Source: Ianthella basta (taxonomy: Eukaryota; Porifera; Demospongiae; Verongiida; Ianthellidae). From it: a stretch of DNA of 64,000 nt. The notes under the pieces were generated by a model, which worked only from the letters and a program-made list of their open reading frames with translations, searched no databases and had not been told where the DNA came from. The stretch is from NCBI GenBank assembly GCA_964019415.1, contig OZ025887.1, forward strand, positions 6,185,950 through 6,249,949, in the 5' to 3' direction. Below are positions 1 through 64,000 of this stretch, in pieces (the first letter of the stretch is position 1; every line of letters starts with the position of its first letter). Both the position numbers and the translations under genes were made by a program.

Positions 1-16
1 CCCTCCCTCTCTTCAG

Positions 17-1900
17 ATTGTGGTTACTCAGCATTTCATGGCCAGAGCCCTGTGTCTCATTGCCCTCCCAATTGTCATCTATTGTGGGATTTTCCTAGTC
101 CACTTCTCAGTACTGTACAGAAGGTGCAGTGTTGGTGACACACTGACTGACACGCTCCCACCCTATCCCCACCCCTCCCCACCCCTCCCCACCCCTGCAT
201 TGTCCTCCCCCACCCCTCCCCACCCCTGCATTGTCCTCCCCCATCCCTCCCCTTGCAGTGGTAATGGTGACGGCTTCATGAGCTCAGCCTTCCAGTCCAC
301 ACTGATAGGCAATGAACTTCACGAGAGAACAGTGCCTGAAGGTAGGTGGTCCTTCAGCACAGCAGCTACCCCTCCCCTCCCCTCCCCTCCCCTCCCCTCT
401 ACTCCCCTCCCACCCCATCCCACCCCTCCCCACCCCTCTCCTCCCCTCCCCTCCCCTCCCCTCCCCTTCATCCTCCCCCTTCCTTTGTCATTCTGCCCCC
501 TCCCCTGACCTCTGCCTCTGTTGCAGATGTTGCCTATGGGTCTGTCCTGACCTTGAAGAGCCACCGTCCCGGGGGATCCCTCCTCCACTCTCACCCGCAT
601 TTGTACCCTGAGGACGTTGGACCAGTACAACAACAGGTGGGCGGTGCCCCTCCCCTCCTCACCTGCCCCTCCCCCTTCTTGCATGCTCCTCCCACAGTAG
701 TGCTGTGAAAGGACTCCATGCCTCTCTGTAGATCACAGCTTACTCCCATAAAGATGACAACAATAAGTGGCTAGTGAAGACAGTGCATTCGGAGCAGCCA
801 ACTCTGGAGGATGGCGGTAAGCAAGGCACCTTCACTGGAATGCAGTGGTTTCAAAGGAGTTTGTGTCCATCTCTGTCATGATGAAGGCCACAAAAAAGGA
901 GGGCTAGCTGATGGGAGACCATCTTGGGTGACAGGCTGTAGTAATATTTGTGAGTGATTAGGAACTGAGTGGGCGTCATTTCATTTCTTCATTGGGAACC
1001 AAAATGCATCCTCTTTGGAAGTCATGTTCTCAGATGTGGTCCCAGCCCTGGCAACAGGCGCACCCTGACTGGGTCATTTGTTAACTGCTCATTCCTTAGG
1101 GAGGTTTGGCTGGTCATCACTTTGAGATGCTTTCATGTGCAGTGGCAGTGACTAGTGTACTAGGGTCAACAGACATGGTGTTATGTACACACTGAAATTT
1201 TATTATGTGACCCAGACTGTGTGCTTAATGTACTGTATATCTTTCTCATCATCTGCCGCCCACTGGTCTCCTCTCCACTCTGCCGCCCTCTGGTCTCCTC
1301 TGGTATTTTGCTCCCTCTGGTCTCCTCTTCCTCTCTCTCTATCCCACTCTTCTTCCCTCTTCCTTCAGATGATTCAATTGTGTTTCTGACTCATGGTGAC
1401 ATTATAAGACTGGAACACATTGCGTACGTTACCATGATGAAACATGTGACATACATTTGACACACATGTGACACGCATGTGACACGCATGTGACACGCAT
1501 GTGACATGCATGTGACATGCATGTGACATGCATGTGAAACACATGTGAATGTGCTACTCATGTGACATACAGCTGTCTCTCCATCTCTGTAGGACCCATC
1601 GCAACCTCCACAGCCACAGGGAGAAGGCACCCATCACCAAAGAGCATTACCAAGTGTCAGGATATGGGAAGGCAAGTCGGCTCATCCTGCCCCATTGCGT
1701 GTGGCTGTAACCATCTCTCTGTCCATAGGATGGTGTTGGTGATGCCAATGACAACTGGCGTGTGGAGGTGGTGGGCGGGGCTCCAGGAGACCGTGTGAAG
1801 ACGGTGAAAACTCTACTCCGACTGCGTCATGCTCACATTGGTTGCTACCTGTACACTCACTCCACGCAGCTTCCAAAGTGGTGAGTTCCTGGCAGGGCTA

Positions 1901-1969
<69 letters not shown>

Positions 1970-4900
1970 TGTGCACACGTGCAAAATCACCTTATACAGA
2001 CCACCTACCTATGTGTGTTCAAAATCACCTTATACAGACCACCTACCTACCTATATGTGTGTTCTGGTAGTGTGTGGATGTGTGTGTATGAAGTCACCGT
2101 ATAGGAATGTGCTGTCAATGTGTGTGGGTGTGTGAGGTCATGGTGTGCTGTGTGTGTGTGTCTAGCAGTTGCTATGGATGTGGGACATCAGCTGTAAAAT
2201 GTATTCTAAAGAGATCGCACTGAGGTGAAGTCACTTAGTGTGGGAAGTGGAGAAGGGTACCGGGTGCTGGTGTGATGTGGTACCCTCCTTGATGGACCGT
2301 GGGATGATGATGCAGAACAGTGACGCAGAACAGTGACCCCGTGATGGCCCGTAGGACGATGACAGTGATGTTATTAAAGAGGTGGCCCATTTATGGAGTT
2401 AGAACTGATGTACTTACATAATACGTGCTCTGTACAGCTATTAGTCATTATGTAACAACACGTCATTCTGTAACAACACGTCATTCTGTAACAACACGTC
2501 ATTCTGTAACAACACGTCACTCTGTAACAACACGTCATTCTGTAACAACACGTCATTATGTAACAACATGTCATTCTGTGACCGCACGTCATCCCTGCTT
2601 GTTCCAGGAGTGCTTGTGTGCAGTAGGCCCATCCCTTCTTGTGTAACAACGCACTAACATTGTATACTGCGCAATGACAACAGGGCACATGTGTGTGTAG
2701 TACAGGCAGAGTCCACATCTGGTCGTGGCTGCCTGGGTGGCCCGGCCACAGCCGTCTATGTACGTATGTATGTATGTATGTATGTCACATACTAGTGTGT
2801 GTGTGTGAGGTGTGATTGCCTCCAGAAACGTGTTGGAGTGTACTTCACCTGTCTGGCTGAGGGGGACAGGTGACTGGGCACGTTGGCTGCAAACAAACAC
2901 TGGTTGCTGGGCACCGTCCTGAGGTGTCAGATGCACCACAGAACAGCAGTGGTCACGTACAGCATGCTCTGCTTCAATTGTTCAGCTGCTTCACTAAAAA
3001 GGTACTCACGTACAAACCCGCCCTGGAAGTGATGTCACCCAATACAGCTGTCATACAGTAGACGGATAGTGTTTCAATTTTGCCCATTGTTCCTGCATTT
3101 GTGTTCTGTCATGGGTGACAAATTCCTTTCACTGTGTTCCTCAAGTTCCTTCCTTTTCTATAAAGATGCATATGTAGATCAGCTACGTACCTGCAGTGTG
3201 ATGTGGTAGAGGGTTGGGCTCCTTACGGTATGTAGTGGTGAGGGGCACTGGCCCCAGCCACACCGTCTGTAGCAAGTGTGTTGTGTTGCTGCTTGTTGGA
3301 GTGTGTGGAGTGGAGTGTGGTGAGGTGTGGTGAGGTGTGTGGTGAGGTGTGTGGTGTGTGGTGAGGTGTGTGGAGTGTGGTGAGGTGTGTGGTGTGTGGT
3401 GAGGTGTGTGGAGTGCGGTGAGGTGTGTGGAGTGCGGTGAGGTGTGTGGAGTGCGGTGAGGTGTGTGGAGTGTGGTGAGGTGTGTGGAGTGTGGTGAGGT
3501 GTGTGGAGTGCGGTGAGGTGTGCGGAGTGCGGTGAGGTGTGTGGAGTGTGGTGAGGTGTGTGGAGTGTGGTGAGGTGTGTTGTGCTGTGGCATAAAATGT
3601 GTGCGTTGATGACAGCTTTGTGGCACACAAGTGTGTGGACTTGTACATTGTGTGCCTGATGTCTGGGACAGGAGACATAGCGATATATTGCTTATGTATA
3701 TGTATGTCTAAAACTGGAGACATTATTATGTCTGATGTCTGAGACTGGAGATATGTGTCTGATGTCTGAGGCTGGAGAAGCGTGTCTGATGTCTGAGGCT
3801 GCAGACATAACAATGTTTGATTCCCACTCTTAAGTACATGCACAAACTCATTGCATTGTTCCCCTCCCACCCTAACCCCCCCACCCCCACCCCACCCCTC
3901 TTACCCCACCATGTATTACAGGGGCTGGGAGCAACATGAGGTGACGTGTGTCAACACGATCAGTGACCCCAACACACTATGGAATGTTGAGGGACACATC
4001 AACAGCAAATGTAAGTGGGTGTGTCCTGCACTGAGTGGGTGTGTCCTCCCTGCACTGAATGGGTGTGTCCTCCCTGCACTGAGTGGGTGTGTCCTCCTGC
4101 ACTGAGTGGGTGTGTCCTCCTGCACTGAGTGGGTGTGTCCTCCTGCACTGAGTGGGTGTGTCCTGCACTGAGTGGGTGTGTCCTCCTGCACTGAAATTCA
4201 GAAAGCCCTAGCAGCTGATGCCTGTTCTAGGTAGTGTACATGAAAAGTTTAAGTTATTAAGTTTATAGCACAGCATCGCTTCATTTGGCTACTGGACGAT
4301 CTATCTATCTTCAGTTGGGTACAGGACGATCTGTCTACCTTCAGTTGGGTACAGGACGATCTGTCTACCTTCAGTTGGGTACTGGACGATCTGTCTACCT
4401 TCAGTTGGGTACTGGACGATCTGTCTACCTTCAGTTGGGTACTGGACGATCTATCTATCTTCATTTGGGTACTGGACGATCTATCTATCTTCATTTGGGT
4501 ACTGGACGATCTATCTATCTTCAGTTGGGTACTGGACGATCTATCTATCTTCATTTGGGTACTGGACGATCTATCTATCTTCAGTTGGGTACTGGACGAT
4601 CTATCTATCTTCAGTTGGGTACTGGACGATCTATCTATCTTCATTTGGGTACTGGACGATCTGTCTACCTTCAGTTTGGTACAAGTGTCCTATGATGCTA
4701 TAAGCTCGATAGCTTACCCTTTTCATTGCAACTGCACACACCAATGAGCCTCTACAACATCAGGTGGTAAGCATGTGTGACATGCTAGGAGTCTATTGCA
4801 GACAGCAGGGTAAGCTGTTTGTATGCACTAGATGGTATCATCATGGGATGTGATGTCATCACAGGGACAACATTCCAGACACCTCTTTAAGTAGAATGGT

Positions 4901-7900
4901 GTGCTTGTGATGATCAACCCTTCCCAGGGTACCAATTAGTGACAAGGTGGATTGCTTTGAACCTCATCCAGCAAGCACTCCAGGCCATGATGAGCTCCAG
5001 GTCTGGCTGATTGGCTGGCTGGCTGGTTGGGTGTGTGGGAATCACTCTCACTCAGTCACTCATTCACACTATCTCCTCCCTCCCTCGTTCCTCCCTCCTC
5101 CCTCCCTCCCACCCTCCCTCCTCCGTCCTTCCCTTCCTCCCTCCCTCCCTCCCTCCCTCCTCCCTCCCTCCCACCCTCCCTCCTCCCTCCTCCCTCCCTC
5201 CCTCCCACCCTCCCTCCTTCCCTCCCACCCTCCCTCCTCCCTCTCTCCTCCCTCCCTCCCACCCTCCCTCCTTCTTCCCTCCCACCCTCCCTCCTCCCTC
5301 TCTCCTCCCTCCCTCCCTTCCTCCTCCATCTTTCTCTTGCAGTGCCAAATGTTTCTGGGGAGTTCTACAAACCATCCTTTCTGTCTAAGCTGGTTGAGTC
5401 ACACATTGTCATGATGGAGGTATGTAGGTGGCCGGGGACTGCCCCTTGCTGCAGTCAGACAACATGCGTGCCATTCCTTTAAACATGCCAGCTTCTAATA
5501 ATATGCACACAGAGTGTCCTGCACCACCTGACGGTGGCATCCTCTGCATGCAGTAAGGAGGAGGATGAGTTGTCCTCCTGACTCCAACTGCTGCGTAGTC
5601 CTGTAACAGGCACACGTCTGCATTCGTGTGTATGGTGCACTGGATTCACATGTGTGTCCACTAAGTGGGTGTATGGGTCACAGGGGGTGAATGTTGCCAA
5701 AATTGTTGGGAGTTGAAAGTGTTTAAGATACTGAGACAGACTCGACCTTCTGATCAGCTACTGCTGCTGCCACCTGTGTTTGTCTCCACTGTATGTGCCA
5801 GCCATGTCAGTCCTTCAGTGAGATGGGACACTTCCAGACCTGTCCGTTCCTCGTGCCTCTCTCACTCAACGTGTTCTGTTCAGCTGTAGCTGCTTAGTGG
5901 TTAGTGGGTGGTGAGGGTTGTGTGTGGATCAAGAGTAGCACAAAGCGTGTTGTTCATGCTCAGGCTGTTTGTGTTAATTGCTCTAGAGTGCAGTGTTGCT
6001 GTGGGAGAAAAGTGATTCCCATTGGACTCATTGACAGTTAGAGGTGGTGTTTGGTATATTAATTTGCAGGGAATGTGAAGTCAGCTCTGCCAGGATACTC
6101 CCCCCCTGCCCCCTGCTAACTTTTCACCTCTCCTCCCTTTCTCCATAAATTTTCCCCTCTGGAAATCTTCCCCTTGTATTCTGTGCTTTGTGTGCAAGAA
6201 AGTGTAATCAAATAGAGTCACCAAGTGTTTGCCAGTTACGTGCGATTACACAAGACCACCTAGTGAGAGGCCTCCCTTTGTTTGTTGCAATGCAAGCTCC
6301 CTCTACAATGGATCATTCCATGCTATTCAGTTCTGTTGCAAGTTGTCACAGGTAGTCTCCTGTGGCCCCGAGGCCCAGCCAGCTGTGGGTGAGGTGCTGA
6401 CTCCTGTCCACCTGTCCACCTGTCCACCTGCAGCCCCTGTGGGCACTCTGGACCACATCTGGACAGTTGTGGGGATTGTGGTCACATGTGGTGTACATTG
6501 GTTGCCATGGCAATGACCTGTGTCAGGTGGCAGGTGTGCTGAGTATTGCACAACATTGGGCCATTCTAACTAGATTCACGGGAGAGGGGCTTAGATTGTA
6601 TTCATGACTTATTGATACCTTGGCTCCCTAGCATGTATATACTCCCCATATACCTGGGATAGGATAAAAAAGAGATGTATTGTGGTAGTGATATGTGGAT
6701 ACTGAATGCATGTGTGTGTGTGTGTGTGTGTACCATACCTGTAGTCACAATACAAATGTTTAGCGCTATCTTTAGAGAATACCTTGTGGTCTTGAGTCCT
6801 GTGGGAAAGTGCGGACTGGTCTGCCTTTCAGTGTGTATGTTGTCATAGTAACATGGAAGCATGCAGGCAGATGTCACGCAAGGCATGTGTAGGGGATGGG
6901 GCACCGCAAGGCACTGTCTTGCGCTTGCAGTTGCTTGTCGTCAAAGGTGGGGAAAGGAAACCTTATCTTACTGTAGTGGTATGTTGGAATGTAGGCCACT
7001 TCCCATAAGTATGCTGATAATGAGATTCATAGTTTTAATGGTATTCATACCATTCCTGTATTGTCGCCTTGCCTATTAAATTTTGTATGTTTAGTAGCAC
7101 CCTATTCTTTTGCAAAGGACAGCACCAGTGCTATATGGAGGTTGCTAATGATATTCATAGGGCACCTGTTCACATACTTGGGTAGTTTTGATGTCTGCGG
7201 CATGGTTGGCAGGTATCTTGCATAACAAACAATGACTGCACCTGCTACCAAAAGAGGGCATGACCCAGGAAGGGGCTGCCACGTGATGTTGTGTCACTAG
7301 TGAGAGGAAAGAGTGACTGCTCTCTCTCTGCCACCTCTTATACATGGGTAGACCTAGCCTGGCTTGTTATCCCCTATTTCTTGCTAGCCCCTCCCCTCCC
7401 CTCTCTTCCCCTTTCTTCCCTCTCTCCCCCCTTCCTCTCCCCTCCCCTCTTTTCCCTCTTTCTATCCTCCCTCTCCCCCTTCCCCTCCCCTCCTTTCCTC
7501 TCCTCTCATTCATCTCCTCCTCCCTTCTCTCTCCTCTCCACTCAGTCCAACAACAACCTGAAGCCCAAGGAAGGAGAGGTCACCTCCCGACCGTGGCAGT
7601 GGCCACTCAACGTGAGAGTGAGTCAGGATTCACATTACAATAGCAGAAGCACGCTGACAATGCGTGGCATGGCGAAGTGGAACGGCTGCAGTGTGGCACT
7701 CACCACATGCACTCACCACATGCACATTCATTTGTGACTAATTAGAGGGAGTGTGTCGTCACCATGGTGATGCACCAGGTGGCTCAGCTAGTCAGTGCTG
7801 TGAAGTGCACACACTGACGTACAGTGTCTCCAAGGGTGTAGGGAATGACGGCTGCCAATGCCGGGCATCCCGCTCTCAGCTTATTGAGTGACTGAGGTAG

Positions 7901-10764
7901 GCATGATATGGAGTGTTGTGTGAAACATGAGCCTTGCACTGGCTTCTCTGAATAGCTCTGGCTCTCTAGCCATGCCTCAGTTTGGTGTTGGTGTTGTGTG
8001 AGAGGAAGTAGGTGCAGCATCTCTCTCCCAGGACCTGTGGGTGGTGGAGCCCTTTCCCAGCCAGTTATGCTCATGTTTAAAACGTGCTACATAGTGACAT
8101 AGTGATCATGTGACCCAGTGTGCTGTCCCCCTCCCTAGGGTCAAGCATACTCTGGTGGTGATTATCGTGTATACATGCTGGGGAATCCAGTGAGTTATGT
8201 GTGTGCGTGTGTCTGTCATGCCATACACTGCACATGTACAATTCCATTATGTACTCAGCCATAATCTTGACTGCTACTGCAAACCAGTGAGACACATTGG
8301 ATTCCTCTGGCTCTTTAGCTTACCTCACCTCTCTGTTATGCTCCCTCCTCCCTGTGTTGTTGTTCGCTTGTGATTGGAAGCGACCCATTTGCTGATTAGA
8401 TGTAGTGAATTGCTTCTGATAGCGCTTATGTCTGGGACTGCATACCTGGGAAGTTTTGTAATGAAAGGTGGTCCAGCTGGCGCTTACACTAGCACCTTGC
8501 ACAACAAACTATTCGCATTGCAGTGAAGTGCAAGTAACAAATGAGTACTAAGCTTCTAGTGTTCGGCCATCTTAGGTGTGGTACGCTGTTGCATATTGCT
8601 AGTGTTATTTAGAAATTTGAACTACTGTGACACTATTGAATATCTTGGGAATTGTCTCAGCAGCTGGCCTGATGGTAAAGGAGAGTTATCGCTTGGCCCT
8701 ACTCATGTTGCTAAGAATGTACAGTGAATACATGCGCACCTTCTATCAATCGTGCCTGCTGTCTCTGATCTTCATTGTGGAATGTGTTTTGTTTTATGGT
8801 TGGCATTTGGACGGACAGACTGACTGTGCTACAAGTGGCTCACACACTTCTGCTACCAGACCCAAGGCCTAGTAGATTACCCGTCCTCTGTCATCTTCTG
8901 TCATCCTCTGTCATCTTCTGTCGTCCTCTGTCATCTTCTGTCATCCTCTGTCATCTTCTGTCATCCTCTGTCATCTTCTGTCATCCTCTGTCATCTTCTG
9001 TCATCCTCTGTCATCTTCTGTCATCTGTCATCTTTTGGAGAGTGTTAGCTGACAGTTTGCTGCCTGTTGGTGATGAAATGCTGCCTACTCCATTGCAGGT
9101 TGTGTTTTGGTCATCTGGTGCAATGATCATTGTCTTCCTTACCATTTTGGTACTCAAGTTGTTGCTGGACAAGAGAGGGGTGATTTATGACTTGTCAATC
9201 AAAAGTGAGTGTGTGTGTGCGCGCATGCGTGTGATACAATGTAATGGTTACATGTCAGTGAGCCGTATTCCATATATGGTGCTGCTGACGTGTTACCAGA
9301 TAAGGTATAGTGTAATGCTATTTGAAGGTGCTAAGTCACTTGCCCCCACCATGTCTCCACATGTCAGCCTGCGACCTGTAATGTCAGCCTGTGACCTGTA
9401 CTCCTCGGCTTGCAGTTGGCACGTACATCTGTCCTTATAGGATACACATGGCCACTTATTTGGTGTTCTCACAGGGTGTGCCAGGTCTGCGGCAAAAGGG
9501 AACATTGTTGGTGGTCAAAGTCATGGGAGGAATGTGTGTGCTTACATTTGCAGTGTCAGATAGGAGGTTGTAGTTAGTACAGCACTGGGGCCGCTCACAG
9601 CCACCTGGTCAGTGTGAGCAACCCCTGAATGGTTGGGTCCTGTTGACAAGAGCTGGAGCCGGCTGTGGTGTGGAGTGCCAACCTGGTAGTTAGGTACTGC
9701 TTATCGTCTGCCACCTCCTTATATGAGCTGGTGTGTACCTAGTTGGGCCAGTGAATTGACCCACCAGATGCCAGCTTCCTCTGTCCACAACACAGGGTGA
9801 CCACACCTCCTTGTTGCTGCCAGCTGGTAGACTACTAGCTTCCCATGCTCTTGTGACCCCAATGTCTTGCTCTCTCTTGTTGTTGTTACATCACTTTGCT
9901 TCATTCACTGCCCCCCCCCCCCCCCCCCCCCCCAGTCTGCCTGGACCGCTATGTGTGGACTGGGACTTGGCTGTTCATTGCTTGGGCCATACACTACTTC
10001 CCCTTCTACCTCATGGGACGTGTCTTGTATTTCCACCACTACTTCCCTGCCTTTGTCTTCCAGTGCATGTTGGCTGGTGAGTGATGACATTGGGGGAGAG
10101 GGAGGGGAGAGGGAGGGCAGAGGGAGGGCAGGGAGGAGAGAGGAAGGGCAGGGAGGGGAGAGGGAGGGGAGAGGGAGGGGTGAGGGAGTGCAGGGAGGAG
10201 AGGGGGAGGGCAGGGAGGGGAGGGAGGGTGAAGATCTGACCATTGATGCTGATTTCCCACTCCTACCAGGTGCCACAGTGGAGTTTTGCATCACAATGCT
10301 GACCGTGCTGTGTGGCAAGACCCTGCAGAGCATCTTCTACCATTCAGCAGTGGCTGTGGTTCTCAGTGGGGTGGTCTGGAGGTATGAGGGCCATCCCGGG
10401 GAGCGGGGTGTGGTATAGACTCCTCCTGATCACAATTCTGTGTGCCTGTGTGTCAATACAGAGACGCACAAGACAACCAGACTTAGCACCGTGAATAGGC
10501 ACTGCCAGTAGCCTCTCCATCACACTCTGCTCCATTTGCCTCCCTTCTCCCTCCCTCCCTCCCTCCACTACTCTCTTCCCTCCTGTCTCTCTTCCTCTCT
10601 CTCTCTCTCCCTCCACTATATACTCCCTTTCCTCCTTCCACCCTCCCTCCCTCCGCAGTTTCAAGCTCTTCATGCCACTTGCCTATGGCATGCATGGCGC
10701 CAAGGCAGATGACCCAAGTAGCTCGATGTATGGCCTAAGATGGTTGTCAACTTGGGAAGTCTAA
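17..10764 (+). CDS. POMT2: Protein O-mannosyltransferase 2 (5' end outside window)
   Basis: GT39 enzyme of the ER membrane; with POMT1 it transfers mannose from dolichol-phosphate-mannose to Ser/Thr of proteins such as dystroglycan. Exons: 17-123, 259-341, 527-636, 732-816, 1369-1423, 1593-1671, 1729-1880, 3922-4010, 5343-5419, 7546-7617, 8139-8189, 9099-9204, 9936-10076, 10270-10381, 10659-10764 (TAA). Reading phase closes across all joins, giving about 474 residues; human POMT2 has about 750, so the N-terminal catalytic part lies upstream. Visible parts: a membrane helix ([20 protein letters not shown]), [10 protein letters not shown], the MIR region ([17 protein letters not shown]), the conserved KPWHWP-like stretch (RPWQWPLN), [29 protein letters not shown], and a C-terminus ending [11 protein letters not shown]. 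The C-terminus matches POMT2 rather than POMT1. Oddities: the intron after 1671 has a GC donor, and exon 10 could end at 7611 instead of 7617 (both in phase). Confidence 0.93.
1441..1567. repeat. 11-bp intronic minisatellite
   Basis: Tandem units of the type ACATGTGACAC/ACATGTGACATGC in the POMT2 intron between exons 5 and 6. No coding signal. Confidence 0.8.
1903..1978. repeat. (TG)n/(CGTG)n microsatellite
   Basis: Simple repeat shortly after the donor of POMT2 exon 7 (1729-1880), in a 2-kb intron. Confidence 0.9.
2447..2592. repeat. 18-bp minisatellite in POMT2 intron
   Basis: About eight tandem copies of TCATTCTGTAACAACACG with point variants. The unit is a multiple of three, which creates open frames on both strands that are not genes. 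Confidence 0.88.
3298..3578. repeat. 19-bp G-rich minisatellite
   Basis: Tandem GTGTGTGGAGTGCGGTGAG units with length variants, in the same POMT2 intron. The long His/Thr/Pro-rich frames on the minus strand come from this repeat. Confidence 0.88.
4011..4193. repeat. Minisatellite starting at the donor of POMT2 exon 8
   Basis: Exon 3922-4010 ends at the donor GTAAGTGGGTGTG. The following repeat units (20-26 bp) have the core GAGTGGGTGTGTCCT followed by CCTGCACT. The first unit is the donor itself. Confidence 0.88.
4287..4680. repeat. 30-bp minisatellite, about 13 copies
   Basis: Uniform 30-bp units; each has GGACGATCT, then TCTACCTTCA or TCTATCTTCA, then GTTGGGTACT. Ten codons per unit make long spurious frames on both strands. 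There are no spacers, so this is not a CRISPR-like array. Confidence 0.92.
5078..5335. repeat. Polypyrimidine tract (CCTCCCTCC)n before POMT2 exon 9
   Basis: About 260 bp of nearly pure pyrimidine on the coding strand, ending at the acceptor of exon 5343-5419. It is an extreme polypyrimidine tract and a potential triplex-forming stretch. Confidence 0.88.
8885..9032. repeat. 20-bp minisatellite in POMT2 intron
   Basis: About seven copies of TCATCCTCTGTCATCTTCTG (two related 10-bp halves) between exons 11 and 12. Confidence 0.9.
9911..9933 (+). repeat. Run of 23 C at a splice acceptor
   Basis: An uninterrupted C homopolymer ends directly at the AG (9934-9935) that opens POMT2 exon 9936-10076, so it is the polypyrimidine tract of that acceptor. 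Confidence 0.85.
10083..10222. repeat. Polypurine GGGAGGGGAGA tract in POMT2 intron
   Basis: G/A-only degenerate repeat between exons 10076 and 10270, beginning about 20 bp after the donor. Confidence 0.8.
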
Positions 10765-10900
10765 CACAAATATTAAGAATTATAACCTATGTGCAGCTTT
10801 TGAGTCCTTCTCCAATAATAGCCAAGATTAATGTGTATGTGTTGGAGTGCGAAGGCGGAGCCTACGAGTGGAGTTAATGTCATTCATAGCCATGGAATGT

Positions 10901-10927
10901 CCAATGTAGCGAACGCCCATATATAAA
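10901..10927 (+). promoter_or_regulatory. CCAAT and TATA boxes of the Rho GTPase gene
   Basis: CCAAT at 10901-10905 and TATATAAA at 10920-10927, about 90 bp before the ATG at 11018. This predicts transcription starting near 10950. The gap from the POMT2 stop (10764) to this ATG is only 253 bp, so the promoter sits close behind POMT2. Confidence 0.6.
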
Positions 10928-11017
10928 TCCAGCGCTCAGCGACCGTTCCCAGTCTTCTCTGCGCTTTGTGAACGCTGACCTGCAGTCCAGTCAAGTTGGG
11001 GAAACCGTGCATCTAAG

Positions 11018-12182
11018 ATGGGTCGCAACAGCTCGAATAATGCTCTGAACTCTCCTACAATGGAGGCGGTGTTTCACTTTCGCTCCGCATCCAACCTCTC
11101 CACGAAGAGCGAGGACACGGTGACGAGCGCGTCTGCAGCGCGCAAGGGAGTTCGTAGCGTCGCGGAATTCGCATCGGTGTCCAGCAGTGTGGAGGATGTG
11201 AGCTACGCGAGGAGGGACTCCCCTCCGCGGCACGCGTTCTGTTCCAGCAGGTTGGCCACCACCGAACGCAGTGCTAGTTACTCGCAGCAGAACAAGCTGA
11301 AGCTAGCTATCCTCGGTGACAGCGGTGTGGGGAAGACCAGTTTACTGATGAGCCTCACAACGGACAAGGTCCCCGACACACACGCGCCCACCATCTACGA
11401 CAAGTTCAGTGGTGAGCTTGTGTGCATGTTGTTGACTGTGGTGTGTGCAACTAGTACTGGGTGTGTGAGGGACTACAGCAGGTTTGAAGTGTATGGCGTT
11501 AACATTTGTTTACTTGTGGTGTTGTCCTTGCAGTACCCCAAGCAGTGTATGGCAAGAGAATGTCAGTGACCTGGTGTGACACAGCTGGACAGGTCAGTGA
11601 GCTTGCTGAAGCATTGCATAATCTAGCTTGCTAGCCCCTCTGCATGGGTGGCCATGTGGGTGCAGTGCAGTGCACCTGTTTTCAATCATATTCATGATGT
11701 AACTATAATGATATTCATTCAAAGTGTAACAATATTCATAACACACTAATCATCTTTCCTTCATTCTTTAGGAGGACTTTGCACACCTACGCCAACTCTG
11801 CTATTCCCAGATAAACGCAGCTGTGATCTGCTTCTCTGTCGCTGACCGCAAGTCCTTTGATAACGTCAAGGACAAATGGATCGAGGAAGTTCGGTGTCAC
11901 TGCAGGAACATACCAGTGATCCTCATGGGAACACAGACCGACAAAAGGGATAGTGCTAAAATTGGTCCACAGCTCAGAACCAAGGGCCCAAAGTCGGTGT
12001 CCAGGGCAGAGGGTGTCAAAATGGCTGCCTACCTCAAAGCAACGACATACATTGAATGCTCGGCTTTGGACAATGAGAGCGTCAAATCCGTCTTCAACGA
12101 TGCCGTGCTGGCTGCTCTTGGGCTGGGACCCGAGCGGCTGGCCAGCCCTCCTGTGCAGTGTGCTGGATGCACCATCTTGTGA
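11018..12182 (+). CDS. Atypical Rho-family GTPase with N-terminal extension
   Basis: Exons 11018-11411, 11534-11592, 11772-12182 (TGA); 287 residues. Residues 1-90 are a Ser/Ala-rich extension without a known domain. Then come the Rho G-domain signatures: P-loop GDSGVGKTS, effector region APTIYDKFS, DTAGQED (catalytic Gln kept), CFSVADRKSFDNV, WIEEVRCHC, a G4 motif TQTD in place of TKxD, and G5 ECSAL. The WIEEVRCHC region and the QED after DTAG argue for Rho rather than Ras or Rab. The C-terminus CTIL is a CaaX box ending in Leu, which predicts geranylgeranylation and membrane attachment. An N-terminal extension and a TQxD motif are also found in the RhoU/RhoV branch, but those end in a palmitoylated CFV, so subfamily assignment stays open. 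Confidence 0.87.
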
Positions 12183-12346
12183 ACACCCCCTCAACTGTGA
12201 ATGTATTTGTCTCTGTGTGGTTTTAATGAATTCTTGCTTGTGACCTTTTTAACCTGTATTCCATGATTTTATTTGCAATGTACCTTTGAGCATCCCATTA
12301 CAAGTGCCCCATCTGTACGATTTGACAGCCTTGTCATTGAGAAATT

Positions 12347-12352
12347 AATAAA
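12347..12352 (+). terminator. Poly(A) signal of the Rho GTPase gene
   Basis: AATAAA lies 165 bp after the TGA at 12180-12182, followed by a T-rich stretch. Confidence 0.7.
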
Positions 12353-12632
12353 CTGAGTTCTAATATTCTGACACTACTTCATCAATTAGCAGAGACGGTA
12401 TGCATGCATGGAATGAAAGATAGGAAGTGTGTGTTGGTCTGGTGGTCTGTTGGATGGAGATTGTCTGCATGGGCATGGAAGGCTTAGGTTGCCCACGGTC
12501 ATGGTGGATTCCATTCCCATCACTGACGCTGACTTCCCTCTCAGGTAGAGTGCAACTGATTGGGAGTTAACAAAAGCTGCATGTGACTATGTTTACAGTC
12601 ATGGCATTCGTTATGCATATACTGGATACTGA

Positions 12633-12702
12633 ATTTCTCCTACTCTGCCCTTCCAACTCTCCTGAAAAAGCAGGAGAGTTGGAAGGGCCGACTAGAAGAA
12701 AT
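12633..12702. other. 70-nt near-perfect hairpin, pre-miRNA-like
   Basis: The left arm 12633-12664 pairs with the right arm 12671-12702 at 29 of 32 positions around a 6-nt AAAAAG loop. The 18 pairs next to the loop are perfect (GCCCTTCCAACTCTCCTG). The three mismatches are spread over the outer half of the stem. Length and shape fit a pre-miRNA hairpin or a very small foldback element. Confidence 0.5.
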
Positions 12703-13094
12703 GAGCATTGAGAATACAACTAAGAAAGTGTTTATATTGAAAAGATGGAGGGGAAGGGGCCAATTTTAAATAACTTTGCGATTCATATTTTATATGCTAA
12801 CCCACTGTTCATGCTGTATTGGTGTACGAGGGATGACCTCCAGCATTGGAGATAAATCCACTTTTGTGATTGATTGATTGACTGATTAATACTGAATCCA
12901 TCCCCATAGCCTTAAAATTACATTTAAAAGACACCCTGGTCAAATTAAGGATAAACACTTCTCTACAGATGACTGTGCACTCAATCCAATTAAGCTATAA
13001 ATTGAATAAAAATAAACTACCTCTGAAGCAAGGACACTTCCTTTCACTGTGAAACCAATTTTCTATTAGGTTACACTCAACAGATTTGCGCAGT

Positions 13095-13630
13095 GCCATT
13101 ATAAAATTTATTGTAAAAACAAATTGACCCTCCACCTAAGTGACTAGGTAGTGACATTGTGTAATACAAAGATTGTACGTCTCTAACATGTACAGGAAGC
13201 TGGGGGCCGTCTAGAACTGCCACCAAGGCAACCAGAATAGACAAGTGTCCTTGTAATGAGTGATAGAGAACGCACCGTTAGGAGCCTCTCTGACCTGGGA
13301 CTGACTCCGTCTTCCCCTACTGTGTACAAGGAGGAAGTCGAATGTGTGTGACAGCTGCACTGCCCTTATTTGCCATTATAAAAAAATTTATTGTAAAAAC
13401 AAACTGACCCTCCGTCTAAGTGACTATGTAGTGACATTGTGTAATACAAAGTTTGTACCTCTCTAACATGTACAGGAAACTGGGGCCCCTCTGGAACTCC
13501 CACTACTGAACAAGTGTTTTTGCAATGAGTGATAATAGGGTGCACCGTTAGGAGCCTCTCTGACCTGGGACTGACTCTATCTTCCCCTACTGCACAAGGA
13601 GGAAGTTGAATGTGTGTACTGCCCATATTT
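13095..13630. repeat. Two-copy tandem duplication, 250-280 bp per copy
   Basis: Copy 1 (about 13095-13370) and copy 2 (about 13371-13630) share long runs, such as TTTATTGTAAAAACAAA, TAGTGACATTGTGTAATACA and CACCGTTAGGAGCCTCTCTG. They differ by substitutions and small indels. No coding frame is kept between them. Confidence 0.85.
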
Positions 13631-13711
13631 GGAAAATCCCTTCAAGCAATTTTTGCAACTGTGAGCTGCATACTGATATAATAGAATAGAGATTCATTGC
13701 CACGTCCGGAT

Positions 13712-13961
13712 ATTCATAAGGGGGATTTGTTGAGCGTTAAACATGTGGTGCACTTTTTTTACCAACGGGTAAAATGTTTCGGCCCAAAAAGGGCCTTTTT
13801 CAGTTGCACAAGAGTACAAAACAGAACACGATTGACCACTAACTTGTTCTGTTTTGTACTCTTGTGCAACTGAAGAAGGCCCTCTTGGGGCCGAAACATT
13901 TTGCCTGTTGGTAAAAAAAGTGTACCATGTGTTTAACGCTCAACAAACCCCCCTTATGAAT
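13712..13961. mobile_element. 250-bp palindromic element (MITE-like)
   Basis: Two arms of roughly 110 bp are inverted copies of each other: ATTCATAAGG at the left end matches CCTTATGAAT at the right end, and GAGCGTTAAACATG pairs with its complement near 13930. The arms meet at a short AT-rich centre near 13835. No transposase is present. TGCATACTGATATA occurs at 13667-13680 and again at 13961-13974, so the inserted unit may be somewhat longer than the palindrome. Confidence 0.75.
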
Positions 13962-14199
13962 GCATACTGATATATGCAGGTTCCGCGTATGTACAAACAC
14001 ACATACTGTACTTCATAAAAATATTCACTGAACAACTGTACTACACAATAAGAAAGCACTTGCTATTTAATATTATACTAAAGTCTAGAGCATCCTCACT
14101 GATTGGCGTGGGTCACTACAAATATTGTCTGTCTCTACAGATGCTACAACATGGCTACCAGAGTGGACTCCACTGTCACACACCAGGCGGTGGACACAG

Positions 14200-18315
<4,116 letters not shown>

Positions 18316-18559
18316 GTGCGCGCGCGTGACTTCAAAGTGGCCCGGATCACGCCACTACGAACACAAGGCACTTGCCATCATATCTATGTTGCCATAGCCT
18401 GATCACACACACCAGGACAAGCACTGAACAGAGCGCAGCAAATGACTATTAGCAATCATTAATTCAGAAAATCTACAACGAGTAGAGCCCATAAAGGCAT
18501 GGGGGTGTGGTCCATAGGACACCCACACAGTGGGACAGACATGCACTTTGGATTAGTGA

Positions 18560-21500
18560 TCATTGCTGCAACAGTTTGTTAATTTTTGCTGTCCTGTAAT
18601 CTGCTCTCAGCTGGACAAAGTTCATCACCACTTGCTGGTCAAAGGAGGACTGTGCAGAAGGAGGAGGAAGGAGGAAGTGAGGTGCTACCACTGCAGCTGC
18701 TAGAGGTGTATGGCTCTGCATGGTCCTAACCAGCTCCGAGTTGCAGTGACCCCTAATGTGTTCTGGCTGAATGATAATGAGGTTGCATAATTCTCTGAGC
18801 CCCACAAACAACTGAGTCACAAGACTGACCTGCAGAGAGGTGAGCACGTGATACTTCAGTGTGACAGTGACAAGACAGTTACTGTCACACATTCCAGTGT
18901 AACATCGACATGACAGTGACTTACACACATTCCAGTGTGACAATGCCTTTGGCTGCACCTACCTCAAACCTGTTAACCAACTTCTCATACTCATTCAAGT
19001 CACATAACAACACGATGCCTCCTGTTAAGAGAAAAGACCAAGGTACCGGGAATAACACAAGCAACTCACTCCTCCTGCCCCACCCACTACTGCTCCTATC
19101 CCACCCACTACTCCTACCCCTCCCACTACTGCTCCTGCCCCACCCACTACTGCTCCTGCCCCACCCACTACTCCTACCCCACCCACTACTGCTCCTACCC
19201 CACCCACTACTCCTCCTGCCCCACCCACTACTGCTCCTACCCCACCCACTACTGCTCCTACTCCACCCACTACTGCTCCTACCCCACCCACTACTGCTCC
19301 TACCCCACCCACTACTCCTCCTACTCCACCCACTACTGCTCCTGCCCCACCCACTACTGCTCCTACCCCACCCACTACTGCTCCTGCCCCACCCACTACT
19401 GCTCCTACTCCACCCACTACTGCTCCTGCCCCACCCACTACTGCTCCTGCCCCACCCACTACTGCTCCTACTCCACCCACTACTGCTCCTGCCCCACCCA
19501 CTACTGCTCCTACCCCACCCACTACTGCTCCTACTCCACCCACTACTGCTCCTGCCCCACCCACTACTGCTCCTACCCCACCCACTACTGCTCCTACTCC
19601 ACCCATTCCTACCCCACCCACTACTGCTCCTGCCCCACCCACTACTGCTCCTGCCACACCCACTACTGCTCCTACCCCACCCACTCACCAGTGGCTGTGT
19701 ACTGGTACTCGTGAATGTGGCTCTGGAGGAGGTAGAACAACCGGATACCAAACTCCGTCAGCACGTCCAGCAAGTTCTTCCCATCCAGTGTTGCCATCAT
19801 TGTGTCGTGGCAGGAGCCAAGGTACTCCACGACCTCGGCACAGGCCTACAAGAGTGGTCATGTGACACAAGTACAGTACATGCAGCTGCAACCACACAGT
19901 GAACCACACTATGTGCAGGTACACACTGTATGAGTGGTGAGGACGTTAGACCACACACACTGCACTGTATGAGTGGTAAGGACGTTAGACCACACACACT
20001 GCACTGTATGAGTGGTAAGGACGTTAGACCACACACACTGCACTGTATGAGTGGTAAGGACGTTAGACCACACACACTGCACTGTATGAGTGGTGAGGAC
20101 GTTAGACCACACACACTGCGCTGTATGAGTGATGAGGACGTTAGACCACACACACTGCGCTGTATGAGTGATGAGGACGTTAGACCACACACACTGCACT
20201 GTATGAGTGGTAAGGACGTTAGACCACACACACTGCACTGTATGAGTGGTGAGGACGTTAGACCACACACACTGCACTGTATGAGTGATGAGGACGTTAG
20301 ACCACACACACTGCACTGTATGAGTGGTGAGGACGTTAGACCACACACACTGCACTGTATGAGTGGTGAGGACGTTAGACCACACACACTGCACTGTATG
20401 AGTGGTGAGGACGTTAGACCACACACACTGCACTGTATGAGTGGTGAGGACGTTAGACCACACACACTGCACTGTATGAGTGGTGAGGACGTTAGACCAC
20501 ACACACTGCACTGTATGAGTGATGAGGACGTTAGACCACACACACTGCACTGTATGAGTGGTGAGGACGTTAGACCACACACACTGCACTGTATGAGTGG
20601 TGAGGACGTTAGACCACACACACTGCACTGTATGAGTGGTGAGGACGTTAGACCACACACACTGCACTGTATGAGTGGTGAGGACGTTAGACCACACACA
20701 CTGCACTGTATGAGTGGTGAGGACGTTAGACCACACACACTGCACTGTATGAGTGATGAGGACGTTAGACCACACACACTGCACTGTATGAGTGGTAAGG
20801 ACGTTAGACCACACACACTGCACTGTATGAGTGGTGAGGACGTTAGACCACACACACTGCACTGTATGAGTGGTGAGGACGTTAGACCACACACACTGCA
20901 CTGTATGAGTGGTGAGGACGTTAGACCACACACACTGCACTGTATGAGTGATGAGGACGTTAGACCACACACACTGCACTGTATGAGTGATGAGGACGTT
21001 AGACCACACACACTGCACTGTATGAGTGGTGAGGACGTTAGACCACACACACTGCACTGTATGAGTGGTGAGGACGTTAGACCACACACACTGCACTGTA
21101 TGAGTGGTGAGGACGTTAGACCACACACACTGCACTGTATGAGTGGTGAGGACGTTAGACCACACACACTGCACTGTATGAGTGATGAGGACGTTAGACC
21201 ACACACACTGCACTGTATGAGTGATGAGGACGTTAGACCACACACACTGCACTGTATGAGTGATGAGGACGTTAGACCACACACACTGCACTGTATGAGT
21301 GATGAGGACGTTAGACCACACACACTGCACTGTATGAGTGATGAGGACGTTAGACCACACACACTGCACTGTATGAGTGGTAAGGACGTTAGTCCACACA
21401 CACTGCACTGTATGAGTGGTGAGGACGTTAGACCACACACACTGCACTGTATGAGTGGTAAGGACGTTAGACCACACACACTGCACTGTATGAGTGGTGA

Positions 21501-23191
21501 GGGCGTTAGACCACACACACTGCACTGTATGAGTGGTGAGGACGTTAGACCACACACACTGCACTGTATGAGTGGTGAGGACGTTAGACCACACACACTG
21601 CACTGTATGAGTGATGAGGACGTTAGACCACACACACTGCACTGTATGAGTGGTGAGGACGTTAGACCACACACACTGCACTGTATGAGTGGTGAGGACG
21701 TTAGACCACACACACTGCGCTGTATGAGTGATGAGGACGTTAGACCACACACACTGCACTGTATGAGTGGTAAGGACGTTAGACCACACACACTGCACTG
21801 TATGAGTGGTGAGGACGTTAGACCACACACACTGCACTGTATGAGTGGTGAGGACGTTAGACCACACACACTGCACTGTATGAGTGGTGAGGACGTTAGA
21901 CCACACACACTGCACTGTATGAGTGATGAGGACGTTAGACCACACACACTGCACTGTATGAGTGGTAAGGACGTTAGACCACACACACTGCACTGTATGA
22001 GTGGTGAGGACGTTAGACCACACACACTGCACTGTATGAGTGGTGAGGACGTTAGACCACACACACTGCACTGTATGAGTGGTGAGGACGTTAGACCACA
22101 CACACTGCACTGTATGAGTGATGAGGACGTTAGACCACACACACTGCACTGTATGAGTGATGAGGACGTTAGACCACACACACTGCACTGTATGAGTGGT
22201 GAGGACGTTAGACCACACACACTGCACTGTATGAGTGGTGAGGACGTTAGACCACACACACTGCACTGTATGAGTGGTGAGGACGTTAGACCACACACAC
22301 TGCACTGTATGAGTGGTAAGGACGTTAGACCACACACACTGCACTGTATGAGTGATGAGGACGTTAGACCACACACACTGCACTGTATGAGTGATGAGGA
22401 CGTTAGACCACACACACTGCACTGTATGAGTGATGAGGACGTTAGACCACACACACTGCACTGTATGAGTGATGAGGACGTTAGACCACACACACTGCAC
22501 TGTATGAGTGATGAGGACGTTAGACCACACACACTGCACTGTATGAGTGGTAAGGACGTTAGACCACACACACTGCACTGTATGAGTGGTGAGGACGTTA
22601 GACCACACACACTGCACTGTATGAGTGGTAAGGACGTTAGACCACACACACTGCACTGTATGAGTGGTGAGGGCGTTAGACCACACACACTGCACTGTAT
22701 GAGTGGTGAGGACGTTAGACCACACACACTGCACTGTATGAGTGGTGAGGACGTTAGACCACACACACTGCACTGTATGAGTGGTAAGGACGTTAGACCA
22801 CACACACCGCACTGTATGAGTGGTAAGGACGTTAGACCACACACACTGCACTGTATGAGTGGTGAGGACGTTAGACCACACACACTGCACTGTATGAGTG
22901 GTGAGGACGTTAGACCACACACACTGCACTGTATGAGTGATGAGGACGTTAGACCACACACACTGCACTGTATGAGTGATGAGGACGTTAGACCACACAC
23001 TGCACTCTACGTATGTTGTGCTGAATGGTGCATACTTTAGTTCTCATAATCTCCTGCAACTCGTCTCCTTTGAAGTCTGCCTTGTGCTGGTGAGCTGTCA
23101 AGAGGTGCTTGGCCCAGCCAATCATGGCTGCCAGGGACCTACACACGTACACACGTACACACGTACACACATACACACGTACACACACACA

Positions 23192-23272
<81 letters not shown>

Positions 23273-24613
23273 TACAGACATACCTCTCCAGCCCATTGTT
23301 GATCCTCTCCTCCAGAGCACGCAGGGCATTATACCGCTGCTCTTTGCACTCCCTGCTGATCTTGGGAAACCTGCACATGAAAAGGGAGGGGCAGGGGAGG
23401 GACAGGGGCAGGGTATGGGCAGGGGAGGGGCAGGGGAGGGGCAGGGGAGGGACAGGGGCAGGGGAGGGGCAGGGGAGGGGCAGGGAGATGCTAGCACAGA
23501 CAGGAAAACAGCCTAACCCAACCTGTGCACATCTCCACCCACTGGATAGCCTTGACAATTTTCATGTTAAACTCCTTGTCGATGAGGTGGATGTGTTGGT
23601 TGACAACAGCCATCGTGTGCAAGAACTGGAGGGATGGGGTCTCCTTTGGATCACTACCTGGTATCCCTGTGTGCGAGGGAGGGGAAGAGGAAGCAGAAAG
23701 TGACTAGTCTTGTGTCCAGTCCGAATATTCCCGCCAAGCTTATCATTGCACAATTCTATGCATGATTGCACAATAGGGCCTGGACGCAGGACTAGAAAGT
23801 TGCAGAGACACCATTGGGAGTCCTATGAGGATGGAGGGAACACCACCACTGACAACTACCTCACCCTGTATGGCGAAGTCCAGCCCTTCCTTAAAGTGTC
23901 CTACACACAGTCGCTGCAGCAAAGTGATGTACAGTGCCTTCAGTGTCTCTGCCAGCTCCTTGTCATGGCAAAGGTCCCGGCAGCGCCTGATGGCACGCTT
24001 GCTGGCATCAATCAGTGTAGTGCACACATCCTGGGACACAAGGGGCTCCCCCTCTTCCACATTGGGGCCCACCTCTGTACGCCTCAGACGTAACCTCCTA
24101 CGAAGCAGAGTGGAGGGAGACAAGGTGAGTGCTGCCCGTCAGACCGAGAGGGGTGGGCCCCACCACTCTACTGAGCACTTACAGTGTTGGTTCATCCTTC
24201 TTCATGCCAACCTCTCTGGCATAGTCATCCAGTACAGTCACACACTGCGCAGCAAAGTGCTCTTTCTCCATTCTGCAGGGGAATGGAGGGGAGGGCAGAG
24301 GAGGGGAGAAGGCAGGAGGGAAGGGAGGGGAGAAGGGAGGGGAGGGGAGAGGAGGGGAGATCAGGGGAGAAGGGGGAGGTAAGGTAGGGGGGTGAAGAAG
24401 GGAAGGACAGGAGTAGAGGAAAGGGAAAAGCATAAGGTATGAATGAGAGTGCTTTGACAGGCTATATCAAACACTCAACCATACGAGAGAACTGACTTTG
24501 CATATGAAGTTAGAAACTCCTCAAAGATGAGAGATCGTGCCATCTTCTGTAAAGTGCTTGCATCCACATGGCGCTGAAATGCCTTCAACCTTTGCTGCAG
24601 CCTTTGGGTCCTG

Positions 24614-24692
<79 letters not shown>

Positions 24693-25297
24693 ACCAGTGA
24701 GGGAGAGTGACCAACAAAACAGATTGCAAACTGGTGTGCACACAGACACACACACGTTCGTACGTACGTATGTATGTATGGTAAGGGCAAAGTGGGCCAG
24801 TCTTCAGCACAGGACCACACAGCATGGCTTACCGGAGGTAGAGTCGGTGGAACTGGCTCAGGTAAGCTTCGGTGTCTCTACCCATAAGGGGCCTCAACTC
24901 TTTTTGAATAAATTTCTGCATCAACAGAACATGGGATACAAGCAGGGCTGTAGCCATCGTCACAGCACTCCACCATCGAACAACCAGTCCTCTTCCTCTT
25001 GTCCATTGCGTGCAACCAACACTCACTCCACTCTCCTCCCATCTACACACCAACACTCACTCCACCCTCCTCCCATCTACGTACACACCAACACTCACTC
25101 CAACAACTTCTGCAAACACCCGCTGTAGGAACTTCACCACTGCTTGCTCCGGATTCTCAAACACTGACACAGCAACTTTGTGTACCTGAGCCACCACCAG
25201 GCCAGGGCAGGGTCAAGGATGACACCAACCATAGATACTTGACTATGCACCAACCAACACACACACACACACACACAACACACACACAACACACACA

Positions 25298-25349
<52 letters not shown>

Positions 25350-26016
25350 CACACACATACACACACACACACACACACACCACACACACCTGCTGACAGA
25401 GGATTTCCACCTGAGTGAACATCTCACTGTCTGACGAATATGTGACATCTCTCTAAAGGGACATGGGAGGGGAGGAAAGGAGAGGGGAGGGAAGGGGAGG
25501 GGAGGGGAGGGGAGGGAGGGGAGGAGAGGGGAGGGGAGTGGACAGAGTGTACACACTGTTGCTGTTGTTTGACTTACAGGAGGGAGGCATTCATCCACAA
25601 ACATCTCAATGAGCTTGTGGTAGCCCTCCTGGAACAGTTGGAGGGTGGTGGCAAATCGCTTCATACGGTTGGTGTCTTCAGCGCGGTGAGCAGCACTAAA
25701 CTGGCGCTTCAACTCTTCAAAGACTTTCACGTACTTGTCTGAAGGAAGGTGAAGAAGACACTACAGCATACCTCCACTGCCAGGTGGGGTGACAAACAAC
25801 GTGGGTAGCCATTAACTATAGTTAAGTGATGCCTTTTACAGCATTAGTACTCCTCCCCCACTAGAAAGGACACCACTTGATTCCAATCATGCTCCACCTC
25901 ACCGGCTATCCTCTTTCTAACCTCCGTGTGCCTGCAAACAGGACAGGGAGTGGGGGAGGGAGGGGTATGTATATGCAAGCATGACTGCACACACACACAT
26001 ACACACACGTACACAC

Positions 26017-26080
<64 letters not shown>

Positions 26081-27352
26081 TGTAATAGTCCACCTACTCT
26101 GGGCTGGGTGGCAACTCATTGGCCAAAGTGTTCAGTTTGACAATTGCTCCTGCAGCCTCGTGGATCTGTGGGTGGAATGACAATGTCAAATGGGGGCAGC
26201 GCTACCCTCCCCATCTCCCCCCCTCCCCCCAACCCACCCTGTTGACTTGAATGAATACATCTGAAGAAGGCACAGATTTACTCTTGAACTCGTTGAGGTA
26301 AATGAGCACATCCCTCGCCTCCTCCATGCTGCTCCGTCGATTGTTGGTGCTCTCCAGCTGATCCCCCAAGTGGACCACCTTGGTGGCCACAAGGGTGATC
26401 CGGTCCTCCAAGGCTTGGAAGTCTTGGAAGGATTCCTTTGGAAGGAAAATACACATCTAACTGTCATACGTCTGGTGTGCGTCCACATGGCCCCTCCCAT
26501 GGCCCCTCCCATGGCCCCTCCCATGGCTCCTCCCATGGCCCCTCCCATGGCCCCTCCCATGGCTCCTCCCATGGCCCCTCCCATGGCCCCTCCCATGGTC
26601 CCTCCCATGGCCCCTCCCATGGCCCCTCCCATGGCCCCTCCCATGGCCCCTCCCATGGCTCCTCCCATGGTCCCTCCCATGGCCCTCCCATGGTCCCTCC
26701 CATGGCCCCTCCCATGGTCCCTCCCATGGCTCCTCCCATGGCCCCTCCCATGGCTCCTCCCATGGCCCCTCCCATGGCCCCTCCCATGGCCCCTCCTGTG
26801 TGCACACCTGATACAGCCGTTCCAGGTTCTTGACACGTTCAGTTTGTTCCCGCTCTTGTGATTGACAAACTTCTTCGAGTTTCTCTATTCGGTGCTCGTT
26901 GCGGTCGGCGAAGTGCTCCAGGGTGTGCTGACACTCCTGGAATGTACTCAACAGTGCGGATGCACTGAACCGTTGCCTGGTACTCAGAACACCAATGCCT
27001 ACGGGGAATCGACACATCACATACTTAGTTAACAAAGTCAATATTAAAATTTGGCAATAAATACTGTATGGCTGAACAGCTGGCGGTAGCTATCTCATTA
27101 AGTTAATACTCCGTCACATCCATTCCTCCCCATACACAACGCACTCACACCAGCAAGCACGCACACACGCAAGCACTCCCCTCACCGGCATCTTTGTTCA
27201 GGCGAGCAAGCTTCTCAATGTACTCGTGCAGGGAGAAGCCTTCCTATAAAGTGCAGAAGAAGACACGTAGAACCTTCAATGTGAACTACTTGGCGGAGTT
27301 CACTAACCGGCTCGAAATCCTTCTGGCTCAAGGAGTGAGACCACTGCGCCAT
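18560..27352 (-). CDS. EXOC5: Exocyst complex component 5 (Sec10)
   Basis: Subunit of the exocyst, the octamer that tethers secretory vesicles to the plasma membrane. Exons in transcription order: 27352-27308, 27243-27186, 26998-26808, 26435-26238, 26165-26098, 25931-25903 (29 nt), 25738-25578, 25452-25390, 25185-25099, 24915-24833, 24610-24497, 24272-24183, 24097-23865, 23666-23531, 23370-23284, 23138-23036, 19845-19689, 19021-18963, 18829-18560. Total 743 residues (human 708). Diagnostic stretches: [13 protein letters not shown] near residue 110, [36 protein letters not shown], and [14 protein letters not shown] at the C-terminus, which matches human [12 protein letters not shown]. The N-terminus has a predicted coiled coil (about residues 40-100). 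The donor of exon 14 was set at GTGCAC (after 23531) because only this keeps phase. The gene shares an 84-bp promoter gap with the TRIM-NHL gene. Confidence 0.93.
19062..19688. repeat. 21-bp minisatellite starting at the EXOC5 exon 17 donor
   Basis: About 29 units; on the transcript strand the unit is AGTGGGTGGGGTAGGAGCAGT with T/C variants. The donor of exon 19845-19689 reads GTGAGTGGGTGGGG, so the first unit begins inside the splice site. Seven codons per unit give long open frames (Leu/Pro-rich or Gly/Val/Ala-rich) that are not genes. Confidence 0.92.
19924..23003. repeat. 39-bp minisatellite, about 79 copies, in EXOC5 intron 16
   Basis: A 3.08-kb array fills almost all of the 3.19-kb intron between exons 23138-23036 and 19845-19689. 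On the + strand the unit contains ATGAGTGGTGAGGACGTTAG followed by ACCACACACACTGCACTGT. Variants at the GGTGAG position (GATGAG, GGTAAG) alternate along the array. 39 bp is 13 codons without a stop, hence 1000-residue frames in several frames. These frames have no start or coding context. Confidence 0.96.
23140..23272. repeat. (CA)n and (ACACGT)n microsatellite
   Basis: Fills the EXOC5 intron between exon 15 (23370-23284) and exon 16 (23138-23036). Confidence 0.93.
23380..23492. repeat. GGGGCAGGGGA repeat
   Basis: G-rich degenerate repeat in the EXOC5 intron between exons 14 and 15. On the transcript strand it is a C-rich polypyrimidine stretch before the acceptor. Confidence 0.85.
24612..24690. 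repeat. (CA)n microsatellite
   Basis: In the EXOC5 intron, immediately before the acceptor of exon 24610-24497 on the transcript strand. Confidence 0.93.
25258..25388. repeat. (CA)n microsatellite with CAA breaks
   Basis: Adjoins the donor of EXOC5 exon 25452-25390; the donor GTGTGTG belongs to the repeat. Confidence 0.93.
25987..26078. repeat. (CA)n microsatellite
   Basis: In the EXOC5 intron between exon 5 (26165-26098) and the 29-nt exon 6. Confidence 0.93.
26487..26800. repeat. 12-bp minisatellite CCATGGCCCCTC
   Basis: About 26 units with T/C variants, each with a CCATGG palindrome, in EXOC5 intron 3. It begins about 10 bp after the donor of exon 26998-26808. Four codons per unit explain the Pro/Met-Ala and Trp-Glu-Gly frames on both strands. 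Confidence 0.93.
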
Positions 27353-27436
27353 CGTATCTTCACCGCTCGCGTCGTTCCGTTCAGAAGGCGAAGCGAACTC
27401 CGCAATTAGACACCGGGGGCGTGTCCGGCAGAGAAA
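27353..27436. promoter_or_regulatory. Shared 84-bp gap between EXOC5 and TRIM-NHL start codons
   Basis: The start codons diverge (27352 minus, 27437 plus) with 84 bp between them. The gap is rich in CpG, contains a GC-box-like GGGGGCGTG near 27415, and has no TATA box. Both 5' UTRs and the core promoter must lie here or overlap the genes, which implies a bidirectional promoter. Confidence 0.65.
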
Positions 27437-29680
27437 ATGGCCGAAGAAGAGTCTATTCCTGGAATTCCCCTGAATCTGATCACTTGTGCTGTGTGCTTGG
27501 ACGTATTCAAAGAGCCCCGCGCGCTCCCCTGTCTTCACACGTACTGCACAAGGTGTCTGAAGGGGCTACTTGCTCAGCGTGGAGGGAGCACGCTCTCCTG
27601 CCCCGAGTGCAGGACCCGGCATGCTGTGCAGGGCGGCGACGTTACTGCCTTCCAAATCAATTTCCTGACCAACAGCCTCATCGACCAGCACAATTCGGAG
27701 AAGAAGAGGTCAATGTCACTGTCAGTAAAGCCTTCCCCTGTTCTCAGTCCTGGAGAAGATCTTCCTCCTCCCCTATCCCTTCCTACCACGCCTACTCCCT
27801 CCCAGTGCCCCACCCACAACCAACCTGTGCGGTGGTATTGTTGTAAATGCACAAAGGTGATGTGTGATGTGTGTGCACGTGCCTGTGGACACCCAGAACC
27901 GACCAGCAGACTCCCCATTGCCCAAGCCGTGAGGGAACGCACTGCTATGCTGCAGGAGCTGAATGAGAAGGCCATGGTCGCTGAGGCCTGCCTCAAGGAC
28001 GCATCTCTGTCAGAAGAACAGGTGGACCAGCTACTCCACAAGGTGATGACTGATACTCAAAGGGGCATCAAAGAGAGGTTCCAGCTGTTGTTTGAGTCGC
28101 TGAGGTCACGTGAGGATGACCTAATCCAACAGCTGCGGGATAGACTTGCCGTTGAGAGGGACCTGGGTCTTCAGCAGTCTCGTGCGATGCGGGATACAGC
28201 AGAGGCTGTTTGTCGACAGCGGACCAAACTTGAGGAGTGTATGGCCGCATCACAGGAGGATGGGCAGGAGCTGCAAATACTGTCCTTCAGACCTGGACCA
28301 CTGGAATCCCTCTTGGTGGACCAGCCCCAAGTGCACTCGCTTGCTAGCTCAGTCCAGTCCATCAAGTTCTCTGTGGGAGAGGAAACCCTGTCGCGGCTGC
28401 AGGGGGAGCTGGGTGCCTTGGGGCATGTCACCTCTGGGATCTTTCCCCCGAACTGCTACCTACAGGGACCACCCACCAGCCAGCATCTCCACTCTGGACA
28501 GTCCTACCACTGGCAGCTGGTGTGCCTCAACGCCACTCGAGAGCCTTGCCATGACCTGCAGGCACTCTGTCCACAAGTTGCCATTCGATTCGTATCTCAG
28601 TCCGGCACCACCTCCTCTCCAGTAACCGTGCGCAAGGGAGGAGGTAACGCCTTCTTCATCGCCCTCACTGCTCCCCCCGTGGGCATGTACGAGGTACATG
28701 TGACCATCAGAGGTGAGCATGTGGGCAACAGTCCCCTCTCTGTGGTGGTTGAAGAGCCACCCGTCTCCTCCCCTGCCCCCTTTACTCCCCTCGGAGAGAG
28801 ATCACTTGTGCAGGGACCACCGATGCCACCGCCCACATTCGTTAGGAGCATCACAGACCCAGAAAAGCAGACTAGGTTTTCTGATGTGGCAGTTAGTGCC
28901 AGTGGTAAGGTGGTGGTGTCGGACTTGGCCAATGATCGGGTTTGTGTGTTCAACAGTGCAGGTCGAAAGGTGCTGGAGTTTGGCTCTCGAGGGCAGGGGG
29001 TGGGACAGCTCAATGAACCACGGTGTGTGGCAGTAGATGGGGAGGAGGCCATCTATGTCACCGACTACAACAACCATCGCGTGCAAAAGTTCAACGCTCA
29101 CGGCCATCATTCCCTCACCTTTGCCAATCCCAAGAAGGGGGATCCCCTGAAATACCCCAGTGGGGTTGCCCTGTCATGTGATGGAGGTTCCGTCTTTGTC
29201 ACTGAGCAGTATACCTGCCGTGTGCTTGTCTACACCACACAGCATCGTGAGTGTGTCCGCGCTCTGGCTATGCCTGTCGGGGACAGCCCACGACACATGA
29301 GGTCTGCGACATACATTGCTGCAGGCCCCAACAAGCTGCTCTACATTGCCGACAAGATGCTGCACTGTGTCCACGTTGTGTCTGAGGACGGTGCATACGT
29401 GCGTCGGCTGGCAGAGGACAGTTATGGCTCTAGGAGGATGAAGCGGCCATTTGGCATTGCAGTGCACGGTGCATCCAAGACCTTGTTTGTGTCTGAGGCA
29501 GAAGGGCATTGTGTGACAGCTGCCCCTTCACGCACTGCACCTTATTCCTTCGGCCAGCGGGGGACAGAAGAGCTGGAGTTCAATACCCCTCAGGGAGTCT
29601 TCCTGGATGAGGAGCGCTGCCTTATTTACGTTGCCGACCAGCAGAACAAGAGGATCACAGTGCTAAAGGTCACATTGTGA
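27437..29680 (+). CDS. TRIM-NHL protein (RING, B-box, coiled coil, filamin, NHL)
   Basis: Single-exon gene of 747 residues with the architecture of TRIM2/TRIM3/TRIM71, which are E3 ubiquitin ligases or RNA-binding regulators. RING at residues 17-62 begins CAVCLDVFKEPRALPC and includes HTYC and CPEC. A B-box zinc finger (about 122-165) has CPTHNQPVRWYC, CDVC and ACGH. A coiled coil follows (about 170-280). A filamin/ABP280 domain (about 330-450) includes YEVHVTIRGEHVGNSPLSV. Six NHL repeats run from about 485 to the end, with VVVSDLANDRVCVFN, IYVTDYNNHRVQKFN and LIYVADQQNKRITVLK. Start: the ATG is in AAAATGG context and is the first in frame. No canonical AATAAA was seen before the convergent TRAF7 gene, whose stop is 150 bp away. 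Which TRIM-NHL subtype it is cannot be decided here. Confidence 0.94.
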   Translation: MAEEESIPGIPLNLITCAVCLDVFKEPRALPCLHTYCTRCLKGLLAQRGGSTLSCPECRTRHAVQGGDVTAFQINFLTNSLIDQHNSEKKRSMSLSVKPSPVLSPGEDLPPPLSLPTTPTPSQCPTHNQPVRWYCCKCTKVMCDVCARACGHPEPTSRLPIAQAVRERTAMLQELNEKAMVAEACLKDASLSEEQVDQLLHKVMTDTQRGIKERFQLLFESLRSREDDLIQQLRDRLAVERDLGLQQSRAMRDTAEAVCRQRTKLEECMAASQEDGQELQILSFRPGPLESLLVDQPQVHSLASSVQSIKFSVGEETLSRLQGELGALGHVTSGIFPPNCYLQGPPTSQHLHSGQSYHWQLVCLNATREPCHDLQALCPQVAIRFVSQSGTTSSPVTVRKGGGNAFFIALTAPPVGMYEVHVTIRGEHVGNSPLSVVVEEPPVSSPAPFTPLGERSLVQGPPMPPPTFVRSITDPEKQTRFSDVAVSASGKVVVSDLANDRVCVFNSAGRKVLEFGSRGQGVGQLNEPRCVAVDGEEAIYVTDYNNHRVQKFNAHGHHSLTFANPKKGDPLKYPSGVALSCDGGSVFVTEQYTCRVLVYTTQHRECVRALAMPVGDSPRHMRSATYIAAGPNKLLYIADKMLHCVHVVSEDGAYVRRLAEDSYGSRRMKRPFGIAVHGASKTLFVSEAEGHCVTAAPSRTAPYSFGQRGTEELEFNTPQGVFLDEERCLIYVADQQNKRITVLKVTL

Positions 29681-29831
29681 CATGTTAACTCTGCATGACC
29701 AAATACTTTGTGTGTGTACAGTAGCAACTTGAAGAATAGACCTTTCATTTGTGTGATGTTGTTGCATGTGATTGATGGTGCATGAGTGATTATGTCTGAG
29801 TATGTATGTTGGATTCATGTTCAACTAGTGG

Positions 29832-30327
29832 TCACAGTTTGAATGGCTTGTACAGCTGCAGTGTGGAGGAGCAGGACACTGCATTAATACTACAGATATG
29901 ACATGCATTGCAATACATTTGTGCTACATATGCCACAGGCAAACATAATTTAATGCGTGCTATACACTGACTTCCTGTGGATGTATTCCCTACCCGCCCA
30001 CCCCAATCAGTCAGTAAGTGGAGTGTACATTATACAGTACACATACACACACAGTGTACCTATTGTGTTTATACATGCATACAGGTCTGTGCAAAGTTGC
30101 AGAGACACAAAACACAGAAAGCATGTGATTTCTGTGGTTAGGGCAAACATTCCCCACACTCACTTTGATTTCAGTGTCTTCAGAACCGGAATAGAGTGTG
30201 TCTTTCCACATGGCCAGTGCATTCACACACTTCTCGTGTCTTTGTAAGCACTGAATAGGCAATGTATTCTCCAAGTTCCAGACCTGCACCACCAAACAGG
30301 CACTGGATAAGGACAGGTATCACACAC

Positions 30328-30377
<50 letters not shown>

Positions 30378-30378
30378 G

Positions 30379-30470
<92 letters not shown>

Positions 30471-31355
30471 CACACACACACACACACACGCACACACACA
30501 CACAGCAGTTCACTTGTATGGTGGAGTCTCTGGAGCCTGAGAAGAGAACCCTCTCACACGGGGTGATCAGGAGGCATGTTACCGTGGAGATATGGCCACT
30601 CAGAGATGTGATATACTGGTGTGTGCCCACATCATAGATATGGATGTTCTGATTCTGAGTTCCTGCAATGGGAGTGGGGATCGGCTGTGACAGTGTAGAC
30701 ACAAGATCACTTTCAATCAAGTTGCACAAACCGATGAAGAGGTTCTTGCTGGACACTGCCAGAGAATAGATGGTCCCATGGTCTGTCTCCAGCGATGTTG
30801 TGATCATCTCAAAGTTCTCCATAACTTTCCACACATACACCTTCTTGTGGACAGCGGCATACATGTAACTCTGTAAGGGGAGGGGAGGATGTAAGGGGAG
30901 CACAGACACCACAGGGTGCTTCTATACTACACAGCACAGTGCTGTACAAAGCAATACAGCACTGCACAGCACAGTACTGTACAGAGCAATACAGAACTGC
31001 ACAGTGCTGAAGGTGGGTGTAAGTCTTACCTTGTGCTTGTCATAGGTGAGCGCCCTCACCCACTGTGAAAGGTTCGTAAAGGAATGGACTTCTGTCAGTG
31101 TAACAGCATCCCAGACCTGGCAGGAGTGGAGTGGGTGAACCAGAAGGAGAGAACAAGGGAGGGAGGGCAGCAGAGTAAGGATGGGAGATGTCCATACAAG
31201 TGAGTTGTTGTCACACAAGTCAGCTCACCTTGACAATGCCCAGGCATCCTGTGAACAGGAACCTCCCTGCAGTGGCCATTGAGCTCACAACATCGTTGTG
31301 TGCCTTCTGCCCTCAGTACAGCCATGGACATGACAGTGTAGAAGTGAGATGACAG

Positions 31356-31392
<37 letters not shown>

Positions 31393-31401
31393 GTGCGTGC
31401 A

Positions 31402-31439
<38 letters not shown>

Positions 31440-34184
31440 TGTGTGTGTTTGCATGTGTGTGTGTGTTTGTGTGTGTGTGTGAGTGTGCATGTGTGCATGT
31501 GTGTGCATGTGTGCATGTACTCACAACTGATCCAACGACCTCAAGGGAGTCCAGCATCCAGGAACGCAAGTTCCCTTCATAGTCTGCACTGAACAACAGT
31601 CCATTACCCACTTCCAGGCACATAACCTGTGCACAGCCAGGAGAGGAGGATCATGAGAGCAATGTACGTACCAGGCGTGCATGTAATCATAAGCAGTCCC
31701 TCCCCCAGACACACCCACATAAGCAGCTCCTGACACACCCACATAAGCAGCTCCTGACACACCCACATAAGCAGTCCCTCGCCCCTGACACACCCATAAG
31801 TAGCCCTGACACACCCACAAGCAGTCCCTCCCCCTGACACACCCACATAAGCAGCTCCTGACACACCCACATAAGCAGCTCCTGACACACCCACATAAGC
31901 AGCCCTGACACACCCACATAAGCAGCTCCTGACACACCCACATAAGCAGCTCCTGACACACCCACATAAGCAGTCCCTCACCCCCGACACACCCACAAGC
32001 AGTCCCTCCCCTGATACACCTACATAAATCCCCCTGCACGCCCACATAACAGCCCCTCCCACCAGCACACCCACATAACAGCCCCTCCCACCAGCACACC
32101 CACATAACAGCCCCTCCCACCAGCACACCCACATAACAGCCCCTCCCACCAGCACACCCACATAGGTGGAATGCATCCTGATTGACTTGATGCAGCCGCG
32201 ACTGGAGTCACTGATGTTCCACATCTTGATATCTCCTCCACTGCATGAGCTGTAGAGCCGGTCAGCATGGGTGGCCAGAGACCAGACAGTATGCTCATGG
32301 CCTCTGCAGACAGACACGCACATGGACAGACAGACTGCCAGCCAACAAGACAGACTGACAGACTGCAACAAATGCAGACAGACTGAGTGGAGGGCAAGTG
32401 AGTACCAGTGGAGGTGGTTAAGCACAAGTAACACTGACATGGCACAGGCGTTACACCACACCCTACCACAGGGGTCACACACACATGGCACATGTGTTAC
32501 ACCACACCCTACCACAGGGGTCACACACATGGCACATGTGTTACACTACACCCTACTACAGGGGTCACACACATGGCACAGGTGTTACACCACACCCTAC
32601 CACAGGGGTCACACACATGGCACAGGTGTTACACCACACCCTACCACAGGGGTCACACACATGGCACAGGCGTTACACCACACCCTACCACAGGGGTCAC
32701 ACACACTCTGCTAAGCTGTTACCTAAAGGTGCCTATACACTTTAGCGTGAAGGGCATCTGCCATGTAACGTCCATCCCAGTCCTCCGTGATTCAGTCACT
32801 GGTGGGAGGGCAGTGGAGCTTGAGCCAGACTCCTTGGACCATCGCTGGCCACCATTGCTGCGTCGTGAGTCCCTCCTCCTCCTAACAGGAGTGTTTCCAG
32901 GGTCAGGCAGGCCCGGGGAAATGTTCGTGAGCTTGAGCTGCTTCAAACTGCCCTCCAGCACCTCCACCCTGCTAGACAAACTGGCAACAGTCCTGCAGTG
33001 TGGGCGGGGTGAGGTGGGCGTGGCATTCATGAGAGTGAGTGAGTGAGTGTCTGGCGTGTGTGTGTGTGCATTGTTTGGTGCTGTCTGCTCACAGTGCATC
33101 TTTCTCCACACGGGCCTCCATCCTAGCCTTCTCTGTCAAAAGATGATCAACCTTCTCCTGTAGTAGCTTGTTGGCTAGCTTCAGTGAATGAAACTACAAG
33201 CATGGATCAGAGGGAGGGAACACATACACAAATAGCTCATTGCAGTGGAGCCACAAGTCAACCGCCGCCCTAGCTGGAGCAGTGAGGTGTAGCCGACCCT
33301 TCACCACAAGAGGAATCTCGCTACACATGACTGCTCCAGGAATTTATTGACATTTATTGCAGACCTCTTGGGACAGCATCTGAAGTGAGTGACTCTCCCC
33401 AGCCTCCTTGTGTGGGCATTCCTTCTGGTGCTCCTCTACCTTCTCTCTGGTACCTTGGAACAAACACCCTGTGTGTACATGTGTGTACATGTGTGTGGGG
33501 GAGGGGGAGGGGGAGGGGAGGGAGTCAATACAATAAACTTCCATGGTACTACACAAGAGATGCATCTTATGTACACAGATACAGTTTGAAGGGTAGGCAG
33601 GATCCATCCACACAGCACTTACCCACTGTGCAGTTGATGCAAGAGTAGTGTTGACACACCTCTAGGTGGTGGGCAAGATCCTTCCGGTGGATCCGTCCAC
33701 ACACTTCTCCTGCCTGAGGGCAATCGACCAGACCAAAGGGGCATGTGGTGAGGTGGTCGGAGAGCTCACCTAGCTTCATGGTCTCGCTACACCCTGCAGG
33801 GGAGGGGACGGCATCCTCGCCTGTACGATTAGTGCTAGTGTCGGGCTGCATGCTGGAGTTGGGACAGTGTACTTCCAGTTCGTCTATCTGTGCGCTCAGT
33901 GCTCTGTTGGGTACATAGCTGTTTTCGCCGCTGGGCGTGTTGTCGATGGGACACGGTTGGCTGGTTTCCTTCAGTCGCTCGGAGCAGCTCCGACAGAACG
34001 TGTGCCCACACCCCACGGCAATTACGGGCTCCAGAAGGAGCTGATCACAAACTGGACACAACAACCACCTCGGTGGATTGCTCACATACCTGATGCTACT
34101 CCGAAGTGATATCGATACCGTGCCTTGGGATGAATTGGAGGATAGCGCATTCGGGTCAATAACCGTGACAGGCTTAGCGGCCAT
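29832..34184 (-). CDS. TRAF7: TRAF7-like E3 ubiquitin ligase (RING, TRAF zinc finger, WD40)
   Basis: Exons in transcription order: 34184-33623, 33453-33365, 33193-33093, 32992-32723, 32303-32162, 31626-31525, 31306-31229, 31116-31030, 30870-30732, 30662-30514, 30283-30164, 29855-29832; 620 residues (human TRAF7 about 670). RING at about 41-80 ([29 protein letters not shown]). TRAF-type zinc fingers at about 150-205 ([25 protein letters not shown]). A coiled coil with heptad Leu at about 215-275. WD40 repeats run from about 325 to the end; [29 protein letters not shown] and [12 protein letters not shown] match TRAF7 best. The 24-nt last exon (LYKPFKL, stop) was chosen by reading phase and acceptor and is the least certain. 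A 69-bp intron (30663-30731) is itself open and in phase. Convergent with TRIM-NHL, divergent from the fucosyltransferase. Confidence 0.88.
30329..30505. repeat. (CA)n microsatellite
   Basis: In the TRAF7 intron next to the donor of exon 30662-30514, with single CAGTGATA and CAACA interruptions. Confidence 0.95.
31362..31520. repeat. (TG)n/(TGCATG)n microsatellite
   Basis: Fills the TRAF7 intron between exons 31626-31525 and 31306-31229. Confidence 0.93.
31682..32161. repeat. 24-29-bp minisatellite built on the TRAF7 exon 5 donor
   Basis: About 18 units on the transcript strand. The exon ends in TAT joined to GTGGGTGTGC. Near the exon the unit is GTGGGTGTGCTGGTGGGAGG followed by GGCTGTTAT (29 bp, four nearly perfect copies). 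Farther away it is 24-27 bp with TTATGTGGGTGTGTCAGGAG. Most units carry TAT plus the GTGGGTGTG donor. Confidence 0.92.
32439..32705. repeat. About 45-bp minisatellite, 6 copies
   Basis: Units in TRAF7 intron 4 contain CATGGCACAGGTGTTACACC, then ACACCCTACCACAGGGGTCA and CACA. Copies differ by a few bases. Confidence 0.9.
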
Positions 34185-34369
34185 TTTAATGATTGCGCAA
34201 GACTAACGAATCCATTCGGCTCGCTCCTTTCTTCTTTTGTTGCGGAGTGCGTATTGAGAATGCAACCTCGAACTCGCTTGCAGTTTTGTCGTAAGTTGTC
34301 TTGCTAGCATCAGAACCAACCAGGTCGTCGATTGCAACAGTTGTTTGCTCCTTTGCACATGTAGGGTAC
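34185..34369. promoter_or_regulatory. Shared 185-bp gap between TRAF7 and fucosyltransferase starts
   Basis: The start codons diverge (34184 minus, 34370 plus). A palindromic TTGCGCAA (34193-34200) lies 8 nt before the TRAF7 ATG. No TATA box is visible. Confidence 0.6.
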
Positions 34370-35710
34370 ATGATGAATGCGGCGATTGTCCTATGTATTT
34401 TCGGCTGGGGTGCAGTCCTGATAAGCTCCTTCTATGCTGACACGGCATCTTCCCTAACGCAGGTACAGGGGAAAGAGGCGCAACAGGCAACTGTTTTCGC
34501 CGCCGCATCTGAACAGACCCTCGAGTCCGCTAGCACTAGTTTGCCAGCAGCAGCAACAGGAGAGGCAGGCAAACATAGATCTAAAGTCTTCATACATGTT
34601 CTACCCACCAAGTCACAGCGGGTAATGCCTAAAGACATGAGGAAATACTTACCCAAGAAATTCCGGCATAAACAGTGCTTCTTCTCGGAGGATGATCGGC
34701 AGGCAGAAATCTGTTCCTTTTGCCATCATTTCAACATGAGTACAGTGTCCATCTACCTGGAGAATTTTAATCAGGTCAATCTATTGACTTCTGGACAATT
34801 CAGCCGGTACGAGGCAGATGCCCCTTCCTGCAAGCTACCCAATGGAGCAAGATGCCTTATACAGCATGATGATCCTGAAGGTGATGCCGTCATGAAGGAG
34901 GCTATAGTTCTGGGTAATGCTGCTTGGCCCACGAGGTACTGCTACCCACAGGTGATAATCTTGAGTAATGCAGCAGGAAGGCGGAAAGTATTTGGATATG
35001 ACATGTATGCAGATATAACAGTGGACCAGTCACTGTCTTCCACTATTCTCTACGGAAACACTTGCCGATTAATGGCCCAATTGCTTGAAAAGAGGAACTT
35101 GGCGCCACCTGACACCCGTTTTCGTATGGGAGCAGTCATGTTTGTTGAGCATTGTACTAGGTCTCATAAATATAGGAGTGAATGGCTCAAAGCCTTTCTA
35201 GAAGTTATGAATGTTGACTCCTTTGGGAAATGCATGCGTAACCGTCCTACCCCCTCTGACACTGATGGCAACTGGAAACACAATATTGCTGTTAACTATC
35301 GCTTTGTGATCATCCATGAGCCTACATTTAACCCCGGACACATATCTGCAAGGATCTTTCATGCTTTCTTAGCAGGTGCTATCCCAGTGTATCGTGGTCC
35401 GCGGGATGTATATGATCGTATCCCAGGCAACCATACCATCATATTTGCCGATGACTTTTCAACACCACTAGAATTATCCCAGTATTTGATGAAGATTGAA
35501 ACACACAATGAGTTGTTTCATTATCACACTAAGCTGAATTATACAATAGTTGAACAGTTTATGAATAAACATTGTACAGATTGGAATGACTCTGTGGCTT
35601 GTGAGCTGTGCAGTTATGCCTATAGCCATAAACTTGCAACTTACAGAGGAGGAGGAAGACCTTGTAATTGCAAGAACCAACCACCAAGAGTGAACGAAGA
35701 TTTGGAATAA
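34370..35710 (+). CDS. GT10-like alpha-fucosyltransferase, type II Golgi membrane protein
   Basis: Intronless, 446 residues from the ATG at 34370. The ATG is chosen because it is directly followed by the signal anchor MMNAAIVLCIFGWGAVLISS; an in-frame TTG further up would place the anchor internally. A Ser/Thr/Ala-rich stem follows. The C-terminal half carries the GT10 donor-site region in altered form: NYRFVIIHEPTFNPGHISAR, then IFHAFLAGAIPVYRGP, a predicted helix, HTIIFADDF and PLELSQYL. In typical alpha-1,3-fucosyltransferases this segment reads FENS..EDY.TEKL. Here the acidic and TEK residues are largely replaced, so donor use may differ or activity may be lost. Paired Cys (CELC, CNC) close the protein. 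It most likely transfers fucose from GDP-fucose to glycans in the Golgi; the exact linkage is unknown. Confidence 0.7.
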   Translation: MMNAAIVLCIFGWGAVLISSFYADTASSLTQVQGKEAQQATVFAAASEQTLESASTSLPAAATGEAGKHRSKVFIHVLPTKSQRVMPKDMRKYLPKKFRHKQCFFSEDDRQAEICSFCHHFNMSTVSIYLENFNQVNLLTSGQFSRYEADAPSCKLPNGARCLIQHDDPEGDAVMKEAIVLGNAAWPTRYCYPQVIILSNAAGRRKVFGYDMYADITVDQSLSSTILYGNTCRLMAQLLEKRNLAPPDTRFRMGAVMFVEHCTRSHKYRSEWLKAFLEVMNVDSFGKCMRNRPTPSDTDGNWKHNIAVNYRFVIIHEPTFNPGHISARIFHAFLAGAIPVYRGPRDVYDRIPGNHTIIFADDFSTPLELSQYLMKIETHNELFHYHTKLNYTIVEQFMNKHCTDWNDSVACELCSYAYSHKLATYRGGGRPCNCKNQPPRVNEDLE

Positions 35711-35832
35711 TTGTAAATGTTGCACTGTGCATTTTTTACCCCATTATTTGTCATATTTAGTTTTTGCCAAAGCATGCCTTTTTGTCTGCTCATTGAATAG
35801 CTGCCGTTAATGACATTCATTGGTATAGAAAG

Positions 35833-36365
35833 ATGGCTGAAGGTGTAGTTTCAGATGCTCAGTCGCCGGCCGCGGATGTCAGTCCAGAGTCAGAAGTGGT
35901 CCCAGAAAGAAATGAACCTCGCAGCTGGCCCGGTGGAATGTGGCACTATACCAAGGCAGCTGGTACGGGTGTTTACAACGGTGAGTACTGTGCGTATCGC
36001 TGTAGAAATCAGATCCGAGTCTTGTGTTGTTTAGATGGGTCCTCCGTTCTCTGTTGTGTAGCGATGTACTACATGGGCGGAAAGCTCGCCTACTGGTTTG
36101 GGATCACCTCTCCGGACTGGCAATACGCCATTGACGTGTATGAGGATATGAAGAGAGCAGTAAGTCAGCCATAGACCATATGTTTGAGGAGTAGACTGTC
36201 TACTAACTAGTACACTGGCTCTGTTCGCAGGAGGAGCGAGAGAAACGAGAGGAGGAAGAAATGATTCAAGAGATGAAGGAACGCGTGGCAAGGAGGATGG
36301 CCACTATGGAAGAGGCATCAGATGACCCTCAAGCCCATACTGAGGCAGACACGAGCCACTCTTGA
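35833..36365 (+). CDS. FAM177-family protein
   Basis: Exons 35833-35980, 36062-36159, 36231-36365 (TGA); 126 residues. The core GGKLAYWFGITSPDWQYAID followed by VYEDMKRAEEREKREEEE lines up with human FAM177A1 (GEKIASVLGIS..YQYAIDEYYRMKKEEEEE). The first 35 residues are acidic and low complexity. The C-terminal third is a predicted Glu/Arg-rich helix. FAM177 proteins are small; FAM177A1 has been placed at the Golgi, and no enzymatic role can be inferred. The start is 122 bp after the fucosyltransferase stop, so its promoter is very short. Confidence 0.8.
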
Positions 36366-36587
36366 CTCAACTGCTATGCATGTGTTCCTTTCCCCATTCC
36401 CTTGTAACCAACCCCGCAACTCTCACTGACGCTATTTCATGTCCAATTATAACAATGCAGCTACAGTGAGTCATCAGCAGTATAAATAGAACATCTACAA
36501 GTCAATAAGGAAAAGAGTGTACTAGTAACATAAAAATACTTGCACTACATGCACCGTACACTGTACAGAAAGGGCTTGCATCTGTCA

Positions 36588-37753
36588 TCAGCTTGTCTTC
36601 AAGTGAGAGGTGCCATTTGGTGTAAATCCGTTGGGTATGTGTCCATTCCCAGCCACTGTTGTCTGTTCCACTCCCTCCTGCTTGTCCAAGTGTGACTTCT
36701 CACTGGGGAAGACATCGTCGTAGTTCCTCTTGACCCGGGCATAGGGTCCCATGTCAGCGTGAAACAAGAAGTCCCACAGCACCTTCAGCCAGGACTCATG
36801 GATGGGCAGGTTGTCATAAAACTCGGATGCAATGCGACGAACCTCTGGCAGTTTTGAGCCGGGGATGTAGGGAAAGTCGTGATGCTCCATGTGGTAGCCC
36901 ACGTTGAAGGTGATGTAGTTCCAGATGCCATAATAGGAGAATGTCTCATAGCCTCTCTCGTACATGTAGTGCTCAGCAATGAAGTGAGCAGACATGGGGT
37001 GGATCCCCAGTGACAGGATGCTGCCTGTCAGCAGGTACATTAGAGACTTCACACCAAAAAAGTACCAGACCAAGACATCAAATACTATTTGAACAACAAT
37101 GTTGAGAGCCTCTAAGTGAGTGATGGGTTTGGGCCGCACGACAAGGGGCCGGAGGGCATAGAAGACGGGTTGGAGGAAGAGCCAGATGATCTTTGTGAAG
37201 GTGTTGTGGAAGAACTTGCCTTCCCACTCTGTGGGGAGGTCCACATCGTATCCATCCGTTCCTTGGTAGATGTGATGGTCTACGTGATACTTCTTGAAGG
37301 CAATGGACATCGGGACGCCAATGGGGAGGTTGGCCCACATGCCAAAGAGCCTGTTGGCAACCGGGTACTTGTTACCAAACACAACGTTGTGTGAGATATC
37401 GTGGATAGCCAGAGTGAGGGAGTGGTTGATGGTCCCTCCGAGAACGTAGCTCAACACGACGAGCCACGGCCAGGACAGAAAGGAAGCAAAGTAGCAGGAC
37501 ACTATCTGGAACAGGACCACGGCCGACACTATCCATTTGAGCTCTGGCTCAGGACCCATTAGCTTTTTAATCTCAGGGTACTTGTCTGCAAAAGTGGTGG
37601 AGAAAGGCGGGCAGTGATGGCATGCGACCTTTCGCCCTCCCCGTATAAGCCAACCCACAAACCCGTAGTACCTAGAATGACTTTTCTTCGGTCTACATGA
37701 GGATGCTGGGTATAAACCCACTGGAACTCTTCTCTCGAACATTGGCCTCCCAT
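36588..37753 (-). CDS. DEGS1: Sphingolipid delta(4)-desaturase / dihydroceramide desaturase
   Basis: ER membrane enzyme that inserts the 4,5-trans double bond into dihydroceramide to make ceramide. Exons 37753-37672 and 37585-36588; 359 residues (human DEGS1 323; the extra length is a polar C-terminal tail). The N-terminus MGGQCSREEFQWVYTQHPHV matches the DEGS start and carries the N-myristoylation Gly2. The three di-iron histidine boxes are present: HDISH, HVDHH and HMEHH. Membrane segments lie around WIVSAVVLFQIVSCYFASFL and VFDVLVWYFFGVKSLMYLLT. The start was chosen for its myristoylation motif and because no in-frame ATG lies further upstream before the divergent ISCA2 gene. Its 3' end converges with the FAM177-like gene, 222 bp from that stop. 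Confidence 0.95.
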
Positions 37754-37856
37754 TCTTACAAATGACGCCTCTTCCAAACTGAACCTCGCTCCAAAGGTCT
37801 GCTCGATCGAATGACAATCACGCGCAAGGTCAACCAAACTATTGCGCAATCAGAGA
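37754..37856. promoter_or_regulatory. Shared 103-bp gap between DEGS1 and ISCA2 starts
   Basis: The start codons diverge (37753 minus, 37857 plus). The perfect palindrome ATTGCGCAAT (37841-37850) lies 6 nt before the ISCA2 ATG. No TATA box is visible. Confidence 0.62.
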
Positions 37857-38354
37857 ATGGCCGCCGTGGCTAAGGGAATAGTGCTCAAGAGGCTATCACT
37901 CAGCAGCCTAAGGCCTATATTGACGAGAACACGAAGGATTGGAAATACACAATGCTATCTAAAGGTTTCGTCTGGAAGTCGATGGATAAGCTCTGACAGG
38001 AACGCCATGCCAAAGGAAAAAAGCGCGAATCGACCTGGTCTTACTCTGACGGACAGCTGTGTGAGGAAGCTAAACTCTGTAGCAGGCGAGGGAGAGATGC
38101 TGAGAGTCACTGTAGAGGGGGGAGGCTGTTCCGGGTTCATGTATCGCTTTAATCTAGACACAACAGTGAACGCCGATGACAGTGTGTTTGAGGAGGATGG
38201 TGCACGAATAGTGGTGGACACACTGTCCTTGAGCCTGCTGGAGGGCGCGCGAGTGGACTACGAAGAAGAGCTCATCAGGTCCACATTTAGGATTGTGGAC
38301 AACCCAAACTCTGAGCAGGGCTGCTCCTGTGGCTCTTCATTTGCTGCCAAGTGA
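37857..38354 (+). CDS. ISCA2: Mitochondrial iron-sulfur cluster assembly protein ISCA2
   Basis: Intronless, 165 residues. A-type Fe-S carrier that works with ISCA1 and IBA57 in mitochondrial [4Fe-4S] assembly. The first 50 residues are Arg/Ser-rich without acids (for example [17 protein letters not shown]), a mitochondrial targeting peptide. The HesB/IscA domain covers about residues 60-165: [48 protein letters not shown], and [14 protein letters not shown]. The three ligand cysteines (GGGCSG and CSCG) are intact. The match to human ISCA2 ([20 protein letters not shown]) is closer than to ISCA1. The start at 37857 is the first ATG in frame. Confidence 0.95.
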   Translation: [165 protein letters not shown]

Positions 38355-39094
38355 CCCTTTTATTCCTCATCAGTCTCTTGTTTGTTGTAACCCTGTGTGT
38401 GTGTGTGTGTGCTTCATGTAAACTGGTCAGATGATGGTGCGAACATAATGCAATTTACAGCATCTCATAATTGACATGTTATGACACATGTTCTTTTAAT
38501 TATTGATGAAAGTGCAAAGTGTTCAATGCTAAAATTGTGTAGTTTAATAATTATGATCATGCTGCTTACTAACATGAAACAATTATTAAAATATGGAAGA
38601 TTTAGCAAAGTCTGAATAACACCAGCTAGACCTAGCCATCTCTATTATGCTATGTGGGGTAACTGTGTTAAGGGCACAGGATTGAGTTGTAAATGATACC
38701 AGTTGGTCACTGCAAGCCCTCAGCCTGTATCCATGCCTGCATTACATAGATCTGATCCCTTTAGCTTGTTCAGTATTATCTTTCATACTGTGTACAAGAG
38801 CATGTCCCACCTACGCATAAAATTATAAATGACATTGCACACATCACGCGTACAACTTGCCACATGTAATTATATTACCTGCTACTGAATAAGGAACAAT
38901 TGGAGCGAGAACTGCATATGCAGGAAGTACATTAGACTGCTCAGTGTGACTTCCTACCTGCGGGTGATTCCTATGCACTGATAGTATATAAGTACAGGGT
39001 GTGTTGAATTGAGTACGTGTGGCTGTGGTTTAAATCAGACACATCTTTCGGATAATAACTTTAGCTGGACTTCTTGTTGAGCTATAGGGACACA
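38355..39094. other. Intergenic region with TATA box of TRP gene A
   Basis: 740 bp, A/T-rich, without coding signal; a (TG)n run lies near 38396. TATATAAG at 38985-38992 lies 103 bp before the ATG of gene A, predicting a start near 39015. Confidence 0.6.
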
Positions 39095-42000
39095 ATGTCG
39101 GGTGAAAATGATGGATATGCAGTTGGCGTTGAAATGGATGAGTTGGGGGAAGGAAAAGAATTTGCTGATCTGGACTGCCAGCCAGTGGAGGAGAAGACAG
39201 TGGCAGAAGTATCCTTCAGGGTCAGGTTTGAAAGCATTCTAATGGACTACAGTGATGAGAAGACTTGGTGGGTTGCAGTTGAAAACCTGCCTAAGAAAGA
39301 CAGTGACTTTGCAGAGAAGGTGAGCTGCAATTCTGTATGTATACAGTTGTATACACCCACAGATTATAAACTGACACACAATGCATGCAGATTATGGCAA
39401 AGTTGACGGCGGAAGAGGAGAAGCCGAGGGAGAAGGCCATTATTGAAGTGATGGTCGACCTCCTTCTCGACATGGAGGGGATGACAGTGCACAGAGGATT
39501 GGTGTATGTGCTGGATGAGGGGCTGCAGAGCTACCCTGTAAGTGTAGAGAGCTAGCTAGTGGTATGTAGTGGCTGGTGTGCATTGCCATATGAATGCAGG
39601 AGTATACGTAGAAATTTGTCATGTTAATGTAACAATTAAGCACTGTCTCTCTCTTATACATAGATGGAGCTCATGGTTGTTGAGCTGCTGAAGCGTGGGG
39701 CAAACCCCAATGAAGAGAGGGGCACAGGTGGCTCCACACCACTCCACCTTGCTATTGCAGAGGAGAAAGTGGAGCTGGTGAAGATGCTGCTGGAGAAAGG
39801 AGCGTATTTGGAGACCGTGAATGATAATGGCTGTACTCCCTTCTTGGAAGCAGTGAAATATGGTGCATCTGAAGAAATAGTTGATCTCCTCCTGGAGCAT
39901 GATGCAGATGTGCACACTCTCACAGAAGATAGGAAGACTGCTCTGCATTTTGCTGCACAAAAAGATGATGAAGTCACGATGAGAAAGATGATGGAGAGGG
40001 ATCCACTCGTGGATGCCAAGGACAAAGACGGCTGGACACCGCTTCACGAGGCAGCCTACTATGGGAGTAAGGGTGCAGCTGGAGTGCTCATTGAGAAAGG
40101 TCAGTCATCGGTGTTACAGTGCATGGCTTGAGCTCTTTACCACCACTTTGATCAAATCACTTAAGTCCACTAGCAACATTAAGAGGCCACTTCTCCCAAC
40201 TCAAGCATGTATGTATGCACACCATGCACCACACACGCATATGTACCTGTTCACTAACTGGACATCTTGAGCATTCCATAGCATGTCATGCCATTTGTTA
40301 TGTGAATCAGATTATAATCCAAGATTATCCTAGATTGCTTGAGTAGGGCTCTGGGACAAGGGGTTCTAGCTCCTGTACCAAGCTAGGCAAGCATGTGATT
40401 AATGCTGTCAACCAAGCATGGATATGATACTCAATGGCCCAGTGTGGATAAAGGAAACTATTGAATTATCACACAATAATAGAAAAACTGAGCAAACTGT
40501 TACCATTCAATAGGTAAAATGGCTCTGCATGGTGTATCAAAGTGTAACTACAGCACATGGGGTGTTAGGTAAGAAGGAGTGGAGATAAAAAGAAATATAC
40601 GTAGGGGTAAAAACAAATTAATGACATCATAATTGGCACACAACAGTGACTCTGCGCTATGCATGCGTGTGAGCAAGACGACTGAGCAGAGTCAGGATGT
40701 CTGCTGAACTGCAGGTGGTATGAAGTGCCTATACTGTTGAGCTAGTGTGCCACTTCCTAAAAGAACAGGCTATAGGAAGTAGTCACCTAGCTTGTGACGC
40801 CTGGGCCCTGGCACCACATTTCAAAGCATTGCTTGTATCTGTGCATGCATGGGATTTTTTAGTGCTCTCATGCACTCACCTGAGACAAAGGGACCGGTAC
40901 TCCACTGATGTCAGTCCACCCACAACTACTCCCAGACATAGGGAGCATGTATTCAACTGCATGATGTAAACCACACACTCCATGCATGTGTGGTGGTACA
41001 AGTGTATTTGTGTTAGCGAGGGGCATTAATTATATATAGCAATAGATTTATAGGAACTCAAGCATTCAGCCTGAAAGCTGCAATATCTCTTTGACAACTT
41101 ATACACATGCATGTTATGTATACATGCTGCAGGGCCTCATAGTCTGCAGTACTGTATGCAGTACTAGCTGTATGCAGTACTGTGTGCAGTACTGTGTGCA
41201 GTACTGTGTGCAGTACTGTGTGCAGTACTGTGTGCAGTACTGTGTGCAGTACTGTGTGCTGGTGTTGCTACAACACCATTGTCCAAAGCACTGCATTGCC
41301 ATGAGAAGGCCTGCATGCATGCCTTACACACATTATCACTTTCAACTCCATGCATGTCAACTATCCTAGTTTTCATGGCCATGCATTCTGTAGGGGCTTC
41401 TGTGAGTGCCAGAGATCACAGGAAGCAGACTCCTCTGCATGTGGCAGCTGAGGGTGGAGATGAGGAAGTCATTGCGTTACTCTTAGACAAGAATGCAGAT
41501 TCCCACTTGCCTGATATAGATGGCAACACTCCACTGGACCTTGCGGCCAAGGAGAGGTTTGAGTCAGCTGTCAACCTCCTCTCGATGCACACATGTTCTT
41601 CAAAGAAAGATGATGCAGTGAAGAAGACCCTTGAAACTGCCATGGGCTCAGAAAGGGTTAAGGATGACCTTGTCAAAGAAAAGATTGGAGTAATGTCACC
41701 AGACAGGTATGAATATACGTATGGCTATGACCTGCAGGGGTGATCATTGGTATTCATTCTAACTGTGCTCCTCTTCCTTCCTGCATTCAGTGTTGTTAGT
41801 ATGTTCAAGCCAAAGAAATGTGGTGGCAAGGAGGAGTACAAGTTCCTGGAGCAGTTTGTCTCAAACTCAAAGCTCAAGGTGATGTCGTGCAGCCAGATAA
41901 GCTAGACCCGTGCACATGCAGGCATGCCAACTAGACTGTTGTCCACTATATCTGGTAGCACAGCATACAATGCCATACATCAATACATATACAGCTGCAG

Positions 42001-45000
42001 TATGTATATGCATGGTAGCTGTATGACAGTAAGAACCAACTCTGCTGCATGCATGCCTTATACATTCCTATGGGGATGGCATGCATGGTTGTATTAAACA
42101 TATATAGTTCATGCACCTTAGGCCCTTGGATGGTGTAAAGTGATTTTGGTTGCACTATCACCTTACCCGCCATGGGCGGCCAATTTAACTCTATTTTATG
42201 AGAAAATTTCAGATTATATTTCAATGTGTGAATCACTATATTGAAAGCTTATCCTTATGATAAATTGGTCTCTGTCACTCACCTGCCTGACTCTCCAGAA
42301 ATCAACCAAGGCCATCATGGACCACTTTGTACTGGGCAAGAGACGTGGGCGTGTCAACTGTGAGATCATTGAGGCTGACAAGAAGGGAATTCCACCAGAC
42401 CAGGATGACTTTGATGAGAGCAGCCAGTCTCTGCTTGATGTCATTGTGGAACAGAATGACAAGGTGTGGATCCTTAAAACTATGTACAGTGTGTATAATG
42501 TGTTTGAAGGTCTTTTGCATTCATATCTGATAACTTGTATGTTTATGTCAATTGGGTAGTCAGGGTTGAGCAATGACCAGTGAGGAGCACCTGACATGTC
42601 CTCCCTCATCCACCCACCCCACTTCAGGAGCTAGCCCAACACCCTTCAATTAAAGCCATTCTGGACTACAAATGGAAGACATTTGGAAGATGGCTCTTTG
42701 TGTGAGTGGTACACACTACCAGTGGTTATGTGCAGTTATCAATGTGTGTCTTTTGCTTCTTTTGTGTTGTGAATCATTTCATGTTGTTGATCTCTCAGCT
42801 TATCCTTCATGGTATATGCTGTCCGTATGATGCTCTTTGGAGTGGCTCTGCTCATTGCTGCTCGACCTGACCTGGACAACCCTGGCTGCTACAGAGATGG
42901 ATGGGACTACTTCAGGGGAGTTTGTGAGGGGATCTCCATGATTCTTTTTCTTGTCAAACTTGGTGATGAGATTCAAGAGATGCTCAGGTATACTGCATGT
43001 GACTGCAACTCCATTACATGATTGGTTACATATGTATATGAAGCTGTGCGTGGCATATATTAGATAAAATGTTGTCATTCATCTTGTCATTTCCTGAATG
43101 CACATGCCTCAAAGCACATTCTGTAATGTTATGCTCAATCTGCAGTTTCCCAAAGTTGTACTTCAAGGACTACTACAACTATGCACAGCTGGTTTCAGTG
43201 ATCCTGCCTTTTCTCATCATCCCTTTCCGGGCAGCCACCACATGGTGTGCCTCCACTGGAGATGGCTACTGTGTTGACCCCACTCTCCTGCCAAATTCCA
43301 CAAATGTCTCCTTAGACATCAACATGGCTTGCATCACTGCATCCCATGTCCAGTGGATCATTGCCTCACTGGCCTACATGGCCAATGCCTTTTTGGTCAT
43401 GGAGTTCCTTGCTCTGTTCAGGTAACTACTGCAGGCACTACATCTGCATGTGCATGATGTATCCATGCATGCAGAGCAGCACAATATGGCTATGTGCCCT
43501 CCATTGCTCACAGCACCACAGGTGTGTATGCAAGGATCCTCTTAAGGATTATTGTGTCAGATATGCTCAAGTTCATAGTGATCTTCACTGTCATTCTGTA
43601 CATCTTTGTTGGCTCCTTCTACCTGTCCCTGAGGGCCGGGGTGAGTAGCGTCAACATAACAACTGGGGCCATCGATTCAGATCTGGAGGTGTTCAGTTTG
43701 GAAACCCTGTGAGTTCTGCATTTGATGCATGCAGACATTGTACATGTGCACACATACACTGAAATGCATGCACATGCCCTAGACCCTGTGAAGTGTGAAG
43801 TATGTGGTACCATCCTGTGCAGGTACCCCTGGCATGTGGTGTTCACCGGTATCCGAATACTGATTGAGGCTGGAGATATCCTCAATGGCAACTACTTTGC
43901 TAATAATGATGAAGGGCAGTACATTGGCTACCAGTGAGTGTGCTTGTAGTGGCATCATCTGGTCCTGCCCTGCCCCTTTAAGTGACCCCCTTCCCCCCTC
44001 CTCCTCCCCAGGTGGTTCTCTATTGTCCTGTACCTGGCTTTCCTGTTTATTGTGATTGTGGTCCTGCTGAACCTGCTCATTGCCCAGATGAGTGACACCT
44101 ACACTAAAGTACAGGAAGATGTGGAGGGGACCTTTGCGATTGCAAGGGCCAGAATCATCTCCAGGCTGCAGAAGGGGAAGTGGCTGTTTTGCAAGGAAGT
44201 GAGGAATTGCTTTAATGGGTACATATTTGTGGGCACCTGATGCAAACATGACTTGTCCCTTGCCTTGTTGTATGCAGACATACAGGAAGCGCTTCTTCAA
44301 GAAGTACGTTTGGACAGGTTAGTCATGCTTGTTGTTTGAATTGACCAGTTGTGCATGTTTGGCTCCTCTGCTCTCCTCAGAGCTCACAGATGAAGAGCTG
44401 AAACAGGATGAGCAAGAGGAACAGGCCGAGGGGAAAGTTGCGTGAGTCACTACCTGATTGAGCATGATTGCCACAACCTCTGACTGCTACGTATATAGAA
44501 GTTTGTGTTGGAATAGACATGTGTTGCTGCATCACCCCATGTGTCCTTGTGTTGGGTACAGTCTAGCAGAAATGAAGATTGACCGTCTGAGTGAAATGGC
44601 AGCTGAGAACACTAGGAGGCTGCAGAATAGAGAGGACACGGCTCTGCAGTATAAGAGGTGTGTGCTGGGATAAGAGATGGTGTGGCTGAATCAATTCATG
44701 TGTACCCTTCATTGTGATGTGTGCAGTCTGGTGGAACAGAAGATTAACCGGCTAAGAGAAATGGCAGCTGAGAATGCTAGAATGCTGCGGAATAGAGAGG
44801 ATACAGCCCTGCAGTATAAGAGGTGTGTGCTGGGATGGACTTGATGAGGATTTGTTGTTATAATATGCACTCCATGTGTCCTACTCCTTGTGTTGGGTGC
44901 AGTCTGATTGAACAGAAGATTGACCAGCTAGATGAAAAGACAGCTGAGAATACCAGAAGACTGCTGAATAGAGAGGATACAGCTCTGCAGTACAAGAGGT

Positions 45001-46040
45001 GTATTATGAAATGGACATGATAATGTGTTGCTGCATCATTTATCGTGTCCTCCTTGTGTTGGGTGCAGTGTGCTGGAACAGAAGGTTGACCTTCTTACTG
45101 AAATGACAGCTCTAGGGCTGGATAGGAGAGAGGGTTCAGCACAGAATATTAGAAGGTGCTTGTTGTGATGGACATGATGATGTGTTTGCTGGATCACTCA
45201 ATGTGTCCTTCTCATGTTGGGTGCAGTGGATTGGAGCAGAAAGTTGATCACCTTACCGAAATGACAGCTCATCGACTGCAGGATAGAGAGGATTCAGCTC
45301 AGACCATCAAGAGGTGCTTATTGTGATGGACATTATGTGCTGCTGGATCACACTGCATGTATGTATGTATGTATGCCTTCTTACTTGTGTTGGGTGCATG
45401 CAGTGCGATGGAACAGAAGGTGGACCACGCTACTGAAATGACAGTCCAAGGACTGCAGAAGAGGGAGGATTCAGCTCAGCATATCAAGAGGTGTTTGTTG
45501 GGAGGGACATTATGTTGTGTTGCTGTATCACCCCATGTGTCTTCTTTTGTTGGGTGCAGTTTGTTGGAACAGAAGATTGACCAGATGTCAGTTGAATTCA
45601 CCAGAAAACTGCAGGAGAGAGAGGACACAGCTCTGCAGTATAACAGGTGTTTGTTAAACTGGGATAGTCATGATGATGTGTTGATGTGCTACCTCAGTGT
45701 TCTCCTTGTTGCATTGGGTGCAGGCTGCTTGAACAGAAGGTTCACCAGCTTAATGAAATGACTACTGAAAACAGCAGAAGACTGCAGGAGAGAGAGGATA
45801 CAGCTCTGCAGTATAAGAGGTATTTGCTTGGATGGTCATGATGATGTGCTGCAGCCGTATATGTATACTGTATCACCTCATGTGTCCTCCTCCTTGTGTT
45901 GGTGCAGTGTGCTGGAGCAGAAGATTGATCGGCTTTATGAAGTGGCAGCTGAAATGACCAAACTGTTGAAGGGTGAGCAGGAGAGTGGGCCGGCTCCTAG
46001 CGAAGACAAGCAGGCACACTATGGTAAAAAGAATAAGTAA
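39095..46040 (+). CDS. Ankyrin-repeat TRP-type channel, copy A (nine-unit tail)
   Basis: Exons: 39095-39319, 39391-39537, 39664-40099, 41394-41706, 41791-41878, 42299-42463, 42628-42701, 42799-42987, 43146-43421, 43514-43708, 43823-43933, 44012-44198, 44278-44317, 44381-44441, then tail exons 44562-44657, 44727-44822, 44903-44998, 45069-45155, 45227-45313, 45404-45490, 45560-45646, 45724-45819, 45908-46040. Total 1123 residues. Residues 125-374 hold about six ankyrin repeats (STPLHLAIAEEKVELVKMLL, DGWTPLHEAAYYGSKGAA, NTPLDLAAKERFESAVNLL). Six membrane helices follow at about 484-780, with pore helix WHVVFTGIRILIEAGDIL and S6 ending VLLNLLIAQMSDTYTKV, the position of the TRPV LLNMLIALM motif. 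A basic TRP-box-like stretch (ARIISRLQKGKW) follows, then an acidic linker and the coiled-coil tail. It is a predicted plasma-membrane cation channel. The family is nearest to TRPV/TRPA in layout, but the exact subfamily is unassigned. Confidence 0.85.
41145..41262. repeat. 12-bp minisatellite CAGTACTGTGTG
   Basis: About nine copies in intron 3 of TRP gene A; absent from the same intron of genes B and C. Confidence 0.88.
44562..46040 (+). other. Array of nine coiled-coil tail exons, gene A
   Basis: Exon lengths are 96, 96, 96, 87, 87, 87, 87 and 96 nt, then a 133-nt last exon. All internal exons begin and end in phase 2, so any one can be lost, gained or skipped without a frameshift. The 96-nt module encodes the pattern LxEQKIDRLxEMAAENxRRL followed by xNREDTALQYKR. 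The 87-nt module lacks three residues. Introns are 66-90 bp, resemble each other and mostly end TGTTGGGTGCAG. The exons therefore arose by repeated duplication of an exon-plus-intron unit of about 165 bp. Confidence 0.92.
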
Positions 46041-46077
46041 CGAAATGGCAATCCTGATGGCAATGGTGTTGAAGACT

Positions 46078-46083
46078 AATAAA
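46078..46083 (+). terminator. Poly(A) signal of TRP gene A
   Basis: AATAAA lies 38 bp after the TAA at 46038-46040. Confidence 0.65.
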
Positions 46084-47365
46084 AAGCAGCGCTCTTATAT
46101 ATAGCTAATCTACCTAGCAGACATAGTTAACTCTGATACACAATTTATAATATCTTGCTAATACATAGCTGACAGTACTACGTACATGCTGTCTTATGTA
46201 TATTGTCATCAATTAATTGATTTTGAATACAAATTCACCAGTGACACGACTTAAGAGTTGTAATTGTTGAGTGTTAAGCCTATACAGAGAGGACAATCAG
46301 TGTGCACGGTCTGTTGACAGTCAATTGGAGAAAGCACAGTGTAGCTAAATATGCATGCATGCATGTATCAGATCTGGAGTTGAAAGGTGACCAGCAGCAC
46401 ACATTGGTGTGGGATGCAGCAACCAAAATTAATGTTACTTGCCTGAAGGTGTAGAGTTCTAAAACCTGCAATCTTTGTGTCCTTGCTCTACATACCTGCA
46501 TTAATTGGTTGCTGCATTCATCCTCTTCATACTTGAGTTGTTCCATACTGGTTCCAACTGTCTGCAACCTGACTGCTGCCATGGTGCATGGTACTATTCA
46601 TGGTGAAGGGTATGAATTATTTCACATTTTCGTACTGAGTGCATCTCTTACTGTACAAGAGAACATCAGACATGCAGGTCACAGTCTACGTATAAGCCTG
46701 TTAACATTGCAACATCACAAGTTGCACTATGTCCACTGCATCTTACCCAAACTGAAGATTGTGATGTACGAAGAAGATCATGCAAGAAATTCCATACAGT
46801 AAATGCCCATTTGCCTGCATGTGCATGGCACCTTTAGCCCTCAGTGACACAATAAGATTTGAAATGTTAGACAGTATTACAAATTATCAACTGAAAGCTG
46901 TTTAATTACAAGAATGACAAGTCATGGAACATATACATGCAATAGGTTAATCCCAGAAGGGATCCTGTTCTCTGCCTCTCTCAGCATTCCTGAGCACCGC
47001 TGCTGCATTCCCCCGAATGCTGAAAGCATAATAATTATAACAACTGAAAGCATACTAATAATTATTATTATAAGGTTACTAGTAGGAAATACCATGCATG
47101 CTTTAAAGGTGCCTACATGTCTGTGGCATCTTATGTCAATCACTAGCTGTGACCACCTTCACAATGCTTGGGTGAAAGGCACCAATTAACCTGTGATTTG
47201 TTATGGGAATTCTGTAACTGTATATCTTTGGGTGCTTCCTGTGTGTTGACTCATAAACGTAGCGGTGAGCTGAGCGTGCTGGCTACTTCAAACCTACCTC
47301 ATACTACTCTCAGGACCTGGTGTTATTTGTGCTGCTTGGGGCTCAGTGAGTAGGCTAGGACAGCG
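46084..47365. other. Spacer between TRP genes A and B
   Basis: No coding region supported. Segments such as 46560-46805 recur in the B-C spacer (55860-56065), including GCCATGGTGCATGGTACTAT and CTTACCCAAACTGAAGATTG, so the spacer was duplicated along with the genes. The last 130 bp before gene B (GTGCTGGCTACTTCAAACC) also recur before gene C and probably hold the promoter. Confidence 0.65.
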
Positions 47366-50300
47366 ATGTCCGGTGATGTTCATTACACAGCCGGCATTGT
47401 TCTGGAAAACCTGGGGAGTGAGGCTGACGTCGTTGATGTGGACATTCAGCCAAAGGAGAATCAGAATGAAGTGGAGGGACTGTCCTTCAAGGGCAGGTTC
47501 AAAAGCATTCTGACAGAAAACTATGACAAGGAGTTGTGGTGGGTTATGGTTGAAGATCAAATAAAGAAAGATGGCGACTTTGCAGAGAAGGTGAGAGGCA
47601 GTTCTGTATTCCTGCATATACAGTGCTATGGCTGGCACTGACACACACATACACACATGTAGGTTATAGTGAAGATGCAGGCAGAAGAGGACAAGATGAG
47701 GGAGGAGGCTATTGTTGAAGTGATGGTAGACCTTCTCCTTGAGATGGAGGGGTTGACAGTGCACAATGGCTTGGTGTATGTGCTGGATGAGGGGCTGGAG
47801 AGCTACCCTGTAAGTGTAGAGTGGAAACACACATTCTTCATTGCACAGCATTGATATTACAAGCACCCTCTCTTATACATAGATGGAGCTCATGGTTGTT
47901 GAGCTGCTGAAGCGTGGGGCAGATCCCAATGAAGAGAGAGGCACAGGTGGGTCCACACCACTCCACCTTGCCATTGTCGAGTACAAAGTACAACTGGTGA
48001 AAGCGTTATTGGAGAAAGGGGCCCATTTGGAGACCAAGGACGACTATGGCTATACTCCTCTCTTGAAAGCAGTGAAATATGGTGCATCTGAAGAAATGGT
48101 TGATCTCCTCCTGGAGCATGGTGCAGAAGTGCATGCTCGCGCAGAAGATAGGAAGACTGCTCTGCACTTTGCTGCACAAAAAGATGATGAAGTCACGATG
48201 AGAAAGATGATAGAGAGAGATCTTTCCTTGGATGCTGAGGACAAAGACAGCTGGACACCGCTCCATGAGGCAGCCTACTATGGGAGTAAGGGTGCAGCTG
48301 AACTTCTCATTGAGAAAGGTCAGTCACTGTTCTTACACTTCATGCATTGTGTCTGCCAGCCACTTGCATCATGTCACTTAGTGGTACTAATCGCCACACT
48401 CAAGAATGCATATAGTCTGTGTTGAGGATTGTCAGGCTGTGAACAGAACAGACCCAAATATAGTGGAAGCTGTTGGGTATATAGAAACATTTCTGTACTT
48501 TCAACAGTTACATTACTACTGTATCTTAGGTGCTCCCATGAATGGTAATGGAAGCCTCTCCATGCAGTTTTGAATGCGAATTTCTTGTAATATTATGTAT
48601 ACAACACACAATTTCAGATGTTTATGTAGATTGTGTACACTCACATACACATTACTGTATGTATGTATGTACTAGTCTGGGGGCCAAGGGGCTGGCTCGC
48701 CAGACTATATATGTATATACGGTACCTGCAGCCATTTTGCCCCTTGTGGTGCTGTGATGTGTGTATGTATGATAATACCACCTGTAGTACAGTATGCTGG
48801 TGTTGTGACCACACTAGAGCACTGCATTGTCCAAAGGCCTGCCTTTAGGTTACACGAACTACCATGCACTTTCTTCTCCTCATGCATGCATTCATCCTCA
48901 TGTGGTTATGTGCATGGCCTTGCTGTAGGGGCTTCTGTGAATGCCAGGGATTATAAGAAGCGGACTCCTCTGCATGTGGCAGCCAACAGTGGCGACAAGG
49001 AGTTCATTGCGTTACTCCTAGATAACAAGGCAGACTCCTTCGTCACAGATCTGGATGGCAACACTCCACTGGACCTTGCTGCCAAGGAGAGGTATGAGGA
49101 AGCTGTCAACTTCCTGGTGACCCAGTCATACTCTTCCAAGAAAGATGATGCAGTGAAGCAGACCATTAAAACTGCTTTGGATTCAGAATGGGTCAAGGAT
49201 GACCTTGTCAAAGGGAAGATCGGAGAGATGTCACCAGTTAGGTATGCCATGTAATGAATGTAAGCAGCGGCATGTGTTCTAACTGCCACCTCCAGTGGTC
49301 ATACTTCCATTATCCTTGACATCCTCAGTATTGTCAGTATGTTCAAGCCCAAGGAAAGTGGTGGCAAGGAGGAGTACAGGTTCCTGGAACAGTTTGTCAC
49401 CAACTCAAAGCTCAAGGTGATGTCATGCAGTCAGCTAGACCCACAGGCACCCCAACTAGCCTGTAGCTACTACCAGTACATCTTGTAGCAGTGACAACAT
49501 ACATGGTAGGACAGTGGGAAACTGCATGCTTTACATTCTTGTGGTTATCTCCAACCAGCATGTAGGTGCAGCTTGACTAGCTGTTATATTAGGTCCTTCC
49601 TATTATTGATCTTGATTACAGTTCCAAAACACTTCCATGGCTTAACTCCCTCTCTAGCTGAACTGATCACTGAATGTATGTATTATAGTGTACAATCAGT
49701 CCATTTGCCACTACCTCAAATACAGCTCAAGGAGATGACATCATGAAGACAGAATATCACAGGCACCCTATATGCTTAACTGAGCAGTATACTTGTTACC
49801 CACAGCCATGGATTAGCATATTATATACATGAGCTGAATGCCCGCCCTACGGGCAGGTTCCAGCTTATCGCAAGCCAGTGAGTCGGTACCTTGCCAGTTT
49901 TGAACTATCTGCACAGGTAGCAACGGAGGCTGGCTGCTATAACGACGGTAGAGTTTAATTCGAACGTTTGCCGACAACGAATAAGATTTTCCGTAACCGT
50001 AAGTCCCAGAAACCAATAATCTCCTAATCGCCATAATTAAAAATGGCGTCTCGGCCCGCGGGGAAAAAGGAAGCGCTTTCTTCGGCTGCAGGGAAGCTAG
50101 GTGAACGACACCCCTCTAAGCTCATGTCCCCCAACTCCCTTAACTGGCATGCCTCGTATCAAGTTAGTACGCCAATGACAGGTAGTGGAAGGGCCAGTTG
50201 ATAATGTTAAAAATGGCGTGTCGGCCCGCGGAGAATTGACGAAGGACGTCTCGCTTTTCGGCCGCAAGGCAGCTAGGCGAACGGCACCCCGATAAGAACA

Positions 50301-53300
50301 TGTCCCCCGAGTTCATAAACAGGCACGGAGCGTCTCGAGCCGATTCCCGGCAAGGCGCCGATTTTATGGCTGAACAAACATACATCCAAATTCTAGATCC
50401 CGTGAATTATAGTAGGATATACATCTCGTTGTCATGGTAAGCAAAGTGATAAACTCCACAATTTATGCATGCAAGACTTTTCTATTCAGACCACATAAGG
50501 TAATGGTGAATTTCCCCCTCAGTCTTCAGCTTCAGGACTGGAGTATCATTGATCGCAGCACACTTGTGGTCTAACTATAGTATAATATATGAATGCACTC
50601 TTAACTTAATGAGGATAGTTGAGAGTGTCCCCTCCATCCAAACCAGTCATTGAATGTTCCTTAACTACAGTAGTCGGTCTCAATTTCACTCTCCAGAAAT
50701 CAACCAAGGCCATCATGGACCAGTTTGTACTGGGCAAGAGACGTGGGCGTGTCAACTGTGAGATCATTGAGGCTGACATGAAGGGAGCTTCACCAGACCA
50801 GGATGACTTTGATGAGAACAGCCCATCTCTGCTTGATGTCATTGTGGAACAGAATGACAAGGTGTTAATCCTTAAGTCCGTGTACGCTCTAATGTGTCTG
50901 AAGGTCTCTTTTGCATTCATACCTGATAACTCAGTATATTGAGCATCAGGTATGAATGTCAATTGGGTAGTCAGAGTTGATTAATGACCAGTGAGGAGCA
51001 CCTGACATGTCCTCTCTCATCCACCCACCCCACCCCAGGAGCTAGCCCAACACCCTTCAATTAAAGCCATTCTGGACTACAAATGGAAGACATTTGGGAG
51101 ATGGCTCTTTGTGTGAGTGGTAAACACTACCAGTGGTTACGTATGTGCAACCAATGGTGTGTGCCTTTATATTTGCTGTCTCACTGTTAAAATGTGGTGT
51201 GACTGTCACACCAATCAGCACTCACACCAAGGTTACTTTAGTGTGACGTTCACACTGACACCAGTGCACTGTTGTTCACATCATTTTTGATAGATTAACA
51301 CCCCTTTCACAAGGACCGCTTAATCTGAAATCAGGATCCAGATTAAGTCCGGGTTTGGCACAGATTAGCGTTCACACGACGAACTCAAGATTGGGTACCA
51401 AACTATGAATCCTACAACATCTAAGTATATGATATTAGGTAGCTGCTGCTGGAGACAGCTTAGCCTGACGGCATGTTGTGTACAGTGGGAGGACCTCCCC
51501 AAACTATGTATACAATTTGTGCAGTTAGTTTAACCTACCATTAGGTACTTTGTAGCACCCACAACAATCCTAGCTATATGCAAATCTTCAACAAAGTGTA
51601 CCATATCTGCAGTGAAATGTATTGTGAGGCTAAATTAAGTGATTAATCTTGTTTTACAAACTGTTCCAATAAATAGTATGCTGTGTACAGCTGTACATGC
51701 ATAACATTATGCAAATTTTCAAAGTAGTGTACCATATCTGCAGTGAAATGTATCATGAAGTGCCTAGTCTGTTACAATCTGACTGTTCACATACAGTAAT
51801 GGTATGTTGTGTATACTGCATGGTTGGAGTGAATATCACATTCTAATGGGTGTGCTCACTGTGGCAGCTAATTCTCACCAATTTTGATTGTGAACATCAC
51901 ATCGTGTATTTAAGAGTGTTACTTTTCTTGTTCTTGCTCTCTCAGCTTTTCCCTCATGGTGTATGCTTTCCGTATGCTGTTCCTTGGACTGGCTCTGCTC
52001 ATTGCTGCTCGACCTGACCTGGACAACCCTGGCTGTTACAGAGATGGATGGGACTACTTCAGGGGAGTTTGTGAGGGAATCTCCATCATTCTTTACCTCT
52101 TAAAACTTGTTGATGAGCTTCAAGAGATGTTCAGGTATGTGACTGCACTTGTGATACATCATCAGATGGGTATTTCAGCTTCATTCACCCCTTTAATGTC
52201 AGTGTGTTTCACAATGCAAAATTTTCCCCATACAGTTTCCCAAAGTTGTACTTCAAGGACTACTACAACTACATGCAGCTGCTTGCGGTCATCCTGCCTT
52301 TCCTCATCATCCCTTTCCGGGCAGCCACCACATGGTGTGCCTCCACTGGAGATGGCTACTGTGTTGACCCCACTCTCCTGACAAATTCCACAAATGTCTC
52401 CTTGGACATCAATGTGGCTTGCATCACTGCATCCCATGTCCAGTGGATCATTGCCTCACTGGCCTACATGGCCAATGCCATTCTGGTCATGGAGTTCCTT
52501 GCTCTGTCCAGGTACGTAACTGCCATTGGTGACTGTGGGGTATCCATGCATGCATAGCATGATGTACGTATGCCTCTGTACCACCACTCTTTCCGCAGGA
52601 CCACGGGTGTGTATGCGAGGATTCTCCTGAAGATTGTTGTGTCTGACATACTCAAGTTCACAGTGATCTTTGTCATCATTCTGTACATCTTTGTTGGCTC
52701 CTTCTATCTGGCCCTGAGGGCTGGGGTGAGTAGCATCGACATGTCAACTGGGGACATCTCATTAGATAGCGAGATATTCAGTTTGGAGACCCTGTGAGTT
52801 TTGCATGTGATACATGTGCAAATGTGCACACATACACATGTACATGTATGTGGTACCATCCTGTGCAGGTACCCTTGGCATGTGGTGTTCACTGGTATCC
52901 GAATCCTGATTGAGTCTGGAGATATCTTTGGTGGTGGCTACTTTGCTAATAATGATGAAGGAGAGTACATTGGCTACCAGTGAGTGTGCTTGTAGTGACA
53001 TCATCTGATGTCTGATGTCATCTGATCCTGCCCTTCCCCTTTAAATTACCCCCTTCCCTTCCCCTCCCTCCCCCTCCTCAGGTGGTTCTCTGTTGTCCTG
53101 TATCTAATCTTCTTGTTTTTAGTGATTGTGGTCCTGCTGAACCTGCTCATTGCCCAGATGAGTGACACCTACACTAAAGTGCAGGAAGATGTGGAAGGGA
53201 CCTTTGCCATTGCAAGGGCCAGAATCATCTCCAGGCTGCAGAAGGGGAAGTGGCTGTTTTGTAAGGAGGTGAGAATCACTTCAATGTGTATATAAATAAT

Positions 53301-55001
53301 GTTTGGTACTTGATGCAAACAGCATCTGTCCCTTGCCTTGTTGTATGCAGACATACAGGAAGCGCTACTTCCAGAAGTACGTTTGGACAGGTTAGTCATA
53401 CTAGTTGTTTGAATTGACCAGTTGTGCATGTTTGGCTTCTCTGCTCATCTCAGAGCTCACAGAAGAAGAGCTGAAACAGGATGAGCAAGAGGAAGAGGCC
53501 GAGGGGAAAGTTGCGTGAGTTGCTCCATTCGCATTATCTATGTACACCTTGTGATTGGGTGCAGCCAGATAGAGCATGGTGCATGCTTGAAGTAGTGCAC
53601 GTGTGTCGTTGGGATTGATTTATTGCCCAGGTCACCAATGTGTCTTCTTGAGAGATCAGTTCATTGCAGTAGACCACTGCAACGGAAAGGCCGGGCTAGG
53701 TTGAATAAAGGGCTAATCACTGGATTTTACACCTACCAGCCTTCTACACCATAATGTCTTGAATGCTGGGGGGGCTGGAACCCTATTGATGGCAACCAGT
53801 GATCGCCTTCCCCCACTAGTCATCCTACAAAGATGGAAGAGCCACAGACACCTGTTTTTCCCATAATTGCATGGGGCTCATCAGCGTGGCGTATTGATAG
53901 AAATCAGAATGACTAGCTACTCTTGTATCCAGTGAAACACTTGTGGTTCCAACAAGAGTGAATATTAATGGGGGAAGACTACGTCATGAGTGTGACTTGG
54001 CGTGAGATTGTTGAGAGGTTGGTTCATTGCAGTAGGCCATTGCAACAGACAGGCTGGGCTAGGTTGAACAAAGGGCTAATCACTGGATTTTCAATAGTGC
54101 TCCAGACCCCAGCCTCCTGAGACCCTCCTGAGACACTATGGTGCAGAAGATAGATGTAAATCCAGTGAATAGCCCTTTGCTCATGTGTCTTCTTCTTTGT
54201 GTTGGGTGCAGTCAGACGGAACAGAAGATTGACCGGCTACAAGAAATGACAGCTGAAATTTCTAGAAGACTTCTGAATAGAGAGGATACAGCTCTGCAGT
54301 ATAAAAAGTGTGTGCTTGGATGCATGGTCATGATAATGCATGTTGGACTACTCTGTGTGTTCCTCCTTGTGTTGGGTGCAGTCTGCTGGTACAGAAGGTT
54401 GACCAGGTACAAGAACTAACGGATGAGAACTCCAGAAGACTGCAGGAGAGAGAGGATACAGCTATGCAGTATAAGAGGTGTTTTCTTGAAATGGACGTGA
54501 TGATGTGTTGCTGTATCACTTCGTTTGTCTTTCTCCTTGTCTTGGGTGCAGTGTGTTGGAACAGAAGGTGGACCTTCTTACTGAAATGGCAACTCAACGA
54601 TTGGACAATAGGGAGGATTCAGCTCAGCATATTAAGAGGTGTTTGTTGGGAGGGACATGATGATGTGTTGCTGTATCACCCCATGTCTCCTCTTATGTTG
54701 GGTGCAGTTTGTTGGAACAGAAGATTGACCAGATGTCAGCTGAATTCACCAGAAAACTGCAGGAGATAGAGGATGCAGCTCTGCAGCATAACAGGTGTTT
54801 GATGGTTGAAATACAATGATGCATGTGTTGGAGCATCATTTCATGTGCTCTCATTCTTGTGTTGGGTGCAGGCGGCTGGAAGAGAAATTTAAGCGACTTA
54901 CTGAAGTGACTGCTGAATTGATGGCTGACCTGACCACAGCAGTGCTGGAGGGTGGGCCTAGCCCTGAAGGAGACAAGGCAGGCGCACGTGGCAATCGTTG
55001 A
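47366..55001 (+). CDS. Ankyrin-repeat TRP-type channel, copy B (five-unit tail)
   Basis: Exons: 47366-47590, 47663-47809, 47883-48318, 48929-49241, 49329-49416, 50697-50861, 51039-51112, 51946-52134, 52236-52511, 52599-52793, 52869-52979, 53082-53268, 53351-53390, 53454-53514, 54212-54307, 54382-54477, 54552-54638, 54708-54794, 54872-55001. Total 1000 residues. Exons 1-14 have exactly the same lengths as in genes A and C. Same domain order as gene A: a 124-residue N-terminal region (LWWVMVEDQIKKDGDFAEK), ankyrin repeats (about 125-374), six membrane helices (about 484-780) with pore LIESGDIFGGGYFANN, S6 VLLNLLIAQMSDTYTKV, and the coiled-coil tail (about 837-1000). The S5-pore loop has an N-glycosylation-free acidic stretch, unlike the S3-S4 region, which has a Cys-rich loop with LTNSTNVSLD. 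Introns 5 and 14 carry insertions missing from gene C. Confidence 0.87.
49831..50416. mobile_element. 586-bp GC-rich insertion in intron 5 of gene B
   Basis: The corresponding intron of gene C lacks this block. It is flanked by 8-bp direct repeats ATATACAT (49823-49830 and 50417-50424), as a target-site duplication would be. Its base composition (CpG-rich, TCGGCCCGCGG) differs from the A/T-rich host intron. Inside, a segment of about 170 bp occurs twice in tandem, each copy starting AAAAATGGCGT then TCGGCCCGCGG (50039 and 50209). No transposase frame is recognisable. Confidence 0.72.
51181..51900. mobile_element. Element in intron 7 of gene B, related to gene C intron 7
   Basis: Intron 7 is 97 bp in gene A but 833 bp here. 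The insert starts with GGTGTGACTGTCACACC-type inverted motifs (51190) and contains GGCATGTTGTGTACAGTGGG (51469-51488), shared with gene C. Its left 100 bp (CACCAATCAGCACTCACACC) match gene C only in the opposite orientation (61120-61260). Confidence 0.6.
53650..54182. mobile_element. 533-bp insertion in intron 14 of gene B
   Basis: The same intron in gene C is 123 bp. The insert is flanked by 12-bp direct repeats ATGTGTCTTCTT (53638-53649 and 54183-54194). It contains two direct copies of a 75-bp segment (TTCATTGCAGTAG through AAAGGGCTAATCACTGGATT, at about 53660 and 54015). Its right end (AATCCAGTGAATAGCCCTTT) is an inverted copy of the end of that segment. This is a non-autonomous, composite element. 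Confidence 0.72.
54212..55001 (+). other. Array of five coiled-coil tail exons, gene B
   Basis: Exons of 96, 96, 87, 87 and 130 nt, all with phase-2 boundaries. Same 32- and 29-residue modules as in gene A, four fewer in number. The first exon ends in AAA AA rather than AAG AG at the donor, changing the junction codon from Ser to Asn. Confidence 0.9.
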
Positions 55002-56846
55002 AGAAAGTCCTTAGACACTGACAGTGACTGATAGTGTGTAGACTGTTCAACTGCAAATATAGTTTCTTATGCAGAGTACAATTTCTTATTTACACCGTTG
55101 TTGTAGTGAGGCTAACATACTCTGAATACACTTGTTGATGTGTATAATATTGCAGCTGATGGTACACTGTGTTATAGTAGTTATGAAATACTATTAGTCC
55201 TTGTATGTAAGTAGCTTATACAACTGTAACTGGAAGGTATAATTTAACGCTAGCAGTATAAATTACAATGCTGGCATATTGTCATCTGACAGTCACATCT
55301 AGGAGAGTTAGGTGTGCAGGTAACAGGATACTAAACTGGCAGACTGTCAACATCTGCAGATGCTGAAATGGTGCATGATCTGCTCATAACCGAAGACTGG
55401 GACACTGTTGACCTTAATACTATAGCCAACAGCAATTTAACCTGTGTCCATGTTGGTCCTGACAGTCTGCAACCTGCATGTGGTGCATGGTGTTTCTGTG
55501 TGATTGGCATACAACATAGACAGTGGTTCTTTGATGTTCCCACTCATACAGAGAGGTTGATGTATGAGAGCACATATACACAACCTCAGTCGCTGACATT
55601 GCACACATCACAAACTGGCTATACCCTTTCCACACTGCTGCATGCTATTACCTTCTATTGAAGAAGTTGGTTTCTTAGTGTCATGCTTTGTTTCCTTCTA
55701 TTAGGAAAGAAGGGTCCTGTACCTCATTGAAGTTAATACTGTGATAGAAGCTCATTAAATGGTCCTATCATCATGACCACGCAGCAATAGATGGAGTAAT
55801 TATATGGGCATGCAGAATTATAATACACACACTGGGGATGACATTCTGGCTCCAGCTATCTGCAACTTGACTGTTGCCATGGTGCATGGTACTATTCATG
55901 GTGAAAGGTATTAATTCACATCACTGTCTGAGTGCTTACTATACAAGAGAACATCAGACATGCAGATCACAGTCTATAAGCCTAGCTGTTAACATCTACT
56001 TCATCTTACCCAAACTGAAGATTGTGCTGTACAAAGAAGACCATGCAAGAAATCCCATACAGTAAATGCCCATTTTCCTGCATGTGGCACCTTTGGCATT
56101 CAGTGTGACACAATAAGATTTGAAATGTTTGGTAAAGAATCAAATCTTTGGCTTTAGTGACTTCCAAGAGGACTACCACACAATAAGATTTGATATGTTA
56201 AAGTAGGTACATTATCACAGTGTTACAAGTACTGTACATATACCTATTATATACGTACTAATGGGCAGAGCAGTGCTTTATAGGCACCTCTACATCTTTA
56301 TCTGTGGCACCTTTGGTATTCACTGTGACAGATACAGTGAAACTGGATATATTGCAATAAAGAGTGTTACAAAGAATACCAAGAACACATAGCTATGCTG
56401 TAACTAGTAGGAAATGCATGCATGCTTTAAAGTTGTCTGCATGTCTGTGGCTTCTCATGATAATATTTGCTAGCTGTGCCCTCCTACACAACATTTGAGC
56501 ACTACTCTGTGTGTTGATGGCCTTGGAATACACCCTTTTGTCTGTGGCATCTTATTATTTCAGTGTGCCAAATGAAGCTTTTAATAATGACAGAGGGAAT
56601 GATAGCACTACAAGTAAGACTGCATCCCCTTGGTACAAAAGGCAGTATGAAACTATTGTAAGTATGAAGGTGGATGTTGATAAAAGGCACCCATGCACCT
56701 CTACGTAGCCTGATACATGGTATATCTATGGGTGCTTCCTGTGTGTTGATTGATAAAAGTACCGTGAGCGTGCTGGCTACTTCAAACCAGACACGTTAGT
56801 AATACTGCTATTGCGTTGCCTTGTATCTTAGTGAGTAAGGACAACG
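55002..56846. other. Spacer between TRP genes B and C
   Basis: 1.8 kb without supported genes. Parts repeat the A-B spacer (see 46084-47365). A 97-codon open frame at 55368-55661 has no recognisable domain or splice context and was not called. Confidence 0.6.
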
Positions 56847-59800
56847 ATGTCCGGTGATGTTCATTACGCAGTTGGCATTGTGCTGGAAAACCTGGGGAGT
56901 GAGGCTGACCTTGTTGATGTGGACATTCAGCCAAAGGAGAATCAGAATGAAGTGGAGGGACTGTCCTTCAAGGGCAGGTTCGAAAGCATTCTGACAGAAA
57001 ACTATGACAAGGAGTTGTGGTGGGTTATGGTTGAAGATCAAATAAAGAAAGATGGTGACTTTGCAGAGAAGGTGAGAGGCAGTTCTTTATTCCTGTATAT
57101 ACAGTGATATGGCTGGCACTGACACACACATACACACATGTAGGTTATAGTGAAGATGCAGGCAGAAGAGGACAAGATGAGGGAGGAGGCTATTGTTGAA
57201 GTGATGGTAGACCTTCTCCTTGAGATGGAGGGGTTGACAGCACACAATGGCTTGGTGTATGTGCTGGATGAGGGGCTGGAGAGCTACCCTGTAAGTGTAG
57301 AGGGGAAACACACATTCTTCATTGCACAGCATTGATATTACAAGCACCCTCTCTTATACATAGATGGAGCTCATGGTTGTTGAGCTGCTGAAGCGTGGGG
57401 CAGATCCCAACGAAGAGAGAGGCACAGGTGGGTCCACACCACTCCACCTTGCCATTGTCGAGTACAAAGTACAACTGGTGAAAGCGTTATTGGAGAAAGG
57501 GGCCCATTTGGAGACCAAGGACGACTATGGCTATACTCCTCTCTTGAAAGCAGTGAAATATGGTGCATTTGAAGAAATGGTTGATCTCCTCCTGGAGCAT
57601 GGTGCAGATGTGCACGCTCACGCAGAAGATAGGAAGACTGCTCTGCACTTTGCTGCACAAAAAGATGATGAAGTCACGATGAGAAAGATGATAGAGAAAG
57701 GTCTTTCCTTGGATGCTGAGGACAAGGATGGCTGGACACCGCTCCATGAGGCAGCCTACTATGGGAGTAAGGGTGCAGCTGAAGTACTCACTGAGAAAGG
57801 TCAGTCACTGTTCTTACACTTCATGCATTGTGTCTGCCAGCCACTTGCATCATGTCACTTAGTGGTACTAATCACCACACTCAAGAATGCATATAGTCTG
57901 TGTTGAGGGTTGTCAGGCTGTGAACAGAACAGACCCAAATATAGTGGAAGCTGTTGGGTATATAGAAACATTTCTGTACTTTCAACAGTTGCATTGCTAC
58001 TGTATCTTAGGTGCTCCCATGAATGGTAATGGAAGCCTCTCCATGCAGTTTTCAATGCGAATTTCTTGTAATATTATGTATACAACACACAATTTCAGAT
58101 GTTTATGTAGATTGTGTACACTCACATACACATTACTGTATGTATGTACGTACTAGTCTGGGAGCCAAGGGGCTGGCTCGCCAGACTATATATGTATATA
58201 CGGTACCTGCAGCCATTTTGCCCCTTGTGGTGCTTTGATGTGTGTATGTATGATAACACCACCTGTAGTACAGTATGCTGGTGTTGTGACCACACTAGAG
58301 CACTGCATTGTCCAAAGGCCTGCCTTTAGGTTACCCGAACTACCATGCACTTTCTTCTCCTCATGCATGCATTCATCCTCACGTGGTTATGTGCATGGCC
58401 ACACTGTAGGGGCTTCTGTGAATGCCAGGGATTATAAGAAGCGGACTCCTCTGCATGTGGCAGCCAACAGTGGCGACAAGGAGTTCATTGCATTACTCCT
58501 AGACAACAAGGCAGATTCCTTCATCACAGATCTAGATGGCAACACTCCACTGGACCTTGCTGCCAAGGAGAGGTATGAGGAAGCTGTCAACTTCCTGGTG
58601 ACCCAGTCATACTCTTCCAAGAAAGATGATGCAGTGAAGCAGACCATTAAAACTGCCTTGGATTCAGAAAGAGTCAAGGATGACCTTGTCAGACAGAAGA
58701 TTGGAGAGATGTCACCAGTTAGGTATGCCATGTAATGAATGTAAGCAGCGGCATGTGTTCTAACTGCCACCTCCAGTGGTCATACTTCCAATTCCCTTAA
58801 CATCCTCAGTATTGTCAGTATGTTCAAGCCCAAGGAAAGTGGTGGCAAGGAGGAGTACAGGTTCCTGGAACAGTTTGTCACCAACTCAAAGCTCAAGGTG
58901 ATGTCATGCAGTCAGCTAGACCCACAGGCACCCCAACTAGCCTGTATCTACTACCAGTACATCTCGTAGGAGTGACAACATACATGGTACGACAGTGGGA
59001 AACTGCATGCTTTACATTCCTATGGTTATCTCCAACCAGCAGGTGACTGTTACAGCGGATTCACGCCATCTTGCAACAGGTTCCCAAACTGTGGTCAATC
59101 GTTACCTAGGTTACGAACCAAAACTGTAGCTACACAACTATGATGTCACACAGTCTGTATCCTAGGTAATGACTGCCCAAAGGTTTGGAACCTGTTGCAG
59201 AATTGCGTGAATCCGCATAATGTCCTTGGAAGGTGTATTATTGATCTTGATTTCAGTTCTGAAACACTTCTATGGCTTAACTCCCTCTCAAACTGAACTA
59301 ATCGCTGAATGTATTTGAGTGCAGCTAGGTACTACGTTGAGTCAGTTTGCCGCAAATACAGCTCAAGGCGATGACATCACGCAGACAGAATATCACAGGC
59401 ACCCTATATGCTTAACTGAGCAGTATACTTGTCACCCACAGCCATGGATTAGCATATTACGTATATACTTACATATACACCTCGTTGTCATGGTAAGTAA
59501 AGTAATAAACCCCACAATTTTATGCATGCAAGACTTTTCTATTCAGACCACATAAGGTAATGGTGAATTTCCCCCTCAGTCTTCAGCTTCAGGACTGGAG
59601 TATCATTGATCGCAGCACACTTGTGCTCTAACTATAGTATAATATATGAATGCACTCTTAACTTAATTAGGATAATTGAGAGTGTCCCCTTCGTCCAAAC
59701 CAGTCATTGAATGTTCCTTAACTACAGTAGTCGGTCTCAATTTCACTCTCCAGAAATCAACCAAGGCCATCATGGACCAGTTTGTACTGGGCAAGAGACG

Positions 59801-62800
59801 TGGGCGTGTCAACTGTGAGATCATTGAGGCTGACATGAAGGGAGCTTCACCAGATGAGGATGACTTTGATGAGAACAGCCAGTCTCTGCTTGATGTCATT
59901 GTGGAACAGAATGACAAGGTGAGAATCCTTGAAACTATGTACACTCTAATGTGTTTGAAGGTCTGTCGTTCATTCATGCCTGATAACTTGTATGTTTATG
60001 TCAATTGGGTAGTCAGGGTTGAGTAATGACCAGTGAGGAGCACCTGACATGTCCTCTCTCATCCACCCACCCCACCTCAGGAGCTAGCCCAACACCCTTC
60101 AATTAAAGCCATATTAGACTACAAATGGAAGACATTTGGGAGACGGCTCTTTATGTGAGTGGTATAAGCAACTGTGCCACCAGTGGAGAGTTATCTATGA
60201 ATCCTACAACATCTAAGTTATTTTGTAATTTTTATTCTTAAAGAATACATGTTAGATATATAAAATGACAATGGAAAGAAAGGAAAACAAAACCGGGTCC
60301 ATCAACTACAGGTAAGCACTAACTCTAACAGCAACAGTCCTAAAGAAATCAAAATGAAGAACTACATCCTAAAATTGAAGCACAATTAAAGTTCTGGATA
60401 CAACATCTAAGTATAGCTCTGTCGGAGACAGCTTAGCCTGATGGCATGTTGTGTACAGTGGGAGGACCTCCTCAAACTATGTATGCTATTTGACAAAGAT
60501 CTTCAACTTCACAGCTCAAAGGAAGGAGGTGATAGGAGGAAAATTAGCCAATTTGCCCCCCCCCCCCCCCCCCATTACCTTAAGTAACAGTGTATACGTA
60601 TGTATACAATTTGTGCAGTTTAATGTACCATGAGTTACTTTGTGTTAGGGTTAGGGTATGCTGCGTACTGCATACAGTATATGCAAATCTTCAAAGCAGT
60701 GTGCCATATGTGCAGTGAAATGTATCGTGAAGCTCAATTAAGTGATTAGTCTTGTTACATCACTGTTAACAATGCAGAGTGATGTTCACAGCCAAATTGG
60801 TGCGAAGTAGTTGCCACAGTGAGCCAACCCATTAGCAGTGTGTTGTTCACTCCAACCATACAGTATACACAACATACGTACAATTACCTACCACCTGGTG
60901 GGATAGTTTCTGGGTGACACAAAGTACTTAGTGGTACATTAAACTACACAAATTGTATACATAGTTTGGGGAGGTCCTCCCACTGTACACAGCATGCCAT
61001 CAGGCTAAGCTGTCTTCTACAGTAGCTACATATAATATTATAAATTCGATGCTATAGAATTCATAGATGACTCTCATTTTTGTGTGTGAAATTTTTTATG
61101 TTTTATGTTTTATTTCTTAATCTATCAGAAATGATGTGAACAAGAGTGCACTGGTGTTAGTGTGAACGTCACACTAAAGTAATAGTGTGACTGATCACAC
61201 CTTGGTGTGAGCACTGATTGGTGTGATGGTTACACCATATTTTTAACAGTGATACAAACTGCAAATACGTAAATAGCATATTCACACCAATTTTGGTAGT
61301 GAACATCACACCATGTATTTACGTCACAGTGTTGCTTTGTGTTGTGAATCATTTTCTTGTTCTTGCTCTCTCAGCTTTTCCCTCATGGTGTATGCTTTCC
61401 GTATGCTGTTCCTTGGACTGGCTCTGCTCATTGCTGCTCGACCTGACCTGGACAACCCTGGCTGTTACAGAGATGGATGGGACTACTTCAGGGGAGTTTG
61501 TGAGGGGATTTCCATGATTCTGTACCTCTTCAAACTTGTTGATGAGCTTCAAGAGATATTCAGGTATGTGACTGCACTTGTGATCATTTCTGTGCATGCA
61601 TCATTAGATAGGTAACTCACCTTCAGCATCTCTTTAATGTCAGTGTGTCTCACAATGCAAAATTCTTCCTTTCCAGTTTTCCAAAGTTGTACTTCAAGGA
61701 CTATTACAACTACATGCAGCTGATTTCGGTCATCCTGCCTTTCCTCATCATTCCTTTCCGGGCAGCCACCACATGGTGTGCCTCCACTGGAGATGGCTAC
61801 TGTGTTGACCCCACTCTCCTGACAAATTCCACAAATGTCTCCTTGGACATCAATGTGGCTTGCATCACTGCATCCCATGTCCAGTGGATCATTGCCTCAC
61901 TGGCCTACATGGCCAATGCCATTCTGGTCATGGAGTTCCTTGCTCTGTCCAGGTAACTACCAATGGTGACTGTGGGGTATCCATGCATGCATAGTACAAT
62001 GTATGACTCTGTACCACCACTCTTTCTGCAGGACCACGGGAGTGTATGCGAGGATTCTCCTGAAGATTATTGTGTCTGACATACTCAAGTTCACGGTGAT
62101 CTTCTTCATTGTTCTGTACATCTTTATTGGCTCCTTCTATCTGGCCCTGAGGGCTGGGGTGAGTAGCATTGACATGTCAACTGGAGACATCTCATCAGAT
62201 ATCGAGGTCTTCAGTTTGGAGACCCTGTGAGCTCTGCATGTAATACATGTGCAAATGTGCACACACACACACACACACATGTACATGTATGTGATGCCAC
62301 TCTGTGCAGGTACCCTTGGCATGTAGTGTTCACTGGTATCCGAATCCTGACTGAGTCCGGGGACATCCTTGGTGGTGGCTACTTTGCTAATAATGATGAA
62401 GGGCAGTACATTGGCTACCAGTGAGTGTGCTTGTAGTGACGTCATCTGATGTCTGATGTCATCTGATTCTGCCCTTCCCCTTTAAATTACCCCCTTCCCT
62501 TCCCCTCCCTCCCTCTCCTCAGGTGGTTCTCTGTTGTCCTGTATCTAATCTTCTTGTTTTTAGTGATTGTGGTCCTGCTGAACCTGCTCATTGCCCAGAT
62601 GAGTGACACCTACACTAAAGTACAGGAAGATGTGGAGGGAAACTTTGCAATTGCACGGGCAAGAATCATCTCCAGGCTGCAGAAAGGGAAATGGCTGTTT
62701 TGTAAGGAGGTGAGAATCACTTCAATGTGAATTATATTTGTAGGTAGGTACTTAATCTAAACAACACCTGTCTCTTGCCTTGTCGTATGCAGACATACAG

Positions 62801-63871
62801 GAAGCGCTACTTCCAGAAGCACATTTGGACAGGTTAGTAATGCTTGCTGTTTGAATTGACCAGTTGTGCATGTTTGGCTCCTCTGCTCTCCTCAGAGCTC
62901 ACAGATGAAGAGCTGAAACAGGAAGAGCAAGAGGAAGAGGCCGAGGGGAAAGTTGCGTGAGTTGTTCCATTCGAATTACCTACTGTATGTACTCCTTGTG
63001 ATTGGGTGCAGCCAGATAGAGCATGGTGCAGATTTATTGCCAGGTCACCCATGTGTCTTCTCCTTTGTGTTGGGTGCAGTCAGACGGAACAGAAGATTGA
63101 CCGGCTACAAGAAATGGCAGCTGAGAATGCCAGAAGACTTATGAATAGAGAGGATACAGCTCTGCAATATAAGAGGTGTGTGCTGGGATGGTCATGATGG
63201 TATATAAAACCATTCTGTGTGTTCCTCCTTCTGTTGCATGGGTGCAGTCTACTGGCACAGAAGGTTGATCAGCTACAAGAGTTAATGGCTGAGAACTCCA
63301 GAAGACTGCTGAATAGAGAGGATACAGCTCTGCAGTATAAGAGGTGTTTTCTTGAAATGAACATGATGATGTGTTGCCGAGTCACTCTGTTTGTCCTTCT
63401 TCTTGTGTTGGGTGCAGTGTGTTGGAACAGAAGGTGGACCTTCTTACTGAAATGGCAACTCAACGACTGGACAATAGGGAGGATTCAGCTCAGCATATTA
63501 AGAGGTGTTTGTTGGGATGAACATGATGATGTGTTGCTGTATCACCCCATGTCACCTCTTGTGTTGGGTGCAGTCTGCTGGAACAGAAGATTGACCAGAT
63601 GTCAGCTGAATTCACCAGAAAACTGCAGGAGAGAGAGGATGCAGCTCTGCAGTATAACAGGTGTTTGATAGTTGAAATACAATGATGTGTTGCTTTATGT
63701 ATATATAACCTCAAGATTATTCCTTCTTGTGTTGGGTGCAGGCGGCTGGAAGAGAAAATTAAGCGACTTACTGAAGTGACTGCTGAATTGATGGCTGATC
63801 TGACCACAGCTGTGCTGGAGGGTAGGCCTGGCCTTGAAGGAGACCAGGCAGGCGCACATAGCAAACGTTGA
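56847..63871 (+). CDS. Ankyrin-repeat TRP-type channel, copy C (five-unit tail)
   Basis: Exons: 56847-57071, 57144-57290, 57364-57799, 58410-58722, 58810-58897, 59754-59918, 60081-60154, 61375-61563, 61677-61952, 62032-62226, 62310-62420, 62523-62709, 62793-62832, 62896-62956, 63080-63175, 63248-63343, 63418-63504, 63574-63660, 63742-63871. Total 1000 residues. Exon for exon the same length as gene B, and nearly identical to it in exons 1-5 and their introns, which marks a recent duplication. Pore LTESGDILGGGYFANN differs from B at Ile-to-Thr next to the ESGD filter candidate. S6 VLLNLLIAQMSDTYTKV is unchanged. It has the same ankyrin, six-helix and coiled-coil layout, with a predicted role as a homo- or hetero-tetrameric cation channel assembling through the tail. 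No frameshift or early stop was seen, so all three copies look functional. Confidence 0.87.
59055..59216. mobile_element. 162-bp foldback element in intron 5 of gene C
   Basis: Terminal inverted repeats of about 30 bp: the left end GCGGATTCACGCCATCTTGC matches the right end, GCAGAATTGCGTGAATCCGC when read on the + strand. CAACAGGTTCC and GGAACCTGTTG continue the stem inward. The matching place in gene B (near 49558) lacks it. No target-site duplication is clear. Confidence 0.7.
60425..61014. mobile_element. Long inverted repeat in intron 7 of gene C
   Basis: The left arm (60425-60482 and 60601-60645) and right arm (60917-61014) are inverted copies; GGCATGTTGTGTACAGTGGG at 60443 faces its complement at about 60979. 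The left arm is interrupted by about 120 bp ending in a run of 18 C (60556-60573). Gene B carries one arm only, and gene A has neither. This is a foldback-type element in a 1220-bp intron. Confidence 0.68.
63080..63871 (+). other. Array of five coiled-coil tail exons, gene C
   Basis: Exons of 96, 96, 87, 87 and 130 nt, all phase 2, each aligned one-to-one with gene B. The final exon (RLEEKIKRLTEVTAELMADL) ends the coiled coil and is followed by a short Gly/Pro-rich terminus. Confidence 0.9.
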
Positions 63872-64000
63872 AGTGGCAGTACTGATGGCGACTGTGAAGA
63901 CTGCAATAATTACTATTAACAATTTGCTGCTATAGCAACAAGGCTGCTTAGTAGACATAGATATCTTATTGGAGTGTATATATATACAACTGACAGTACT

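Follow-up and report, generated by a model that had tools for sequence, protein, structure and literature searches.

Tandem ankyrin-TRP channel genes with a C-terminal array of helical exons in the sponge Ianthella basta

Gene models and exon arrays at the locus

The stretch analyzed here (the window) comprises 64,000 nucleotides of Ianthella basta contig OZ025887.1 and contains three tandem genes for ankyrin-TRP channels, each ending in an array of short exons and a terminal exon. The features are listed below by position in the window.

39095..46040, + strand: gene 1, ankyrin-TRP channel; 23 exons, 1123 aa (exon model)
39664..40099, + strand: gene 1 exon 3, ankyrin repeats; Pfam Ank_2 2.4e-28 and Ank in four stretches (frame 39664-40104)
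42628..42701, + strand: gene 1 exon 7, pre-S1 with the conserved Trp (YKWKTF); placed by the fingerprint spacing of PMC9242649, Table 1
44012..44198, + strand: gene 1 exon 12, S6 (LLNLLIAQM) and TRP helix; Phe at the place of the TRP-box Trp; Ion_trans 26.3 bits, cut-off 25 (frame 43986-44240)
44562..45819, + strand: gene 1 array of putative coiled-coil modules, 8 exons (exon model and module hits)
44562-44657, 44727-44822, 44903-44998, 45069-45155, + strand: gene 1 module exons 1-4
45227-45313, 45404-45490, 45560-45646, 45724-45819, + strand: gene 1 module exons 5-8
45908..46040, + strand: gene 1 terminal exon, last putative coil and stop
47366..55001, + strand: gene 2, ankyrin-TRP channel; 19 exons, 1000 aa (exon model)
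54212..54794, + strand: gene 2 module array, 4 exons (54212-54307, 54382-54477, 54552-54638, 54708-54794)
54872..55001, + strand: gene 2 terminal exon (read by eye)
56847..63871, + strand: gene 3, ankyrin-TRP channel; 19 exons, 1000 aa (exon model; Pfam Ank and Ion_trans 7.1e-10)
63080..63660, + strand: gene 3 module array, 4 exons (63080-63175, 63248-63343, 63418-63504, 63574-63660)
63742..63871, + strand: gene 3 terminal exon (read by eye)

The exon models of all three genes agree with the preliminary description in giving identical lengths for exons 1-14 (225, 147, 436, 313, 88, 165, 74, 189, 276, 195, 111, 187, 40 and 61 nt; sum 2507 nt). AG precedes exons 2-14, GT follows all fourteen, and the spliced reading frames are open over 1123, 1000 and 1000 aa for genes 1, 2 and 3, with one stop each. 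Three related proteins from JGI align with gene 3 through the exon junctions, P0007 over residues 9-536 (47% identity), P0004 over residues 170-564 (54%) and P0003 over residues 488-847 (58%), which jointly span residues 9-847. Between genes 2 and 3, exons 1-14 differ at 52 of 835 third codon positions, versus 24 and 14 at the other two. Because these relatives align across the junctions and third positions change most, we exclude chance gene models. Pfam searches of single exons return Ank, plus Ion_trans barely above the cut-off.

Behind this shared body, the tail exons measure 96, 96, 96, 87, 87, 87, 87 and 96 nt in gene 1 and 96, 96, 87 and 87 nt in genes 2 and 3. Each encodes one module of 32 or 29 residues in phase 2-2, so that the one-exon modules first read from the sequence are recovered as eight in gene 1 and four each in genes 2 and 3. 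The terminal exons of all three genes finish with a short charged stretch. The cluster, first described as one of three genes, continues for approximately 94 kb past the window edge.

Affinities of the membrane domain

Assignment to the TRP channels is upheld by Ion_trans, by the TRP fingerprint and by TRPV-type profile matches. In gene 3, Ion_trans scores 38.9 bits (cut-off 25), together with five Ank stretches. The 12-residue fingerprint (PMC9242649, Table 1) could be placed by spacing at eleven positions, all but F638, of which ten match in genes 1-3; that article states that at least nine fingerprint residues are kept by 95% of TRP channels. The claim that the genes bear all TRP hallmarks thus holds for ten of the eleven placed positions and fails at the TRP-box Trp (W697 of TRPV1), which is Phe in genes 1-3 and in P0003 and Leu in 8 of 11 placed relatives. 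TRPA1, TRPY and two algal TRPs likewise lack this Trp (PMC9242649, Table 1).

A membrane profile built from P0005 and P0003 and compared with the PDB gives only TRPV-type proteins among the best 60 of 138 rows, headed by Inactive (9.2e-15). The membrane part of gene 3 as a single query also finds Inactive best (2e-10), followed by TRPV2, with TRPC6 far lower at 1.1e-3. When the ankyrin repeats are included, the family profile scores 298 bits with NOMPC, 178 with TRPA1 and 114 with TRPV1. In full-length PDB searches, ankyrin proteins filled the rows. The predicted structure of P0006, a relative from Dysidea (pLDDT 74.9, pTM 0.65), has a putative C-terminal helix of 51 residues, and the modeled fold matches TRPV5, TRPA1, Inactive and TRPV1 with TM-scores by query length of 0.34-0.46. 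The predicted structure of P0003 is poor (pLDDT 63, pTM 0.40); this model places polycystin-2 first, with a large rmsd, and Inactive, TRPM8, TRPC and TRPV at similar Z, and does not decide the family.

Judged by sequence, the membrane part belongs to a Group I TRP channel whose nearest neighbor is TRPV. We file the family only within the TRPV/TRPA clade, because the fingerprint and the membrane profile favor TRPV whereas the ankyrin-inclusive profile and the fold favor TRPA1 or rank it equally. A new channel class was rejected, given that sequence, fingerprint and fold are those of Group I TRP channels, and so was the label "TRPA1-like" that NCBI gives to P0006 and P0024, since the fingerprint and the membrane-only profile suit TRPV better.

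TRPV channels (Inactive/Nanchung and TRPV1-6) resemble the window family in having the closest membrane sequence, few ankyrin repeats and the fingerprint residues, and the fold matches of the P0006 model include TRPV5 and TRPV1; they differ in the TRP-box Trp, and we found no TRPV with an exon array. TRPA1 shares ankyrin repeats and has a C-terminal coil comparable to the putative one of the window genes, and its chains are among the best matches to the P0006 model, but it has a long ankyrin stack where gene 3 has five Ank stretches, and one coil where the window genes have an exon array. Its Gly and Arg (the Gly680/Arg697 pattern of PMC9242649, Table 1) are Ala and Phe in genes 1-3, and PMC6386368 describes the central TRPA1 coil with ankyrin domains around it as differing notably from TRPV1. 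The TRPVL fingerprint row of the same Table 1 (W-NG.FWNFIAA) also departs from genes 1-3, which have Y, F, L and F against N, W, F and A. TRPC and TRPM possess a C-terminal coiled coil (PMC6386368), a point of similarity with the putative coil of the window genes. TRPC is set apart by the score of TRPC6 with the gene 3 membrane part, far below that of TRPV. TRPM, to our knowledge, has no ankyrin repeats, and the coil is not known to be exon-repeated in either group.

The module array in relatives and across the genome

The modules were sought among relatives, in databases and in the literature. The module profile matches none of 37 related proteins (from sponges, molluscs, an annelid and others), four of which end before the tail, P0004 and P0007 being two that do so; query words derived from the tail were used in the first homologue search only. 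The gene 1 tail has no PDB hit at E<=1 and no Pfam family above its cut-off, and a match to Pfam ORF11CD3 was rejected at 23.8 bits (cut-off 25). Literature on TRP channels, coiled coils and exon duplication did not reveal a comparable tail in any named TRP family, and articles on tandem exon duplication and coiled coils, judged by title, included none on TRP channels. The first impression that the tail is not that of a named TRP family agrees with these searches.

P0003 passes from an acidic linker straight into one coil-like stretch in which no module was read by eye; this coil has no significant match to the module profile (i-E 0.64) and looks like a terminal exon by eye only. P0006, 30% identical to the window family, belongs to a wider group from Dysidea, Ephydatia (Em0001g1088a), Halichondria, Sycon, Haliotis, Aplysia ("vanilloid receptor") and Owenia, which shares the membrane domain, Q(M/L)xDT after S6 and, in most members, ankyrin repeats. 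Most of the C-termini read in this group have a short helix-like end, and none matches the module profile. The description of the genes as a candidate undescribed system goes too far: C-terminal coiled coils are already known in TRPA1, TRPC and TRPM (PMC6386368), demosponges have been reported to harbor a large diversification of TRP channels (PMC7385117) and a short helix-like end occurs in most relatives read, whereas for the multiplication of a coil into an exon array we found no precedent. We regard the genes as a TRPV/TRPA-clade family with a multiplied C-terminal helical exon and not as a new channel class.

Stretches of the 209-Mb host genome were picked by S6 or module hits, and 20 genes were modeled, including the three of the window; approximately 40 other S6 places lie outside these models. 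Among 19 readable tails, 17 have 3-8 modules and two have none, proportions that apply to selected stretches and not genome-wide. Confinement of the array to three genes was rejected. Per gene, 0, 3, 4, 5, 6 or 8 modules were met in this one genome. The 93 modules, counted without hits scoring below 14 (127 raw hits), comprise 43 of 96 nt, 49 of 87 nt and one of 93 nt. The 96-nt and 87-nt modules contain no stop codon; the 93-nt module is the sole one that departs from 29 or 32 residues and the sole one with prolines. Terminal exons begin like modules, and 16 of 18 match the module profile at i-E < 1e-5, although these 16 were found with that same profile, and the other two, identified by eye, give i-E values of 0.003 and 0.1. 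The terminal exon of C20 4969879 was read by eye, as were those of genes 2 and 3. In a family tree restricted to the window family and five relatives, the module-free genes and P0003 lie at an unresolved basal fork and the arrays fall in two inner groups.

Several loci call for individual comment. A 200-N assembly gap (C20:6271986-6272287) within the tail of the sixth gene of the array (6266299) makes its count of eight modules uncertain; genes 4 and 5 are 99.5% identical over 3550 bases and may represent a duplication introduced by the assembly. The tail at C20 6340333 is masked, that of a C21 paralogue could not be made out, and the C13 paralogue carries a coil exon of another kind (87 nt) and one of 42 nt. 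A module-like hit containing a stop lies at C23 3962504, outside the modeled stretches.

Periodicity, selection and the putative role of the tail

The tail has a helical periodicity. Hydrophobicity peaks at 3.60 residues (mean power 11.2, versus 0.2-5.4 at other sampled periods), with p <= 0.01 against shuffles in all 18 tails. Both module lengths return an alpha helix to almost the same face (29/8 = 3.63 and 32/9 = 3.56 residues per turn). Coherence is 13.9 with the real lengths and 10.4-12.3 with lengths shifted by 1 or 2, a moderate gain, but a shift of -3 and a permuted module order (15.3 each) exceed the real order. A period of 3.6 residues also fits a single amphipathic helix and by itself cannot tell it from a multi-stranded coil. 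Such a helix might lie on the membrane or bind another helical protein without self-assembly, and polar residues (T/A, N, R) at several assumed core places suit it; against this reading, which we consider very improbable, the periodicity persists along joined tails of up to eight modules, and the TRPA1 coil that occupies this position assembles as tetramers in vitro (PMC6386368).

Purifying selection acts between modules: dN/dS is 0.40 and 0.50, and dN is below dS in 691 of 705 and 603 of 680 module pairs, which were retained from 780 each for dS between 0 and 1.5 and are not independent. These pairs, and the finding that 92 of 93 modules keep 29 or 32 residues with prolines only in the exception, speak against neutral or nearly neutral multiplication, in which short frame-neutral exons would be gained and lost by unequal crossing over in a recombining tandem cluster and would matter little provided that the helix stays unbroken. 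Phase 2-2 modules, short introns (<=110 bases in 81 of 89 measured) and near-identical neighbors (C20 4993869/4994063, 29/29 residues; C22 modules 4 and 5, 27/29) are what it would predict. It is further favored by the comparison of genes 2 and 3, where dN/dS is 0.48 in the tail and 0.24 in the body, so that the tail is less constrained, and where tail changes at codon positions 1, 2 and 3 number 16, 9 and 11 of 166, the first exceeding the third. We judge neutral multiplication rather unlikely.

We posit instead, with a probability of roughly one half, that the tail forms a stalk inside the cell that serves channel assembly, its length set by the number of exons. The genes are tandem members of an expanded Group I (TRPV/TRPA-clade) family. 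Their subunits combine an ankyrin domain, six membrane helices that include a pore, a TRP helix and a predicted C-terminal helix. Module-free family genes would end in one short coil, and a coil exon would have been tandemly duplicated in most genes examined, its phase 2-2 keeping the frame at any copy number and a module length held at 29 or 32 residues returning the helix to almost the same face. The tails of four subunits might then coil together as a single cytoplasmic stalk under the pore and stabilize assembly. Both the stalk length (~18 nm with four modules and ~36 nm with eight) and the preferred pairing of paralogues could depend on how many modules there are and of which kind. Tail length may, as first suggested, set assembly partners or tether distance. 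The genes with their exons, the family, the varying copy number, the helical periodicity and the purifying selection between modules are observed, and multi-stranded coiling, the tetrameric state and the relevance of length to assembly are what we infer here. We counted in favor of the stalk the exon models, the TRPV-type profile, the P0006 model, the range of 0-8 modules, the periodicity, dN/dS, the module-like starts of the terminal exons, the tree and the TRPA1 tetramers, and against it the single-helix period, the length-shift coherence, the polar core, the lower constraint and the codon counts of the gene 2 and 3 tails, the weak P0003 match and the micromolar need of TRPA1. On this last point, PMC6386368 reports that tetramers of the isolated TRPA1 coil require concentrations in the tens of micromolar and judges the coil unlikely to drive channel assembly. 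In TRPA1 the tetrameric coil has ankyrin domains around it (PMC6386368).

The range of 0 to 8 modules, with terminal sequence and module type staying similar, would also suit a cytoplasmic tether, in which the tail acts as a long spacer attached at its far end to the cytoskeleton or a scaffold and exon number sets the reach or slack of a mechanical sensor. TRP channels are implicated in sponge flow sensing (PMC7385117 and PMC3890488), but past the array there is no recognizable binding domain, the terminal exons of genes 1-3 finishing in the short charged stretch, and we think a tether unlikely. An extension of the assembly stalk that we regard as quite improbable is a length-coded zipper, in which at least 19 paralogous subunits carry coil tails of 0-8 modules (29 or 32 residues, of several sequence types), only tails matching in module number and order zip fully, and exon number, possibly with exon skipping, sets co-assembly; skipping is possible because the modules are in phase 2-2.

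With sister genes in one genome bearing from none to eight helical pieces, the channel itself seems ordinary and the length of its tail a setting that evolution has adjusted; in the cases known to us, TRP coiled-coil tails elsewhere are single and fixed. These natural variants, one channel body with tails of 0, 3, 4, 5, 6 and 8 modules, offer a direct test of tail length in a tetrameric channel, and the array shows how a frame-neutral exon of helix-compatible length can be amplified. Sponges respond to flow and irritants without nerves, and the exon array adds a structural twist to their reported TRP diversification. If the zipper were true, it would give a combinatorial repertoire of sensory channels to an animal probably without neurons.

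The three channel genes of the window

Our exon models bear out the preliminary description, which had proposed three tandem ankyrin-TRP channel genes with exons 1–14 of equal length:

39095–46040, + strand, gene 1 (exon model)
47366–55001, + strand, gene 2 (exon model)
56847–63871, + strand, gene 3 (exon model)

Exons 1–14, here termed the body, amount to 2507 nt in each gene, and their introns are bounded by AG and GT in all three. The proteins of genes 2 and 3 share 94% identity, and that of gene 1 shares about 75% with each of them. Purifying selection acts on the body (dN 0.022 and dS 0.091 between genes 2 and 3; dN 0.127 and dS 0.326 between genes 1 and 3). Three JGI relatives, P0007 (47% identity, 15 gaps), P0004 (54%, 3 gaps), and P0003 (58%, 11 gaps), align across the exon junctions of gene 3, which thus have outside support, and jointly cover its residues 9–847.

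The intron before the first module is 697 bases in gene 2 and 123 bases in gene 3; by eye, the long intron (region 53620–54180) has the appearance of an inserted element. Elsewhere in the window, a tandem repeat of about 3.2 kb (19800–23043), open over about 1044–1069 residues in at least three frames and on both strands, is likely a minisatellite rather than a gene. An open frame at 27410–29677 resembles a TRIM-NHL protein by eye, and other animal-looking genes were named from their frames in the same way.

Channel body and family placement

Pfam searches of gene 3 detect ankyrin repeats (Ank_2, 2.8e-41; five Ank stretches) and an Ion_trans domain (38.9 bits against a cut-off of 25). Among the best 60 of 141 PDB matches, the membrane part alone matches TRPV channels, insect Inactive (2e-10) and TRPV2 included, with weaker matches to NOMPC, TRPA1, PKD2L1, and TRPC6. 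A profile of two ankyrin-free relatives matches 138 PDB sequences, the best 60 of which are all of TRPV type; with the ankyrin-containing family profile, NOMPC and TRPA1 outrank TRPV1. All TRP hallmarks had been claimed for these genes, and most of this stands: compared with the fingerprint of twelve TRP residues in PMC9242649, 10 of the 11 residues placeable by spacing match, but the TRP-box tryptophan is replaced by phenylalanine. Leucine occupies this place in 8 of the 11 relatives in which it can be set.

For P0006, a relative from Dysidea, a structure predicted from 33 sequences is of fair quality (pLDDT 74.9, pTM 0.65). Foldseek pairs it best with TRPV5, TRPA1, Inactive, and TRPV1, at TM-scores of 0.34–0.46 when scaled by query length. 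The model has strands at 323–325, 332–336, and 699–703 and one C-terminal helix at 716–766. On these profile, fingerprint, and fold comparisons, we provisionally assign the window family to the TRPV/TRPA clade within Group I of the TRP channels; by membrane sequence, it is nearest to TRPV. Among named proteins, homologue searches place those of sponges closest, followed by proteins of molluscs and an annelid; together with the animal-looking genes of the window, this makes a sponge the probable origin of the DNA. PMC7385117 has already reported that TRP channels diversified in Ephydatia and other demosponges. Near P0006 are uncharacterised mollusc and annelid TRP proteins (P0018–P0037) named TRPV1-like, TRPA1-like, vanilloid receptor, or not at all, and in another JGI protein, P0002 (1625 aa), WD40-like repeats are apparently joined to a TRP-like membrane domain.

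A tail of repeated, probably coiled-coil modules

Modules of 29 or 32 residues, one per exon, had been described behind the body, and the window indeed contains such exons of 87 or 96 nt, eight in gene 1 and four each in genes 2 and 3, with a terminal exon after each array. Each module exon begins and ends after the second base of a codon, and therefore any number can be joined in frame. Most modules carry EQK(V/I)D near their start and RED(T/S)A near their end. The gene 1 tail has no PDB match at E ≤ 1 and nothing over the cut-off in Pfam, and our literature search did not find such a tail architecture reported on TRP channels.

The whole host assembly (209 Mb, 96 contigs; the window is C20 6185950–6249949) was queried with the gene 3 S6 exon (exon 12, S6 and TRP helix): 65 places match at E ≤ 0.1, of which 61 reach E ≤ 0.001, and they make up a very large TRP-like family. 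A module query gives 88 places at E ≤ 1, every one on contigs C20, C22, or C23. In 200 kb selected for S6-exon or module matches, we modelled 20 genes holding an S6 exon, although a few exons of paralogue models were missed by our script; 13 lie in an array with the window genes, 5 in a second C20 array (4.97–5.02 Mb), and one each on C22 and C23.

Module numbers in the modelled genes
First array: 8, 4, 4, 6, 6, 8, 4, 3, 5 (minus strand), 0, 6, 0, one masked
Second C20 array: 4, 3, 5, 6, 5
C22 gene: 5
C23 gene: 8

The first array and the C22 gene keep the window lengths in most of exons 2–14, exon 1 being variable. In the second array, the departures mainly affect exons 9, 10, and 12. Modules are arrayed in 17 of the 19 readable tails of these selected stretches. 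Among 93 modules, 43 are of 96 nt, 49 of 87 nt, and one of 93 nt; prolines are present in the last and in none of the other 92.

A truncated copy at C22:2637000–2640500 has three modules and a terminal exon; the examined stretch yields no S6 exon. Further S6-exon places lie on C2, C3, C5, C10, C18, and C21, and some pairs with identical scores (C2/C6, C2/C12) may be assembly duplicates. A more distantly related paralogue on the minus strand of C13 (5595263–5595900) carries a coil exon of its own, 87 nt and 29 residues long (SLMESRVHQLTELTKLKLQEQEEKAEERD), along with an exon of 42 nt and a terminal coil; a similar repeat is apparently present in its exon 14.

Along the joined modules, hydrophobicity peaks strongly at a single period, 3.60 residues (mean power 11.2), with shoulders of 5.4 at 3.55 and 5.3 at 3.65 and values of 0.2–2.5 at other sampled periods, and all 18 of 18 tails exceed shuffles (p ≤ 0.01). 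Thirty-two residues equal four heptads and one stutter (32/9 = 3.56) and 29 equal three heptads and two stutters (29/8 = 3.63); 31 fits this arithmetic poorly, and the lone 31-residue module is the proline-containing one. Shifting the junctions by 1 or 2 cuts the signal from 13.9 to 10.4–12.3, and shifts of +3 and +4 give 11.9 and 12.5; a shift of −3 and permuted module order each raise it to 15.3. There is moderate support that modules keep helical phase across junctions. The tail may be a single amphipathic helix; from its sequence, a coiled coil is likely.

Origin, selection, and putative role

The array is most simply explained by amplification, in this lineage, of a single ancestral coil exon. 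The beginnings of terminal exons resemble modules, and 16 of 18 match the module profile at i-E < 1e-5, although these same 16 had been found with that profile and the two identified by eye match poorly. In P0003, an acidic linker leads directly into one coil-like stretch, seen by eye, and its end does not match the module profile (i-E 0.64). Two paralogues in the host genome have a terminal coil and zero modules, and so has a third, on C3. The membrane-part tree leaves the first two of these module-free genes, with P0003, in a basal fork that it does not resolve, and arrays occur in two inner groups. The module profile matches none of the 37 related proteins, four of which stop before the tail; of the homologue searches that yielded this set, only the first used tail words. 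Module copying continues, since the peptides of C20 modules 4993869 and 4994063 are identical and two C22 modules differ at 2 of 29 residues.

The tail may be the outcome of nearly neutral exon growth, but dN/dS between modules is 0.40 and 0.50 (from 705 and 680 pairs, respectively, each out of 780), purifying selection that argues against pure neutrality. Between genes 2 and 3, dN/dS is 0.48 in the tail versus 0.24 in the body, and tail changes at codon positions 1, 2, and 3 number 16, 9, and 11 of 166, without third-position excess; this weaker constraint and lack of excess argue against a precise role for each residue.

PMC6386368 describes a C-terminal coil of TRPA1 that forms tetramers, located among the ankyrin domains, and C-terminal coils likewise in TRPC and TRPM. 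A helix rises 0.15 nm per residue, at which a stalk of four modules (122 residues) would measure about 18 nm and one of eight (244 residues) about 36 nm. The tail may also act as a mechanical tether. We confirm that the tail architecture is real and belongs to a channel of known kind, and we consider its function putative: in the most economical reading, the tails would zip into a stalk beneath the pore, and the zipped stalk would stabilise or select subunits.
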